Part shown: one piece after another, positions 1 to 64,000 of the stretch
How positions within the stretch are numbered: the stretch's first letter is position 1
Layout: every line of letters begins with the position of its first letter
Origin: Carboxylicivirga sp. M1479
GTDB lineage: Bacteria > Bacteroidota > Bacteroidia > Bacteroidales > Marinilabiliaceae
Reading direction: 5' to 3'
DNA: 64,000 bases
Assembly (NCBI RefSeq): GCF_007097485.1
Contig: NZ_VKDE01000010.1
Span: 62,001 to 126,000, forward strand
The notes under the pieces: generated by a model
What the model was told of the DNA's origin: nothing
The model's input: the letters and a program-made list of their open reading frames with translations, nothing else
Databases searched by the model: none
Program-made: the position numbers and the translations under genes

Positions 1-1
1 A

Positions 2-232
2 CACATTAAATCCTGCTTTCAAACGGATCTAATTCATAAGGAAACAAAACTAGTCCTAAGCACACATCTAACGCCAATACAACTTTCTTTATTAAATCCA
101 CATGTTGGATCATTTTTAGAAATGAGATTTATTTCTAAAATAAATTCACTCAAGTATCAACTATCACCTTTCGTTTTTCAAGCTATAAATTCTACTTTTG
201 GAAGCTGTATTGATAAGAGCAAGATTGAATAG
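2..232 (+). CDS. 3' end of an unidentified gene (partial)
   Basis: A reading frame is open from the window edge to a TAG at 230-232, 76 codons, on the same strand as mutS and ending 58 bases before it. The composition (mixed hydrophobic and charged residues, ending FGSCIDKSKIE) looks protein-like, but no motif is recognisable. The start lies outside the window. It could be chance open frame in AT-rich DNA; the length makes a real gene end somewhat more likely. Confidence 0.4.
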   Translation, partial: HIKSCFQTDLIHKETKLVLSTHLTPIQLSLLNPHVGSFLEMRFISKINSLKYQLSPFVFQAINSTFGSCIDKSKIE

Positions 233-290
233 TTATTTACAGTCTATTCTACCTCCAGTACACAACTAGGATACATTTAAAAGATAGACA

Positions 291-2912
291 TTGGCTAAAA
301 CTAAGAAAACACCCGTGCAGACTCCATTAATGAAGCAGTATTATAGCATTAAGGAAAAGTATCCGGATGCCATATTATTATTTCGAGTTGGTGATTTTTA
401 TGAAACATTTTCAGACGATGCTATAAAGGCTTCGCAAATACTAGGTATCACGCTTACCAGAAGAGCCAATGGCGCTGCCTCGTACGTTGAATTAGCAGGT
501 TTTCCGCACCATGCCTTGGATACATACCTACCCAAGCTTGTACGAGCAGGCGAAAGGGTAGCCGTATGTGACCAGCTGGAAGATCCTAAAATGACCAAAA
601 AAATTGTAAAACGAGGTGTTACAGAACTGGTAACTCCCGGAGTAGCCATCAACGATAATATACTTGAGCACAAGGAAAATAATTTTTTGGCCAGCATACA
701 TATTGATAAAAAAGTGGCAGGTGTTGCTTTCTTAGATATATCAACTGGAGAGTTTTTAACTGCCGAAGGGTCTTTTGAGTACATTGATAAACTCCTTACC
801 AATTTCAAACCTAAAGAAGTACTTTTTGAAAAAGGTAAACGCAAGGAGTTTGAACAGCATTTTGGCGATAAGCTTTACACCTATGCTTTTGACGATTGGG
901 CATTTGCCCCTGAATCGGCTCACGACAGACTACTTAAGCATTTTGAAACAAATTCACTCAAAGGGTTTGGGGTACACAACCTAGCCTATGGTATAACAGC
1001 AGCAGGTGCTATCATCCATTATCTAGATTTAACACAACACCACAAAGTTCAGCACATAAGAACACTTGGTCGTATAGATGAAGACAAGTATGTGTGGCTC
1101 GATAAGTTTACCATTCGCAACCTGGAGCTTTTTGGTTCCTTAAACGAAGGTGGCAAATCATTAACTGATGTGATTGACTGCACCATAAGCCCTATGGGAT
1201 CGCGCATGCTTAAACGCTGGATAGCACTTCCGCTTAAAGATGTGAAACCAATTGAGGATCGCCTTAGTGTTGTTGAGCATTTTTTTAAAGAGCCAGAGCT
1301 AAAAAGTGAAATAGTTGAAGAGCTACATTCAATAGGCGACCTAGAGCGTTTGGTGGCTAAAGTAGCAGCAGGCCGCATAACACCACGGGAACTCGTGCAA
1401 TTAAAAACAGCTTTATTCGCAATTGAGCCCATTAAGGAAAGTTGCCTGAGAAGTAATAATGAACATCTTCGTCATATAGGCGATCAATTAAACGCTTGCT
1501 TAACTATTCGTGAGCGCATTCATCGTGAAGTTGAAATCGAACCACCAACACTCGTTGCCAAAGGTGGAGTTATACAAACAGGTATTAATGAGGAGTTGGA
1601 TGATCTCAGAAAAATTGCCTTTTCGGGAAAAGATTACTTAGCCAACCTACAGCAGCGACTCAGCGAAGAAACCAACATACCAAGCATTAAAATTGCCTTT
1701 AACAACGTTTTTGGCTACTACATTGAAGTTAGAAATACCCATAAAGACAAGGTGCCCGAAGAATGGATTCGAAAGCAAACCTTGGTTAATGCTGAACGTT
1801 ACATTACTGAGGAGCTAAAAGAATATGAATCAAAAATACTAGGTGCCGAAGAAAAGATACAAGCAATTGAAGTACGATTATACAACGAACTAATCATTGC
1901 TGTTTCTGAATTTATCTCGGCTATTCAGCTCAACGCCATATTGCTTGCAAAAATTGATGTTCTTATTTCATTCAACAACCTGGCAACCGTTTCAAAATAC
2001 GTTCGTCCGGTGGTTAACGACGAGCTTGAGTTAAATATTACTGCAGGACGTCATCCTGTTATTGAAAAACAACTTCCTGCTGGCGAGCAGTACATTCCCA
2101 ATGATGTTTATTTAGATAACGACAAACAGCAGATCATAATCATCACAGGTCCAAACATGGCTGGTAAGTCGGCTTTATTACGACAGACAGCATTGATTAC
2201 CCTGTTGGCACAAATTGGATGTTACGTGCCCGCTGAGTCGGCCACAATTGGTGTAGTTGACAAAATCTTTACACGTGTTGGTGCATCCGATAACATTAGT
2301 TTAGGCGAATCAACCTTTATGGTGGAAATGAACGAAGCGGCAAGCATATTGAATAATTTAACACCTCGCAGCCTTGTTCTATTTGATGAACTAGGACGAG
2401 GCACCAGTACTTATGATGGTATTTCCATCGCCTGGTCAATAGTAGAATACATTCACGAACACAAACGCGCTGGAGCCAAAACATTATTTGCCACTCACTA
2501 CCATGAGTTAAACGAGATGGAAAAAACTCATAAGCGATGTAAGAATTTTAATGTATCGGTAAAGGAAGTAGATAACAAAGTCATATTTCTTCGAAAACTT
2601 GTGCCTGGAGGCAGTAATCACAGTTTTGGTATACATGTGGCAAAAATGGCTGGCATGCCTAAAAGCGTTGTTAAAAGAGCCAATGATATACTGGGTGAAT
2701 TAGAGATCACACATCGAAATGGCGAACTCTCAAAACCAATGGATGAAATCTCCAATAATCGTGAAGGTATGCAGTTAAGTTTTTTCCAGTTAGATGATCC
2801 GGTTTTAACACAAATACGCGATGAAATAGCCACTTTAGACGTGGACAATCTGACACCAATAGATGCTTTGAATAAATTAAACGATATAAAAAGATGGGTT
2901 GGTGGCAAATAA
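291..2912 (+). CDS. mutS: DNA mismatch repair ATPase MutS
   Basis: MutS binds mismatches and small loops as a dimer and, with ATP, recruits MutL to start methyl-independent mismatch repair in the cytoplasm. The 873-residue length is normal for the family. The N-terminal mismatch-recognition motif F-Y-E lies in GDFYETF (about residue 36-41). The C-terminal ABC-type ATPase has the Walker A motif GPNMAGKS (about 618-626), the Walker B region [12 protein letters not shown] and the switch histidine in LFATHYHEL. The start codon is TTG at 291; no in-frame ATG gives a full N-terminus. It stands alone, followed by about 130 bases of non-coding DNA and a tRNA pair. Family assignment is certain. Confidence 0.97.
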
Positions 2913-3042
2913 ATTCGTATTGTTTGCCATGTAGCCAGCTTTGTGAAGATTTTTTCATCCCACACATAAAGCACGAACTATCTGATGTCAAAGACAATAA
3001 ATAATTCATCGAATTTTTCTGCAAAAAATGACACTCATTTTA

Positions 3043-3072
3043 TTTGCAATCGTTGAAAAAGCACTATATTTG
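3043..3072 (+). promoter_or_regulatory. Bacteroidota-type promoter of the first tRNA pair
   Basis: A TTTG at 3043-3046 and TATATTTG at 3065-3072 are 18 bases apart, matching the -33/-7 consensus (TTTG, TAnnTTTG) of the primary sigma factor of Bacteroides and relatives. It lies about 90 bases before the tRNA-Gly gene. The same arrangement, with nearly identical downstream sequence, precedes the second pair. Confidence 0.75.
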
Positions 3073-3161
3073 CATCCGCATTTGAGAAACAACTCTGATA
3101 CGCAGAGGGGCAAATGATACTGAAAGTAGGAAGTCAAGCAGGATTGGTGAAATACTTAATT

Positions 3162-3237
<76 letters not shown>

Positions 3238-3242
3238 AGGAT

Positions 3243-3326
3243 GCCCGAGTGGTGGAATTGGTAGACACGCAGGACTTAAAATCCTGTGGCCATTAGGCCG
3301 TGCGGGTTCAAGTCCCGCCTCGGGTA
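3243..3326 (+). tRNA. tRNA-Leu (anticodon TAA), copy 1
   Basis: 84 bases without encoded CCA. The acceptor is GCCCGAG/CTCGGGT, with a G:U closing pair as in other bacterial tRNA-Leu. It has the long variable arm expected of leucine tRNA and the anticodon loop GACTTAAAATC. It differs from copy 2 by compensated acceptor changes, so both copies look functional. Confidence 0.96.
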
Positions 3327-3350
3327 CAGGTCTACTCACCAAAATGACCT

Positions 3351-3386
3351 AAAAGCGCTTAAAACCAATGTTTTAAGCGCTTTTTT
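3351..3386 (+). terminator. Intrinsic terminator after tRNA pair 1
   Basis: Inverted arms AAAAGCGCTTAAAAC and GTTTTAAGCGCTTTT around a short loop, followed by a T run. The second tRNA pair has a closely related hairpin. Confidence 0.75.
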
Positions 3387-3431
3387 ATTTTCAGAAAACT
3401 TCAAGAAAAGTGGTTAAAACAGGTGTTTAAA

Positions 3432-3593
3432 GTGACCAATACGTGACCACTCCCTTTTTCACCCTAAGTGGTCACGTGACCATTTAAATGCCTGGTTACC
3501 AAGATTTAATTTGACTCATATTGATTTTATTTGAACTTGGTTATGTCTGGAAATCTCAAGAACTTTATGCTTTTTGAGTGACCAACGTGACCA
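3432..3593. repeat. GTGACCA repeats upstream of the integrase (candidate arm-type sites)
   Basis: GTGACCA occurs at 3432, 3443, 3476, 3578 and 3587, with an inverted copy near 3469. The pairs are spaced 9 or 11 bases. The pair at 3432/3443 recurs with 20 of 23 matching bases at the other end of the element (11245-11267). Repeats of this kind at both ends of an integrative element usually bind the N-terminal domain of its integrase; the binding is inferred. Confidence 0.55.
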
Positions 3594-3608
3594 CAAAATT
3601 TTATTATT

Positions 3609-4814
3609 ATGAGGTTTTATTCAAATTTCGTACTGAGAAAATCCAGAATTGGCAAGGATGGCTCCTACCCAATTTACCTTCGCCTATTGTTTAAAGGTAG
3701 AAGAGTTGACTTATCATCCGGAATGAGATGCATTCCCAAAAATTGGGATGAAGTACATCAAGTATTCTATGAACTGACCGATGAAGCACAATCTTCCAAC
3801 CAGCGCTTGAGAAAAGTCAAAACATCTGTTGTGGACATCTACAACCGTTTTGTTTCTTCTGGTAAAGAATTTGATGTTGTCGATATTAAAAATGAATTTC
3901 TTGGCAAAAGTGAATCGAAAGGAATGCTTGAGGTTTTCGACTACTACCTTAAAACGATTGAGAACAACATTGGTCATGGCTATGCCTTTCGAACTTTAAA
4001 ACACTATCGTGTATCACGCAAGAAATTGGCAGAATTTCTTAAAAAGAAGCTGAGAAAAAAGGAAATTCCTATAACCAGCGTTGACTATAACTTCCTTAAT
4101 CAGTTTGACATGTTTTTAAAGTCCGAATACGGTGTTCATCAAAATACAGCCTGGAATTACCACAAACACTTAAAAAGAGTGATGAATTTAGCTGTTTCCA
4201 TGGGTCATTTGGATAAGAGCCCTTACAACCAGTTTAAAACAAAATTAGAGCAGGCTAATCGCGATTTCTTAACCAAAGATGAGCTTCACAGACTGGAAAC
4301 AAAAGAAATTGATTTAGACCGTCTTTCAATCGTGAGAGATATATTCGTATTTGCCTGCTATACAGGATTAGCCTATTCTGATATATCTAAATTAAGTCCA
4401 GATCATATTCAGACACGCAACGATGGAAATCAATGGATAATTATTAACCGGACCAAAACAAAAACGCAATGCTCAATCCCCCTTTTCCCCAATGCCATTG
4501 AAATACTTGAACGATATTCCGACTATCCGGAGTCTTTATTAAAGGGAAGAGTTTTACCAGTCGCCTCTAACCAAAAACTTAACAGTTACCTGAAGGAGTT
4601 AGCAAACATTTGTGGTATTAATAAAAAGCTGACTATGCATATGGCTCGTCACACCTTTGCTACTACAGTTACCTTATCTAATGGCGTGCCTATTGAAACA
4701 GTATCAAAAATTCTTGGTCATAAATCTTTAAAAATCACCCAGATTTATGCGAGGGTACTAGAAAATAAAATATCAGAGGATATGATGCAGTTAAAAAACA
4801 AATTGGGAATGTGA
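3609..4814 (+). CDS. Tyrosine recombinase / site-specific integrase
   Basis: A 401-residue phage-type integrase of the Bacteroides conjugative-element group. It has an N-terminal arm-binding domain (about 1-100), a core-binding SAM-like domain (about 105-210) and a catalytic domain (about 215-400). Visible catalytic residues are H344 and R347 in HMARHTF, H371 in LGHKS and the nucleophile Y380 in TQIYARV. The position of the first canonical arginine reads TGLAYSDI, i.e. alanine; the CTnDOT integrase is also known to lack this arginine. It would catalyse recombination between tRNA-Leu and the element. It lies directly after tRNA-Leu copy 1, behind GTGACCA repeats, and is followed by a strong terminator. 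It appears intact. Confidence 0.92.
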   Translation: MRFYSNFVLRKSRIGKDGSYPIYLRLLFKGRRVDLSSGMRCIPKNWDEVHQVFYELTDEAQSSNQRLRKVKTSVVDIYNRFVSSGKEFDVVDIKNEFLGKSESKGMLEVFDYYLKTIENNIGHGYAFRTLKHYRVSRKKLAEFLKKKLRKKEIPITSVDYNFLNQFDMFLKSEYGVHQNTAWNYHKHLKRVMNLAVSMGHLDKSPYNQFKTKLEQANRDFLTKDELHRLETKEIDLDRLSIVRDIFVFACYTGLAYSDISKLSPDHIQTRNDGNQWIIINRTKTKTQCSIPLFPNAIEILERYSDYPESLLKGRVLPVASNQKLNSYLKELANICGINKKLTMHMARHTFATTVTLSNGVPIETVSKILGHKSLKITQIYARVLENKISEDMMQLKNKLGM

Positions 4815-4840
4815 GTAACACCTCATTAAGCATATCTATC

Positions 4841-4891
4841 AACTATTCTTCTACAGTAATTTAGTTATGAGTAGAAGAATAGTTCTTTTTT
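4841..4891 (+). terminator. Intrinsic terminator of the integrase gene
   Basis: A perfect 14-bp stem, AACTATTCTTCTAC paired with GTAGAAGAATAGTT, followed by CTTTTTT, starts 27 bases after the integrase stop codon. Confidence 0.8.
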
Positions 4892-4957
4892 AACAATCTA
4901 TTATTCTACACCTTACATCTAAAGGTGATGCCAGATTAAATTTTGTTGCCAGAATTA

Positions 4958-4988
4958 TTTGTAAAACAAAAAAAAGCCTCTATTTTTG
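4958..4988 (+). promoter_or_regulatory. Bacteroidota-type promoter of the second tRNA pair
   Basis: TTTG at 4958-4961 and TATTTTTG at 4981-4988, 19 bases apart. The following leader repeats the one after 3072 almost base for base, so the duplicated unit includes promoter, both tRNAs and terminator. Confidence 0.7.
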
Positions 4989-5044
4989 CATCCGCATTTG
5001 AGAAACGACTCTGATACGCAGATAGGCAAATGCAAGACTGAATT

Positions 5045-5120
<76 letters not shown>

Positions 5121-5127
5121 CTAGGAT

Positions 5128-5211
5128 GCCGAAGTGGTGGAATTGGTAGACACGCAGGACTTAAAATCCTGTGGCCATTAGGCCGTGCGGGTTCAAGTCC
5201 CGCCTTCGGTA
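5128..5211 (+). tRNA. tRNA-Leu (anticodon TAA), copy 2
   Basis: 84 bases, same body as copy 1 but with acceptor GCCGAAG/CTTCGGT instead of GCCCGAG/CTCGGGT, so the pairing is kept. Its 3' end is the sequence duplicated at 11319-11341. Confidence 0.96.
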
Positions 5212-5217
5212 CTGAAA
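5195..5217 (+). repeat. Left attachment-site repeat (tRNA-Leu 3' end)
   Basis: A 23-bp identity with 11319-11341, starting AAGTCCCGCC in the T-arm and running through the acceptor into the first bases after the tRNA. Tyrosine integrases that use tRNA genes leave such a 3'-end duplicate. Confidence 0.75.
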
Positions 5218-5252
5218 GGCGCTTAAAACATCTGTTTTAAGCGCCTTTTTTT
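5215..5252 (+). terminator. Intrinsic terminator after tRNA pair 2
   Basis: Stem GGCGCTTAAAAC/GTTTTAAGCGCC with a four-base loop, followed by seven T. It resembles the terminator at 3351-3386 and overlaps the att repeat by three bases. Confidence 0.8.
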
Positions 5253-5266
5253 ATTAATCAAGTTTT

Positions 5267-6123
5267 TCATTTAGCTGCCAAAATATAATCGACTGCCTTT
5301 TGAGCTAAACTTGCAGCAGAAACAATAAACCTCTTATCACTCTTTAATTTTCTTAGCCAACCTTCAATATAAGCTGCACTATTATCAATGGTGGCATTTT
5401 CAATTCCACTAATACCACATAGGTAGGCAGCTCCCATCTCTGCAACCAATTCTTCCTGACTGTAATCCTGGCTGCCAAAATTTAGATTTGGAAAGTGTTG
5501 ATGACGACTTAAACGCTTTGAATGGCCCGTGCTATGAATTATTTCATGATAAAGGGTTGAATAAAATTCTTCATCCTCATAAAAGTGCTTGGCATCTGGC
5601 ATATGAACTTCATCCCTAGCCGGTATGTAACAGGCTTTTTTCATACCATACTTAATCAACGGAGAATCATCCCACTTATCAATCAGCTCTTCACATGAAT
5701 CTATTGCTTTAAATTCATGAGCATGTGATGTTTCTTTGGGAATCCTACTTTGATCAATGCCATCAACATCATCAATATGAAATACCCTGTAATACGAAGC
5801 ATTGGTATTTCTTCAATTTCATGATCCTTTTTGACTTCTAACATTTTCCAAAAAATCACCATAAATGACTTAGCACCTTTTTTAATGGAAGCTTCCAGTT
5901 GCTTAACCTGATTGAAGGTGAGAAAATAAGGCCGTTCAAAACCAAAGCTTAATAGATACCAAAAGTTAAATCCTCTATACGCCTTTTTTGAAATCAGATT
6001 GCGAGGAATAGCATCTGAGGTTTGCCATGGCATCGCCAAAGGAATAACTCCCTGCTCTAATCGTTCAATAATTAAATTGGTGACTGTTTCATAAATATCA
6101 AAGTTTTTCATTGTATTTACCAC
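5267..6123 (-). pseudogene. ArdC-like antirestriction / zincin protein, frameshifted
   Basis: Two frames together make one ArdC-type protein. The N-terminal part (6123 to about 5796) matches the ssDNA-binding ArdC_N region (IYETVTNLIIERLEQGVIP, then PWQTS). The C-terminal part carries the zinc-metallopeptidase motif H-E-I-I-H in LYHEIIHSTGHSKRL. Shifting frame near 5795-5798 restores a continuous reading (LRYYRVF, then HIDDVDG, later KWDDSPL), so one base has been lost. ArdC proteins protect incoming single-stranded DNA from restriction during conjugation; that fits the mobile context. The start MKNFDIYE at 6111 is as likely as 6123. A sequencing error cannot be excluded. Confidence 0.85.
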
Positions 6124-6491
6124 TGCCTTGTGGGTTTATTTCGGCTTCTGGCGCGCCATTAAATTTTGGCGAACTCCATTGAGCCGAAATGAATTTTGTC
6201 AAGTGGGCATGTCTGTTTTTGCTATTTGCAAAAACTGAACGCCTTCGTAGGACGGCTGACCATATAGATAGACACATTCAGCCGCACTTGACTTTTCATT
6301 TTCGGCGATTAATAACTTTGACAAGATTTATATGGTGTGGAACCTCTTTTTATACATTATCTCTAAAAGGCAACTTAAACTTAATGCTGGGCTGACTTAT
6401 AAATGCTTGATTAAAACTGCCAGAATCTCATAAAAACCGCTATTTCTACGAAAAGTTTTATAGTGTAGTGGAAACATAATTTAACTCAGAT
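6124..6491. other. Non-coding stretch with a 9-bp inverted repeat
   Basis: No convincing gene. ATTTCGGCT at 6138-6146 and AGCCGAAAT at 6182-6190 are perfect inverted repeats just upstream of the ardC start and could be its operator. The rest shows no recognisable feature. Confidence 0.4.
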
Positions 6492-6765
6492 ATGAATAAA
6501 CAAGAATTAGTTTCAGCCATTGCTGAAAAGGCAAGCATAACTAAAGTAGATGCAGAAAAAGCAATCAATGCATTTGTTGAAACAACAAAAGAAACACTGG
6601 CAAAAAAAGGAAAGCATCCAATTAATTGGATTTGGTACGTTCTCTGTTTCTGAGCGTTCAGCTCGCACAGGACGTAATCCACAAACTGGTAAAGAAATTC
6701 AGATAGCAGCTAAGAATGTTGCTAAATTCAAAGCCGGAAAAGCTTTGGATGATAGTATCAATTAA
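6492..6765 (+). pseudogene. HU-type DNA-binding protein, frameshifted at A7
   Basis: The first frame (from ATG 6492) reads MNKQELVSAIAEKASITK and continues through the HU helical part, then stops after [12 protein letters not shown]. The next frame carries the rest: [19 protein letters not shown], then RNPQTGKEI and [11 protein letters not shown], the beta-arm and C-terminus of HU. The frames join at a run of seven A (6602-6608). HU bends DNA and often serves recombination in mobile elements. The break may be a true indel, a sequencing error in a homopolymer, or a slippage site that still yields some full-length protein. A terminator follows. Confidence 0.85.
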
Positions 6766-6789
6766 AGATTCCTATTGAAAATAAGTGTA

Positions 6790-6815
6790 GGCTACCTGTT
6801 ATGGTAGCCTTTTTT
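6790..6815 (+). terminator. Intrinsic terminator of the HU gene
   Basis: Stem GGCTACC/GGTAGCC with loop TGTTAT, then six T. It may also serve the convergent hipA gene from the other strand. Confidence 0.75.
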
Positions 6816-6855
6816 GTGCAGTTTTCATTCTTAGTTATGTGAGGTTTTAACAAGC

Positions 6856-8130
6856 TTACTCTTCTACCAACCTAAAAGCCATTGCTTTTAACTCTTGCTC
6901 TGCTCTAGATAGACCATATTTATCAGCTACATTCCTCCATGTTCTAACAGCCTTTTTTACCTCGTCAATAATTGCATGTGCACGTGCTTCCGTCAATCGG
7001 AAGAACTCAGCAACCTGTATAGCCAATTCCAAATCAAGCGCATTATCTTCATCCGAGATGTTTAGCTTTAATCCCATACCTGTCTCAACTGGGTTGATGT
7101 CATAGGCCGGTGATAACAACCAGCCTTTGTTAGTCAAAATGAAACCATGATTGCGTAAGTGATCATCTGTGTTAGATACACAGATGCTAAATACAATACG
7201 GCGCCAAAGCTCTTCCAAATCATCCTTGACATTAGCACCATAATTCTGAATAAATTCCACTAGTTCCAGATAACTGATACCATCAGCATGATCTTGTCCA
7301 TCTGAATAGCCCAGCATTGTCATCGCCGATGCAAAATGAATACGTTCTCCTATTTCCGTTCTGTCAAAACGCTTTGTTAAAAAGGTATAGTAATTGGAAG
7401 AAAACTTCTGAGCGCGTGATTCCGCCATATTGACTCCTGCAGCAATAGCCATTTCATAGGTCACCATTTCCCATCCTCCTATATCTCCCTGGTCAATTCG
7501 ACTTGGGAACTTAGCTATCCAGAGCACTCCTTTATCATCCAGAATACTGGCTTTGGGTCTTGCTCCTCCTAATGAGGCTCCCGGCGCAATCAGCATACTT
7601 AACCAACGTAAGTACTCTGGATCATCCATCACATCCTCCTCTTCCAGACGAAGACTTATTTGTTCTAGTTCACGTAATGAAGTCCATGGAGGCGCTGCCA
7701 TCTCCCTGTTATTGTTTATAAAAGGTCCATCTTCATGAAGCTTAAAGCGTATTGCACCCATGCGGTGCTCATCAAAAACACCCAATAAATAATCTGTTTC
7801 AAAAAATTTTTGCTCTGTACGTTCTTCCTTGCGTGCCAAAGCAGCTTCTCTACGACGCATTAAAATACGTCCCCAACGATCCGGTGATGAATCCAGAAAA
7901 ATACCAAAGTTAGATTGCTCTTCATTCAAATAGTGTAATCCAGAATACAATTGTAAACCCGGGTCTAAAACTTGTACAGATTGGTTTTTCAGCCATTGCT
8001 TATTATATTCAAAGGAGAATAGCTCTTTACCTTTAAGTCGCTTGGAATACAATATCCCCATCAACTGGGGTTCCTCCATCCCAACCCAATGCGCATAAAC
8101 CAGTATTTCTCTTTTATCCTCTTTCATCAC
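6856..8130 (-). CDS. hipA: HipA-family serine/threonine kinase toxin
   Basis: 424 residues, normal for HipA kinases, which phosphorylate translation factors such as glutamyl-tRNA synthetase and cause growth arrest. Kinase motifs are visible: the glycine-rich/lysine segment GGARPKA (188-194), WIAKFPS (204-210), FLTKRFDR, the catalytic loop SNTDDHLRNHGF with D322/D323 and N327, and the metal-binding PAYDIN (D344). It overlaps the upstream antitoxin gene by four bases (ATGA), so the two are translationally coupled. In a mobile element it would act as a stabilising addiction module; this is inferred from family and context. The target substrate is unknown. Confidence 0.92.
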   Translation of the reverse strand: MMKEDKREILVYAHWVGMEEPQLMGILYSKRLKGKELFSFEYNKQWLKNQSVQVLDPGLQLYSGLHYLNEEQSNFGIFLDSSPDRWGRILMRRREAALARKEERTEQKFFETDYLLGVFDEHRMGAIRFKLHEDGPFINNNREMAAPPWTSLRELEQISLRLEEEDVMDDPEYLRWLSMLIAPGASLGGARPKASILDDKGVLWIAKFPSRIDQGDIGGWEMVTYEMAIAAGVNMAESRAQKFSSNYYTFLTKRFDRTEIGERIHFASAMTMLGYSDGQDHADGISYLELVEFIQNYGANVKDDLEELWRRIVFSICVSNTDDHLRNHGFILTNKGWLLSPAYDINPVETGMGLKLNISDEDNALDLELAIQVAEFFRLTEARAHAIIDEVKKAVRTWRNVADKYGLSRAEQELKAMAFRLVEE

Positions 8131-8447
8131 TCACTCTTCTTCTTAGGTGCCCGTTTAGGTGTAATTATCTCAGCATCTTGTAATTTTCGGCCCAACTCAT
8201 CATCTTTTGCAATAGTGCTCAGGTCTTTTTCCAGACCAAGAACCTGAAGCACTAACAAATATGCACCAATGCTTACTGTTTCAGCTCCTTTTTCTATAGC
8301 TGACAAGGTTGGACGGCTAATATTAGCACGTTCAGCCACTTGCTCTGAACTCAATTTACGTCGCAAACGTGCCAACTTAATATTTTCACCCATCTCGGAC
8401 AAAATACGCTTTATCTTGGGAAGAATTATGATTTTCTTTTTAGCCAT
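8127..8447 (-). CDS. hipB: HipB-like XRE-family antitoxin / repressor
   Basis: 106 residues with a lambda-repressor-type helix-turn-helix at about 17-75 (KLARLRRKLSSEQVAERAN, then ISRPTLSAIEKG). HipB proteins bind HipA and repress their own promoter. The gene precedes hipA with a four-base overlap. A perfect palindrome lies four bases before its ATG, next to the -7 box, which fits autorepression. The basic, lysine-rich C-terminus (PKRAPKKKSE) is likely flexible. Confidence 0.9.
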   Translation of the reverse strand: MAKKKIIILPKIKRILSEMGENIKLARLRRKLSSEQVAERANISRPTLSAIEKGAETVSIGAYLLVLQVLGLEKDLSTIAKDDELGRKLQDAEIITPKRAPKKKSE

Positions 8448-8450
8448 ACA

Positions 8451-8473
8451 GTAAAATATATTTTACAAATATA
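8451..8473 (-). promoter_or_regulatory. hipBA promoter and palindromic operator
   Basis: GTAAAATATATTTTAC (8451-8466) is a perfect 16-bp palindrome. On the minus strand it follows directly after TATATTTG (8466-8473), a match to the Bacteroidota -7 box. A half-site TATTTTAC recurs at 8491-8498. A repressor on the palindrome would cover the transcription start; the binding protein is presumably HipB. Confidence 0.65.
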
Positions 8474-8515
8474 GCATATTTAAGCAATTTTATTTTACAC
8501 TATAACATTCACCTT

Positions 8516-9781
8516 CTACAAGTACCTTCCTTTTCTTCGTTTTATCGTATTCTTCTTTCTTTGGCGTGTACTTTTTCGATGCTCCCAATCCCGATAGTTT
8601 AATAACTCAATAACCAACTGGTGATTTATCCGTTGCCAAAAGCTAATCTCAGTATGTTGCAGCTGATGGGCTCGTTGAGAATTTTCATATTGAAGTTGCT
8701 TAGCTACCAGGTATGCAAAATGTGATTGAATGGCCTTATCAACTACTTCTTGCTGTTGATTATTTATATGGCTCATAAATTCTTTATATAACTCACTCTT
8801 TGAAAGGTTTAATTCCTTTAGTACAATTCGTTTTTTATCTTTTGCAATTGACGATTCTTCTTTATCCACAATGGCATCAATCAGGTTCGGATTTTGCCGT
8901 AACAACTGTGCTGTATAATCTTTTACAATGCCTTTAAACTGCTCCTTGGTTAAGGTAAAATCCTTTAATCGAACGCTGTATTTCTTTAGTAGGAATTGAG
9001 CATCTATAACTGTTTGATGACGGGGCGAATAGATGTTATAATTACCATTCTTACTGATTTGATAAGGAACCATATTGTACTTCAAAAAAGCTCTTCTGAG
9101 CTCTTCTTTGGTATAAAAGCGGTATTGCTTTATCAATTCTTTTAGAATCTGCTCTGCCTGATTTTTAAGCTCTTCTTGCTGCTTAGAATTAATAGTGTGC
9201 CCTTGTTTGAAGTTGTATTGTGGCTTTTCCTCAAAAGCTGAAAGTTTTATAGAATGTCTCACTATTTTGCTATCCTGGTCAATAACCAGAATGCTTTGCC
9301 CTTGCTTTGATTGATATAATTGCAGATTGAATGCTTTCAGAACATCCTGGTATTCTTGCCGGTCGGTGATATTCGAGTTGTTTAATAGGTGAAACACCTC
9401 TTGAATGCTCGCTTTAAGGTTCGGGCTATCCGCTGATGACATAAGATGTAGATTGCCAAGGCTTTGTGTTTCAACTAAGTCATATTGCTGATTTATTTGC
9501 TTGATAAAATCCTGGATTACATAGCGGTCGTTGCTGTTTTTTATTTGCTTGCCCGAGTTTCTGTCAATGCGTGTGGATACAATGTGAAAATGTGTGCGTT
9601 GTATATCGGCATGCTCGTACACAAAGTAAGGTTGCTGTCCATAGCCCATGTGTTTCATAAAAGTATCAATTTCCTTTTTAAGTCCATCTTTTGTTAGTTT
9701 TTCTATCTCTGAATTTGTCGGGTTGATTGACGCATGAAAACATTTATTCCTACAACGTTTATTGCCTTTCTCGATGGCCAC
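8516..9781 (-). CDS. Relaxase / mobilisation nuclease, N-terminally truncated
   Basis: 421 residues from a GTG start, related to Bacteroides MobA/MobB-type relaxases that nick the transfer origin. The metal-binding histidines are present: H57 in YEHADI, then H64 and H66 in RTHFHIVSTRID. Full-length relatives start about 70 residues earlier, in the part that holds the catalytic tyrosine. Here an in-frame TAG (with LEQ before it) directly precedes the GTG, and before that only about 20 codons look related (QAKKPFVYPKVQRLEQ). The gene therefore looks 5'-damaged and probably cannot nick. The C-terminal half is charged and helical. mobC lies upstream, as in intact mobilisation modules. Confidence 0.75.
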   Translation of the reverse strand: MAIEKGNKRCRNKCFHASINPTNSEIEKLTKDGLKKEIDTFMKHMGYGQQPYFVYEHADIQRTHFHIVSTRIDRNSGKQIKNSNDRYVIQDFIKQINQQYDLVETQSLGNLHLMSSADSPNLKASIQEVFHLLNNSNITDRQEYQDVLKAFNLQLYQSKQGQSILVIDQDSKIVRHSIKLSAFEEKPQYNFKQGHTINSKQQEELKNQAEQILKELIKQYRFYTKEELRRAFLKYNMVPYQISKNGNYNIYSPRHQTVIDAQFLLKKYSVRLKDFTLTKEQFKGIVKDYTAQLLRQNPNLIDAIVDKEESSIAKDKKRIVLKELNLSKSELYKEFMSHINNQQQEVVDKAIQSHFAYLVAKQLQYENSQRAHQLQHTEISFWQRINHQLVIELLNYRDWEHRKSTRQRKKNTIKRRKGRYL

Positions 9782-9863
9782 CTATTGTTCCAAACGCTGA
9801 ACTTTGGGATAAACAAAAGGCTTCTTTGCTTGATGCTGTTTGATGGATTTTTATGACCACTAC

Positions 9864-10244
9864 TTATTTGATTTTTCGAAGATGTTGTCCCAATACCTCA
9901 TAGCAACGCTTCAACAGCTCGAAGCACTCCTTAAACGTTTGCTGGTCTTCTTCTGTCAGCATATAAGTATTGTAGGCATTCAACTTGTGTGCCACTTGAT
10001 TGAGATTGGTGCCTATTTTGGTCAGGTTGTAATCCATCGTTTTAAAGGTTCGAATGTAATTGTTGTTGACCGTAATATGTTTTGACAGGCGTTGTTTCAA
10101 AAGTCGTTCTCGGGCATAATCACTAAAGGAATTAAATTTCTCTAGCTTGACGTGTTCAACAATCTTTCTCTTTTCCGATTTAGTCAGATAGATTTTAAAT
10201 TGGATTATACGCCTCTCAGCGTTATTTCTACTTCGTCCCATCAC
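9864..10244 (-). CDS. MobC-like relaxosome protein
   Basis: 126 residues. The N-terminal part (RIIQFKIYLTKSEKRKIVE) resembles a ribbon-helix-helix DNA-binding domain. The C-terminal part contains DYNLTKIGTNLNQVAHKLN, the signature of MobC/MobA-accessory proteins that open DNA at oriT and help the relaxase. It ends about 80 bases before the relaxase start, in the order usual for Bacteroidota mobilisation genes. It looks intact. Confidence 0.85.
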   Translation of the reverse strand: MMGRSRNNAERRIIQFKIYLTKSEKRKIVEHVKLEKFNSFSDYARERLLKQRLSKHITVNNNYIRTFKTMDYNLTKIGTNLNQVAHKLNAYNTYMLTEEDQQTFKECFELLKRCYEVLGQHLRKIK

Positions 10245-11246
10245 GTGAATTTATTAGCTTATACCTAGATATTGTTTGAGTCCCACCGGGCAAGTTTTTT
10301 TCGTTTTTTAGGTACTAAAAAACACATCTTGCATCCACTTCGTAAGAGATATTTCTAACACTGTTTTCTCTATCCGATTTTTACATACAATGGGTCTTTT
10401 TTACATGCGTAAGCCACCCATTTTGAAAGGTCATGTTTGGCAAAAGGAAGCGGAATAAAAAGCCTCGTGCGATGGAAAGAAGAATCAGTTCGAACAGATT
10501 TTGAGCGGACAGAGCAATGGGCATGTATTTTGCGGGACGCAATAATAACAAGCTTTTTGCTGTTGGGCCAGTGCGGTGGGAAAGAAAATGTGTTGGAATG
10601 ATTCTGGCGCGTTTATGCCGAACACTTTTGCATCAAACCATGACCGTTCACACCTTTGCTGAAGCATGTATAAAAAAGCATGGCTCTTAAAAATTTCTTT
10701 GATTTTCATGGTGGTAATTTTTGGGTGTTATTCTGTCTTATTAAATTACCAACTCATTTATTACTAATAAATAAGCAAAATCCATCAAATCGAATCAAAT
10801 GGTACTATTTTCCGAATTTGGACGTCATTTTTCACAAACAGCTCGAAGAAAAATGAAAATTATTTTCTCAAAAAATTGAAGTGATAAACATCAAATTTCT
10901 ACCGTCCATTCCTCTCTCCTCCTTCAAAATTTAATAGTCCTTTCTTCTTCTGCAAGGGTAGATAAACGACATCCAGATATGTCGCCCTTGCATTGAGCGA
11001 AAGTTCTATTTCCAATTCTTACGGAGGAGCGATACACTATACGGCAGAAATGATTAAAAAGATGAAGAAAAACATGGCATGCGCCGTGTATTTTTTCTTT
11101 TGGGAGGGAGCTCTGTCTATTGGCAGAAGATGGTTAAAATTATATACGTAAAATAGTTGATAATGATATTTATTGCATGCAAAGATTACATTTGCATGAT
11201 AGCTATAATATTTTTTCACCTTTGTTTGTAGTCAATTATATCAAAA
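10245..11246. other. Gene-poor stretch at the right end of the element
   Basis: Only short frames without recognisable motifs are found on either strand. The AT-rich sequence just upstream of mobC (10245-10330) is where an oriT would be expected, but no conserved nick site is recognisable. A dyad CATGCAAA-N7-TTTGCATG lies at 11176-11198. Confidence 0.4.
11176..11198. repeat. 8-bp perfect dyad near the right end of the element
   Basis: CATGCAAA, seven spacer bases, TTTGCATG. It lies about 120 bases inside the right att site; a protein-binding site is possible but unproven. Confidence 0.4.
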
Positions 11247-11264
11247 GTGACCAATGGGTGACTA
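11247..11264. repeat. Right-end GTGACCA-type pair (candidate arm site)
   Basis: GTGACCA at 11247 and GTGACTA at 11258, 11 bases apart. The 23-bp context matches the left-end pair at 3430-3452 with three mismatches. It lies about 55 bases inside the att repeat. Confidence 0.5.
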
Positions 11265-11318
11265 CTAAAATTATACAGTTATAACTTACTGAAAATATAA
11301 GCGTTGCGTAGACTCATA

Positions 11319-11341
11319 AAGTCCCGCCTTCGGTACTGAAA
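11319..11341 (+). repeat. Right attachment-site repeat (tRNA-Leu 3' fragment)
   Basis: Exact 23-bp copy of 5195-5217, the last part of tRNA-Leu copy 2 plus seven bases after it, with no tRNA body before it. It marks the distal border of the integrated DNA. Confidence 0.75.
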
Positions 11342-11441
11342 TGAGGGTGTCCAAAAACGGATTCCCTCTTTTTTCGTTCATAATCAATTAATTACAGCTA
11401 CTTTTATTTACTTATGTACCTGATATTAAGTATCTTATGGC

Positions 11442-11831
11442 ATGAAACAAATCAATTTCAAGCCCTATAATCAAGGTCAATCTGAATTGTTCCCATCGCG
11501 CCTTGATGAGTTTATTCCAGAGAACGCACCTGTTCGTATAGTTAGCCAAGTAGTAGATGAGCTCGATTTAAACGATATCGTTAGGAGTTATAAGGCTGGT
11601 GGTTGTAAAGGTTATCATCCCCGTATGTTACTAAAGGTATTGTTTTACAGTTATCTGAGTAATGTGTTTTCATGCCGAAAGATGGAGCAGGCCTTGACAG
11701 AAAGCATTGCTTATATGTGGCTAAGTGGAAAACAATTCCCAAAACATTCGTGCATCAACGACTTTAGAAGTAAACGTTTGAAGAAACACATCCATAAGTT
11801 GTTTAGCCAAGTGGTTTACATCCTGCAATGA
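11442..11831 (+). pseudogene. IS1182-type transposase, N-terminal remnant
   Basis: 129 residues match the DUF772 N-terminal domain of IS1182-family transposases (MKQINFKPYNQGQ, RLDEFIPENAPVRIVSQVVD, YHPRMLLKVLFYSYLSNVFS, then a SCINDFRS segment). A stop after SQVVYILQ removes the rest; normal proteins exceed 450 residues and contain the DDE catalytic core, absent here. Weakly related text (KSVTELRTNISQILRED) is still readable up to about 11970. A hairpin GAGGG/CCCTC with a T run at 11343-11374, directly after the att repeat, could be the IS end or a terminator. Confidence 0.75.
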
Positions 11832-12569
11832 TTAACCTCTTGTAGTTATGTTTTTAAGGATGGGGATTACAACATAAAAAGTGGAAGTCACTGAATTGAG
11901 AACCAATATAAGTCAAATACTTAGAGAAGACTCCCCAATTGATGATAGGACGGAATCCGAAAAAAGACAAAAATGATGTTTCTCCGCTGGATACTATAAA
12001 CGAGATATAAACGTCTAATCGTTTCTTCGAAGATGCACTGGGAACCTCCTTGGTACCGATTCGTATGACAGATGGTGTGGAAGGTGCATCAGAGAGACTT
12101 TATTTAACTCTCACTATCTACCAGATTATCATAGATTTCATGTCCATATAGGTACTAAAAGATATTCAAAATTATTCACCACTATAGCAAACTAATTTTT
12201 AAAGTTCCTTCAGGACAAAAACCACCAATCCCAATTTGATTCTATTACCTCGGTGCCGAATCCAACATCAAATATTTCGGCTCAAAGTGTAATGTATTAG
12301 TAGATATCATCCTAAGTAGCTATGATCTTTTAATTTCTGACATACTCATCACTCACGCCACCACTAACCTCAACGCGCAGTATATTGCAAAAACTTTATA
12401 GGTAAGGAGTAAAAAAGTAGATTAAGGTAAACGATGAATAAGACTATTTGGTCAGAAAACCTGTAGACAAGCGTAAATAGCCTAATCATCATCCCAAGTT
12501 CGACGTAACATAAATAACTTAGACATTAGTCGAACTCGGCTATTAATATAAATTGTAATTAACTTAAAT
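11832..12569. other. Gene-free stretch after the IS remnant
   Basis: No convincing gene on either strand. The first 150 bases hold decayed IS1182-type sequence. The remainder up to the DUF4625 gene shows no recognisable RNA, repeat or coding signal. Confidence 0.5.
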
Positions 12570-13019
12570 TTAAAAAACAACAATATCAATCGTTTTTGTT
12601 GTCACTTTCTCTTTCGCATCAATCAGTTCGAGTAATAACTTATAGGTTCCACTCAAACAATCTGCAGGAACATTCTCATTAAACAATAAATATGCCTCGA
12701 GTATATGCTTAGTACCTGTAAGTGCAATTACATTATCGGCTGGCGCCCAAGGATCCTTTATTCCGTTTAATGCCTTCAATTCCTCGGGAGCAATCAAGCT
12801 AACTTTAAGTTCTTTCAATGCAATGTCATCTTCGAAAATTCCCTCCAATATTAGATTGGCTCCCTTAGGTATAGATGCACCACTTGTAGGGCTTGTAATA
12901 TTCATTGTCGGTGGATGTTCATCAACAGGCTGAGGATCTTCACCATTACTTTTTGAACATGAGATTAATATGAACATGATTGCCCATATACTAATTATTG
13001 ACATAAGTTTTTTCATCAT
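12570..13019 (-). CDS. DUF4625-type lipoprotein
   Basis: About 149 residues from the ATG at 13019, chosen because it gives a proper lipoprotein signal (MMKKLMSIISIWAIM, then lipobox LISC); the frame is open further upstream. The mature part begins with a charged linker and an Ig-like segment (PPTMNITSPTSGASIPKG, later ILEGIFEDD) typical of DUF4625 proteins, small beta-sandwich lipoproteins found in Bacteroidota glycan loci. It is the last gene of block A, 151 bases after the DUF5107 gene. It probably sits on the outer membrane; its role in glycan binding is only suggested by context. Confidence 0.75.
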   Translation of the reverse strand: MMKKLMSIISIWAIMFILISCSKSNGEDPQPVDEHPPTMNITSPTSGASIPKGANLILEGIFEDDIALKELKVSLIAPEELKALNGIKDPWAPADNVIALTGTKHILEAYLLFNENVPADCLSGTYKLLLELIDAKEKVTTKTIDIVVF

Positions 13020-13170
13020 TTCCTTACAGATTAAGCAGTTATCAATTAATACATCAAAAACCAATTGAAAAGCAGGAGAACCTTTCTCCTGCTTCATAAT
13101 ATTTACACTTTTTCAGCGACTCCTCTTTTTGTTAAATTTAAGGATGTATAAACAAGAATTTAACCAACCA

Positions 13171-16100
13171 TCAAACAACTTCCAACTTTAAATCGGCAGC
13201 ACCCACATGCATTGAGTTTAAAGCCATTATTTCGTCAGCAAGCTTATCAGCCTTGTCTTGACTCCCTAATCCTTCTTCTGCTAATGCAATTAAGTATTTG
13301 GCATCTATTGTATTACGTTTTTGAATATCATCTTCAAAAACCAATAACAATGGTAGCGAAGTTGCGAAGTAATCAATTCTTACTTGTTCTTTCAATTTAG
13401 CATCAGCAAACTCTTTTATCTTATTCAATAAATCATTTGCCTCTTCTGTTTTTCCCAATTCACGTAAAGAAAGTGCTTTATAGTACGATAATTCAGAGTA
13501 AGCACTAACGGCCATATCAATAAAATCTCCTTCTTCGTTAGTACTGGCTTCGAAATGAACTTTTGCCTCGTCCCTTTTACCCATTGCTTTTAAAGCCATT
13601 CCTTTCCAATAATTGATGTGCGCTACTGCTTGTAAAGGATGGTATTTTTCACCTAAATTATCTGGTGTATCCATCGATTTAGTGAAATAAGTCAGTGCTG
13701 TTTCAGCATCCCCCTGCTGTAAAGCTACTTGCCCTAACTTCAGGCATGCATAGGTATACTGTCGTAACACCTGGCCTTCACCCCCCTCCCATGGATGGAA
13801 GTTACGATTTGCCATTAAACTCAATGCACTATTATAATCTCCCGTGAAATTATATAATGCAGCCAATTCCACAGAAAAATCATCACGTGTTGTGATTTGA
13901 TCTTTTATCGCTAATAAACTTTCCAGACGATCTTTAGGATCATCATTCAGCTTTTTACGTAATTGATCAAACTCGTAACGAATACGCATATCGTCTGGTG
14001 CCAACTCAATTGCTTTCATAAAGGCAGTTCTGGCTTTCTCTCCTTCTTCAAAAGTATTCCAATAAGCAATACCTAGGTTACGATACAATGTACCATAAGT
14101 ACTGTTAGCTTTGGCTGCTTTTTCCCAGGCTGCAATTGCATCTTCATGACGTTTCAGGTTGAAATAATAGTTACCTAAACCATACGCTGCTAAGGTATTT
14201 TCTTCATCAGCCTGTAATGCCCATTCCAAAACAATTTGTTCATAAATACGCGATGGGAATGCATAATCGTATGAAGCTGACTTTGTTTTATTCAAAATAT
14301 CTTTTGAGACTGCAGTCTCACCTTTTAAAGCATACAACCAAGCCAACACATATTCTGTCATAATTGACTTAGCCATTGGGTTTGGCACAGCACATTCAGG
14401 TATTTCGTTTTTATGATGCAACTCTATTACATCAATCGCTTCTTGATAAAAGCCTGCTTCAGCATAATCAATGGCGATATCAATAACGGTTTGAGCATCG
14501 TTACGAGATGATTCAATGAATTTGTCAAAATTACCCGTTAACGTTGCTAATTCAAACTTAGCCCATTGGTCTAGTGAATCTATTTTAAACAACTCATTAA
14601 GTACTTGTTGAGCAGCTTCTTTTTCACCTTGATATTTAAGAACTACAGCTTTCAAGATATAAGCTTTATTATTCTGTCGATTAGTATCCAACGACGCCTC
14701 AATATGCTCTAAAGCTGTTTCATAATTACCTTTCAAACAATCTAAGGTTGCTACCTGATAATAAGCTGAAGCACGCCATTCTGAATTCCAGGTTGATTTG
14801 TAGAATAATCCATACGCTTCATCCTTTTTACCTTGCAACGAACACGCCAGACCACAGAAATAATGCGCTTCGCCCGAAGCCGGGTTTGGATGATAAGTTG
14901 TCATGATATCTATTGCTGTGCGAAAATTCTTTTCAGCATCAGCAAACTTACCATTTTTCAATTCAACACGGCCCAATGCAATGTATGATTTGTAACTTTT
15001 AGGATCACGTTTAATCGCTTCTCTCCAGTAAGGCTCGGGATAACGAGTTGGGTGGCGATACAATTCTAGGTGCTCACCAATTAATTCCAGTTCGTTAGCA
15101 CTTTCAATTTCCTCTGGTTGCTTAGGCTCAAATGCCAACTTACGATTACGCTCTTTGCTCACTTCACGATGGTGATAGGCAATTAACTCTTTACCTGTTT
15201 CATCTAAGACAATAAGTGATACACTATTTTCTTGTCCCGTTTCAATCTGAATGCTGCTATCTTTCCATGGAACATCAGGCGATACTGTAATATTTTCAAA
15301 TATCTTCTTCTCGTTTCCAATCAGCAATACAAACTTTAGGTTTTCGAATTTACTACTAGCTGCAACACCTAAATCCAGTTTATTTCCTTGTTGTACCTCT
15401 AAGCGGATAGCCAAATCTTTATTGGCATTTTGTACCGGTCCTAAGTTCTTATAACTCCACCAGAATTGTGAGAATGTTTTTGTCTCATATGGTAACAAGT
15501 AAGTAAAATCTGGTTGATTATCGGTATAAACTCCTGCCATCAATTCAAAGTATGGTCCACCTTCATCAGTCAACTCGCGATCCCATGCACGACCAAAATC
15601 CTCGTTACCCCAAGTCCATTGTTTTTTACCAGGCGCAATATGACGGTTGGCCACATGAATAAATCCACCATCAGCTTTAAAATCATATCCACCAAAGAAA
15701 TCATACTTCGTGTCGCAAACCATATAACTGGTTGGAACAGGAATATTATTGTAGTTACGTAAATCGTTTGCCCCTTGTCTTTGGTGATATGGAATACCGT
15801 AATATTCATTTTCGGCATGAGGAAAACTACTCTGAGCACGCACTGCATGATCAGCCACATAATGCACATCAGGTGGGAAAAAACTTTGGTAATCTTTATG
15901 TACCTCAACCGCCACGTTAGCCCACCATAAGAATGTTTGTGTTAAGGGCGTGCGGTTAAACAAGCGTCCACGCAATTCAATTAATGAGCTGTTCGGGCGA
16001 AGCCTAATACCATGCATTCCTTTCAATCGGTACATTGAATCATATTCTGACATCCAAATAGTTCTGGCACCATCAGCTTCATGTTCGATGTAAACATCTG

Positions 16101-16530
16101 TTGGCAAATAGGTACCCGGACGGTGGTGCTGAGGCCAGTTAAACTCAACACCCCCACTAACCCAAGGCCCAGCTAAACCAACCAACGCTGGCTTAATTAC
16201 CTTTTGTTGATAAAAGAAATTATAATCTTTATTAGTCTTATCCTGAGCTTCAAAAATACGACCACCTATTTCGGGCAGCATCACTAATTTTACAAACTCA
16301 TTTTCAAGCATTGCTCCTTGATAGTCTTTATCCACTTTATGATCATACACTTTGTCGATAAAAGGAACAGGATACACCTTACCTGAAGACCCTTGATAAA
16401 CTCTTTTTTCAAAAAACACGGGATTAACTTCTGACTTTCCCAATTCGTAAGTAGGAATGTTCAACTTTTCTTGCCACGCTTTAACAGATTCCATCTCTTT
16501 CATATTTTGATATTTTTCCGATGTATGCAC
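13171..16530 (-). CDS. DUF5107 plus TPR-repeat protein
   Basis: 1119 residues with no signal peptide, so cytoplasmic. Residues about 30-480 match DUF5107, a large beta-sandwich domain with a galactose-mutarotase-like core (LPEIGGRIFEAQDKT, LAGPWVSGGVEFNWPQHHRP, later WTWGNEDFGRAWDREL). Residues about 490-1119 are tandem tetratricopeptide repeats (for example ALGRVELKNGKFADAEKNF and AYGLGNYYFNLKRHEDAIAA). Conserved histidines, glutamates and aspartates in the first domain suggest a carbohydrate-active site, but no reaction is known to me. It follows the sugar porter by 42 bases, so it may act on the imported sugar or oligosaccharide. The domain call is firm; the function is open. Confidence 0.85.
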   Translation of the reverse strand: MHTSEKYQNMKEMESVKAWQEKLNIPTYELGKSEVNPVFFEKRVYQGSSGKVYPVPFIDKVYDHKVDKDYQGAMLENEFVKLVMLPEIGGRIFEAQDKTNKDYNFFYQQKVIKPALVGLAGPWVSGGVEFNWPQHHRPGTYLPTDVYIEHEADGARTIWMSEYDSMYRLKGMHGIRLRPNSSLIELRGRLFNRTPLTQTFLWWANVAVEVHKDYQSFFPPDVHYVADHAVRAQSSFPHAENEYYGIPYHQRQGANDLRNYNNIPVPTSYMVCDTKYDFFGGYDFKADGGFIHVANRHIAPGKKQWTWGNEDFGRAWDRELTDEGGPYFELMAGVYTDNQPDFTYLLPYETKTFSQFWWSYKNLGPVQNANKDLAIRLEVQQGNKLDLGVAASSKFENLKFVLLIGNEKKIFENITVSPDVPWKDSSIQIETGQENSVSLIVLDETGKELIAYHHREVSKERNRKLAFEPKQPEEIESANELELIGEHLELYRHPTRYPEPYWREAIKRDPKSYKSYIALGRVELKNGKFADAEKNFRTAIDIMTTYHPNPASGEAHYFCGLACSLQGKKDEAYGLFYKSTWNSEWRASAYYQVATLDCLKGNYETALEHIEASLDTNRQNNKAYILKAVVLKYQGEKEAAQQVLNELFKIDSLDQWAKFELATLTGNFDKFIESSRNDAQTVIDIAIDYAEAGFYQEAIDVIELHHKNEIPECAVPNPMAKSIMTEYVLAWLYALKGETAVSKDILNKTKSASYDYAFPSRIYEQIVLEWALQADEENTLAAYGLGNYYFNLKRHEDAIAAWEKAAKANSTYGTLYRNLGIAYWNTFEEGEKARTAFMKAIELAPDDMRIRYEFDQLRKKLNDDPKDRLESLLAIKDQITTRDDFSVELAALYNFTGDYNSALSLMANRNFHPWEGGEGQVLRQYTYACLKLGQVALQQGDAETALTYFTKSMDTPDNLGEKYHPLQAVAHINYWKGMALKAMGKRDEAKVHFEASTNEEGDFIDMAVSAYSELSYYKALSLRELGKTEEANDLLNKIKEFADAKLKEQVRIDYFATSLPLLLVFEDDIQKRNTIDAKYLIALAEEGLGSQDKADKLADEIMALNSMHVGAADLKLEVV

Positions 16531-16572
16531 TCTTGTGAGAACCCATCAACCAGAAAAAAGGCTATATTTTAA

Positions 16573-17964
16573 CTACTTTATTATTTCTTTTTCAATTTGT
16601 TCCAATGATTTCCCTTTGGTTTCAGGTAACTTATTTTTAATGAAGATAAAACCTGCCAAACAAATCAATCCATACAACCAAAATGTGCCAGCAGCACCCA
16701 AAGTATCATTTAGTAACGGGAACGTGTATGTCAACAGAAAGCTGGCAGTCCACAATGCAATGGTAGATATCGCCATGGCTGCACCTCTAACTCTATTTGG
16801 GAATATCTCTGAAATCACCACCCAAACAATAGGAGCCAACGACATGGCATAAGTTGCAATGGCTACCAATACCATTACCAATAATACCCATCCTGAAATA
16901 TTAAAGAAATATGCTGCTCCTATTAGAATGTATACGAAGCTTAACCCTAGCGAACCGATTAACATCAATGTTCGTCGGCCTAACTTATCCACGGTAAAAA
17001 TAGCCACGAATGTAAATACAACATTAATAATACCAGTAATAACAATATTCATTAGGATGTCTGAAACACCGAAGCCAGCAGCTTTAAACACCTCTTCGGC
17101 ATAATTGAATATTACGTTAATGCCGCACCATTGCTGAAAAATAGCAATAACAACACCAATTGTTATTACTTTTCTTAATTCTGGTTTTAATAAACTTCGA
17201 AAGCTAAACTCTTCTTGTTTACTATTAAGAGTTGCTCTGATATTGATGTACTCCTGATGTGCATATTCGGCATTACCAATCTTCTTAAGTATAGCTTCTA
17301 CTTTCGACTCCTTACCCGATTTTGCCAGCCACCTTGGACTCTCAGGTATCAGAAACATCAGAATAAAGAAGAGGCCTGCAGGTAGTGTTTCAGCCCAAAA
17401 CATCCATCTCCACCCTGTTTGTCCATTCCATGATGCCAGGATATCAGCATCGGTAAAATATTCTGGAACAGGCTCTGCAATTTGCCAGTTTGCGATTTGA
17501 GCGGCCAAAATACCCAATACAATGGTCAACTGATTTAACGAAACAAACTTACCGCGCATCTCAGCAGGTGCTACCTCTGCTATATACATAGGTGATAAAG
17601 TAGATGCTAATCCAATACCTACACCGCCAATCAAACGGTAAATAATAAAAATGGTGAAATTATTGGTTGCGCCTGTACCAATAGCGGATAATGTAAACAT
17701 GAAAGCTGCAAAAATCAGCAACTTTTTTCGCCCATATCGATCACTTAACATACCTGACAATACGGCACCTACTAAACATCCTATCAAAGCGCTACTCATT
17801 GCCCAACCTTGCATGGCTGGTTGATTAGCAATTTGAAAAAATTGCTCATAAAAAGGCTTTGCTCCACCAATAACAACCCAATCGTACCCAAAAAGCAAAC
17901 CTCCCAATGCAGACACCATTGATATGCCTAACAAGTAACGTGTATTATATTTCGTCTTATTCAT
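16573..17964 (-). CDS. Sugar porter, major facilitator superfamily
   Basis: 463 residues with 12 predicted membrane helices, the normal size for XylE/GLUT-like sugar:H+ symporters of the inner membrane. Family signatures are present: GGLLFGYD (about 21-28), SDRYGRKK (74-81), PESPRWL (about 208), DKLGRRTL in the second half, and PETKGKSLEQ at the end. It lies between the GH2 gene and the DUF5107 gene on the same strand and probably imports the monosaccharide released by block A enzymes. The substrate is not predictable from sequence alone. Confidence 0.93.
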   Translation of the reverse strand: MNKTKYNTRYLLGISMVSALGGLLFGYDWVVIGGAKPFYEQFFQIANQPAMQGWAMSSALIGCLVGAVLSGMLSDRYGRKKLLIFAAFMFTLSAIGTGATNNFTIFIIYRLIGGVGIGLASTLSPMYIAEVAPAEMRGKFVSLNQLTIVLGILAAQIANWQIAEPVPEYFTDADILASWNGQTGWRWMFWAETLPAGLFFILMFLIPESPRWLAKSGKESKVEAILKKIGNAEYAHQEYINIRATLNSKQEEFSFRSLLKPELRKVITIGVVIAIFQQWCGINVIFNYAEEVFKAAGFGVSDILMNIVITGIINVVFTFVAIFTVDKLGRRTLMLIGSLGLSFVYILIGAAYFFNISGWVLLVMVLVAIATYAMSLAPIVWVVISEIFPNRVRGAAMAISTIALWTASFLLTYTFPLLNDTLGAAGTFWLYGLICLAGFIFIKNKLPETKGKSLEQIEKEIIK

Positions 17965-18211
17965 TTTAAAAAGGACTTTAATTAACTAATACAAAAAAAG
18001 CATCCTTCAGGTAAATATAAAATGGATGATTTAGGTTATCACATGGACATTTCTATCATATCATCTAAAAGCCGCCAAAACACAAACCAACTCTATATCA
18101 CCAGTTAATCAATGCACTATAATATATTATAAAAAAATGTGCATGCTTTTACATCGATAACCAATACAAAAACATGCACAATAAAATGCAATTTACTTTA
18201 TAGAGAATGCC

Positions 18212-21200
18212 TTACTCAATAATTTCAATTTCTCCAATGGCTGTATATGGATTCCCATTCTCAGATGAAAGAATCTTAAGCTTAATGAACCTGCATTTAA
18301 AGCGACTTTCATCCATATATTTCTGCGAAAACATAACATTATGATATAGCTCACCTTCCTTACATTGACCTACTACTTGGGGTTCACCGAATTGACCATC
18401 CTGGCTAATATACACCTCAAAATCTTTCACACGTCCATTTGCTTTACCCGTGCCGCGCTGAACAATGCGAATCCCTTTGATGGAAATTTGTTCTGAGGCA
18501 TCAATAATAATTTCATGAGGCATTTCTTGCTCATTGCCTCCCCATTGAGTATGCCACAAAGTATTCGGATCACCATCCAGTACCTTCTTAGCTTCATAGC
18601 CTTTTTGTCCTGGTGTACTTTTTACAACAGCAGAATTCTGCCATGGATGATGACTCAAAAATAAATCTCTCAAATCTGATTCATTTATTTCAACAGTTGG
18701 ATTAAAGTCTGTACTTGCCACATAGGCACACAACGACTGTTTAAGCTGACGTGCCACTGGTCGCTCTTCTAGTTTATTGGTAATATCAAATGCTGATACT
18801 AACAAAGAGCCCTTACCTACCTTTACCTCCATAATACCAGCCAATTTAGCATTACGAGCAAAATTATCAATGACTTGTACAATAGGTTCAATTTCGGAGT
18901 CTAATGCAGAAATATCAATGGCAGACATTTCCCGTGTTAAATCCCACCATTGCCAATTGGAATGAAAATCTGTTGGGAAATCGACCAAAGCTTTATGTTC
19001 TGGTTCACACAGAATACCCATTGTGCCTGCCTGCTTAGGAAAATGAACAGGGCTCCAGAATACTGGCACGAATTTGCCATTCACTTTTTTCTTAATATTT
19101 CGCGACGATGGTGTATAAACCACTCGTTTTCCTTTATTTAGAGCTACGATGGCTTCATCCAAATCTGTAGTCACCAATACCTTGCTTAAGCCTACCTCTT
19201 TATTTGTTGGATAAACCCACAAATCCCAACTATTAACAATATCTGTATTTTTAATCTGAGCTGTTAAAGTAAGGTTTGTTGCTTTTTCTAGCGCAGATAA
19301 ATCAATATCCAATTCACCAAAAATAAAATATTCCCCTTGTTGAACAGTTTTATTACGAATAGTACCTTCTTTAAAAATAGTGCCTTGCTGATCTTTAAGC
19401 ATCCATTCAAGGGTAACCTTGTTCAAGGTTTTTGCTGAATAGTTGGCAAACTCAAGAATACCGTTGAAATGCTGGTCATTTTCGTAAATAAATTGTGCGG
19501 TTCTAAGTAAAAGAACCGATTCTGAACAAAATGCTTTAAATGATTCCTGAGTAATGATTCCTTTTGACTCCCAAAATGCATCTAAAAGTCCAACATGAGC
19601 CGTACTTTGCCCTGTAAAATCAGTTAATTGCAGCAACTGAAAACCAGCTTGATTAGGAGTTCTGAACGAGCGCTCCATCTCCTCCTTATAAAGTAGTTCT
19701 GCCAGTTTACCAGACGCCAATGTGAAGTCTGCAGCTTGATCCAACAATCCTTTCTCACGTAAGTCTTCGCGGATAGTAACTAATGCATGAGGGTTCAAAA
19801 CACCATCGTACTTAACGATCTCTTCCATATTAGGATAAACAGAATACTGACCAATTTCATGCGCAATCAAAGGTACTTCTGCTCCTTCGATAGATGCACG
19901 GTAATCATCTTTACTATTAGGGGCAAAGTCATTAAAAAAGCCTTGTCCTCTTACCCAGCCTTTCTTTGTGATTTGCGTAATGAAATACTGATCAGATGGC
20001 TCATGCCACTTGCCATGACCTTTTTGAAAGGTAAAAGCAGTAACTGAATACAAATGACGAGAATCGCGATTTCGTAGTCCCATTACCATTTTATTCATAT
20101 AATCAAAATCACCTTCCAACTCATTACCAAGCGTAAATAAACACAGCGATGGATGATTCCCATACTCAGCAATGATACGATCTGCTTCAGCATTAAAAAA
20201 TTTATTGTCCAGCGAATCTTTACCAAAAGCAAAGCTCCAACTAGGCAATTCTACTTGAAGGTAAACTCCCAATTGATCGGCTGCTTCAAAGGCTGCTTTA
20301 GGAGGACACCAAGAATGGTAGCGAATATGATTCAAGCCATAATCTTTAGTGGCTTGCATAATTTTTAACCAATCATTGAGCTCTGTTGGCGGATGGCCAG
20401 TTTTAGGGTATATCGAACAATCTAGTGTTCCTCTTAAAAATATTTTATCCCCGTTTAATCTAAAAAAATGTTTATCAGAGATAATTTCTCTCATCCCAAA
20501 TGTAGTGGCATATGAGCTCTTAAACTGTTTTTTGCCTTTACCTCCGAAAATGGACGCATTTAGTTCATATACATTGGGTGTAAACTCGCTCCAAAGAAAC
20601 TGTTTTTCTCCTAAGGTATAATTCAATTCAATTGTATTTATGCCAGCTTTAAAGCTTTGCTTTAACACCATCTCTTTAACCGCATGACTACCCACTTTAG
20701 CCTTAACAATACACTCCCCTTTTGCAGTCTTTTTTTGACTGTTATTGACAGTTATAAGAAGTCGTACCTGGTTGTTCTTCAAATCAGGATAAGTGGCAAC
20801 ATGGTTGATACTAATCGCATCATTCGCTGTTATATCCATATCACCTAAAATACCATTCCAAATTGTTTGTGTTTCTTCGGTATAGGCATGAGACAGGCCA
20901 ACATCATACTTTTTTGTATTGTCAACTGCAATTGTAATGGTGTGTTCCCCCGGAGTCAAATAATCCGTCAGGTCGTATCTATGGGGTCCAATAAGACTAT
21001 TTTGCGTATCCACTTTTTGACCATCAATATAAAGTTCCGATGTCCATTTAACCATCTCCAATTTTAAGTCGATGATTTTGTTCTTCCACGACGGAGGGAT
21101 AGTTACCTTACGTTGATACCATGCTTTACCAACAAACGAAAACTCTCTAAACAAGTGCTTAAACGGCTTCTGAATTGTATCCGTATTTAATGCCGTTCCA

Positions 21201-21412
21201 AGTTTAAAAATATCGGTTGTACCCGGTAAATTAACTTCGGCATCAAAATCCTCACTGATTTGTTCGGTTTGCTTAACTATATTTTCCGGATCGAGCTTAA
21301 CTTTCCATTTCCCTTGAAGTGATATTGTATTCTGAGCACTTACCAAGCTAAAGCTCATCATGAATAATAAAAAACACCCCAAACATTTTAACAAAAACAT
21401 TTTCCTAATCAT
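18212..21412 (-). CDS. GH2-family glycosidase with C-terminal discoidin-type domain
   Basis: 1066 residues. A Sec signal ends near LVSAQ (26). A GH2 sugar-binding jelly-roll (about 30-195), an Ig-like domain and a TIM barrel (about 310-620) follow. The barrel has the GH2 acid/base in LGNELEGD (E431) and the nucleophile in LIAHEIGQY (E519). Next comes a region shared with two paralogues (FWSPVHFPKQAGTMG). An F5/8 type C, CBM32-like domain ends the protein (LDGDPNTLWHTQWGG to GEIEIIE). It should remove beta-linked sugars from glycan ends outside the cytoplasm. It is one of three close paralogues (33998-36865 and 48960-51728). No lipobox and no T9SS domain, so periplasmic or released. Substrate unknown. 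Confidence 0.88.
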   Translation of the reverse strand: MIRKMFLLKCLGCFLLFMMSFSLVSAQNTISLQGKWKVKLDPENIVKQTEQISEDFDAEVNLPGTTDIFKLGTALNTDTIQKPFKHLFREFSFVGKAWYQRKVTIPPSWKNKIIDLKLEMVKWTSELYIDGQKVDTQNSLIGPHRYDLTDYLTPGEHTITIAVDNTKKYDVGLSHAYTEETQTIWNGILGDMDITANDAISINHVATYPDLKNNQVRLLITVNNSQKKTAKGECIVKAKVGSHAVKEMVLKQSFKAGINTIELNYTLGEKQFLWSEFTPNVYELNASIFGGKGKKQFKSSYATTFGMREIISDKHFFRLNGDKIFLRGTLDCSIYPKTGHPPTELNDWLKIMQATKDYGLNHIRYHSWCPPKAAFEAADQLGVYLQVELPSWSFAFGKDSLDNKFFNAEADRIIAEYGNHPSLCLFTLGNELEGDFDYMNKMVMGLRNRDSRHLYSVTAFTFQKGHGKWHEPSDQYFITQITKKGWVRGQGFFNDFAPNSKDDYRASIEGAEVPLIAHEIGQYSVYPNMEEIVKYDGVLNPHALVTIREDLREKGLLDQAADFTLASGKLAELLYKEEMERSFRTPNQAGFQLLQLTDFTGQSTAHVGLLDAFWESKGIITQESFKAFCSESVLLLRTAQFIYENDQHFNGILEFANYSAKTLNKVTLEWMLKDQQGTIFKEGTIRNKTVQQGEYFIFGELDIDLSALEKATNLTLTAQIKNTDIVNSWDLWVYPTNKEVGLSKVLVTTDLDEAIVALNKGKRVVYTPSSRNIKKKVNGKFVPVFWSPVHFPKQAGTMGILCEPEHKALVDFPTDFHSNWQWWDLTREMSAIDISALDSEIEPIVQVIDNFARNAKLAGIMEVKVGKGSLLVSAFDITNKLEERPVARQLKQSLCAYVASTDFNPTVEINESDLRDLFLSHHPWQNSAVVKSTPGQKGYEAKKVLDGDPNTLWHTQWGGNEQEMPHEIIIDASEQISIKGIRIVQRGTGKANGRVKDFEVYISQDGQFGEPQVVGQCKEGELYHNVMFSQKYMDESRFKCRFIKLKILSSENGNPYTAIGEIEIIE

Positions 21413-21489
21413 AACACTAACTATTTTTTCATTTAGCGGTTAATTCTTTTAACTTAAAGAAACCACCATAAACCTGAATTCATCTTATA

Positions 21490-23583
21490 CTACAGCACCA
21501 TCAGTTTTTTAGTGGCATTTCCTACTTTCACAATATATAAGCCAGGTGCTGGCACCTTGTATTCAAACTGATTTTCAAACGAGCCCCAAACTAATGCACC
21601 ATAACTATTATAGATACTCACTTGAGGCATTCGTTCATCATAGCTATCAAAATAGATGCTGCCTTGATGCGCATATAATTTAAAATTAAGACGTTCAACT
21701 TCCCCTTCAATAGCCGTTGAAAGCATTCTTGGATTAGAGTTTTCATTGACAATAATTTCATCAATTAGACCTACCTTATCCGTATTATTAAGAACATAAT
21801 CACCCGTAGCATTCTCGATACCAATATCGCCTGATATACGAAGTTGTGAAACTTGTTTGCCAGTTGCACCTCCTTCTATTTCAATTACCATATCCTGCCA
21901 GTTACCAATGTCTGTATAATGATTCATCGATCGAGTGGTGGTACTTTCTTCATTAATACGTAATCCAAAATCTGGTTGTTCAGGATAAGCAATTAGAATA
22001 TGCACATAGCGTTTTTCATTGGCCGGCACACTAAAATCGCATGGCAAATCTATTAGTTCATACCAATTTAAGCTTGTTCGACCAATTTGCCCACAATTAG
22101 ATGTCACATTAATTCCAGTGTTTTCTTCATTCGTTATTCTCTCAAAAGTCGCCCCAAAAACAGGACTAGCATTAACAGGCGTTTCAAAATCAATTAATCT
22201 CATACCCTCATCTTGAACCAAATGGCCACTCAGTTCAATTTTAAAAATTTCGTAACGCCCTCCGCTATTAATTGTGAGAGTTACTTCATCTGACGCTAAG
22301 CTAGCCGAGGCTGTTTCTACAAGGTATGGCTTTGCCAAGTCGGTTTGTGAATAATCATATGGTCTGAACTTTTTAACTGATTTAATGGTTTCGACAGTAA
22401 ATCCGTTGAAGCTGATTGTTACATCTGTTTCGGCGTAATCTTTTCCTGTAACATACAAGACTAAACTACTCTCATCCTGTAATGCTCCTGTAATGGTAAT
22501 ATCATCAGAAATTGTTCTAACCACTTCTCCTTTGAACGATTTAACCATGTCACCTATCATCTGCCCACAGGGAAATGTCACCGATGCATTCCAATTCACA
22601 AGACCCAAGCCTGGTACTGAATTATTAACAGGGGGCCAATAAGCAGCGGCTTCAACTTTATTTCTTGCATAAATATGAAAGATGTCGGGCAAGATATTGG
22701 CTGCTTCCATATAAAGACGTCGCTCATTATAATCGCGCGAAGGCATCCACTCTGATGCATACACACACATCTCTTTTAATGAATTAAAATTAGAAGCACA
22801 GGCTTGTATTCTTTTCCCTAACTCAGCAATATCATGGGTATCGGTTGTATACCCGGTATAGGTATGCAGTGCAACGCCATCTATAGCATCATACGCTTCG
22901 GTAAAATATTCCTTCATAGTCGAAAACTCAGATGGCACTGTATAATCACCATTGACCAGCAACTTAAAGGTACGATTGGGATACTGATTATTTATATACC
23001 CTGCAATAGTCATGGCAATTTTTGAGTATTTGAGCAACTTATTGGCACGGCTTGAACCTCCAGCATACTGCAACCACCACTCATTTCCAATTTCAACATA
23101 CTTAATAGCTGTTGGATCTGCCCTGTCAATTGCATCTTTAGCAATTAGCTTTAAACTTACTAGGGCTGCATCCCACTCTGCGGAACCATACGATACGTCC
23201 ATCGCTATTCGGGTAGGAACAACAATGGAATAATTACTTACGTTGTTTTTTAAAGTCGCCACCGATGCACCAGGTACTTCAGGTGACTCATCTCCCCAGG
23301 CTGGCGTTGAATTACTTGCCCAGTCATAATATTCCGACTCCCATCCACCAGGAAAGCGAAATACCCCATAGTCAATCGCCTCAAAAGCAGATGTAAAATC
23401 AGGAAAAGCCGTATTGCTTATTTGTCTCCAATCGTTGTTAACTCCAAAAATATCCGGATTAATAGGGGTGCGATCATTAACATAGACTTTTAGGTTAGCC
23501 GTATTTTGGCCATAAGCATAGCTACAACTTGCTACCAACACCACAATCAACCAACAAGCGTTAGATAAACTCCTGCTCATCAT
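21490..23583 (-). CDS. Clan-A glycosidase (GH39/GH51-like) with shared C-terminal module and T9SS signal
   Basis: 697 residues. A signal peptide (cleavage near SYAYGQ) precedes a TIM-barrel catalytic domain (about 30-400) reminiscent of GH51/GH39 enzymes: INPDIFGVNNDW, FRFPGGWES, the acid/base in EIGNEWW (E168) and the probable nucleophile in VYASEW (E278). A small beta-sandwich follows. Residues about 465-640 are the module shared with three other proteins here (FETPVNASPVFGATF, CGQIGRTSLNWYEL, DKVGLIDEIIVN). The C-terminus is a Por/T9SS sorting domain (VPAPGLYIVKVGN), so it is exported across the outer membrane. It ends four bases after the sulfatase gene's... downstream partner order is sulfatase first, then this gene. 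The family number and substrate (arabinofuranoside, xyloside or galactan) are uncertain. Confidence 0.75.
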   Translation of the reverse strand: MMSRSLSNACWLIVVLVASCSYAYGQNTANLKVYVNDRTPINPDIFGVNNDWRQISNTAFPDFTSAFEAIDYGVFRFPGGWESEYYDWASNSTPAWGDESPEVPGASVATLKNNVSNYSIVVPTRIAMDVSYGSAEWDAALVSLKLIAKDAIDRADPTAIKYVEIGNEWWLQYAGGSSRANKLLKYSKIAMTIAGYINNQYPNRTFKLLVNGDYTVPSEFSTMKEYFTEAYDAIDGVALHTYTGYTTDTHDIAELGKRIQACASNFNSLKEMCVYASEWMPSRDYNERRLYMEAANILPDIFHIYARNKVEAAAYWPPVNNSVPGLGLVNWNASVTFPCGQMIGDMVKSFKGEVVRTISDDITITGALQDESSLVLYVTGKDYAETDVTISFNGFTVETIKSVKKFRPYDYSQTDLAKPYLVETASASLASDEVTLTINSGGRYEIFKIELSGHLVQDEGMRLIDFETPVNASPVFGATFERITNEENTGINVTSNCGQIGRTSLNWYELIDLPCDFSVPANEKRYVHILIAYPEQPDFGLRINEESTTTRSMNHYTDIGNWQDMVIEIEGGATGKQVSQLRISGDIGIENATGDYVLNNTDKVGLIDEIIVNENSNPRMLSTAIEGEVERLNFKLYAHQGSIYFDSYDERMPQVSIYNSYGALVWGSFENQFEYKVPAPGLYIVKVGNATKKLMVL

Positions 23584-23587
23584 CCTC

Positions 23588-25105
23588 TTATTTAAATTTA
23601 TAATAAGGGTTTTCCGTTGGCATTTTAGCCCCCACTTCAGTTCTCCAGATTCTTAATTCATTTAAAAGCTCTTCAGCTATCTCAGGCAACTCCTTTGATA
23701 AGTCTTTTGTTTCTCCGATGTCTTTCTTCAGGTTGAACAACTGCACTTCACCTGTCTCAAACAGCTCCAGCAATTTATAATCACCTTTGCGAATAGCTCC
23801 GGCAGGCTGATCGCCTTTACCTCCATAGTGAGGGTAATGCCAATAAAGCGCATCGCGTTTTAGACCTGAGCCTTCAATTAATGGCAATAAGTTAACACCA
23901 TCAACTGCATTCTTATTGGGTACATCAATTCCACACGCACTCAGGATGGTCGGATATACATCAACAGAATGAACAGGTGTGCTACATACTGTACCTGGTT
24001 TTGTTTTACCAGGAATTTTCACCAAAAATGGCTCCCTGATACCACCTTCATACAACCAACCTTTTCCTCCTCTTAGTGGAGCATTGCAGGTAGGTGAGCC
24101 TTCGGCGGTTGATAAGCCCCCATTATCTGATGTAAAAACAACGATCGTGTTATCATCAATACCAGATGCTTTAAGATAGTCCAAAACCTTTCCAATATTT
24201 TCATCCATGCTTTCTATCAAGGCAGCATACTCCGCATTACTTTGCACCATGCGTTCTTTCCAATGCCATTTATTCTTTGGCCAGTTTTCCATCCAAGGTA
24301 CTTTGTCGTAGAAATGAGGAACTGTATCCAATCCTAATTTAATGGCCTTCTCTTTGTAGTACGGTACTTTCTCTGGCTTAGGATGAATAGGCGTATGAAC
24401 AGTATAAAATGACAAGTACATGAGAAATGGATCTTTCTTATTCTCATCCATCCACGAAATACTTTCTTTAACCAAGCGGTCGGTTAAGAATTCACCCTCA
24501 GGGCCATCTGTTAAATAAGGGTTATTATAGGGCGTATAATAAGAGCGTTGATCCTTACGATCGCCACTAGGGCCACCTCGTAACCAACCAGCCACATTCT
24601 TATCAAACCCGTGATATTGTGGATAGTATAACGAATCTTCCCCTAAGTGCCACTTTCCGACAAAACAGGTTTTGTAATTTGCTGTTTTAACGGCTTCGGC
24701 TAGTGTTGTTTCTTCTAGCGGCAGGTTGTACACATTTTGTGGGCCAACCATGGCATATTCACTCAACTCTTCAGGTGTTTTATCGGCCTGGTACCCCTTA
24801 ATCCAATCAGTAATGCCCGAACGAGGCGTATAACGTCCTGTTAAAAGGCTGGCCCTACTTGGCGAACAAACACCGCACGATGCATACCCATCTGTAAAAA
24901 CCATTCCCTCACTTGCAAGCCTGTCCAGGTTTGGCGTTTCATAAAAGTCACTGCCCTGGAAACCTGTATCCATCCAGCCAAAATCATCGGCAACTATTAC
25001 AACTACATTAGGTTTATCACTAATGCTCGTGGTGCGATTACAACTGCAAATTGCAACACTAATTGTCATTAGCAAAAAAAGATTCCTTAAAATCATATTG
25101 TACAA
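23588..25105 (-). CDS. S1-family sulfatase, lipoprotein
   Basis: 505 residues. A lipoprotein signal has its Cys in ICSC (20 or 22). The alkaline-phosphatase-fold sulfatase domain starts with the metal-binding NVVVIVADDFGW. The formylglycine motif is C80-S-P-S-R in GVCSPSRASLLTG, followed by VGKWHLG, HTPIHPKP and FTSDNGG. An anaerobic or aerobic maturase must convert C80; none is in the window. It hydrolyses a sulfate ester from a glycan. It lies four bases upstream of the clan-A glycosidase gene, so the two are surely cotranscribed. The sulfate position and S1 subfamily cannot be read from the sequence by eye. Confidence 0.93.
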   Translation of the reverse strand: MYNMILRNLFLLMTISVAICSCNRTTSISDKPNVVVIVADDFGWMDTGFQGSDFYETPNLDRLASEGMVFTDGYASCGVCSPSRASLLTGRYTPRSGITDWIKGYQADKTPEELSEYAMVGPQNVYNLPLEETTLAEAVKTANYKTCFVGKWHLGEDSLYYPQYHGFDKNVAGWLRGGPSGDRKDQRSYYTPYNNPYLTDGPEGEFLTDRLVKESISWMDENKKDPFLMYLSFYTVHTPIHPKPEKVPYYKEKAIKLGLDTVPHFYDKVPWMENWPKNKWHWKERMVQSNAEYAALIESMDENIGKVLDYLKASGIDDNTIVVFTSDNGGLSTAEGSPTCNAPLRGGKGWLYEGGIREPFLVKIPGKTKPGTVCSTPVHSVDVYPTILSACGIDVPNKNAVDGVNLLPLIEGSGLKRDALYWHYPHYGGKGDQPAGAIRKGDYKLLELFETGEVQLFNLKKDIGETKDLSKELPEIAEELLNELRIWRTEVGAKMPTENPYYKFK

Positions 25106-25324
25106 TTTATTTTTTCCAAACTCAGGGTCGTAGTTGTTAAAAGAGGTTTAGGTTTTTATAAACTTCTAAACAATTTCTGCTTGATAATCACTTCTCTTTT
25201 ATTGAACCTGAACAGATTGTTAAAATAAGTCTTAGAAACACCTTTCTCATAATGAAAAATGCTTTTAAGACTTATGTTTTCTATTATAGAAAATTACCGT
25301 TTAACGATAATTATTATAAACCAT

Positions 25325-26101
25325 TTAATTTACAATGAGCTTTCTTGTGCAATCACCTACTCTAATAATATATAATCCTGGAGCTACTGCACAATCGAAT
25401 TGCCCTTCATTATAATTTGCCACCAAATTTCCTGTGCTATTGTAAATAAAAACTGGATCTCCATTATTTAAATCCGATCGAAAGGTAATCAAACCATCTT
25501 TTGCATAAAGAACAAATTTGGCTTTCTTAGCATCCAAATTAATTGACGTTGCTGTAGATCTTGGTGAAGGATCACCATTTACAATGATTTCATCAAACAA
25601 ACCTAATTTATCAGTATTATTAAGCACCTGGCCTACAGGATCATTGGCATAGCCCATATCTCCAATAAATCTAAGCTGTGTAACAGTTTTTTCTGAGGTA
25701 CTAACATTCATTTCAAAAACTAAGTCCTGCCATTTCCCGAACTCAGTATAGGGGACTAGTGTTCGTGGAGTTGGATCTCCTTCTGTATTTAAACGTATTC
25801 CAATATCTGGTTGAGCTGGATATAGAACCATGATATGCACATAGCGTTTTTCATTGGCTGGGATTGTAAAGTTACATGGCACATCCACTAAAGACCACCA
25901 TGTAGCATCCGTTCGACCGAATTGACCACAGTAAGCAGTACTATTCAAGCCTGTTTGATCAGGGTTAGCAACCCTTGCAAAAGTAGCTCCTCCTGCAGGT
26001 GCAGCTGTTACGTCTGTTTCAAAATCAACCAGATTTTGAGCATTAATTCCGAATACTGCCATAATAAAAGACAGTAAAAAAATAGTAGTAGTTTTTTTCA
26101 T
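25325..26101 (-). CDS. Secreted stand-alone module protein with T9SS signal
   Basis: 258 residues. A signal peptide (cleavage after GINAQ, residue 21) is followed directly by the module found at the C-termini of the proteins at 21490-23583, 36962-38455 and 38467-41121. Landmarks are DFETDVTAAPAGGATF, CGQFGRTDATWWSL, VPCNFTIPANEKRYVHIM, WQDLVFEMN and NTDKLGLFDEIIVN. A Por/T9SS sorting domain ends it (VAPGLYIIRVGDCTRKL). No catalytic domain is present. It is the first gene of block A and has a good -7 box upstream. The most plausible role is a surface or secreted carbohydrate-binding protein; this is inference from its companions. Confidence 0.8.
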   Translation of the reverse strand: MKKTTTIFLLSFIMAVFGINAQNLVDFETDVTAAPAGGATFARVANPDQTGLNSTAYCGQFGRTDATWWSLVDVPCNFTIPANEKRYVHIMVLYPAQPDIGIRLNTEGDPTPRTLVPYTEFGKWQDLVFEMNVSTSEKTVTQLRFIGDMGYANDPVGQVLNNTDKLGLFDEIIVNGDPSPRSTATSINLDAKKAKFVLYAKDGLITFRSDLNNGDPVFIYNSTGNLVANYNEGQFDCAVAPGLYIIRVGDCTRKLIVN

Positions 26102-26192
26102 AATAAATAATTTAGACTAAACTGTTCAACTTTCGCTAAAATGCAGAACACCAAACAAACACAAATGTGGTTTTCTAAACATTTAAGCATTT

Positions 26193-26200
26193 CAAATATA
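26193..26200 (-). promoter_or_regulatory. Candidate -7 box of block A
   Basis: On the minus strand the bases read TATATTTG, a perfect -7 match, about 90 bases before the start of the module protein gene. The -33 element is weak (TTTA-like), as expected for an activator-dependent promoter. The divergent AraC gene starts about 110 bases away. Confidence 0.4.
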
Positions 26201-26311
26201 AAGAGCTCATCTTTAGATTTAAATATCTTTTCTCCTGATAATATGGATTATTATCTTATTTTAGATTTCTAAAACATTTTCGACAATATTCTTGTACCAT
26301 CTATTATTTTA

Positions 26312-27283
26312 ATGAGTGAGAGTGTTACATTTGATTTGCTAAAAAAAATTGATGTTTTTAAAACGAGAAAAAATCAGCTATACATTCAAAATAGTCTTGT
26401 TATGCCAAAAAGAATTGAGGGTTTCCCTGGAGAAGTGGTAATCGTTGTTCCAGGAATGATAATTGAGACCATAAAGAAGAATCCATTAATCAGTAGTTTG
26501 TATGTAACTGACATTGGCTTTTATCCGAATGCTAAATATCACCATCGAACCAGAAAAGAAGGTATCTCGGAACATATTTTAATATATAACCTGGAAGGAA
26601 AAGGATGGATTAAAATAGGCAATATAGAGCATGAAATTCTTCCCAACCATTTCTTCATAATTCCAGCCAATACACCTCATACTTATTATGCAGACAAAAA
26701 GGAACCTTGGAATATTTATTGGATCCATTTCGCAGGTGATAAATCACACCTCTTCTCCAAAATAATTGGACAGACCAAAGAAATTACTCCATCACCAGTA
26801 TCGAGAAACAAAGAGAGAACCGATTTATTTGTTGAAATAATTGTGAATTTATCACTTGGCTATAGCCGTGAGAATCTTGAATATACAAACCTTTGCTTGT
26901 GGCACTTGATGGCCTCCTTTATGTATATCAATCAGTTTAGACAAATCAAAAAAGAAACTGAACATGATGTGAGCTCTCAAGCCATTAACTTCATGAAAGA
27001 GAACATCAACAAACCCCTAAAACTAAGTGAAATATCAAGTGCAATTGGTTATAGTCATTCTCATTTCTCTAAAATATTTTCTGAAAAAACAGGACATGCA
27101 CCAATGGAATACTTTAATCACCTGAAAATGCAAGAGGCCTGTAAGTGGTTGGACACTACAAAATTGAGCATATCAGAAGTAGCTAACAATCTGGGGTACA
27201 GCGATCCATTCTATTTTTCAAGAACATTTAAACGAATCATGCTACAATCTCCTGCTCATTATCGAAAACGCAACCAAATTTAA
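26312..27283 (+). CDS. AraC-family transcriptional regulator 1
   Basis: 323 residues. A cupin-type sensor domain (about 60-170: HILIYNLEGKGWIKIGN, FFIIPANTPHTYYAD) precedes a double helix-turn-helix DNA-binding domain (about 220-320: LKLSEISSAIGYSHSHFSKI, then ISEVANNLGYSDPFYFSRT). Such regulators sense a sugar and activate adjacent catabolic genes. It is divergent from block A, sharing a 210-base intergenic region, and convergent with block B. It likely activates the minus-strand operon starting at 26101; the ligand is unknown. Confidence 0.93.
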   Translation: MSESVTFDLLKKIDVFKTRKNQLYIQNSLVMPKRIEGFPGEVVIVVPGMIIETIKKNPLISSLYVTDIGFYPNAKYHHRTRKEGISEHILIYNLEGKGWIKIGNIEHEILPNHFFIIPANTPHTYYADKKEPWNIYWIHFAGDKSHLFSKIIGQTKEITPSPVSRNKERTDLFVEIIVNLSLGYSRENLEYTNLCLWHLMASFMYINQFRQIKKETEHDVSSQAINFMKENINKPLKLSEISSAIGYSHSHFSKIFSEKTGHAPMEYFNHLKMQEACKWLDTTKLSISEVANNLGYSDPFYFSRTFKRIMLQSPAHYRKRNQI

Positions 27284-27395
27284 TTCGGGGTTCAACAGAA
27301 TATAACAATACAGCAAAAATCGTAAGTCTATAAAAATCTTTGCTATATTATTTATTGCGCTGTTCCATGCCTCTTTTTCTATTATAAAAAATTAT

Positions 27396-28823
27396 CTACA
27401 ACCTAGCCTTTTGCTCAAGATATAGCTTTAATTGCCTTGGTTCCTTAACACGCACCTCCCTATTTAACAACAAATCTTCATGAATCATCCAAGTGATGGT
27501 ATCCCATGTATGGCCTTCAGTCCATAAGGGCGTCATCATTTGATGGTCATACTCTTCCATCTTTGAACATAGTTCATCAAACTTCCCTAGTTCAACCTGA
27601 CTCAAATCCCTTCTTTCTGATAAGTCATTACGCAGGTTATACATACGATATCCAAGCCTGTCTACTTTTATCAATTTGTAATCCCCCTGGCGTAGAGCTT
27701 GGGATTGATTTTTTCTCCAATACAACTCACTATGTGGCTCACCGTCTTCTTTGCCAATGACAAAAGGGAGCAAACTAACACCATCCAAATCTTTAAAACG
27801 CGCCTTATCAGCACCAGCAGCATCAATACTCGACGCAAAAATATCAAGAGATGAACTTAGTCCATTATATGTCTGCCTGCCCCGAATTTTGGCTGGCCAA
27901 TGCATAAAAAATGGTACACGCTGCCCTCCTTCGTATTTATTCCCTTTGTAACCTTTTAATGGCAAATTGGATGATTGATTATTGTGCGCACCCCCATTAT
28001 CACTCAAAAAGAAAATCAAGGTATTATCAAGAATCTTGTCTTCCTCCAATTGTTTGACGATGGTACCAACTGCCCTATCCAATGCCCATGTCATTGCAGC
28101 AAGTTTTTGGCGCGGATGCCCCTTAAATAATGCTAAGTCTTCATTTGTTGCTTCCATTGGTGTATGTACCGCATTAGGTGCCCAGTACATAAAAAAGGGC
28201 TTTTCCTTATTGGCGTGTATAAAATCAGCTGCCTGCTCTCCCAACCGGTCAGTTAAATAGCCTTCGAAAGTTGTAAAAGTATCATTCTCTCTAATGGAGT
28301 GAATCGTTCCTTTTACATCTTGATGACGATTATGGAAATAACTACGACTACCCGCTAAGAAACCCCAAAAATAATCGAATCCCCTTGCATTCGGTTTATA
28401 GTGTTCCTCCCCTCCTAAATGCCATTTCCCAAAAGCAGACGTGGCATATCCGGCAGATTTCATCACATCAGCAATTGTTTTTTCATGCAAATCAATGCCA
28501 CAAGTATGGCTATCGGGGTTACACTCAAAGCCAAATCGCTGCTGATACCTACCTATCATTAACCCAGCCCTTGAAGGCCCACATACCGATGCGGTTACAT
28601 GCGCATCAGTGAAGATTACACCTCCATCAGCGAGCTTATCAATATTCGGTGTTTTTAAATCCTTACTCCCTGCAAAGCCAAAGTCAGCATATCCTGCATC
28701 ATCCACCAGCATAACAATGACATTGGGCTGTTCATTAAAATATTCCGAAGGCTGGCATGAAACTAAGCCCAACAGTAATCCAACAACGATTACCCAACCT
28801 ATGTTATTTACTCTATAATTCAT
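27396..28823 (-). CDS. S1-family sulfatase, lipoprotein
   Basis: 475 residues with lipobox LVSC (C23). The sulfatase domain begins NVIVMLVDDAGYADFGF. The formylglycine site is C81-G-P-S-R in SVCGPSRAGLMIG; glycine at the second position is tolerated in the C-x-P-S/A-R motif. SAFGKWHLGG, HTPMEATN and FLSDNGGAHNNQ hold further active-site residues. It is the last gene of block B, 42 bases after lacZ-like GH2. It hydrolyses a glycan sulfate ester in the periplasm or on the outer membrane. It belongs to a different branch from the pair at 32058 and 38467. Confidence 0.93.
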   Translation of the reverse strand: MNYRVNNIGWVIVVGLLLGLVSCQPSEYFNEQPNVIVMLVDDAGYADFGFAGSKDLKTPNIDKLADGGVIFTDAHVTASVCGPSRAGLMIGRYQQRFGFECNPDSHTCGIDLHEKTIADVMKSAGYATSAFGKWHLGGEEHYKPNARGFDYFWGFLAGSRSYFHNRHQDVKGTIHSIRENDTFTTFEGYLTDRLGEQAADFIHANKEKPFFMYWAPNAVHTPMEATNEDLALFKGHPRQKLAAMTWALDRAVGTIVKQLEEDKILDNTLIFFLSDNGGAHNNQSSNLPLKGYKGNKYEGGQRVPFFMHWPAKIRGRQTYNGLSSSLDIFASSIDAAGADKARFKDLDGVSLLPFVIGKEDGEPHSELYWRKNQSQALRQGDYKLIKVDRLGYRMYNLRNDLSERRDLSQVELGKFDELCSKMEEYDHQMMTPLWTEGHTWDTITWMIHEDLLLNREVRVKEPRQLKLYLEQKARL

Positions 28824-28865
28824 TACAGCTTTTTATACTAAAACAAAATTCAATCAGCTCCTTAA

Positions 28866-32030
<3,165 letters not shown>

Positions 32031-32057
32031 TTAAAATTAATTGCTGAAAAACACCTA

Positions 32058-33983
32058 CTACCAGAACATTTTATATTCCAAAGGTTTACCTTTAAATTTA
32101 TTTTCGAATAACTCACCGCACTCTTTTGTCACCGGTAACCCGGACTTAGCACACGTTTGCAGTATTTTCTCCAGAAATTGCTCATCTATTTCAGGATTTA
32201 ACAATAAAAGCTGACATGCCAAAGGTGCTAAAGTCTCATTTTCGCTAGCAATATATTTTAGCAATTGACTCTGTGTGTTCTCATTACCTGAATACGTCTG
32301 ATACTTAACAGCTTGAATAAAAACATCAGCCGGAGCATATGCATCTGTACTAATCACATTCATCCTCTTATCATGCCCGAATAATCTAAAATGAGAATAA
32401 ACGCTTACGGCTGACCAGTAGCGTACGATATCGTTTTCATGCTTTAGCCCTTGTAAATGATTTTCCAAGGCCTCTTTATCACCACATTTAAATGCCTGTT
32501 CAATTACTTCTTCTGCAGGGTAAAAGTCATTTTCCCTGCTTAATTCGTATGGAGTTAGCTGGCTTAATTTTAAACTATACTCAGGAATAAAATGGGCATC
32601 TCTGTTTTTGATTAAATCCGATTTCAATGCTTCTTCAAAGTCCTTAATCATAGAAACCAGTGAAGGTTCGTTCTTTAAATTGTTTATTTCCCATGGGTCT
32701 TCTTCCAGATGATAAAATGTTGCATTCCCTTTGAGTTTCAATAACCCGGCTTGTTCCTCGTTTAATCTATTATTCCTATAATCTTCACGTATATGTTGCG
32801 AAATATCTGAAAAGTCGAAATACTTTTGCCATCGTTTTTCAGATTGAAAAGGCATGAAGTTTCGATTATAGATATACTTCCCATCTGAAATGCTCCGGCA
32901 TAATGTGGTATTCTCTCCTGTTCTGTCAAGGCCGCCAACGGTATATTTCTTTGAGCCTTCTTTAAATTCACCCAATAAAGCGTTTCCATCCATATATTGA
33001 GGAGGCTCAATACCTGCCAATGACAAAACAGTAGCAGGTAGATCGACAAAATCAATCATAGCATCTGTAACGACCTGAGTTCCCCATGGTGACAAATGCT
33101 GATACATTTTTGGAAAGTAAATAATAAAGGGAACACGATATCCCATCGCTCTGGGGTAAGTTTTTCCCCAAGGCATCCCTTGCCCATGATCGCTAAAACA
33201 AAAGATGATGGTACTATCTTTTAACCCTTCCAACTCTAATCTATTTAGAATTCTACCAAAATGTTGGTCAGTTAATTGTATGGCATTATATATTCGAGAT
33301 AAATCGTTCCTCATCTCTGGTGTATCCTTGAAAATTGGCGGAACATCAATCTCATTGTCTAAGATTACATCCTCACTTTTTAGTGAATCCAGAATCTGTT
33401 CTTTGTACTTCCACCATGGATTTGTCATGGTGCGAGATTGATGACTATGAAAGCTATTAAAAACAGCAAAAAAAGGCTGACCAGGTTTTCTTTTCCACCA
33501 ACCTGCTTTCCCTGACGATTCATTCCATCCTGTTTTTCTAAAATGGTGACGTTTTGAGGTATTATAATCGGTTTTACTGTTGTTTGAAGTATAATAACCG
33601 GCATCCCGCAAATATTTAGGAAAAGCTTCAATAGAATCACCAACTGGATAATAACTACGGTGGTGTCCTGTCGCAAAACGGGTGGTTCTGCACCCTGTAA
33701 TTAGCGCAAACCTACTAGGGGAGCAAACCGTTCCGGTTGAGAATGCCGATGTAAATCGAATCCCTTCAGTGGCCAATTGATCCATTACGGGCGTATGTGC
33801 CTCTTCATTCCCATAACAACCAATAAACTGAGGCGAAGTATCTTCATATGTTAACCATAGAATATTAGGCTGAGTAGGTACATGCTCCTTAGTACACGAA
33901 GGCAACATCATTATTAGCATGCCAAGAACTAAGCAAATACGATTACAAGATAGTATCTGATTCATCATTATTATATTTTTCAA
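32058..33983 (-). CDS. S1-family sulfatase, lipoprotein (paralogue of the 38467 protein)
   Basis: 641 residues with lipobox LPSC (C30). The sulfatase domain starts NILWLTYEDTSPQFIGCYG; the formylglycine site is C87-S-P-S-R. GQPFFAVFNSFHSHQ and FSDHGQGMPWGKTYPRA follow. The last 150 residues are helical (NDIVRYWSAVSVYSHF), an extension also present in the 884-residue sulfatase at 38467-41121, with which it aligns along its whole length. That relative has a T9SS domain and the shared module; this one has a lipid anchor instead. The two may thus act on the same linkage in different places. The start MNQILSC at 33965 or earlier cannot be settled. Confidence 0.92.
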   Translation of the reverse strand: MKNIIMMNQILSCNRICLVLGMLIMMLPSCTKEHVPTQPNILWLTYEDTSPQFIGCYGNEEAHTPVMDQLATEGIRFTSAFSTGTVCSPSRFALITGCRTTRFATGHHRSYYPVGDSIEAFPKYLRDAGYYTSNNSKTDYNTSKRHHFRKTGWNESSGKAGWWKRKPGQPFFAVFNSFHSHQSRTMTNPWWKYKEQILDSLKSEDVILDNEIDVPPIFKDTPEMRNDLSRIYNAIQLTDQHFGRILNRLELEGLKDSTIIFCFSDHGQGMPWGKTYPRAMGYRVPFIIYFPKMYQHLSPWGTQVVTDAMIDFVDLPATVLSLAGIEPPQYMDGNALLGEFKEGSKKYTVGGLDRTGENTTLCRSISDGKYIYNRNFMPFQSEKRWQKYFDFSDISQHIREDYRNNRLNEEQAGLLKLKGNATFYHLEEDPWEINNLKNEPSLVSMIKDFEEALKSDLIKNRDAHFIPEYSLKLSQLTPYELSRENDFYPAEEVIEQAFKCGDKEALENHLQGLKHENDIVRYWSAVSVYSHFRLFGHDKRMNVISTDAYAPADVFIQAVKYQTYSGNENTQSQLLKYIASENETLAPLACQLLLLNPEIDEQFLEKILQTCAKSGLPVTKECGELFENKFKGKPLEYKMFW

Positions 33984-33997
33984 CGAAAACGCCCCTA

Positions 33998-36865
33998 TTA
34001 GTTAAACAATTGCCTTATTTCCTCCACTGATATTTTTGTCTGCGGATTAAAAGAATCTTCTGCCATATATTTTTGAAGGCTATACAACATTTGGCGGGCT
34101 TCTGGTCTTTTATCTAATGCTGATTGAAGATCAACACCAGCCATTACAAGCTTACCTTTACCAACTTTAGCTTCAAAAACCAAGGCCAGGTTACGATTAG
34201 TCACCCAGTCATCAATAATGCGAACAATGGGCTGTGGTGTATTTTCAAATCCTTCAATATTGATTGCATTGGAATGGCTAGTCGCATCCCACCACTGCCA
34301 ATTGGAGTGATACTCCGTGGGAAACTCAGCCAAGGCTGGATGAGTAGGATCACATAAAATGCCTAAGGTGTGCGGTTTTTGACCATTGGTCCAGGCTGTA
34401 TTCCAAAACATACTTGAAAAACCGACAGCCACATCGCCGCCTTTTTCAACTGTTATACTGCCTTTTTCAACTGTTAATAATACACTTCCTCCATTTTCCA
34501 GAGTGGCAATTGCGGCTTCATTGAAGCTTGACACAACCAATGCATCGCTTTCTACTTTCGGTAACTCAGATGGATAAACCCAAAAGTCCCAGGTATTGAT
34601 GAAGCCTTCCACATCAACTTGTAATTGAAACTTCGAAGCCTCTGTTATTTCAATCAACTCGCTAATTGATCCAAGTTGAATGTTATGCCCCCAACTAATA
34701 TCTGTCTTTTTTAAAGTTCCATCTTTAACTAAAGTACCATTGGCATCAACAATTCTCCAAATAGGTATTACTTGTTTTAACTCCTGTGGACCATAATGCG
34801 CAATTTCCACATCGCAAGCAACTTTTTCGTCACTTGTGAAAATCATTTTCTTGAAACGCGCAAGAGGTACCGTTACATCACAAAACTGTTTAAACTCCTT
34901 AGGTGTTACATAGCCTTTCTCTTCGTAAAAAGCGTCTAATATTCCAACCAAAGCAGTACCCTGACCGGTGAAATCACTTAAATCCAATAACTGAAAACCA
35001 CTAAAACCTTTAGTTCGTAATGCTGCTTCAATATCGGCCTTATAACAAAGTGTTTGCAACATACCTGAAGCTTTCACAAAATCATCAGCCAAGTGCAACA
35101 TTCCATGTGCTTCTATACTTTTTTGGAAAATCTCGAAATTTGTGGGCTTTAAAACACCGTCGTATTTCTCCATTTCTTTAAAGTTAGGATAAACACACCA
35201 CTGTCCTGTTTCATGGGCGATCATTGGAGATTTTAGTTTCGCAACGGTTTTTTCAAAATCATAATCACTCCGCGGTGCTTCTTTATTGATAACACTCTTC
35301 AGGTTTTGATTCCACCCTTGAATACGGGTTCCCTGATGGGTATTATGGAAGTCATTTTCTGGGATAAGGGGCCAACCTGCCCCTGTTGTATAAATTCTAC
35401 GTTTATCATCTTTTGCTTTCCAGTACCTTACAAAGTCAACTAAATAAGCTCTATGATTTTTACCATGTGGTTCATTACCGTATGGCATCAGACAAAATGA
35501 GGGATGATTCCCATATTCTGCTACCATTCGTTCACTTTCATCGTAAATCCATTGATCCAAAGCCGTACTATCGCCCAAATTTGTTGCCCAGGCAGAAGCC
35601 TCAACCTGATAATAAAAACCCAGTTTATCAGCCGCCTCAAAAGCCGCTTTGGGAGGGCACCATGAGTGAAAGCGAATGTGGTTAAGACCATGTGCTTTAC
35701 AAGTCTTGATAATTCGCTCCCATTGTTCAAGCGATGTTGGAGGATAGCCAGTTTTAGGAAATACCGCACAATCTAAAGTACCTCGTAAATAAACGGGTCT
35801 GCCATTATTCTGAAGACCTTTGCCTACGTTTTTAAACTCTCGCATCCCAAAGTTTCCTTCCCATTTATCACTCGCCATGTCGGTATCCAATTGCACAGAT
35901 AATTGATATACATTGGGATTAAATTCATCCCATAACAACATATCGTCTCCCATATTGTAGATAAGCTCAAGCGTATCTACCTTCGCCTCTAATTTAAATG
36001 AAGTAGCCATGGATTTGACCTTGTGATACTTACTTGCACCAATCGTTTTAGCTTCAACTGATAGCTGGCCTGACTGCAATTGACCACTAGTATTCTTCAC
36101 AACAATCTTCAACCGTGCCGTTTTATTTTCTACATTAGGATATATCTGCACATTCGAAACAAAGATTTCATCTCTTTTAACTAATTTGATATCGCCAACA
36201 ATGCCATTCCAGTTACTCTGCGTATTATCTGATATACTGTGGGCATCGATACCAACATTAATATCTTTTACGCGATTATCAACGCTAATAGTAATTTGAT
36301 TGAGCCCAGCTTGAATAAACTTGCCGATGGCATAGCGATGTGCCATACCCAAAGCATTTTGAAGCCCGACATTTTGACCATTAACCCATACAGTAGTTTC
36401 CCAATGAGGACGCTCAAGATACAGTTCAATAATTTTCCCTTGCCAGTCTTCAGGCACCATAATTTCTTTTTGATACCACGCTCTGCCCACATAGTGATAA
36501 TCGGAAATTAACCAAAAAGGATATCTGAATTTATCATCACTCAAATAGGGTTTGTAGTTTTCATCATCAGACCATGACTTACCTTCGGGGTATTGTTTCC
36601 AGGTATTACCTGTAAATTGTGTTTCATACCCTACGGGATAACCTTTATTCTGTTCGGGCATGGATCCTGGCAGATTAATGAGGTCTGTTAACTGCCTTTG
36701 AAACCACTGTTCGTTTATTCCCCTATCCAAGCTATCCATTTGAAAAGTCCATTGACCCGATAGGTCAATTTCATTGACTTCTTTGGGAGAACAACTAAAT
36801 AATAAGGATATACAACAAGCTATAAAGAAAAAAACGATATTACCTTTAAAATTATTGATAGTCAT
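33998..36865 (-). CDS. GH2-family glycosidase, lipoprotein
   Basis: 955 residues with lipobox LFSC (C25). Layout: jelly-roll sugar-binding domain with an insertion (about 85-120), Ig-like domain, TIM barrel with acid/base in PYGNEPHGKN (E465) and nucleophile in MIAHETGQW (E552), then a region shared with its paralogues (TNGQKPHTLGILCDP, HSNWQWWDATS). It ends without a discoidin domain. NEPHG instead of NELEG separates it from the paralogues at 18212 and 48960. It is encoded 14 bases before the sulfatase at 32058-33983, so the two enzymes are likely made together. An exo-acting beta-glycosidase of unknown substrate. Confidence 0.88.
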   Translation of the reverse strand: MTINNFKGNIVFFFIACCISLLFSCSPKEVNEIDLSGQWTFQMDSLDRGINEQWFQRQLTDLINLPGSMPEQNKGYPVGYETQFTGNTWKQYPEGKSWSDDENYKPYLSDDKFRYPFWLISDYHYVGRAWYQKEIMVPEDWQGKIIELYLERPHWETTVWVNGQNVGLQNALGMAHRYAIGKFIQAGLNQITISVDNRVKDINVGIDAHSISDNTQSNWNGIVGDIKLVKRDEIFVSNVQIYPNVENKTARLKIVVKNTSGQLQSGQLSVEAKTIGASKYHKVKSMATSFKLEAKVDTLELIYNMGDDMLLWDEFNPNVYQLSVQLDTDMASDKWEGNFGMREFKNVGKGLQNNGRPVYLRGTLDCAVFPKTGYPPTSLEQWERIIKTCKAHGLNHIRFHSWCPPKAAFEAADKLGFYYQVEASAWATNLGDSTALDQWIYDESERMVAEYGNHPSFCLMPYGNEPHGKNHRAYLVDFVRYWKAKDDKRRIYTTGAGWPLIPENDFHNTHQGTRIQGWNQNLKSVINKEAPRSDYDFEKTVAKLKSPMIAHETGQWCVYPNFKEMEKYDGVLKPTNFEIFQKSIEAHGMLHLADDFVKASGMLQTLCYKADIEAALRTKGFSGFQLLDLSDFTGQGTALVGILDAFYEEKGYVTPKEFKQFCDVTVPLARFKKMIFTSDEKVACDVEIAHYGPQELKQVIPIWRIVDANGTLVKDGTLKKTDISWGHNIQLGSISELIEITEASKFQLQVDVEGFINTWDFWVYPSELPKVESDALVVSSFNEAAIATLENGGSVLLTVEKGSITVEKGGDVAVGFSSMFWNTAWTNGQKPHTLGILCDPTHPALAEFPTEYHSNWQWWDATSHSNAINIEGFENTPQPIVRIIDDWVTNRNLALVFEAKVGKGKLVMAGVDLQSALDKRPEARQMLYSLQKYMAEDSFNPQTKISVEEIRQLFN

Positions 36866-36961
36866 ACCTTTAACTATTAGAATTGAATCTGTGAGTTTAA
36901 TCTAAAATTCAATCACATTACTGCAACTTATTTCCGAAACCAATCAAATCGTTATTAAACA

Positions 36962-38455
36962 TCACATAACGATAACCTTCTCAGTACTATTATCAACTTT
37001 AACAATGTAGATACCAGCCCTTGGCACTTGATAGGAAAAACCATTGCTATTATCAGAATATAGAACTTTGCCATTAATGTCATAAAGCACTACCCTACTC
37101 ATTTCATCACTTAATGGTTCAAATTTTATAGTTCCAGAATTATTTGTTGTAATCAAATACTTTTTTTTTACGTCTATTTCGGCTGTAGTTGTTGCCACTG
37201 TTGTTCTGGGTTCTGGATTGTTATTTACTATAATTTCATCGATGAAGCCAAATTTATCGACGTTATCCAATACAAAGTCGCCTGTTGGTGAATTATCGCT
37301 TATAAAACGAATGTTGTTAACTGCTAATCCCAAACTACCACCTTCGATTACGAAAACCAAGTCTTGCCACTCACCTATTTCTGTGTATTCCTGGGTTGGT
37401 CGGAGGTTTATTTCATTTCCCATTTGGTTTGGTCTGACAACAACATCGGGCTTTGCCGGATATTTTGCCATAACATGAAGGTAAGCGACTTCATTAGAGG
37501 GAATGGAAAAATCACATGGAATATCAAGAAGCTCCCACCAAAGTGTTGAAGTTCTCTTAATTTGTCCGCAATTATCCGTTTGATTAATCCCTGATTTAAG
37601 AGGATTCTCCACGACTTCAAAGGCTGCACCTCCAGCTGTAGTGACACTTATGGGTGTTTCAAAATCTGTTATCGTCTGTGGGGTAAGTGATGAAACAATT
37701 TCATCATTCATAAGAAACAGCTCAGCTATTTTATTAGCGACTAGGTGATGCCCTGTTGCGTTGACATGGTTATTCTGAGCCATATAAGGAGATAGTGATT
37801 CGCCATTTTCTACAAGTTCCTTAAAAATTGCATAGCTGTCGATTAGACCTACATTGTTGTCGATTGCTAGTTGTCTTATCTGCGCGGCGTGTTGTGCCAA
37901 TGGCGTTTCATCTGATAGTATATCCTCATTTGTATCAGGTGTGGGCGTTAATAAAAACACCTTGACCCCATGTACATTTCCATCTCTGTCAGTAAATGTA
38001 TGTGCTAATGCGGCATCAATCATTTTCTGCCAGGCCGTTTTTGCTCTATCAAGTCCAATACCACGGTCGTTTAAGGCATAATCAATGAACAGAACATCGG
38101 GTCGCATGGTAAGCACCTCATTGGCAAAGCGCGTTTCACCTCTCTCGGCCTGCTCACCGCCAATAGACGTGGTAATTGAATTGACTACTGCATAAGGATA
38201 TTTACCTTTAATCTGTTCGAGTGTATAATGCGGATAAGCCCCCAGCTTGTAAACATTTCCAGCGGTGTAGTAACCAGTTGGCACTGAATGTCCGTGAAAA
38301 ACCAAGTTGATGGTTCTGTTATTAGGCCATTTTATTTTAAACTCATCTCGTATATTCCTTAAGTAAGATTCATCGGCTTGTGCCAAAGCATTGATTGATG
38401 TAAAAAGTAAAAGGGTATATACGAAAACTGTTATTACGATATTTTTCTTTTTCAT
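36962..38455 (-). CDS. SGNH/GDSL hydrolase with shared C-terminal module and T9SS signal
   Basis: 497 residues. After a signal peptide (NALAQ, 26) comes an SGNH-fold hydrolase domain (about 35-250): nucleophile Ser in LVFHGHSVPTGY, block III DYALND, and block V NNHVNATGHH. Residues about 265-420 are the module shared with three other proteins (FETPISVTTAGGAAF, CGQIKRTSTLWWEL, NVDKFGFIDEIIVN), then a T9SS sorting domain (VPRAGIYIVKVDN). SGNH enzymes in glycan loci usually remove acetyl or other ester groups. The usual Asp three residues before the catalytic His is not visible (Gln-Asn-Asn-His), so activity or chemistry may differ. It lies 11 bases after the sulfatase gene. Confidence 0.82.
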   Translation of the reverse strand: MKKKNIVITVFVYTLLLFTSINALAQADESYLRNIRDEFKIKWPNNRTINLVFHGHSVPTGYYTAGNVYKLGAYPHYTLEQIKGKYPYAVVNSITTSIGGEQAERGETRFANEVLTMRPDVLFIDYALNDRGIGLDRAKTAWQKMIDAALAHTFTDRDGNVHGVKVFLLTPTPDTNEDILSDETPLAQHAAQIRQLAIDNNVGLIDSYAIFKELVENGESLSPYMAQNNHVNATGHHLVANKIAELFLMNDEIVSSLTPQTITDFETPISVTTAGGAAFEVVENPLKSGINQTDNCGQIKRTSTLWWELLDIPCDFSIPSNEVAYLHVMAKYPAKPDVVVRPNQMGNEINLRPTQEYTEIGEWQDLVFVIEGGSLGLAVNNIRFISDNSPTGDFVLDNVDKFGFIDEIIVNNNPEPRTTVATTTAEIDVKKKYLITTNNSGTIKFEPLSDEMSRVVLYDINGKVLYSDNSNGFSYQVPRAGIYIVKVDNSTEKVIVM

Positions 38456-38466
38456 GTCTGAGTTAT

Positions 38467-41121
38467 TTACTGTACAAATATCTTTTCAATAGCATTCCCA
38501 ATCCTAACAATGTATACGCCTGATCTAGGAACTCGGAAATTATGAATGGATTTATTGGCAGAGAAAAGTATTTTCCCTGAAAGGTCATACACCTCAAATT
38601 GTATGGTTTGACCTGTATTAGATTGAAAAGCAATAAATTGATCGCGAGCGATTAGACTATAATCCCTCTTCATCTCTGGTGTTTTTGTTGAAGTAGAAAT
38701 GGTTCTTCGTGCAGAACTATTATTGACAATGATTTCATCTATAAAGCCAAATTTGCTCAGGTTATCAAGAACAAATCCTGAAGGTGAGTTTTGAAAACCA
38801 CAATCATCCATATACCTTACGTTTGTTACATTAAGACCACTACTGCCACCGGGAAGAATAAATACCAGGTCTTGCCACTCGCCCAAAGCATCATATTCGT
38901 GAATTGTACGAAGGTTCATCTCATTGCCCATACTATTTAGCCTAACTACAACATCTGGTTGCGCCGGGTAGTTGACCAAAACATGCAAATACGCAACTTC
39001 ATCAGCAGGGATAGAAAAATTACATGGGATATCAATTAATTCCCACCAATTAGTACTTGTGCGCTTTAATTGTCCGCATTTATTGGTTTGATTGATGGCT
39101 GTCTTCTCTGTATTCTGCACAACACTAAAGGCAGCACCTGAAGCCGGAACAACATTAATTGGTGTTTCAAAATCAGTTATTACCTGTTCTGCAATAGTTG
39201 ATGTCCCATAATTAAAAGCAAAATTTGCTGCTTTTAAACGGTACATTAAAACATCAGCACTTGCCCAGGTTGCCCAAAGACTGCTTACTCCACTCGTTTC
39301 ATTATGTACTTTTTGAACATGGTCGCCAAAGTCTTTAAAACTTTCCATGTTTTGAATAAGTTCTATAGCCATTAAGGATAAATCTGGATCTGTCGAAAGA
39401 CTACTATTTTCCAGGATTAATTTAGCCGTTTCGTTTTTATTGTTTTCATAAATGGCTGCGGCCAGGTAAATTTTTGCCGGCTCATAATTATCAGCTAAAT
39501 GTGTGGCCATCACTTCTAAATCAGCAGATGACAAGCCGGTTTGTGACAACAGACCAACTGCAGCCCAATAGCGAACCAAGTCATTTTGATGGTCTAGAAA
39601 TTGTATTTGTTGTTGCTTAACATCACTCCCTGTAAAACCTGATAAAGAAGCTGCCTGCCAGATTTCATTCATATTATAAGCCGCTGTATTACGGTACTCG
39701 TATGGTGTTGTTCCACCTGGTAACCTCTTATAATCATATTCTGTAGCCAACATTATATCTTTCGATTGAATAATATTTTGCTCAAGAACTAAACGCATTT
39801 GTGCAATTTCATTAGCATAAGCTGGATCATCAATGAGGTTATTCATTTCCCACATATCATCACTCAGGTTATAAAAGGCTTCAGGTGTTCTTTTCTCAAA
39901 CACAAACGACTGTTGCGCTGGCAACTTACCTGCAGTAAAATCTTCGTACATTAACTTACATATCTCGCCCTTGATAAAATAGTTGATATAGCGTTGCTCT
40001 GGCTGAAATGGTGTGAAATTGCGGACATATATCAGATTCTCCTTAATTACGGCTCGGTTAACATTAACCCCGTTATCCACACGGTCGTTCGACACAAACA
40101 TATAATCAGGAGCAGCCTCTCGGTGGGTTCCCAAAAAGGCGCGACCATCAAAATAGTCTGGAGACTCAATACCTGCCAGACTTAGTATAGTAGCCGCCAA
40201 ATCAGCAAAGTTAATCTGCTCTGAAGTAACGACTCCTCCAGTTCCAAAGGGCGATAAATGCTTGTACATTTCAGGAAACCAAACGACAAAAGGAACTTTA
40301 TATCCCTGCCCAATACCATTTGTTTTTTGCCGGGGCATTCCTTGCCCATGATCGGCATAAAAGAAGATAATGGTATTGTCTTTCAAACCAGCATCCTCTA
40401 ATGCTTGTAGGCGTTTTCCAATATTATAATCGGTTAATGAAATACCATTGTACATTCGAGCATACTCTTTACGCATCTCCGGTGTGTCGGCCAGGTATGG
40501 TGGCATGTCAAAATCATTTTCTCCTACTTCAAGATGATCGGGCAGCACGTCTAGTACATTTTTAACGTAATCAACATACGAATCTGTCATTGTGCGCGAC
40601 TGATGAGAACCGGCATAATTAAACACAGAGAAAAATGGCTGCCCTGCCTGGCGGTTCCACCAACCAGCGGAATTTGAACTTTCATCCCATGAATTTTGGA
40701 TGATGCTTGACGCATTTGACGTATTATAGTCTGTTTTTGAATTATTACTGGTATAGTAACCGGCCTGTTTTAGATAATAAGGAAAGCCCTTTATCATATC
40801 AGGGATAGGATACGTTGTGCGCTGATTCCCCGTTCCCATCTTATAAGTTCGAACCCCGGTTATGATAGTACTCCTGCTTGGGGCACAGCTTGTGCCTGTA
40901 CTGTATGCATTTGCAAAACGAACGCCTTCGGCTGCCAGCTGGTCAATATTTGGTGTATTCACAGCTTCATTCCCATAACAACCTATATTTTGTGGCGAAG
41001 TATCTTCAATAACCAACCATAAAATATTAGGCAAATCATCCCCTTGGGCATTCATTCCCTGCGATGCTATCACACAAAACAGCATCAATAAATTAAATTT
41101 CAATAACTTCGATTTTCTCAT
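38467..41121 (-). CDS. S1-family sulfatase fused to shared module, T9SS-exported
   Basis: 884 residues. Signal peptide (GMNAQ, 26), sulfatase domain (about 30-480) with C79-A-P-S-R formylglycine motif in GTSCAPSRSTIITG, FYADHGQGMPRQKTNG, a helical extension (about 490-640), then the shared module (about 650-800: FETPINVVPASGAAF, CGQLKRTSTNWWEL, NLSKFGFIDEIIVN) and a T9SS sorting domain (VPRSGVYIVRIGN). Its first 640 residues parallel the lipoprotein sulfatase at 32058-33983. Export and the module suggest it works on intact polymer outside the cell. Sulfatase length beyond 600 residues is unusual. Confidence 0.92.
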   Translation of the reverse strand: MRKSKLLKFNLLMLFCVIASQGMNAQGDDLPNILWLVIEDTSPQNIGCYGNEAVNTPNIDQLAAEGVRFANAYSTGTSCAPSRSTIITGVRTYKMGTGNQRTTYPIPDMIKGFPYYLKQAGYYTSNNSKTDYNTSNASSIIQNSWDESSNSAGWWNRQAGQPFFSVFNYAGSHQSRTMTDSYVDYVKNVLDVLPDHLEVGENDFDMPPYLADTPEMRKEYARMYNGISLTDYNIGKRLQALEDAGLKDNTIIFFYADHGQGMPRQKTNGIGQGYKVPFVVWFPEMYKHLSPFGTGGVVTSEQINFADLAATILSLAGIESPDYFDGRAFLGTHREAAPDYMFVSNDRVDNGVNVNRAVIKENLIYVRNFTPFQPEQRYINYFIKGEICKLMYEDFTAGKLPAQQSFVFEKRTPEAFYNLSDDMWEMNNLIDDPAYANEIAQMRLVLEQNIIQSKDIMLATEYDYKRLPGGTTPYEYRNTAAYNMNEIWQAASLSGFTGSDVKQQQIQFLDHQNDLVRYWAAVGLLSQTGLSSADLEVMATHLADNYEPAKIYLAAAIYENNKNETAKLILENSSLSTDPDLSLMAIELIQNMESFKDFGDHVQKVHNETSGVSSLWATWASADVLMYRLKAANFAFNYGTSTIAEQVITDFETPINVVPASGAAFSVVQNTEKTAINQTNKCGQLKRTSTNWWELIDIPCNFSIPADEVAYLHVLVNYPAQPDVVVRLNSMGNEMNLRTIHEYDALGEWQDLVFILPGGSSGLNVTNVRYMDDCGFQNSPSGFVLDNLSKFGFIDEIIVNNSSARRTISTSTKTPEMKRDYSLIARDQFIAFQSNTGQTIQFEVYDLSGKILFSANKSIHNFRVPRSGVYIVRIGNAIEKIFVQ

Positions 41122-41209
41122 ATTGGATATTCTTTTTACACCCTTTTCAACAAGAGTTTTGTACTTTTTAATTGATAGTTAAATAAGCATTAGGTACACA
41201 CCATAATTA

Positions 41210-42769
41210 TTAAAATTTACTCAGTAATTTAACAGCTCTCACTTCATCACCAATTAATTCAACAACATAGTTGCCACGTTTTAGCATGGCGCCATCTAGT
41301 AATAATTTATTATTTCCGCGCTCTATTTTCTGCTCCCTAATTAAGCGTCCATCCATCGAATAAATATGACAGAAACTGAATTCATTGGCCTGCTCCCACT
41401 CAAGGTTTATATGATCTCTAAATGGATTGGGATAAGCTGAAATATCAACCATTTTAAGCTCATCAAATATTCCTACCTGTTCTTCTGCATATTCACCTAT
41501 TATATCAATTTCGGCTGCATTGGTGAGTGCGTTATTGTTGACTTCAGATAAAGCAACAAACTTGATGTATCTGCAAAAAATCGTGTTAGGAAATTCAACT
41601 GTCTTTTTATTGCTTTCTGCGCCAAAAGTTCCTGAAAGAAGGGGATCTCCCCAATTATCTACATCCTTTGAAGCAAACAACTGATAATCTGCTACATTCC
41701 CATTCGGATTATGATCTTGCCGAGGTAAATAACTAAAACCTGTACAGTTGGCTGTTTTACCTAAGTCTATTTGAATCTCATGAGGATGTGGTGGGTGATT
41801 ATCTTTCCATTCAGAATGCCAGAAAGTAAATGGATTACCATCAAAAGCATAGCTTGCTAAATGGTCACCGTATGTATCTTCGGTGTTTGTAGATATTAGC
41901 TCCCAATCATCTTTACTTAAAAGGGTATCATCTGCCGGCGTTACATTTTTCCAAACACGGATGTAATCCACTTCTGTTTGCGTTAAAAAGCCTGTTGGCA
42001 AATCTTTAAAATACTGGTCGCCTGTTAAACCAAAACTAGCACCATTTGAGAGCCATAAAAATTCAGGGCTATGCACTACCCATTTAGGGTCTGAATACCG
42101 AACTTTAAAAACGCCATCGTAATAAATATCCATAAAGTATTCTGTCCAGTGAAAGCCCCAGGTATGAAACCCGTCATGTATGCCCGGTGTGTCATATTTT
42201 TTAGTACTTGCCTGATGGTCCGCACCGTAGCCATCGATATGAACAACGGATTTGGTATAATCACCGGTCCAGGCTGTTTCAAAAATATCAATCTCAGCAC
42301 CATCGTTTGCTGTGCCATCAACATTACTCATGTTCGGTCCTTGAAGCCAAAAAGCAGTATGCGTGCCTTTTGTAGCATCCCCTACTTTAATGCGTGCCTC
42401 AAAATAACCATATTGCGTTGTATACTTTTTATGGCTTTGTATGGAACCATTGGTCATTGAGCTGCCATTCGTTTTATAAACTTTTAAAATGAGATTTCCG
42501 TTTTCGACCGACACATTTTCAGGCTTCCAGCGCCAGTCATAAATACCTATATTAGGTCGTGCAGCTCGTGATTTGGTACTATTATCAATATTCCACTTAA
42601 GGGTGTTGACTACACTACCATTAAATTCATCGCTAAAGTTTAATTCCCACTCTCCTCCAATTTTATCATTAGCAGGCTGCACATTTTCTGGTGTTTCGCT
42701 ATCTACCATTTGGGCATGTGACAATGCCACGATTAAGAAAAAAAATGTTGTCAAGAATAATAATCTCAT
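41210..42769 (-). CDS. GH16 endo-hydrolase with CBM32-like domain and T9SS signal
   Basis: 519 residues, first gene of block B. A signal peptide (LSHAQ, 20) precedes a GH16 beta-jelly-roll (about 35-275) with the catalytic signature E159-I-D-I-F-E164 (nucleophile and acid/base). An F5/8 type C domain (about 285-425: HLASYAFDGNPFTFWHSEW) and a T9SS sorting domain follow (VDISAYPNPFRDHINLEWE). GH16 enzymes cut internal beta-1,3 or beta-1,4 bonds in agar, porphyran, carrageenan, laminarin and related glycans with retention. The substrate cannot be fixed: the segment FETAWTGDYTKSVVHIDGYG is not one I can tie to a defined subfamily. It would start depolymerisation outside the cell. Confidence 0.9.
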   Translation of the reverse strand: MRLLFLTTFFFLIVALSHAQMVDSETPENVQPANDKIGGEWELNFSDEFNGSVVNTLKWNIDNSTKSRAARPNIGIYDWRWKPENVSVENGNLILKVYKTNGSSMTNGSIQSHKKYTTQYGYFEARIKVGDATKGTHTAFWLQGPNMSNVDGTANDGAEIDIFETAWTGDYTKSVVHIDGYGADHQASTKKYDTPGIHDGFHTWGFHWTEYFMDIYYDGVFKVRYSDPKWVVHSPEFLWLSNGASFGLTGDQYFKDLPTGFLTQTEVDYIRVWKNVTPADDTLLSKDDWELISTNTEDTYGDHLASYAFDGNPFTFWHSEWKDNHPPHPHEIQIDLGKTANCTGFSYLPRQDHNPNGNVADYQLFASKDVDNWGDPLLSGTFGAESNKKTVEFPNTIFCRYIKFVALSEVNNNALTNAAEIDIIGEYAEEQVGIFDELKMVDISAYPNPFRDHINLEWEQANEFSFCHIYSMDGRLIREQKIERGNNKLLLDGAMLKRGNYVVELIGDEVRAVKLLSKF

Positions 42770-43073
42770 TATTTAGTTTTTTAATTTCTTATGATGCACC
42801 ACTAACTTTTAATCTTCTGTTCTTTTTGTTTTACGGCCGAACTTCGCTCAATGTGGCAATTAAGTATACGGTTCTAAAGGCTAAATACTCCATACAAAGC
42901 ATAGCTTAGCAACATGCACTGACACAAATAGAGTATTCTATTATAACCATTGTTTTTTTGGCATTTTACAGTAAGGTAAAAATACCTTGCTGTAACATTA
43001 ATTTAAATGGACTATAATGTTATTGTTTGGATTATTCTATTGCCCCATATGAGCACGAGAAAAAAATTAGGAC
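42770..43073. other. Intergenic region with an 11-bp hairpin/palindrome
   Basis: No gene. ACAGTAAGGTA and TACCTTGCTGT at 42968-42993 form a near-perfect inverted repeat (one G:T) with a four-base spacer and no T run, about 200 bases upstream of the GH16 start. It could be an operator of block B. Confidence 0.4.
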
Positions 43074-43184
43074 ATGAAACGAGCCATGAGGATTCCTTCT
43101 CACACAGGATGATGATTAATTTTGGCGAGTTCCATCCCGGTAAATCGGGACAAGTAGTGGCAATAAAAAACAAAATATAAACAC
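43074..43184 (+). promoter_or_regulatory. Orphan inverted copy of the conserved leader element
   Basis: On the plus strand this stretch matches the leader that precedes the sulfatase gene at 63171 over its whole length: it begins ATGAAACGAGCC, contains GGCGAGTTCCATCCCGG and ends AAAATATAAACAC. Where the start codon should be there is ATA (43185-43187), and no gene follows. It is therefore a leader without its gene, in the opposite orientation to the rest of the locus. Confidence 0.65.
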
Positions 43185-43345
43185 ATAAAAAAACCTGAAA
43201 AGCATTGATACATTCAGGCTTATAAACACTCTTTTTCAACACGTTTAATACCGTTTATTACGGGACAAGCTATTGTACATTCAAATTTCGCTTAAAGCTC
43301 AATCTGAATAACAATTGCTATAACTTAGCTATAAAGAGTAAGGCT

Positions 43346-44230
43346 CTATTTTAAGTCGAGTTTGTAAAAATCAGTACTGACACCTTTTACATCAGTCCTA
43401 ATCTTAAATATTGAGCCGCTAAGAGGGTATTTCTTCAGTTGTGGTTCATTTAAACCAATTCTTGCAGAAGTAATATACAAGGTTTTTAGGTCTGTATCAC
43501 CAAAGCAACAACTGGTGACATTCAATGATGGAACCTCAACCTTTTGAATTAACTTACCATTCATCGGATTCCACCTTGAAACATTAGCTCCCCCCCAATG
43601 TGCAATCCATAACATCCCTTCAGAATCAATACACATTCCATCAGGAGCACCATGGTTTTTGGGTACGTTAACGACAGTCTGCTGATTAGAAATATCACCT
43701 GTATTTTCATTATACAGATATCTGACAACCTTATATGTAACCGTATCAATGAAGTAAAAGGATTTTTTATCTAAATCCCAGGCAAGCCCGTTTGAAATTG
43801 TCAATCGACTCAGCTTTTTAGTAAGCTGTTGCTGTTCGTCAAAACAGTATAAACTTCCCTTTTCACTTTCGGCATTTAAATCCATCGTACCAACCCAATA
43901 CCTGCCGTTTGGATCGCATTTACCATCGTTAAAACGATTATTCTGAATATCGGATTCAGGATGAGCAATTGGAGTGGTTTTACCTGTCGTTCTGTTATAA
44001 AATTTCAATCCATACTGAAGAGCTAGTAAATAGTCATTCGTGTCCTTTACAGGAACCACCGAACTAATTTTACTATCAAATCGAATTGTTTCGATATCAC
44101 CGGATACAACCTTACAAAAACACAATAACTGACGTTCAATATCAACCCATAACAGTTCTTTCCGGTGGGCATCCCAAAGTGGCCCCTCACCAAGAATATT
44201 CTTGTCTGGTATAAATAATTCTGCATTCAT
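43346..44230 (-). CDS. SMP-30/gluconolactonase-family sugar lactonase
   Basis: 294 residues, no signal peptide. The six-bladed propeller family signatures are present: the metal-binding Glu in LGEGPLWD, NRFNDGKCDPNGRYWVGTM, ISNGLAWDLD and APDGMCIDSEGMLW. These enzymes open aldonolactones to aldonates with a divalent metal. Its ATG overlaps the SDR stop codon by one base (TAATG), so the two are translationally coupled. The lactone formed by the SDR from a sugar would be its substrate, and the aldonate would go to the dehydratase encoded first in the operon. The sugar is not identified. Confidence 0.9.
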   Translation of the reverse strand: MNAELFIPDKNILGEGPLWDAHRKELLWVDIERQLLCFCKVVSGDIETIRFDSKISSVVPVKDTNDYLLALQYGLKFYNRTTGKTTPIAHPESDIQNNRFNDGKCDPNGRYWVGTMDLNAESEKGSLYCFDEQQQLTKKLSRLTISNGLAWDLDKKSFYFIDTVTYKVVRYLYNENTGDISNQQTVVNVPKNHGAPDGMCIDSEGMLWIAHWGGANVSRWNPMNGKLIQKVEVPSLNVTSCCFGDTDLKTLYITSARIGLNEPQLKKYPLSGSIFKIRTDVKGVSTDFYKLDLK

Positions 44231-45015
44231 TATATATCCTGCATTAATGCGGAACGACCACCATCCATCAGGTAAGTAACTCCAGTAATAAATCCTGCAA
44301 AATCACTACACAAAAATGTACAGAAAGCTCCAATCTCTTCGGGTGTACCTAATTTCTTTGTAGGATGAATACTCAAAACTTCTTTTCTTTTTTCCTCTGG
44401 ATTAGGAAAAGAATTAAACCATTCATCTCCTCCCTCAGTTTCAATAAAGCCAGGAGCCAAACCTACAACCCTTACATTAGATCCCCACTGAACAGCTAAG
44501 GCATTAACCATACCCGTTATTCCAGCCTTTGTAACATTGTAAGGAAAGCAATTGGGCAAGGTTGTATAAGCATGGTTGGAGGACATAAGTACAATTGTAC
44601 CTTGTTGCTTCTTTAAGTAAGGATAACAAGCCTTCGATATAAGCCAATGTGACTTAAGATTGAGGCTTTCATTCTCATCCCAAAAAGATTCTTCACAGTT
44701 TTCCGGCGCAACAAACATATTTTTACCTGCATTTGAGACTAGCATATCAATTTGTCCAAATTCCTTTACTACATTCTCAACAAATTGATCAAGTTCTGTC
44801 TTAATTTTGACATCAACAGTTTGATAAAAAGCCCTTTTACCAGCCATATGAATGGCCTCATTGAAATTGGCCACCTTACTTGAATCTTCAAAACATAATC
44901 CGCATCCTGCAATATGACATCCAGCTTTGGCAAGCATCTTAGAAATCCCCAGTCCAATTCCCTGAGTTGAACCTGTTACAATTGCAACTTTACCTTCTAA
45001 GTCTATTGGTATCAT
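44230..45015 (-). CDS. Short-chain dehydrogenase/reductase (sugar dehydrogenase)
   Basis: 261 residues, classical SDR. The cofactor motif is TGSTQGIG (15-22), NAG is in LVSNAGKN, the catalytic Ser is in IVLMSSNHA, and Y-x-x-x-K is in PYNVTKAG. It lies between the dehydratase gene (10 bases upstream) and the lactonase gene (one-base overlap). In this setting it most likely oxidises a sugar to its lactone, or a 2-keto-3-deoxy acid in the next step, with NAD(P)+. The neighbours argue for a non-phosphorylating oxidative pathway like those for L-fucose, L-rhamnose or L-galactose. Confidence 0.9.
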   Translation of the reverse strand: MIPIDLEGKVAIVTGSTQGIGLGISKMLAKAGCHIAGCGLCFEDSSKVANFNEAIHMAGKRAFYQTVDVKIKTELDQFVENVVKEFGQIDMLVSNAGKNMFVAPENCEESFWDENESLNLKSHWLISKACYPYLKKQQGTIVLMSSNHAYTTLPNCFPYNVTKAGITGMVNALAVQWGSNVRVVGLAPGFIETEGGDEWFNSFPNPEEKRKEVLSIHPTKKLGTPEEIGAFCTFLCSDFAGFITGVTYLMDGGRSALMQDI

Positions 45016-45025
45016 ATCTAATTAA

Positions 45026-46186
45026 TTAAACGTAAAACCCTTCTTTTGCTGTAATAAGGCCTGGGTGCTTTTCCATTTCATCCTCTAAAAGATCAACTCC
45101 CAATCCTGGTTTATCTGAAATGATAAATTTACCATTTTTTATGGCTAATGGTTCATCTATTATTGTATCTCTCCAGGGCACATCAGTAACCATAAACTCT
45201 TGACGAAAGAAATTTGGTACAGAAGCACAAACATGAGCACTGGCAATAGTGGATAAAGGACCGTTGGGATTATGAGGAGCCAACATGACATTATATGTCT
45301 CCATCATAGTTGCCATCCTCTTCATTTCCGATGGTCCACCACAGCGCGTAATATCAGGCATCATAATATCACATACACCTAACTCTAACAATCTCTGTAT
45401 TCCATACCTGGTATAGTGCCTTTCACCAACGCAAATAGACACTTCCGGATTTAATCGATCACGGAAAGCTTTTAGCATATCAGGATTTTCAGGCCCTAGT
45501 GGTTCCTCAAACCAAGTAATATTTAAGTCTGCTAAACGATTACCCATCGTAATGGCAGTTTTGGCGTTAAGCATTGCATGTGTCTCTATCATAATATCGA
45601 CATCACTACCAACGGCCTGCCTTACTGATTTAGCAATTGCATAAGAATGATCCATTTGCGATGGTGTCAGAGCCAAGTTAGAAGAGAGGTCGTTACCATA
45701 AAAATAGTTGGTATGAGCAAAAGGGTCAAATTTTAAACCTGTAAACCCTTTCTCCACTACTTTTCTGGCCTGAGCAGCATAGTCTGCTTCGTTGAAATCC
45801 CCATTTAAAAACCAGTAGTTAGCATACAATGGAATTTCCTTTCGAAAAGAGCCTCCCAGTAAGTCATAAACTGGCACACCAAGTATTTTTCCTTTCAAAT
45901 CGAGAAGTGCCATATCTATCCCACTAATGGCACACATACTTGCTCCAAATGGCCCAACCCAATTTAGATCACGATAAAGTTTTGTCCATATATAATCAAT
46001 TTGCATCGGATTCATCCCAATAATTCGTTCTCCGGCATGCCTGGTAGCCGCCTCAATCATTGGACTTCCTGGCCAGTTTGTAGCTTCTCCTACACCAGTA
46101 TAACCTTCATCGGTATATATCTTTAGCATGGTCCAGTTATATTTTATTCCTTCAACTAACCAAACTTTTACATCTGTTATTTTCAT
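45026..46186 (-). CDS. Enolase-superfamily sugar-acid dehydratase (mandelate racemase/galactonate dehydratase type)
   Basis: 386 residues. The N-terminal capping domain is followed by a modified TIM barrel. Putative metal ligands and catalytic residues are E201 and H203 in MIETHAML, E227 in WFEEPL, E255 in CVGERHY, D278 in MMPDITRCGG and H305 in LAPHNPNGP. Galactonate dehydratase has the same E-E-P, G-E-R and H pattern, but there the first ligand is Asp; here it is Glu. It would dehydrate an aldonate to a 2-keto-3-deoxy acid, or act as a cycloisomerase of an anhydro-sugar acid. The start at 46186 is preferred over an in-frame ATG at 46207 because the conserved leader ends AAACAG directly before it, as in its other copies. 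Confidence 0.9.
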   Translation of the reverse strand: MKITDVKVWLVEGIKYNWTMLKIYTDEGYTGVGEATNWPGSPMIEAATRHAGERIIGMNPMQIDYIWTKLYRDLNWVGPFGASMCAISGIDMALLDLKGKILGVPVYDLLGGSFRKEIPLYANYWFLNGDFNEADYAAQARKVVEKGFTGLKFDPFAHTNYFYGNDLSSNLALTPSQMDHSYAIAKSVRQAVGSDVDIMIETHAMLNAKTAITMGNRLADLNITWFEEPLGPENPDMLKAFRDRLNPEVSICVGERHYTRYGIQRLLELGVCDIMMPDITRCGGPSEMKRMATMMETYNVMLAPHNPNGPLSTIASAHVCASVPNFFRQEFMVTDVPWRDTIIDEPLAIKNGKFIISDKPGLGVDLLEDEMEKHPGLITAKEGFYV

Positions 46187-46287
46187 CTGTTTAAATTTAT
46201 TTTTCAATGGTCAGATGGAACTCCCAAATAGTTTCAATCATTGCCCTGTGTGTTACTTTAATGATTGAATCTACAAGGTCGTTTCAT
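46187..46287 (-). promoter_or_regulatory. Conserved leader element before the dehydratase gene (copy B)
   Basis: On the minus strand it runs from ATGAAACGACC to TTTAAACAG and ends at the start codon. The arms AACGACC and GGGAGTT can pair around a tandem G-A mismatch. Inside lies a perfect 10-bp stem TTCAATCATT/AATGATTGAA. Related copies are at 61524-61611, 63172-63282 and, inverted, 43074-43184. Confidence 0.6.
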
Positions 46288-46445
46288 GTTTAATTTCTTT
46301 ATTATTTATTAATCTCTTTTGGTAGAACTTGTTGGCGACCTTATTATCTTACTTCTATAACAATACGCATTTTCGAATAATTTAGAAGCGAATAATTTAT
46401 TTCGCAGGATTATCACAACTAAGTCTTAATCAGGAATTCATAATG

Positions 46446-46498
46446 CAAATATATACGGAGCAATGCGTTATTATAAACACTATTTTAATGTATATTTG
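46446..46498. promoter_or_regulatory. Divergent -7 boxes for block C and AraC 2
   Basis: TATATTTG on the minus strand (46446-46453) could start block C with a long leader of about 250 bases. TATATTTG on the plus strand (46491-46498) lies 41 bases before the AraC start. Neither has a clear TTTG -33 element, which fits activator dependence. Confidence 0.45.
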
Positions 46499-46537
46499 TA
46501 CTTTATTATTATTCTTTAATAATATAAGTTGATAATC
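46476..46537 (+). promoter_or_regulatory. 62-bp conserved upstream motif, copy 1
   Basis: Begins AACACTATTTTAA and ends GATAATC, two bases before the AraC start codon. It aligns without gaps to 52586-52647, 49 of 62 bases identical, upstream of the RraA-type gene. It is probably a regulator-binding region, perhaps for the adjacent AraC protein. Confidence 0.55.
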
Positions 46538-46538
46538 A

Positions 46539-47420
46539 ATGAAGCCTTTTTACACAAAAGCGACCACCCAATTTGATAATTCAGTGACCATCAGGTATGA
46601 TGAAAGCGAACATTTTTATCCTCATTGGCATTATCATGACGAATATGAGCTTGTCTATATCCGCAAAAGCTCTGGGATTAGATACATCGGTGATAGTATT
46701 AATCCATATCAAAAAGGAGACTTGGTATTATTGGGTAGTAAACTACCTCATGTTTGGATAAATAATGATTCTTCAAAAGAAAGTAATTCTAACAATGCTG
46801 CCTCAACTGTTATTCACTTTCAACCCAAATTCATCAATAACAATTTTTTTGAGCTTCCAATGATGGATAATCTTAAAAATTTATTCATGCTATCCAGCCG
46901 AGGAATAAGATTTATTCATTTTAATGATATAGAAGGGCATTTAACAGAAATCAATAATACGACGTCTACAGAACGAATAATTGCAGTATTCAAATTATTG
47001 TCACTGCTGAGTCAACATAAGGAAATCGAATTTCTTAGCAGTAGTGAATACAATCAGGTTGTTACAGCGCATCAGAGCGACCGACTTACCGTAGTTCATA
47101 ATTATATTGCAAAACATTTTAAGGAAAAAATAAAGCTTGAAACTCTCGCTGAAAAAGTACATATGACACCGCAAGCCTTTTGTACCTATTTCCGAAATAA
47201 AACGAGAAAAACAGTATTCACCTTTATTAACGATTTAAAGATTGGGTATAGCTGTAAATTATTGATAGAATCTGACTTGAACGTTGACCAGATTGCTATT
47301 CAAAGTGGCTATAACAACACTACCTTTTTTAATCGCAAGTTCAAGGAGAAATTAAAAGTTACTCCTAGAGAATATCGAAAGAAATTTAAAAGTCTTCTTC
47401 TTGTTTTGGATGAAGATTAA
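46539..47420 (+). CDS. AraC-family transcriptional regulator 2
   Basis: 293 residues. An N-terminal cupin (about 15-75: HFYPHWHYHDEYELVYI, KGDLVLLGSKLPHVW) resembles sugar-sensing AraC proteins. The C-terminal double HTH is at about 195-285 (IKLETLAEKVHMTPQAFCTY and NVDQIAIQSGYNNTTFFNRK). It is divergent from the catabolic block C and convergent with the sulfatase at 47533. It probably activates block C and, given the shared 62-bp motif, the RraA gene of block D; this is inference. The two AraC proteins of the window differ in sensor domains, suggesting two different inducers. Confidence 0.93.
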   Translation: MKPFYTKATTQFDNSVTIRYDESEHFYPHWHYHDEYELVYIRKSSGIRYIGDSINPYQKGDLVLLGSKLPHVWINNDSSKESNSNNAASTVIHFQPKFINNNFFELPMMDNLKNLFMLSSRGIRFIHFNDIEGHLTEINNTTSTERIIAVFKLLSLLSQHKEIEFLSSSEYNQVVTAHQSDRLTVVHNYIAKHFKEKIKLETLAEKVHMTPQAFCTYFRNKTRKTVFTFINDLKIGYSCKLLIESDLNVDQIAIQSGYNNTTFFNRKFKEKLKVTPREYRKKFKSLLLVLDED

Positions 47421-47532
47421 AAACAACTGATTTTAAACGCTTTAAATCAACTCACTACCACTATCAGGAGTTTTAACATTCATGCTTACATTGTTTTACT
47501 GCTGACTAGTTAATTTCCAAAACGCATCAACA

Positions 47533-48867
47533 TCAAAAATTAACCATTCCCTTATCACGAGTCTCTTCAATCCAATTGTCCATTACCCGACTTAACTTTT
47601 TTAATGTTTCCTGATACTCGGGTTTAGTCGCCAGGTTATTTAGTTCGTTTGGATCTGTATGAATCTGATACAATTCCTCAAACGGCTTGGGTTTTGCAAG
47701 AATTAGTTTCTGATGGTTATTAAGTTTATTCTGCGTTCCTAAGTCTTCAATTATGGGCAACATTGGTCGGTTATCAAGAACATATTGACATTCCTGGTAA
47801 CCTATTTCAGGAACATAGTTCCTAATATATTTGAACTGTTTGGTTCTTACACATCGGATGTGATCCTCCACATTACCAATTACATCGCGTGCTGCAAAAA
47901 CATACTCTCTTTCGGGCGCACTTGAATCAAGAAGAGAGCGCCCATCAAGATAATCTGGAAGTTCGGCTCCGGAAACATCTAATATCGTTGCAGTAACATC
48001 AAGCATACTTACCAATTTATCAGTTTCAATATTTCCTTCTTCTTCAGGCCATTTTATTATTAAAGGGATGTTGATACCTGCATCGTATAACCAACATTTT
48101 CCGCGTAAATGACAACGCCCATTATCCCCGATAAAAATTACGATCGTATTATCTGTAATTCCTTCCTCTTCAAGACGCATGAGTATTTCTCCAACCTGGG
48201 AATCCATCTTTTCAATGGCACCCAGATATAAAGCCCAATCATTTAGTGTAATATCATGTCTCGGAAAATATGGAGGAAGTTCTATCTCTGCAGTATCAAC
48301 AGGATTTTCTGATAGCTCCCTTAGCTTTGGCCATTCGCTGCTATACCACCTATGCGTAATCGGAAGCGTAATCTGAGCAAAGAACGGTTGACCTTCAGCC
48401 CTATATTTCCAATCATTACCATCGAAAAGATAGCTAGTGTGCTTCTTGTCTTCATTATAATACTTCTCAGCTATAAAATTATGATCGGTCTTATCGTGAT
48501 ATCCACAGCCTAATGCAGTATAGTAGCCGGCTTCTCTGAGTAATTCAGTAAAAGCAACTATTCCACCGGGCAAGGTAACTCCTCCTCGTCGTTGATCCTG
48601 CGTATCAGTACTTGTTTGGTAAACTCCTGTTAGCATAGCATTTCGTGAAGGAGTACATGAAGGGGCTGTTGTAAAAGCATTAGTATATTTGGTTCCTAAT
48701 GAGGATAGGTGATCAAGCACGGGCGTTTTTACTGCCGAATGGCCATAGCACGAAAGTTCGGTGCTTATATCTTCTGCCATTATCCATATGATATTAGGCT
48801 TGGATGAACCATGCAGATTCATCCAAGCAAATATCATAATTACACAAACTATATTTCTTATATTCAT
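47533..48867 (-). CDS. S1-family sulfatase, secreted
   Basis: About 444 residues from the ATG at 48867, chosen because it gives a signal peptide (MNIRNIVCVIMIFAWMNLHG); a longer frame to 48918 puts 17 polar residues in front. The domain starts NIIWIMAEDISTELSCYG; the formylglycine site is C71-T-P-S-R in APSCTPSRNAMLTG. TLPITHRWYSSEWP and FIGDNGRCHLRGKCW follow. It is the last gene of block D, 92 bases after a GH2 gene. It removes sulfate from a glycan, likely in the periplasm. It has no lipobox and no T9SS domain. Confidence 0.9.
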   Translation of the reverse strand: MNIRNIVCVIMIFAWMNLHGSSKPNIIWIMAEDISTELSCYGHSAVKTPVLDHLSSLGTKYTNAFTTAPSCTPSRNAMLTGVYQTSTDTQDQRRGGVTLPGGIVAFTELLREAGYYTALGCGYHDKTDHNFIAEKYYNEDKKHTSYLFDGNDWKYRAEGQPFFAQITLPITHRWYSSEWPKLRELSENPVDTAEIELPPYFPRHDITLNDWALYLGAIEKMDSQVGEILMRLEEEGITDNTIVIFIGDNGRCHLRGKCWLYDAGINIPLIIKWPEEEGNIETDKLVSMLDVTATILDVSGAELPDYLDGRSLLDSSAPEREYVFAARDVIGNVEDHIRCVRTKQFKYIRNYVPEIGYQECQYVLDNRPMLPIIEDLGTQNKLNNHQKLILAKPKPFEELYQIHTDPNELNNLATKPEYQETLKKLSRVMDNWIEETRDKGMVNF

Positions 48868-48959
48868 TTTACTTTTACTTATAAAATCTAAAACCAGTTT
48901 CCCATTTACCAAATCCATAAGTTTTGAACTTTAATTCAAAACCTGTCTCCTTTCAAAAC

Positions 48960-51728
48960 CTAATTGTCATATATACTTTTCTTTTCTAGTTTTTGGGCAT
49001 TTGGATCCAGTTGAAAACTGCTTTTGATTTGTTCGAAAGTCAATTCGTTGGAAGGACTAAATTCTGTAGATTCCATATAATTCATTATACTTTGTCGTAA
49101 GGTTTTTGCTACGATTCGGTCATTAATCTTAGAGTGTAAATCCATAGCGCTGAATACTAATAAACCTTTGCCAACTCTTGCTTCAAACAAATTCGATAAA
49201 TCACGGTTTTTAGCAAAATTATCGATAACAGTTACTATTCTTTCCGCCTCTATTTTTTCCATCTCAAGCGATTTGGATTGCTTACACAAATCCCACCATT
49301 GCCAATTTGAATGAAATTCTGTTGGAAAACTAGCAAAAGCCTGATGCTTGTTATTAATTAGTAATCCCATTGTTCCTGGTTGATTAGGAAAATGAACAGG
49401 ACTCCAGAATACTGGAACAAATTTTCCTTCAATACCTTTGAGTTCATTTATCTTTGGTGTCAATAAAACCTTTTCTCCATTACTAAGTGCCTCCTCGGCT
49501 TTTTGCCAATCAGAGGTTACCAAAACCTTACCAGCTTCATTTCGTTCAATTTGTGGATAAACCCATATTGGCCATGTATTCGTATACTCAGTACCCTTGA
49601 GTCTTAATGTAACATCAAGCTTCACAGGCTCTTTTATCTCTTTGAGTTCAAAGTCAAAAGTTCCGATTTCTGCATAACTTCCATAAGGGATTTTATCAAT
49701 TAGAAGTTCCCCGGCATTTAAATTCTGATTATTCATGGAAATCTGCCACTCAAATACAGATTGCCCAAGATCCTTCCAGTAGTTTGACACTTCTGCTTTA
49801 GCAGTGAAAATTTCATGACAGGAATAGGTTGCCTTTTCAAATTTTAAAAGAGGAACAAATTCACTGCAAAATTCCCTAAACTCAGCTCCTGTGATTATTC
49901 CTTTGGAATCCCAAAAAGCATCAAGCATACCCACTAATGCTGTACCCTGTCCGGGGAAATCATGTAAATCTAGTAGCTGAAACCCACTGATCCCAGGAGT
50001 TTTAAAAGCACGTTCTATTTCCTCCTTGTAAAGAATCTTAGCAAAATGCCCTGATGCCATTTGGTAATCACCCGCTTTATCAAGCCTTCCTTTTTTTTCT
50101 AAATCTGTTTTTATCGCTTCAAAATTTAATGGAGCAAGCACACCATCGTATTTTTTTATTTCCTCGGGATTTGGAAATACCGAATACTGACCTATTTCAT
50201 GCGTAATCAAAGGAATGTCAATAAATTCAATGCTTGAACGAAAATCTTTATCGAATGAGGGTGAATAGGTATCAAAAACACCTTGTCCTCTTACCCATCC
50301 TTCCTTAGTCCACTGAGTAATCCAAAAATCATTTGCAGCTTGAGGCTCTGCATCTTGCGGTTTTTGGAACGTAAATGAAGTAACAGTATATAAATGTCTG
50401 GCATCTGCTTCTTTTAACTCTTCCATAAATGATGAGAGCAAATCATAATCTCCCTCCAGTTCGTTCCCCATCGACATAAAACAAAATGAAGGGTGATTCC
50501 CGTATTCCTTAATCATTCGCCAACCTTCTTTTTCCATCCACCTAACCATATCCTTATCTTCTCCATAGCGCAACGACCAGTTAGGCAGTTCGACCTGTAG
50601 GTAAAAACCCATTTTATCGGCAACCCTAAAAGCGGCTTTAGGTGGACACCAGGAGTGAAAACGTAAATGATTCAATCCGTATTCTTTTGCAGCTTTAAAA
50701 ACTTTTTCCCAACCAGCATCATCCAAGGGAGGATGTCCATCTCTAGGGAAGATACTACATTCAAGCGTTCCCCTTAGAAATAAACGCTTCCCATTTATAA
50801 AAAGGTTATTATTTTCTGCTTCTATTTTGCGCAAACCAAACGGCACTTCTTTTAAGGTTTCTCCCAAACTATTGGTTACCTGTAAAGAATATAATTTTGG
50901 ATTATGCTCGCTCCATTTCTCAAAATCATCTTTAATCTCAAGTCTGATTGTTTTATCTGCAGAAATGGTTTTTTCTGCAAGGACTATCCCGGCTTCATTT
51001 CTAACAATAAACTGAATATTCTCTTTACTGTTTCCGCTTCCCTGAGCTTCAATTTTAATACTATTTTCAGCAACATCAGGATAAACCTGCAGGTTCTCAA
51101 TACTAAAGTCAGGTACAACGCGAAGTTTAAAATCTCCAAGAATTCCATTCCATATAGTCTGAGTAGTCTCAGTATATGCATGTGCTATAACTAAATTACG
51201 CGTTGTATCACATAAATCATATTGTTGTCGGTTATCAATACAAATCGTTATCAGGTGCTTGCCTTTTGATAATTTGCCCAATTTTAATTTGTGGGAAGTA
51301 ACCAAACTATTATCTGAACCTTTATATTCTCCATCAATCCAAACTTGCGATTTCCAAATTACTCTCTCCATCTCAAGCACAATATCTTTATTTTCCCATG
51401 CAGCAGGGACATCAATTTCCCGCTGATACCATGCTGGTCCAATATAACTTCGTTTTCTGGTTAACTGAAAAAGAGTTTCACGGTTGAGTTTAGGCTCAAG
51501 CACCACTTCTTCTCCAATTCCAGCTTTATCAAGCGTTGATGGTAAATGGATGGTCAGTTCGTCTGACAATTCATTTTCAAACCACTTTTCATTTTCACCT
51601 ACATCCAATGAATCCAGCTTAACAATCCATTCTCCTTCTAAATCTATAGAATTCGTGCTATTGTATGAACAGCCAATAAGTACACTTAACGACAGTCCGA
51701 GAAAATATTTTAAAGAAACCTTTTTCAT
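48960..51728 (-). CDS. GH2-family glycosidase, lipoprotein
   Basis: 922 residues with lipobox LIGC (C20). Layout as in the paralogue at 18212-21412: jelly-roll (about 30-205), Ig-like, TIM barrel with acid/base in SMGNELEGD (E423) and nucleophile in LITHEIGQY (E511), then the shared region FWSPVHFPNQPGTMG and HSNWQWWDL. It lacks the discoidin domain of that paralogue. It shares HLRFHSWCPPKAAF-type barrel text with both others, so the three form one branch of GH2. Located between an RraA-type aldolase gene and a sulfatase gene. Exo-beta-glycosidase of unknown substrate. Confidence 0.88.
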   Translation of the reverse strand: MKKVSLKYFLGLSLSVLIGCSYNSTNSIDLEGEWIVKLDSLDVGENEKWFENELSDELTIHLPSTLDKAGIGEEVVLEPKLNRETLFQLTRKRSYIGPAWYQREIDVPAAWENKDIVLEMERVIWKSQVWIDGEYKGSDNSLVTSHKLKLGKLSKGKHLITICIDNRQQYDLCDTTRNLVIAHAYTETTQTIWNGILGDFKLRVVPDFSIENLQVYPDVAENSIKIEAQGSGNSKENIQFIVRNEAGIVLAEKTISADKTIRLEIKDDFEKWSEHNPKLYSLQVTNSLGETLKEVPFGLRKIEAENNNLFINGKRLFLRGTLECSIFPRDGHPPLDDAGWEKVFKAAKEYGLNHLRFHSWCPPKAAFRVADKMGFYLQVELPNWSLRYGEDKDMVRWMEKEGWRMIKEYGNHPSFCFMSMGNELEGDYDLLSSFMEELKEADARHLYTVTSFTFQKPQDAEPQAANDFWITQWTKEGWVRGQGVFDTYSPSFDKDFRSSIEFIDIPLITHEIGQYSVFPNPEEIKKYDGVLAPLNFEAIKTDLEKKGRLDKAGDYQMASGHFAKILYKEEIERAFKTPGISGFQLLDLHDFPGQGTALVGMLDAFWDSKGIITGAEFREFCSEFVPLLKFEKATYSCHEIFTAKAEVSNYWKDLGQSVFEWQISMNNQNLNAGELLIDKIPYGSYAEIGTFDFELKEIKEPVKLDVTLRLKGTEYTNTWPIWVYPQIERNEAGKVLVTSDWQKAEEALSNGEKVLLTPKINELKGIEGKFVPVFWSPVHFPNQPGTMGLLINNKHQAFASFPTEFHSNWQWWDLCKQSKSLEMEKIEAERIVTVIDNFAKNRDLSNLFEARVGKGLLVFSAMDLHSKINDRIVAKTLRQSIMNYMESTEFSPSNELTFEQIKSSFQLDPNAQKLEKKSIYDN

Positions 51729-51836
51729 GATTATTCTGCTTTTTGATACTGAACTATTTAATTCGCCTCCTTAAACGAGGTTTTAAACGTAGGCACATGT
51801 TCGAAACCTAATTTTGTATGCAATCTTTATCAGCAA

Positions 51837-52526
51837 TTACATTATTCCATATTTGTTAAAAGAGTCAACAGCACTCATTCCATTTTCTATCGCCTTTTGT
51901 ACGGTTTTTTCTCCACGTGCTTTTTCAAGAGCACCTTTGAAAACTTCCTGTTCAATTTCTTTTGGCACAATACATACTCCATCTATGTCACCAATAACAA
52001 TATCACCCGGATTAATACGAACGCCACCTATTTCAATTGGAATACGATAATCGATTACTTTACCACGAGGAGCCTGATCCTGTGCATACCGCCCGAAAGA
52101 GAACGTTGGAAAACCTAACTCAAGAATTCCTTTGGTATCTCTGGAGTAGCCATTCACCACAGCTCCATTGGCTTTTAATATCTTAGCCCTGGTGCTCATT
52201 AATTCGCCCCATAAAGCATAGGTTGGAGAAGCGCCAGTGCATATGTAAATCTCGTTTTCTTTCAAGTCATCCAAAGCCTCCAGCATTAAACCAAAAGGTT
52301 TTGATAAATATTCATTGGCCCCTTCACTCAGTTCCTCAAAACAATCTGCCTCTAAAACAGTCATTGCTCTACCTACTAGAAACATATCTTCTTGCAAGGG
52401 TTGTATTTGTGGAGGAAGAAACTGATTGGTATATCCCATTTTATCCATTATATCACCTACAACGGCTGTAAAGAGTTCTTTACGTATCGTTTCGAAGAGT
52501 ATTTTGTCATTTTCTAGTTTTGTCAT
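51837..52526 (-). CDS. RraA-type class II pyruvate aldolase (HMG/CHA aldolase family)
   Basis: 229 residues, no signal peptide. The family signature G-x20-R-D is present: G of WGELMST to R-D in NGYSRDTKG. GDIDGVCIVPKE is also typical. Members cleave 4-hydroxy-2-oxo acids to pyruvate plus an aldehyde or oxo acid with a divalent metal; others are RNase E inhibitors in Enterobacteria, which is unlikely here. It could be the last step of the oxidative sugar route begun by the block C enzymes. A 62-bp motif shared with the AraC 2 upstream region lies 60-120 bases before its start. It is encoded between the GH128-like and GH2 genes. Confidence 0.85.
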   Translation of the reverse strand: MTKLENDKILFETIRKELFTAVVGDIMDKMGYTNQFLPPQIQPLQEDMFLVGRAMTVLEADCFEELSEGANEYLSKPFGLMLEALDDLKENEIYICTGASPTYALWGELMSTRAKILKANGAVVNGYSRDTKGILELGFPTFSFGRYAQDQAPRGKVIDYRIPIEIGGVRINPGDIVIGDIDGVCIVPKEIEQEVFKGALEKARGEKTVQKAIENGMSAVDSFNKYGIM

Positions 52527-52585
52527 AATAAGGTTTTAAACCAGTTTTTATTATACAAAAATAGGAGGGGTTGCTCTTAATGTTC

Positions 52586-52647
52586 AACACTATTTTAACC
52601 CATATTTAAACTTTATTACTATTTTAAAGCAATATGAGTTAATAATC
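52586..52647 (+). promoter_or_regulatory. 62-bp conserved upstream motif, copy 2
   Basis: Gap-free match, 49 of 62 bases, to 46476-46537, in the same plus-strand orientation. It lies 60-121 bases upstream of the RraA-type gene, which is on the minus strand, and after the stop of the GH128-like gene. Confidence 0.55.
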
Positions 52648-52712
52648 TAAAATCCTGTTTCATACAAATGACACATATGTGTAATTGTTAATTTGTAAGA
52701 TGCTGCAAAATA

Positions 52713-55700
52713 TTATTTAATAAATATTTTCTGAGTTTCTACCATATTCCTGGTTATTACTTTTACCAGGTAAACACCTGCATGGTTTATTAAAATTTGA
52801 TTTTCACCATGCACAATCTGTTTGTTGACAATTAATCGGCCATTTATATCATAAATATTTGCTAACGCATGACTAGCCTTTAGGTGAACTATTACATTCT
52901 TTCCAAGAGAATAAATTTTAGCAAGCGATTCTTTTTGCGAAACGGTTGTTTCTGATATATCGGTAGTGAAACTTACAGTAAATGTGACACTTTGCCCCGA
53001 CCGTGCACCAACATTATCAGTTGCAACGGCGCTCAAAGTATAATCACCTGCCGTAAGATTTTGCAAGGCTGGGTCATCCCATCCCCATTCATAAGGAGCC
53101 GTGTCGTCAAGCCCAATAAATACGCCATTCAAATAAAGCTGAACATTACTTATCGTACCATCTGTATCACTTGCGTTTACTTCAACACTAATTTCTTCTC
53201 CTCTATTAAACTCTGTTTCATTTTCCGGATTTAGAAAACTTAATACAGGATACTGTGTTGCACTTTCTCGATGATCGTAGATTGCTTCGGAATTATAAAA
53301 TACCGGTGCATTATTATCCTTGTAGATTTCTCCGGCAGGTGTTAGTTCAAAGGTGCTATAGTCATTAATCATCTGCCGCCATTCACCGACCCATTCGTAT
53401 AAAGAATGTCTTTCAATCCAGCTTGTTGTATCTAACATATTTAAAAACAAGCCAATATCTTTTGCTTGTTCTTCATAGGAATGTGGAGGGGCTTCATTGG
53501 TCCAGGTTGCTCCGTTATTCCATTCTTTAACCCAAATAGGACGACCTGTTCTGTCGTGAATTTCTTTTAAGTAATTGTAGTATTGCTGAGCAGTTCTGCC
53601 TCCTTTATACCAATGACATACCACATAATCGACCCGATAATTTAATCTTTCTATCTCGTCCCAAAACTCCCACAACCATTGTTTACCATTGTCTGCAATT
53701 GCCGGTGAACTTAAGCGTAATCCTGATTTCATAAGAGAAGGCCAATATTCAATAGCCTGTGCAACAGTCAGGTTCGACTGTTCGGTGTGACTGGGCTCAT
53801 TAAATGCAAGCATGTGAGTTACATCACGCCACTCTCCATATTCTCCTGCATAACCACCACCCCATTTTTCAGGTACAAACTCCACATCAAGTGTATGTTT
53901 AACATTCATTCCCCAGTCATAGCGCCATGTTGCATCAACAGCATCGGCATAAGGTTGCGAACCGCAGAAACCCTTTTTAGATGGCCAGTTCCATGGAAAT
54001 ACGCGAATAAAAGAAACGGCATCTTTTAATCCAGGTTCCATAAGGGAAATATCTAAATCGCTATCGCTTGCCACAAACACTTTACTGAACCCTGTTCCGT
54101 CTTGATTTTCGGCTAGTGTAGCCATATAGCCGTGCTTTAATCTGAATGAACCAACATTATCGTTCAATGCTCCCAATTCACTTGTACGATAAAAAGTATA
54201 GGGTTTCATTTTTATTGATGCCCCCTGATAAGCTGCTTCTGCATAAACTGTTAATGGTTCGTATTCATCGTTATGTGGTACTATGACAGTTCCTCTGCCA
54301 TATTGTTTTATTCTTACATTCTTTATCAGATAGTTATAAGAACAAGGGACTCCGTTTATATAAATATCATCCAATAAATACTCTGCAACCACCGAAGGTC
54401 TGATATGGTGAAAATAAATCCATGCATCAGGACTGTTAACATATACCTTTGTGTCTTTCAAGGGATTAACCGAACCACTTACATGTAATTTGGCATAACC
54501 ATTTAATGAAATCACATTATCTGCTAGTGTCTCGACTTCTAATGGTTTGTTATTCAAATATAAGCCATAAGCTTCATTGCTACTGATTGTTGAAATGGTA
54601 TAAGCCGTGACTCTTCCAGTTTCTGATGTTACCAAAACTTTCATATCATCACTAACCAACGAGTCATCAGCCACATCGCTATCATCGGCATTTACAACAC
54701 GTATTGTAGCTCCCGGGGAACAAGTTGCGGTTTCTTTCAAATAAAATGCCATTGTTTTATTTGGAAGCTGTGTTATTAATTTTGCCTGAGTACTAATAAC
54801 TCCTTGTGAGAGACTCAACAAATCAGAACCGCTATACAGATTACGCGTCGAAATACTATATATTTTATCGGGATTATTAGCCGAATTGATTCTTACTTGC
54901 ATAGCCGAAGTCACTTTTTTGCCAACTGCCACTTCTGAATTACTAGCAACATATTCTACTCTTAACGTTGAGGAAGTCGTTTTTCGTAAGCTTTCAATAA
55001 ATTCGGTGACCGTTATTGCCGATGATACATTGCTGATTGAGAAATCTTTATTATCCAAATCACCTTTGTAAGCAGCTAACAAAACATTATCATTAAATTT
55101 CAGAGTATAAAAACGGAACGAACCATCCTCAGCAAACACTTTTATTCTGTATTCTTCAGATGCAATTGTTCTCCAATCGGCTACAGTCCCTTCATTCAAA
55201 GTGAATAATTCAACACGCGCTTTTTCAGATAACTGTAATCCTTCTAAAAATTTCGTAAACGGGATATCAACCATTGGGATATCAGCTATTACATTCGTAG
55301 TATTATTGACTACTCCATATTCTGATTGAACAATTAAAGCCTCTGAACTCATCCCCGTCGGGTCAATTTCTTCTAAAACTAAACTATCAGCATAAATAGT
55401 TCCTTTTTGGGGAACATAAATGGCCAACTTGTGCGTATCGGTTTCTTTTACCTTAAATGTTTTCGAAACGTATGCCCAGTCGGTATATTCTTTTTTAAAT
55501 ATCAGTGTATTATAGGAAATATAATAGTCGTTTCTGCACTTGATATTAAAAAAATATTGCTTGTCAACTTCGCCAATTTTCACATATCCCGAATACCTGT
55601 ATGTCTTTCCTGCAACAAGTTCTTTTTGTTGATATATCCAACCGGTTTTAGATGATACCCGCACTTTAGCACAGTATTGTCCGCCTTCTGCCAGTTCTGT

Positions 55701-55838
55701 ATTGCTAATTGCAGAATTAGTTGGATTCCAATCATTCAAATTTCCTGATTCAAAATTACCATTAGTCAGCAAGTTTTGAGCAGATAATGTTATCGTCCAT
55801 GAGAAAAATACAATTAATAAAGCAGATAAATTTCTCAT
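52713..55838 (-). CDS. GH128-like glycosidase with N-terminal binding domain, repeats, Ig-like and T9SS domains
   Basis: 1041 residues. Signal peptide (LSAQN, 21), CBM4_9-like domain (about 22-158: NGNFESGNLNDWNP), three related repeats of unknown type (about 165-420, each ending in V.aedG...YTi-like text such as VFAEDGSFRFYTLKF and VTSETGRVTAYTIST), a beta-rich region, and a catalytic domain (about 590-850) of the Asl1/GH128 type with Glu in LAFNEPSH (E681) and in VKEWNNG (E772). An Ig-like domain (PVLSFLNPENETEFNRG) and a T9SS sorting domain follow. GH128 enzymes cut beta-1,3-glucans; the match is at clan level and the substrate may differ. Its 5' end lies in a 488-bp repeat; this copy is the intact one. 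Confidence 0.8.
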   Translation of the reverse strand: MRNLSALLIVFFSWTITLSAQNLLTNGNFESGNLNDWNPTNSAISNTELAEGGQYCAKVRVSSKTGWIYQQKELVAGKTYRYSGYVKIGEVDKQYFFNIKCRNDYYISYNTLIFKKEYTDWAYVSKTFKVKETDTHKLAIYVPQKGTIYADSLVLEEIDPTGMSSEALIVQSEYGVVNNTTNVIADIPMVDIPFTKFLEGLQLSEKARVELFTLNEGTVADWRTIASEEYRIKVFAEDGSFRFYTLKFNDNVLLAAYKGDLDNKDFSISNVSSAITVTEFIESLRKTTSSTLRVEYVASNSEVAVGKKVTSAMQVRINSANNPDKIYSISTRNLYSGSDLLSLSQGVISTQAKLITQLPNKTMAFYLKETATCSPGATIRVVNADDSDVADDSLVSDDMKVLVTSETGRVTAYTISTISSNEAYGLYLNNKPLEVETLADNVISLNGYAKLHVSGSVNPLKDTKVYVNSPDAWIYFHHIRPSVVAEYLLDDIYINGVPCSYNYLIKNVRIKQYGRGTVIVPHNDEYEPLTVYAEAAYQGASIKMKPYTFYRTSELGALNDNVGSFRLKHGYMATLAENQDGTGFSKVFVASDSDLDISLMEPGLKDAVSFIRVFPWNWPSKKGFCGSQPYADAVDATWRYDWGMNVKHTLDVEFVPEKWGGGYAGEYGEWRDVTHMLAFNEPSHTEQSNLTVAQAIEYWPSLMKSGLRLSSPAIADNGKQWLWEFWDEIERLNYRVDYVVCHWYKGGRTAQQYYNYLKEIHDRTGRPIWVKEWNNGATWTNEAPPHSYEEQAKDIGLFLNMLDTTSWIERHSLYEWVGEWRQMINDYSTFELTPAGEIYKDNNAPVFYNSEAIYDHRESATQYPVLSFLNPENETEFNRGEEISVEVNASDTDGTISNVQLYLNGVFIGLDDTAPYEWGWDDPALQNLTAGDYTLSAVATDNVGARSGQSVTFTVSFTTDISETTVSQKESLAKIYSLGKNVIVHLKASHALANIYDINGRLIVNKQIVHGENQILINHAGVYLVKVITRNMVETQKIFIK

Positions 55839-56036
55839 TCCTGAATGATGTTTATACGAATTCTTAAACTTATTGAGACTCTTATTATTTTTTAATTATC
55901 TGCTTTGACACGGCACCATTCTCACCCGAAAGTTGAATTACATAAACTCCTGTTTGAATATTTGGAACCTGTAGTGTTATCTTATTAACATCTCTGGATA
56001 TTGTTCCGTTTCTCATCACTCTTCCTGACATGTCCA
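55549..56036. repeat. 488-bp direct repeat, left copy
   Basis: Equal in length to 57690-58177, with about three base differences seen. It covers the 5' end of the GH128-like gene, the intergenic region and the last 50 codons of the propeller gene. It ends exactly where the IS begins. It is read as a very long target-site duplication. Confidence 0.85.
55885..56036 (-). pseudogene. C-terminal fragment of the propeller gene (duplicated)
   Basis: Copy of the last 50 codons of the gene at 58026-61523 (T9SS domain end, IQTGVYVIQLSGENGAVSKQ), cut off by the IS at 56037. It is a by-product of the duplication. Confidence 0.85.
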
Positions 56037-57689
56037 CCTGAGTTCGACACTGGGACACCCAAATTAGAAGTTAAACATTGTTGCTAACATTTTTTGTTCT
56101 TCAGTGATTAAAATTGTTTTGGATACAATGTGTTGTTGGTTTGGTGTTTTTACCTGTATTGCATAAATGGTTTTGGCAATATCCATTGCTTTTTCTGGGC
56201 TCAAATCAGACCCCTTGAGTTTGAGTTGTCTTTCAAGCTCTTTGTAGATTTTATATGCCACAAACGATATACAGATATGAGCTTCAATCCGCCTTTGGAT
56301 TCGGTGATAAACTGGCCTTATTTTTAAGTCATGTTTTGATATCCTAAAAGCTTTCTCAATTTTCCATAGGTGTGCATAGTTTTCCATAATGTCATTATTT
56401 GACATTTTTGTGTTGGTCAGATATCCTTTTAAACCATCCCATTTGCCATCGGAATCAAACTTCTCCAAATCTATTGTCAGGCTGATTTTACCATCCATCT
56501 TTAAATATTTGTTGTATCCCCGATTATTAATGTTGGATTTGGTCAATTTTCCTGATTTTATCTTTTTTCAAGTTTGGCAAGCCCTTTCTCTCTGTTGTGT
56601 TTATCCTTTTTGGCTCTTTTCTTAGAGTGCGTAACAAGAAGTCTAATGTCGTTATCCTTTATTATTAATTGCTCCTTTGTTTCCGAGTAGTCAAAATTTA
56701 ATATCTGTGCTTTTATTGAGGTGGTTTCGTTCTTTATCCTTGCTACCAGGATAAACTCATATCCTTTGGAGCAAAGTTCTTGGATATTGTCATTAGTTAG
56801 CAGGCCTGAGTCGGCAACTACTACAAGTTTATTGATGCTGTAGCGTTCTTTAAACCCATTGATAACCGGGAGCATCGTGTGACCCTCATATTTGTTGCCT
56901 TCGAAAATCTCATATGCGAGTGGGTAACCATCAACACTGACTAAAAGACCGAGCAGTATTTGAGGGTTCTGATGCCTGCCTTCTTTTGAGAAACCAGTCT
57001 TTCTTATTTCATCTTCGTTATCTACTTCAAAGTAAAGTGTGGTAACGTCATAAAAAACAACATTAATTTCATTATTCAAGATTTTCAGCGAATGTGCATA
57101 GCTGATGTCTTGCACCAACTCTTTTTGACTGCTATGAAGCTTATCTAAATACCGATAGATATGTTGGGGCTCTATTGACAGAAAATGATATTTTGAGAGA
57201 AAATCAGTTGTTCTGAGTTTGCTTGCCGGAAAGCACAAACGCGCTATCACAAGTTGTTTGAAAAGTTTATCGTCGATAGTATCAAATCCAATCTCATCAA
57301 ATATCTTTCCTAACAAAAGAGTGGTTCCGGCCACTGTAATTTGTTCGATGTTATCTAGGATGGTTTCTGTAAGATCCCTTTCGCATGTAAAATCCAGTTC
57401 TTTTTGACCAATCTTGTTTTTAATCCAAACTTCACCCTCCATAACAAGATTTTCAACCTCTTCTGGGCTGGAACTACTCCCAATGGTTTTTATCATATTA
57501 TATTTCCCTGTGTTCTTATCAATGACTTGAACACTGATGACTCCGCTCTTGTTTTTCTTTTTTCTGACAAACACATATTAAATATACCCAAAATTGAGCT
57601 GGGACACCCAAAAATGCCTTTTAAAAACAGTTATTCCACTGAATGATTGATGTTTATGATTTTGCTCTCGAAAAAGTGTCGAAGTCAGG
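56037..57689 (-). mobile_element. IS1634-type insertion sequence
   Basis: 1653 bp. The ends are inverted repeats: CCTGAGTTCGACACT at 56037 and, on the other strand from 57689, CCTGACTTCGACACT (14 of 15 match). Both ends abut the 488-bp direct repeats exactly. A quasi-palindrome TGGGACACCCA occurs just inside the left end and again near 57600. One transposase gene, split by a frameshift, fills it. IS1634 itself was described as making long, variable-length direct repeats. Confidence 0.88.
56064..57574 (-). pseudogene. IS1634-family DDE transposase, split by a frameshift
   Basis: The first frame (57574-56558, 338 residues) has the Asp of VFYDVTTLYFEVD and of LVVVADSGLLT. The second (up to 56064, 160 residues) has the conserved Y-x-x-x-x-x-x-E region NYAHLWKIEKAFRISKHDL with the third acidic residue. 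They join at a run of six A on the coding strand (56563-56568): zero frame ends LEKR-stop, the -1 frame continues EKKIKSGKLTKSN. Either a base has been lost, or -1 slippage yields full-length enzyme. The A-site codon does not re-pair perfectly after the shift, so the canonical slippery motif is not met. Confidence 0.85.
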
Positions 57690-57979
57690 AAAAAATATTG
57701 CTTGTCAACTTCGCCAATTTTCACATATCCCGAATACCTGTATGTCTTTCCTGCAACAAGTTCTTTTTGTTGATATATCCAACCGGTTTTAGATGATACC
57801 CGCACTTTAGCACAGTATTGTCCGCCTTCTGCCAGTTCTGTATTGCTAATTACTGAATTAGTTGGATTCCAATCATTCAAATTTCCTGATTCAAAATTAC
57901 CATTAGTCAGCAAGTTTTGAGCAGATAATGTTATCGTCCATGAGAAAAATACAATTAATAAAGCAGATAGATTTCTCAT
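57690..57979 (-). pseudogene. N-terminal fragment of the GH128-like gene (duplicated)
   Basis: Repeats the first 96 codons of the gene at 52713-55838 (signal peptide and part of the binding domain, up to VDKQYFF) and is then cut by the IS. One amino-acid difference is visible (NPTNSV for NPTNSA). It keeps the original promoter-proximal position, so transcripts from the upstream gene would enter the IS here. Confidence 0.85.
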
Positions 57980-58177
57980 TCCTGAATGATGTTTATACGA
58001 ATTCTTAAACTTATTGAGACTCTTATTATTTTTTAATTATCTGCTTTGACACGGCACCATTCTCACCCGAAAGTTGAATTACATAAACTCCTGTTTGAAT
58101 ATTTGGAACCTGTAGTGTTATCTTATTAACATCTCTGGATATTGTTCCGTTTCTCATCACTCTTCCTGACATGTCCA
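57690..58177. repeat. 488-bp direct repeat, right copy
   Basis: Starts immediately after the IS right end and reaches into the 3' end of the intact propeller gene. See the left copy at 55549-56036. Confidence 0.85.
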
Positions 58178-61100
58178 ATAAGCGCCATTCTGAAAACAAA
58201 TTATTGAGGCTGTAATTAATGTTCAATACATTTTCAACCGGATTAGGGTACACTTTAAAATCGTCTTTAGCAATCAAGTCATAAATACCAACATTCTCCA
58301 ATTTACCTGTACCAATAGTGAGTGTATCGGAATAGCTGGAATGACCGGCTTCATTAAAGGCCTTTACTCTAAACCAATAGGTATCCTCTGAATTTGTATT
58401 CTTAAGCTTGAAAGTAGTGATGTCCTGCCCTGAGGTGTAGATAGGCATAAAAGCATCGTCGACATACTGCTCTACAACAAAGCCATCTTCATCACTTGAT
58501 AAGTCCAGCCAAATCATTTCAATTTCAGTATCGCTTAATCGACCTCCTTGTACAAATTGTGGCTTATTAGGAGCCTTTGCTTCGATTCTTTGCGTTAAAA
58601 GGGATAACTCAGCGCAACTGGCATAGTTGGTTCCATTGTATCCACTTAAACCAACTAATTTAATATACCTGGCTTCTTTACTTTCAGAGAAATAGACTTC
58701 TTTTAATGCTGTGCTCCCATTCCAGGTTCCACTACTTACTTTAGTCCAGGTGCTATTATCCGATGAGATATAAAACTCATAATCCTGAATAGTACCATCA
58801 TTTTTCCCATCCTGGCGTGGCATGTAGGAAAATCCTAAAAAGCTATGCGACGCATTCATGTCAATAACCAGCTCATGAGGATATGGTGGTTGTGCTCCCG
58901 ACCATTGCGTGAACCAAAATGTTACTGGGTTTCCATCAAATGCGTAAGAGGCCAAATGTGAACCTGCAACATCTTCACTATCTACGCTTACCAATGTCCA
59001 GTCAGTTTTAGAAACCTCTCCCGCTGATGGAATATTAACCAATTGATAGTTAGAATAAAAAGATTCATCATCCGTGTTATAGGCCTTAACTCTATATTGA
59101 CAGCTTCCATTGTCTGGTATATCTGAATCAACAAAGGCTACTTCATTGGCATTAACACGTCCCACTTCTTCGAAGAGTCCATTATTTGTGCGCTCAATAA
59201 TAAAGCCATCTTCATTATCCGAATTATCTGCCCAGCTTAGTTCAACAGTCTTATTGTTCTTCACTTGCGTCACCAAATTATCAGGATATACTAGCGTTTG
59301 ATAATTACCATCTACTTTAAAACTTAGCACCCCACTTCCATACGTGGCAAACTTAACTTCATTCTCTTTTTCAATAAATTCAACATCAGTGAAATCAACG
59401 TAAGGTACCGATGCATCATTCATCTCGTACCAGATATCGTCATCCACTGAGTACACCCATATTCCTGCATTACCGCAAGCAGCATAGATGTATTTCTCGT
59501 CAGCTGACAAATCAAAATCTCTGATTCGATAGACATCAAGGCCATCTACATGTTTTGCAAACGTTTTTCCACCGTCCTTGCTAATCAAAAACACATTACC
59601 AACACCGGCATAATAAACAGTTTTCTCATCAATATTGGATGCCTTAATAACATGCTGATTTTTATGGTAGTTGTGTGACTGATCATTGGCCTTAGGCAAA
59701 ACACCAGAGTAGTTGGATTTAGTAAATGTTTGACCCCCATCCTCTGAATACAAGAAAACACCACTTTTTACTGAAACATACCAACGCTGAGGATTTAATT
59801 CGGAATAAGCAAACCCGGTTATATCATAAGCTGTTTCTCTTTTGAAATCAACGTAATGTTTGGTCTCGATAATACTCTGCTGATTTGAATTATACGTTAG
59901 TTTCGACAACTTATTGCCATAAGCCAAGTAAACGGCATCTTCTTTTTTATTTGGGGAGGCCACCATGGGTGCAGCCCACCAGTTACCTTTTTCGTGAATA
60001 GCAGTTAAACCGGAGCTACCAGCTATAAAATTAGTGCGATGAAAAATAGAACCATAATACATCCATGTCCATACGGAAGCATCTCTATTTCCCAAAGTAA
60101 CCCTTAAACCATCGGTTGTTTTTACATCCACTGTAGTTGCCTCATTACCGGAGTTAAGAAAACCAACGGTACCCCTGTCCTGGTTAGCTGTAAATGAACT
60201 GTTATAATTTTGTCCATGAGCGGCATCGTAACACATTTGTGCAGGCGAAGCATTATTCAATGATATATAATTCGACCAGCTTTCTGGTACATCAGCTACG
60301 TAACAACCAAAATCCTTACCTATAAAATGAAAATAACTACCATCGCTTCTTTGGTAAAATTTCATATGATGTACATCCCAGCCTAGGCGATGCCCAAAGT
60401 TGCTAAATGACGCACCGTAATTAAGCGATACATTCACATCTAAATATCCTCTGAAAATCATGTTTGGCTTTGTGGGATGAACGGTGCGTACATTCGTATT
60501 GCCACTCTCCTGCCCTATCTGCTTTAAAGTCCAATTGGCTCCTTTATCAGAAGTATAGTAGATATGAGTATACTTTGTACCAACATAAAAATGATAGTTC
60601 CCATTATGATAGGTTCCAAAAATATGATCCAGACTTACAAAGCTTGTATTCGAGGTGTTTTTTAATGTAAAACCCGACTCGTCAATGGTTTTCTCATAAA
60701 TACTAACTTTTGAATCAGAATAGTGATAAACAGCCAGAAAAACCGATTCTGAATTATGCACTTTAAACAGCTTTGTATAGTATGTACTCGTATTAAAACT
60801 TGTGCCCAACGCACTATACGATTCACCATTATCATCAGATGTAAATACCTGTACTGTACTTGAATTTGTTTTTAATAGCACATGTATTCTATTGCCAGAT
60901 GATGCTTTTACAATGACCCCTTCATTACTTTTGGCTACAGAAGTTGCTCCGGTCGCGACTTCCCATGTTTTGCCCTCATCATCGCTATATTGCATTCCAT
61001 AATCTGCTGAACGAATCATGCGAAAGGAGCCATTACTTTTATTCAGACCATCAATGTACGAGGAATTGAAATCGTATTTGTGATTCATTATTTGCCAGCC

Positions 61101-61523
61101 GTCAGTAGCACTGCCATCAACATTACGATTTATTTTCCAGATATGACCAGCATGGGAGATGGCGTATAGCACATCATTCATCTTATCGTATACTGATCCT
61201 TTAATTCGAAATCCATAAGGGCTACCTGCATAAGTTAAAAACCTAAATTGCTCCCAAGAACCTGTAATTTGCCCATTGGCATAAGATGACGTTCCGGATG
61301 AACTCTTTAAAGAATTTTCAACCGTTAAAGCTCTTTCTTGATGCCTTTTATTAACACTTTGTTCCTCTGTAGAAACAAGAACCTTTGGTCGTTCTTCAGC
61401 TTCTTCTTCATAGATAAGCCCAGAATTATAATGATTTGCTTCTGTTACCCAAAGTTCACTTAAGCAATAGGTGATAAGTGAAAGACAAAAACCAGCTAAT
61501 AAATATTTGTAGATTTTTTTCAT
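58026..61523 (-). CDS. Asp-box beta-propeller protein with FN3, CBM32-like and T9SS domains
   Basis: 1165 residues with a hydrophobic N-terminal signal (residues 5-25). Residues about 85-770 carry repeated BNR/Asp-box motifs (YSDDEGKTWE, FTSDDNGES, YTSDKGANWT, YSEDGGQTFT, ISKDGGKTF), a propeller of the sialidase/GH74/exo-rhamnosidase kind. Then FN3 (about 775-860), an F5/8 type C domain (about 870-1005; HLASYAFDGNPVTFWF), a second FN3 (about 1015-1095) and a T9SS sorting domain. It is large and secreted. Hydrolase, lyase and binding roles are all possible; I cannot name a catalytic pair. A conserved leader sits before its ATG. Its last 50 codons are duplicated beyond the IS. Confidence 0.78.
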   Translation of the reverse strand: MKKIYKYLLAGFCLSLITYCLSELWVTEANHYNSGLIYEEEAEERPKVLVSTEEQSVNKRHQERALTVENSLKSSSGTSSYANGQITGSWEQFRFLTYAGSPYGFRIKGSVYDKMNDVLYAISHAGHIWKINRNVDGSATDGWQIMNHKYDFNSSYIDGLNKSNGSFRMIRSADYGMQYSDDEGKTWEVATGATSVAKSNEGVIVKASSGNRIHVLLKTNSSTVQVFTSDDNGESYSALGTSFNTSTYYTKLFKVHNSESVFLAVYHYSDSKVSIYEKTIDESGFTLKNTSNTSFVSLDHIFGTYHNGNYHFYVGTKYTHIYYTSDKGANWTLKQIGQESGNTNVRTVHPTKPNMIFRGYLDVNVSLNYGASFSNFGHRLGWDVHHMKFYQRSDGSYFHFIGKDFGCYVADVPESWSNYISLNNASPAQMCYDAAHGQNYNSSFTANQDRGTVGFLNSGNEATTVDVKTTDGLRVTLGNRDASVWTWMYYGSIFHRTNFIAGSSGLTAIHEKGNWWAAPMVASPNKKEDAVYLAYGNKLSKLTYNSNQQSIIETKHYVDFKRETAYDITGFAYSELNPQRWYVSVKSGVFLYSEDGGQTFTKSNYSGVLPKANDQSHNYHKNQHVIKASNIDEKTVYYAGVGNVFLISKDGGKTFAKHVDGLDVYRIRDFDLSADEKYIYAACGNAGIWVYSVDDDIWYEMNDASVPYVDFTDVEFIEKENEVKFATYGSGVLSFKVDGNYQTLVYPDNLVTQVKNNKTVELSWADNSDNEDGFIIERTNNGLFEEVGRVNANEVAFVDSDIPDNGSCQYRVKAYNTDDESFYSNYQLVNIPSAGEVSKTDWTLVSVDSEDVAGSHLASYAFDGNPVTFWFTQWSGAQPPYPHELVIDMNASHSFLGFSYMPRQDGKNDGTIQDYEFYISSDNSTWTKVSSGTWNGSTALKEVYFSESKEARYIKLVGLSGYNGTNYASCAELSLLTQRIEAKAPNKPQFVQGGRLSDTEIEMIWLDLSSDEDGFVVEQYVDDAFMPIYTSGQDITTFKLKNTNSEDTYWFRVKAFNEAGHSSYSDTLTIGTGKLENVGIYDLIAKDDFKVYPNPVENVLNINYSLNNLFSEWRLLDMSGRVMRNGTISRDVNKITLQVPNIQTGVYVIQLSGENGAVSKQIIKK

Positions 61524-61611
61524 CTGTTTGAATTCGTTTTCATTTGTCAGATGTAACTCGCCAACTTCGTCATCCTCCTAACTGAGATGCAATTATCACG
61601 GCTCGTTTCAT
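61524..61611 (-). promoter_or_regulatory. Conserved leader element before the propeller gene (copy C)
   Basis: On the minus strand it runs from ATGAAACGAGCC through GGCGAGTTACATC to TTCAAACAG, directly before the start codon. Arms AACGAGCC/GGCGAGTT pair around a tandem G-A mismatch; the 37-base interior differs from the other copies. It lies between two genes of the same strand, starting about 30 bases after the sulfatase stop. Confidence 0.6.
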
Positions 61612-61641
61612 GTCAAACTTTTTTTAATTTTTCCGCTCTTT

Positions 61642-63171
61642 TTAATTCATCTTCTCAACCTGCTCGAATTGATAATTTGTTTGGTCTTGCTTCACTTCAT
61701 GTAGCCACTTGTCAAACTTCATCTGTAACTCTTCAGCTTTACGCGGCAGTAATTCAATTAGGTTATTTTGCTCCCCAATGTCGGTTTTAAGGTTATACAG
61801 AGCCAACTTGCCACTATTAATACCAAGTTGAATTTGCGATGTTATTGGTCTCCAATGTGGTTTATAATCTTCGGCATAAACCAGTTTCCAACCATCATCA
61901 ATAATAGCCCACTGTTTACCAAATTGAAAACAAAGGGGTTCTTTAGCGTTATCTGACGGCATATTTTTAGCGATTGGTTCAATAAGACTACATCCATCAA
62001 ATTTATAATCGTTATCCATGCTTATCCCAACTGCCTCCAGGCAAGTAGGCATAATATCCATGGCAGAAACACGGTGTTGATACAACCTGTTTTTAGGCAA
62101 TACCTGAGGCCATGAAATGATAAAAGGCACTCGAATGCCACCTTCATGCATGGTGTATTTTGACCCCGTCAAAGGCAGATTGTTTGCCCCGGTTAAAGGC
62201 TCGCCTCCATTATCGGAAATAAGGATAATCATGGTATTATCTAGTATATCCAACTTCTCTAGAGCATCAAGCAATCGACCAATATTATCGTCGAGACAAT
62301 TTAAGTTGGCTAAATAAAGTTTTCTTTTCCCTTCATCAGTTATATCACCAACTTTTGTATACTTATAATAGTAATCGTTATAAGTCCCCATAGAGGGATC
62401 GTAATTGGGTATTTTAGGGGCATCCCATTTTTTTCGATATTCTTCGGGAACCTGATGAATTAATTCATGTACTGCATTATAAGATAAATCAAGAAAAAAT
62501 GGCTTGTCTTTGTTTTTATCAATAAACTTTAAGGCCTCATCGGTATAAAGGTTTGTGCTATACGTATCTTTAAATCCTACTTTAACTTTATCTCGAAATA
62601 TTCTGCCAAGAGAAGCACTCTCTCCATAGGGATCAGGCGTAGCTTTTTCAATGTCCTCATCTAATAACCAAAAATCATGAGCATGAGCACTAAAACCTAT
62701 AAAACTGTCATAACCATGATTGTTTGGAAAATCGCGCATCTCAGGATTATGATAATTTCTACCAAAATCACTTTTTCCTACTTTACCTGTTGTATATCCT
62801 TTTTTCTTGAGTAATTCGGCTATAGTTGGAATATTAACAGGTAGCCCTGGTGCCCAGCTCATATCCTCATCCCATCGTTCCTGATACTTTCCTGTGTAGA
62901 TAGAGGCACGCGATGGACTACAAACTGGCCCAGAAACATAACAATTATCGAACAAAACACCATTTTTGGCAATCCTATCCATATGAGGTGTTTGACACCT
63001 GGGCGATACATGTTCATAAGCACTAAGGTCGGCATATCCCTGATCATCAGTTACTATTAAAATAACATTGGGAGGCTGAACAGTAGTCGATTTCGAACTA
63101 TCAGGGCCATTGCATTGTACTGACAAGATCGCAACTAACGCCAATACAATATGCTTTACACTTGCTTTCAT
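61642..63171 (-). CDS. S1-family sulfatase, lipoprotein
   Basis: 509 residues with lipobox SVQC (C20). The sulfatase domain starts NVILIVTDDQGYADLS; the formylglycine site is C84-S-P-S-R in GPVCSPSRASIYTG. VGKSDFGRNYHNPE, LSYNAVHELIHQVP and LISDNGGEPLTGANN follow. It lies downstream of a GH30 gene and upstream of the propeller gene. The ATG at 63171 is fixed by the conserved leader that ends AAACAC before it. A glycan sulfate ester hydrolase; position specificity unknown. Confidence 0.93.
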   Translation of the reverse strand: MKASVKHIVLALVAILSVQCNGPDSSKSTTVQPPNVILIVTDDQGYADLSAYEHVSPRCQTPHMDRIAKNGVLFDNCYVSGPVCSPSRASIYTGKYQERWDEDMSWAPGLPVNIPTIAELLKKKGYTTGKVGKSDFGRNYHNPEMRDFPNNHGYDSFIGFSAHAHDFWLLDEDIEKATPDPYGESASLGRIFRDKVKVGFKDTYSTNLYTDEALKFIDKNKDKPFFLDLSYNAVHELIHQVPEEYRKKWDAPKIPNYDPSMGTYNDYYYKYTKVGDITDEGKRKLYLANLNCLDDNIGRLLDALEKLDILDNTMIILISDNGGEPLTGANNLPLTGSKYTMHEGGIRVPFIISWPQVLPKNRLYQHRVSAMDIMPTCLEAVGISMDNDYKFDGCSLIEPIAKNMPSDNAKEPLCFQFGKQWAIIDDGWKLVYAEDYKPHWRPITSQIQLGINSGKLALYNLKTDIGEQNNLIELLPRKAEELQMKFDKWLHEVKQDQTNYQFEQVEKMN

Positions 63172-63282
63172 GTGTTTATATTTTGTTTTTTATTGTCACT
63201 ACTTGTCCCTATTTACCGGGATGGAACTCGCCAAATTAGTCATCATCGTGTGTGTGAAAAAATCTCTCATGGCTCGTTTCAT
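63172..63282 (-). promoter_or_regulatory. Conserved leader element before the sulfatase gene (copy D)
   Basis: On the minus strand it runs from ATGAAACGAGCC through GGCGAGTTCCATCCCGG to AAAATATAAACAC, directly before the start codon. It is nearly identical to the orphan copy at 43074-43184. Besides the paired arms it has a second small hairpin, TCCC/GGGA. A 27-codon frame also starts at its first ATG (MKRAMRDFF) and ends at TAG. Confidence 0.6.
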
Positions 63283-63347
63283 ATAATTTTATTATCATTT
63301 TAACTTCGGGATAATCAATACCTTCGTAATTAATGGACAAACAATCC

Positions 63348-64000
63348 TTAGCGCTTCAAAACTAGGGTTGAGACAGACCGTTCGGACACCACTAGTTCAT
63401 TATTCTTTACATCTACCTTATTGAGGCTATGTGCATTATCTGTAACATACATGTCGATGGTTTTAGCTTTAAATCCATCTAAGCTTATGGCTTTTTCTTG
63501 TTCTGTATGATTAATTAAAACCAACGTTATATCTCCACTGGCTAGATCCTTATAGGCAGACACCTGCATATCCGTTGCTTGTTGTTCAAGACTTAGGTCA
63601 CTTTCAATTTGAGCATCGATACGAACCATGCCTGGTCGAACAAAACGTGAGAAGTTACCTAAGGCCCATAATAACTTTGTTTCCTGGATTTGCCCATCAT
63701 ACATCAAGTCATGATTTAATTGACTCGTATCACTTTTGACCCCATTACCAATTCCATCATCCAAATGAATTAATCCATCTTTGAAATCGAACTGAGATAG
63801 TGCGGTCCACCATTCCCACGAGCAGGCATTAGCTATTGTCAAATCGGAATGAATAACACGTGCCACATATAGTGCTGTTGGCATATCTAAATCTCGTCTC
63901 CATCCGCCAGTTATCTCAGGGTTCTTCTCCAGAATGCAAAACTCCGTTTGCATGTATCTTAATTTCGGATCAATTTCATTTATTCTTTGCGCTAAACGTT
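63348..64000 (-). CDS. GH30-like glycosidase, C-terminal part (5' end outside window)
   Basis: About 217 residues are in the window; the frame stays open to the edge before MQTEF (RLAQRINEIDPKLRY). The barrel end has the probable nucleophile Glu in MQTEFCILE, and WEWWTALSQFDFKDGLIHLD is typical of GH30 enzymes of the beta-1,6-galactanase/xylanase kind. A beta-sandwich side domain ends the protein (VSERSVSTLVLKR). GH30 enzymes act on beta-linked glucose, xylose, galactose or fucose polymers with retention. The start and any signal peptide cannot be seen. It is the most upstream gene of block D visible. Confidence 0.8.
   Translation of the reverse strand, partial: RLAQRINEIDPKLRYMQTEFCILEKNPEITGGWRRDLDMPTALYVARVIHSDLTIANACSWEWWTALSQFDFKDGLIHLDDGIGNGVKSDTSQLNHDLMYDGQIQETKLLWALGNFSRFVRPGMVRIDAQIESDLSLEQQATDMQVSAYKDLASGDITLVLINHTEQEKAISLDGFKAKTIDMYVTDNAHSLNKVDVKNNELVVSERSVSTLVLKR

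Follow-up and report, generated by a model that had tools for sequence, protein, structure and literature searches.

Integron cassettes form tandem arrays of a single orientation, and their recombination site, attC, is a hairpin with an unpaired spacer that is completed by the junction of the cassette circle. The boxes of attC read RYYYAAC and GTTRRRY, and the site is itself targeted by IS1111 elements of the IS110 family. Several other classes of small or RNA-guided mobile DNA offer partial parallels to the element described here, namely the REP/BIME sequences and other small dispersed repeats, MITEs, and the IS110/IS1111 elements themselves with their seekRNA or bridge RNA. According to the accessible portions of the respective papers, seekRNAs are 70-100 nt long (PMC11187229), the IS621 study annotates REP elements as possible targets (PMC11208160), and TAACTGA direct repeats lie before the start codons of unrelated genes, including in some Bacteroidetes (PMC4679880). 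No description of the present element was recognised in the literature, which was represented mostly by titles and the beginnings of abstracts, with subscription papers and preprints largely outside it.

The sequences at issue most likely represent a hairpin-capable DNA unit of about 100 bases which, judging from its distribution in sequence data, would have dispersed across marine Bacteroidota to the start codons of numerous genes that are unrelated to one another. Four units lie in the window, i.e., the whole stretch of 64,000 nucleotides from Carboxylicivirga sp. M1479 that was analysed, and are given below with the genes that follow them.

43074..43184, plus strand: fourth unit, type A with hairpin insert, orphan
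45026..46186, minus strand: mandelate racemase/muconate lactonizing enzyme-like (MR_MLE) gene, 386 aa, start ATGAAA (Pfam PF13378, E 4.3e-60; PF02746, E 1.9e-17), behind the 46187..46287 unit
46187..46287, minus strand: unit of type B, ATGAAACGACC...GGGAGTTCCATC, tail ...TTTAAACAG, directly 5' of the MR_MLE gene
58026..61523, minus strand: gene for a 1165 aa protein (BNR repeats, F5/8 type C domain, T9SS sorting tail), start ATGAAA, behind the 61524..61611 unit
61524..61611, minus strand: unit of type A, ATGAAACGAGCC...GGCGAGTTACATC, tail ...TTCAAACAG
61642..63171, minus strand: sulfatase gene, 509 aa, start ATGAAA (Pfam PF00884, E 6.3e-60), behind the 63172..63282 unit
63172..63282, minus strand: unit of type A with a CCCGGTAAATAGGG hairpin insert after CAT, tail ...ATATAAACAC
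43074-43136 (plus), 46214-46287, 61550-61611 and 63220-63282 (all minus): matches to the gapped pattern

The initial annotation had recognised three minus-strand leaders, each ending directly before an ATG, and four similar copies in all. Both observations are confirmed, the latter by the gapped pattern ATGAAACGASC-N25..55-GAGTTNCATC, which matches the window four times against 0.00 expected from 100 dinucleotide shuffles. In the plus-strand copy at 43074, ATAAAA comes directly after ACAC, and no ORF begins there. The downstream genes had been described as unrelated and catabolic; they are unrelated indeed, but the restriction to catabolism does not extend to the genome-wide set, which is wider and presumably includes DXS, 6PGDH, aspartokinase, argininosuccinate lyase, IspF and FolK, with no common theme apparent by eye.

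The arms of the unit pair as previously proposed, but the extent of the pairing had been understated: the helix, AUG-A-AAC-GA-GCC with GGC-GA-GUU-N-CAU, runs further, and the leader's own ATG consequently sits inside it. In the type B subfamily, to which the 46187 copy belongs, one base pair has been lost from both arms, and this difference, formerly read as a compensated change, involves no substitution. Compensated substitutions in helix P1 are nevertheless found in the wider set. The idea of a conserved element that is base-paired around an interior that varies is correct, and compensated changes, whose lack the initial annotation had named as a refutation, do occur in a larger alignment. 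There, five P1 pairs changed on both sides (shuffled mean 0.3, reached in 0 of 500 shuffles), a small number which rests on eight cells and on shuffles that ignore relatedness. Sliding the register by two positions gave a covariation score equal to that of the unslid alignment (0.039 versus 0.038), sliding by one gave three changed pairs, and in the set of 73 units from the genome itself only two P1 pairs change on both sides. Most loci of the P1 alignment were picked by an exact pattern fixing parts of both P1 arms, which lowers the variation visible in P1; that search found at least 108 stretches, of which the 80 listed were available and the other 28 unused, and the alignment excludes L229 (on the same contig as L227) and L329-L333. 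A riboswitch of known class can be set aside, in keeping with the earlier impression: Rfam at gathering scores recovered four tRNAs and nothing else over the window, and no family matched at the unit positions of four loci at E<=5.

A covariance model returned at least 146 matches at E<=1 in this genome, a lower bound because 150 of the 3704 first-look candidates were scored, and units were also found in relatives; the gapped pattern with a gap of 20-50 had 18 matches genome-wide, as opposed to none for its reversed control. The census took in 142 of the 146, the four weakest being left out. The units, which are 86-112 bp long in 118 of 122 cases (measured range 85-122 bp), form 116 arrays of one to four members, in tandem and in the same orientation. 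Downstream of them lie a gene (73), another unit (26), an IS110 end (23), other sequence (19) or a contig end (1). An exact ATGAAAC opens 113 of the 142, and 116 of the 122 defined tails end in CNN, directly abutting the next feature, nearly always another ATG; hence, each unit stands between direct repeats of ATGAA(A). The gene that follows begins with ATGAAA in 56 of 73 cases and with ATGAA in 71, as against 73 and 129 of 358 control gene starts and 13 and 19 of 37 controls from the window, an enrichment of ATGAAA that could also stem from selection after insertion. In 19 of the 142 copies the expected position holds no 60-aa ORF, and 15 of these 19 precede ATGAA. A single pair of identical units, at C35:60807 and C60:69052 on different contigs, precedes genes that are unrelated to each other. 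Copy numbers within the genus run from 3 to 61 (E<=0.1), a more than 10-fold spread between species of one genus, and a single exact unit pattern had no matches among viral contigs.

Comparison of orthologous sites shows the units to be precisely present or absent, as expected of a miniature mobile element. The DXS gene, for which 125 nt upstream were compared in all genomes, carries a unit in one of 14 genomes of the genus, and a TTATTATCTTTG stretch upstream of it is kept in near relatives without the unit. The 6PGDH gene carries one in two of 14, with a second G003 locus (L149, 44% identity) left out of the upstream comparison. Within 200 nt upstream, no unit is found at the MR_MLE orthologues of G009 and G011 or at the sulfatase orthologue of G010 (88% identity), where the upstream gene end is conserved; i.e., the sites of these two window genes are empty in three orthologous loci. 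The DXS start is ATGAAG in the three closest relatives and ATGAAA in the unit-bearing gene, the 6PGDH starts in relatives without a unit are ATGCAA, ATGAAT, ATGGAA or ATGAAA, the sulfatase orthologue starts with ATGAAG, and the racemase-like orthologues have one ATGAAG and one ATGAAA. As the unit is absent from orthologues, precedes unrelated genes, occurs in tandem and is sometimes gene-less, its reading as a regulatory leader of one gene group finds no support. The "conserved leader" is not a leader of three catabolic genes but probably a miniature mobile cassette that inserts directly before, or within, the start-codon sequence ATGAA(A). Like the TAACTGA repeats, as far as the accessible account of these goes, the units lie just before the start codons of unrelated genes, but they are folded units of about 100 bp rather than seven-base sequences. 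Like MITEs they are miniature, non-coding and mobile; unlike in MITEs, no terminal inverted repeats belonging to any known transposase were recognised, and the full-length hairpin needs joined ends.

The last point emerges from the unit's last three bases (CNN), which covary strongly with the NNG that follows the central CAT. In this genome 278 of 321 cells are paired (shuffle mean 223, maximum 240, the shuffles ignoring relatedness), and in the 15 units with the CCCG-hairpin insert, counted apart, 10, 14 and 13 of 15 are paired at the three positions. In other genomes the figure is 268 of 285 cells, G-U included (shuffle mean 212, maximum 228), with the first pair formed in 88 of 95 units as G-C (31), A-T (29) or C-G (28). 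This latter set was reduced from 107 rows to 101 distinct ones and 95 used, omitting those with long tails or no CAT, and its tails were taken to end at the next ATGAA wherever one was present, so that it is no test of the gene start. The continuous hairpin, CNN-ATG-A-AAC-GA-GCC...GGC-GA-GTT-C-CAT-NNG, is completed only with the ends of the unit joined, in a circle or an array. Among the first 60 distinct units, the joined-end form folds with a mean z of -3.5 (54 of 60 below -2) versus -1.2 for the linear unit (11 of 60), the two sequences differing in length; the reverse complement of the joined-end hairpin scores nearly alike (z -3.4). Since the hairpin is complete only with joined ends, the folding predictions suggest a circular intermediate. 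A helix in the mRNA, formed around the AUG of the gene, would account for the CNN/NNG pairing just as well, and selection for a translational switch is a possible source of it.

For a mobile cassette of this kind, CNN would pair with the NNG after the central CAT and, in a circle or tandem array, would directly precede the unit's own ATG, giving one continuous hairpin. The mobility machinery would recognise this hairpin, and circle and target would cross over within the 5-6 bp of ATGAA(A). Once the unit is in place, a short upstream ORF would be translated from the former initiation region, and the gene would be initiated from the unit's A-rich tail instead. The central CAU could pair with either AUG, and its predicted pair probabilities are balanced (0.42 with the unit AUG, 0.44 with the gene AUG), making an effect on translation plausible. 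Most likely the unit supplies every gene it enters with a structured RNA and is not a control element of one gene set. In its most specific form, which we advance only tentatively, the proposal is that start-codon cassettes exist as small circles with a joined-end hairpin, recombine at ATGAA(A) and plug a two-state RNA with an initiation region into many 5' leaders, with IS110 elements following as parasites.

As regards the recombinase, IS110, integron integrase and Y1 transposase were tested as mobilisers and none fits. It is possible, if somewhat doubtful, that the units are integron-like cassettes moved by a tyrosine recombinase acting on a folded strand, with an attC-like hairpin and an unpaired GA/GA spacer. 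The tandem same-orientation arrays, the hairpin completed at joined ends as at a circle junction, the flanking 5-6 bp repeat and the apparent targeting of units by IS110-family elements, as with IS1111 and attC, all resemble integron cassettes. Against this, the units have no ORF and no attI platform, they target start codons, and their arms ATGAAAC / GTTCCAT do not fit the attC boxes. An integron integrase as mobiliser was rejected, as none of 19 genomes has a TIGR02249 match over the curated cut-off; weaker matches, present in 13 of 13 unit-bearing and 4 of 6 unit-free genomes, were taken as ordinary tyrosine recombinases, and some tyrosine recombinase could possibly mobilise the units.

It appears unlikely that the unit is instead a non-autonomous IS110/IS1111 element, a near-bare seekRNA or bridge RNA with ends, moved in trans and guided to ATGAAA. 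In its favour, unit size is comparable to the 70-100 nt given for seekRNAs in the accessible text (PMC11187229), and the units have the dimensions of a structured RNA, an exact target and slots in common with two IS110 elements. Each of these two different elements starts where a unit tail stops and extends up to an ATGAAA; the left end of the first is unit-like (partial matches, 19.6 bits, E 0.048), and a weak partial match (23.4 bits, E 0.0025) lies near a more distant IS110 of G017 (L090). However, the unit has no transposase, and PF01548 (E<=1e-10) was detected in 3 of the 12 genomes with units and in none of the 4 without, leaving 9 of the 12 in which IS110 was not found, although a lost or unassembled copy is possible in draft genomes. 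The genome studied also carries PF01548, but G003, G004, G014, G019, G034 and G035 lack it despite having 24 to 80 matches to the unit at E<=0.1 (weak ones in the case of G035), and in G019 units only 2-3 edits apart occur at different genes. Thus, IS110 as general mobiliser, favoured by the sharing of slots, is weakened by the IS110-free unit-bearing genomes, including G019. Further, the non-coding regions of the IS110 elements match the unit's own end junction. This fits IS110 targeting units, although the tails present before these elements agree with the match only in part, and we tentatively conclude that IS110 elements target the units rather than move them, with guides that may have been re-programmed in nature to end-junction variants, TAAACAGAT in one genome and TTAAACACAT in another. 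For a guide role of NNG there is no clear signal: the ATGAA side of the target matches the unit, but NNG has no clear match to the left flank of 109 first units, being unrelated to it at the first position (26 seen versus 30.8 expected), with 67 versus 66.2 at the second and a slight excess at the third (36 versus 31.4; 0.04 of shuffles).

That the unit is a genuine regulatory RNA acting in cis (a riboswitch, a leader bound by a protein, or a switch at the start codon), kept at a regulon by selection and with copies spread by recombination, is quite improbable. Its compensated structure, the predicted balance of the CAU between both AUGs and the 73 of 142 copies directly before a same-strand gene start, with most of the other copies preceding a unit or an IS110 end, would suit such an RNA, but the absence from orthologous genes, the lack of a theme among downstream genes, the tandem arrays, the orphans and the wide range of copy numbers speak against it. 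Spread as a REP-like palindrome by a RAYT/Y1 transposase is very unlikely. The units share with REP/BIME and similar repeats a high copy number, short length, dispersed hairpins with mismatches and apparent IS110 targeting, and the genome has five Y1_Tnp genes; yet none of these five loci (3.2-3.3 kb each) contains a unit at E<=1, on which ground RAYT/REP was rejected, and the precise placement at start codons and the tandem arrays are unlike REPs. The leader peptide offered as an alternative in the initial annotation has a negligible chance. MKRA or MKRP does open 46 of the 70 frames that precede genes, but the MKR is a consequence of the conserved arm sequence, 67 of the 70 frames stop before the gene, after 1-30 codons, with 3 running past its start, and unit lengths fall in all three modulo-3 classes (53/27/42 for 0/1/2).

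If the mobile-cassette interpretation is true, dozens of genes at once would have their translation initiation rewired, with reading frames intact, by an element that seeks out start codons, which would be a new kind of target for mobile DNA. It would pose a defined question, namely which recombinase is involved and whether this enzyme acts on a folded strand, and would present a naturally occurring example of IS110 elements directed to a repeat of their host. A further caution is that conserved 5' leaders which motif searches bring up in Bacteroidota may be insertions, not regulons. As to transcription, the promoter motif TAnnTTTG occurs inside 50 of the 142 units; it lies upstream of 20 of 109 first units (shuffled mean 9.8, maximum 20 in 300 shuffles), and this upstream count weakly favours promoters upstream of the unit.

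The initial annotation had placed three minus-strand leaders with conserved arms before three catabolic genes, and they lie where it put them, with an ATG directly after each. A two-arm gapped pattern yields four matches in the window, versus none by chance:

46187-46287, minus strand, unit directly before an ATG
61524-61611, minus strand, unit directly before an ATG
63172-63282, minus strand, unit directly before an ATG
43074-43136, plus strand, fourth pattern match, without an open reading frame behind it

In the whole genome this pattern has 18 matches versus 0 for the reversed control. The covariance-model search proposed in that annotation, run with a model built from 23 unit copies (R1), retrieves the roughly 100-bp unit in this genome and in genomes of the genus and the class. 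The own 5.4 Mb genome gave at least 146 matches at E ≤ 1, a lower bound as 150 of 3704 first-look candidates were scored, and 142 copies were read. The 13 other genus genomes contain from at least 3 to at least 61 matches at E ≤ 0.1 (up to 88 candidates scored in each), and, with the own genome counted, matches occur in at least 37 of the 60 genomes searched and, class-wide, in 17 of 247 at E ≤ 0.001. Among the matches listed, the exact pattern is found in Carboxylicivirga, Labilibacter, Labilibaculum, Natronoflexus, Geofilum, Breznakibacter and Prolixibacteraceae. One pair of identical units lies on different contigs with unrelated genes behind, and across the 142 units the median identity to the nearest neighbour is 0.89; the set thus contains recent as well as old copies.

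A mobile, structured unit positioned at start codons is a well supported reading of these copies. On comparison of orthologous upstream regions, the unit is an insertion. For the genes that we take from their sequences to encode DXS and 6PGDH, 125 nt upstream were compared in all 14 genus genomes: the unit precedes DXS in one, namely that of the window, near relatives sharing the stretch upstream that contains TTATTATCTTTG and continuing directly into ATGAA, and it precedes 6PGDH in two, the types differing, and in none of the others. No unit was found in the 200 nt upstream of the sulfatase orthologue in one genome (G010) or of the racemase-like orthologues in two (G009, G011), and no orthologue of either gene was detected in the remaining genomes at the thresholds used. 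The 73 genes preceded by units begin with ATGAAA (56), ATGAAG (8), ATGAAT (7) or otherwise (2). Among control genes, with mechanical first-ATG starts, ATGAAA occurs in 73 and ATGAA in 129 of 358 (80 loci of relatives), and in 13 and 19 of 37 in the window, where three of the 37 lie behind units. Further, the left flank of first units is A-rich, with peaks at -12, -11, -6 and -2, which we interpret as the former initiation region of the gene.

Most cores measure 61-64 nt in type A and 73-76 nt in type B; the tail usually has 25-29 nt, or 44-48 nt with a short hairpin insert (CCCGAT...ATCGGG) after the central CAT. An exact ATGAAAC start is seen in 113 of 142 units, and CNN forms the last three bases of 116 of the 122 defined tails (CAC, CAT or CAG in 103). 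Directly 3' of this tail comes the start of a gene, a further unit or the end of an IS110 element. Of the 116 arrays into which the 142 copies group, 94 consist of one unit, 19 of two, 2 of three and 1 of four. The copies are followed by an ORF of 60 aa or more beginning at the unit's end (73), another unit (26), an IS110 left end (23, a class set by the element's start sequence, the contig stopping within 200 nt in 22), a contig end (1) or other sequence (19). This last group comprises, among others, genes that are short or seem damaged as well as unit-like repeats missed by the model, and has ATGAA after the unit in 15 of 19 cases. Short palindromes (CCCGATAAATCGGG, CCCGATAGCTATCGGG, CCCGAGTACTCGGG and variants) are nested in units at loci L004, L005, L014, L358, L112, L117 and L347, mostly directly 3' of CAT and, in L112, inside the core. 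Straight after units in L009, L168 (C50:101) and L196 (C13:111863) lies a further repeat, starting with ATGAAACCATCATGATTAAGC or near it and carrying the motifs CACGCAGG/TACACAGG and TCTTGATACT, likely an additional unit type missed by the model. In L076 (C39:51830), the gene behind three units begins ATGAAACGAGCC-ATGAAAATAGCG, i.e., the unit's first 12 bases joined to the native start of the gene, which may be a scar left by partial insertion or excision.

The outer-arm helix, P1, pairs AUG-A-AAC-GA-GCC with GGC-GA-GUU-N-CAU. Among 73 units from the own genome and from relatives it is nearly invariant, with two pairs altered on both sides. A set of 107 units (92 loci, most from other genomes) has two-sided changes at five pairs (8 cells; shuffle mean 0.3; five reached in 0 of 500 shuffles). 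Compensated changes are thus present in the larger alignment; among the slid controls, three pairs change on both sides at +1, and +2 equals the covariation score of P1 (0.039 versus 0.038). In L327, ordinary pairs replace the GA/GA mismatch (AACATCC with GGATGTT). The inner hairpin arms also co-vary (TGAGA/TCTCA 28, TGAGC/GCTCA 3, TGAGT/ACTCA 2, TGACA/TGTCA 1), and best inner stems of at least five pairs occur in 52 of 77 units versus 381 of 1540 shuffled. The strongest covariation links NNG, the three bases after CAT, with CNN: in the own genome, 278 of 321 cells are paired (2000 shuffles: mean 223, maximum 240), and in other genomes 268 of 285, counting G-U (5000 shuffles: mean 212, maximum 228), these shuffles taking no account of relatedness. 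The first pair in other genomes (n=95) is G-C in 31, A-T in 29 and C-G in 28, three states recurring in both core types and many genera.

In the integrated unit, CNN and NNG can pair around the gene's AUG, and at a circle or tandem junction they prolong P1 without interruption. In 60 units, joined ends have a mean folding z of -3.5 (54 below -2) versus -1.2 for the linear unit (11 below -2), the lengths differing; the core alone averages -2.0 (25 below -2). Of the 60 joined-end folds, 53 have a closed CNN/NNG end, and the reverse complement has a similar z (-3.4), so this fold does not separate RNA from DNA. The target left flank has no clear relation to NNG, agreeing in 26, 67 and 36 of 109 cases (expected 30.8, 66.2 and 31.4), with a slight excess at the third position alone (0.04 of shuffles), as expected if circle and target share mainly ATGAA(A). 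From the prolonged P1, the fold scores and this left-flank comparison, we infer that the unit would move as a circular intermediate, with the crossover falling in the ATGAA(A) common to circle and target. The CNN/NNG and central CAU pairing may have a translational role; in native flanks (54 units), CAU is predicted to pair as readily with the AUG of the unit (0.42) as with that of the gene (0.44).

As regards the machinery that moves the unit, two IS110-family elements (Pfam PF01548), IS110#1 and IS110#2, occupy unit slots, with elements at unit boundaries in L100, L008, L010, L016, L075 and L069. IS110#1, inside which the assembly is broken, separates the tail of one unit from the unit that follows, and IS110#2 of genome G005 (L100, G005:C4:141500-145500) has a unit before it and the gene's ATGAAA after. 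Their non-coding regions match unit end junctions: TAAACAGAT (IS110#2, G000), TTAAACACAT (IS110#2, G005) and ACATGAAAC (IS110#1), equally long matches arising in 9, 1 and 4 of 500 shuffles, respectively, over nine same-strand comparisons. Together with seekRNA biology (PMC11187229), this suggests that the IS110 elements target units. Against this count the tails preceding them, which agree partly with the junction matches: CAG 6, CAC 4, CAT 2 and CAA 1 before IS110#2 in G000; CAT 8 and CAC 2 before IS110#1; and CAT, not CAC, before the one G005 copy read. The IS110#2 matches differ by genome (TAAACAGAT versus TTAAACACAT), and natural guide re-programming is, given this partial agreement, a tentative interpretation. 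IS110 probably does not serve as the general mobiliser: apart from the own genome, it was detected in 3 of the 12 genomes tested that bear units and in 0 of the 4 without them; in G019, where it was not detected, units two to three edits apart have different genes behind. The Y1 loci of the own genome gave no support for Y1 transposases as mobiliser, nor did a search of 19 genomes for an integron integrase; weaker tyrosine recombinase matches, in 17 of 19, are too common for judgement. Near a Y1 transposase gene, L065 contains a tandem repeat (2288-2860) encoding copies of MAQQPV..YDxLSGKKRNTTISNKQRRRCATYQDRSKAYLLDELPISPEGATHF.

The leader peptide offered initially as an alternative is unlikely, since in 67 of the 70 cases that have an ATG the upstream frame ends ahead of the gene, and its length is not constant. 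The downstream genes have no common theme by eye, which counts against a metabolite riboswitch. No Rfam 15 family matched the units, and the literature searched, mostly titles and abstract openings, yielded no described family either.

Elsewhere in the window, at 52713-57979, a DDE transposase split into two parts (56064-57574, PF01609) has on one side a 1041-aa gene and on the other a repeat of that gene's first ~100 codons, an arrangement that looks like partial duplication followed by insertion. A tRNA pair is duplicated at 3148-3327 and 5031-5212, 1.9 kb apart, with 96-97% identity, and the 61 nt upstream are also duplicated (89%).
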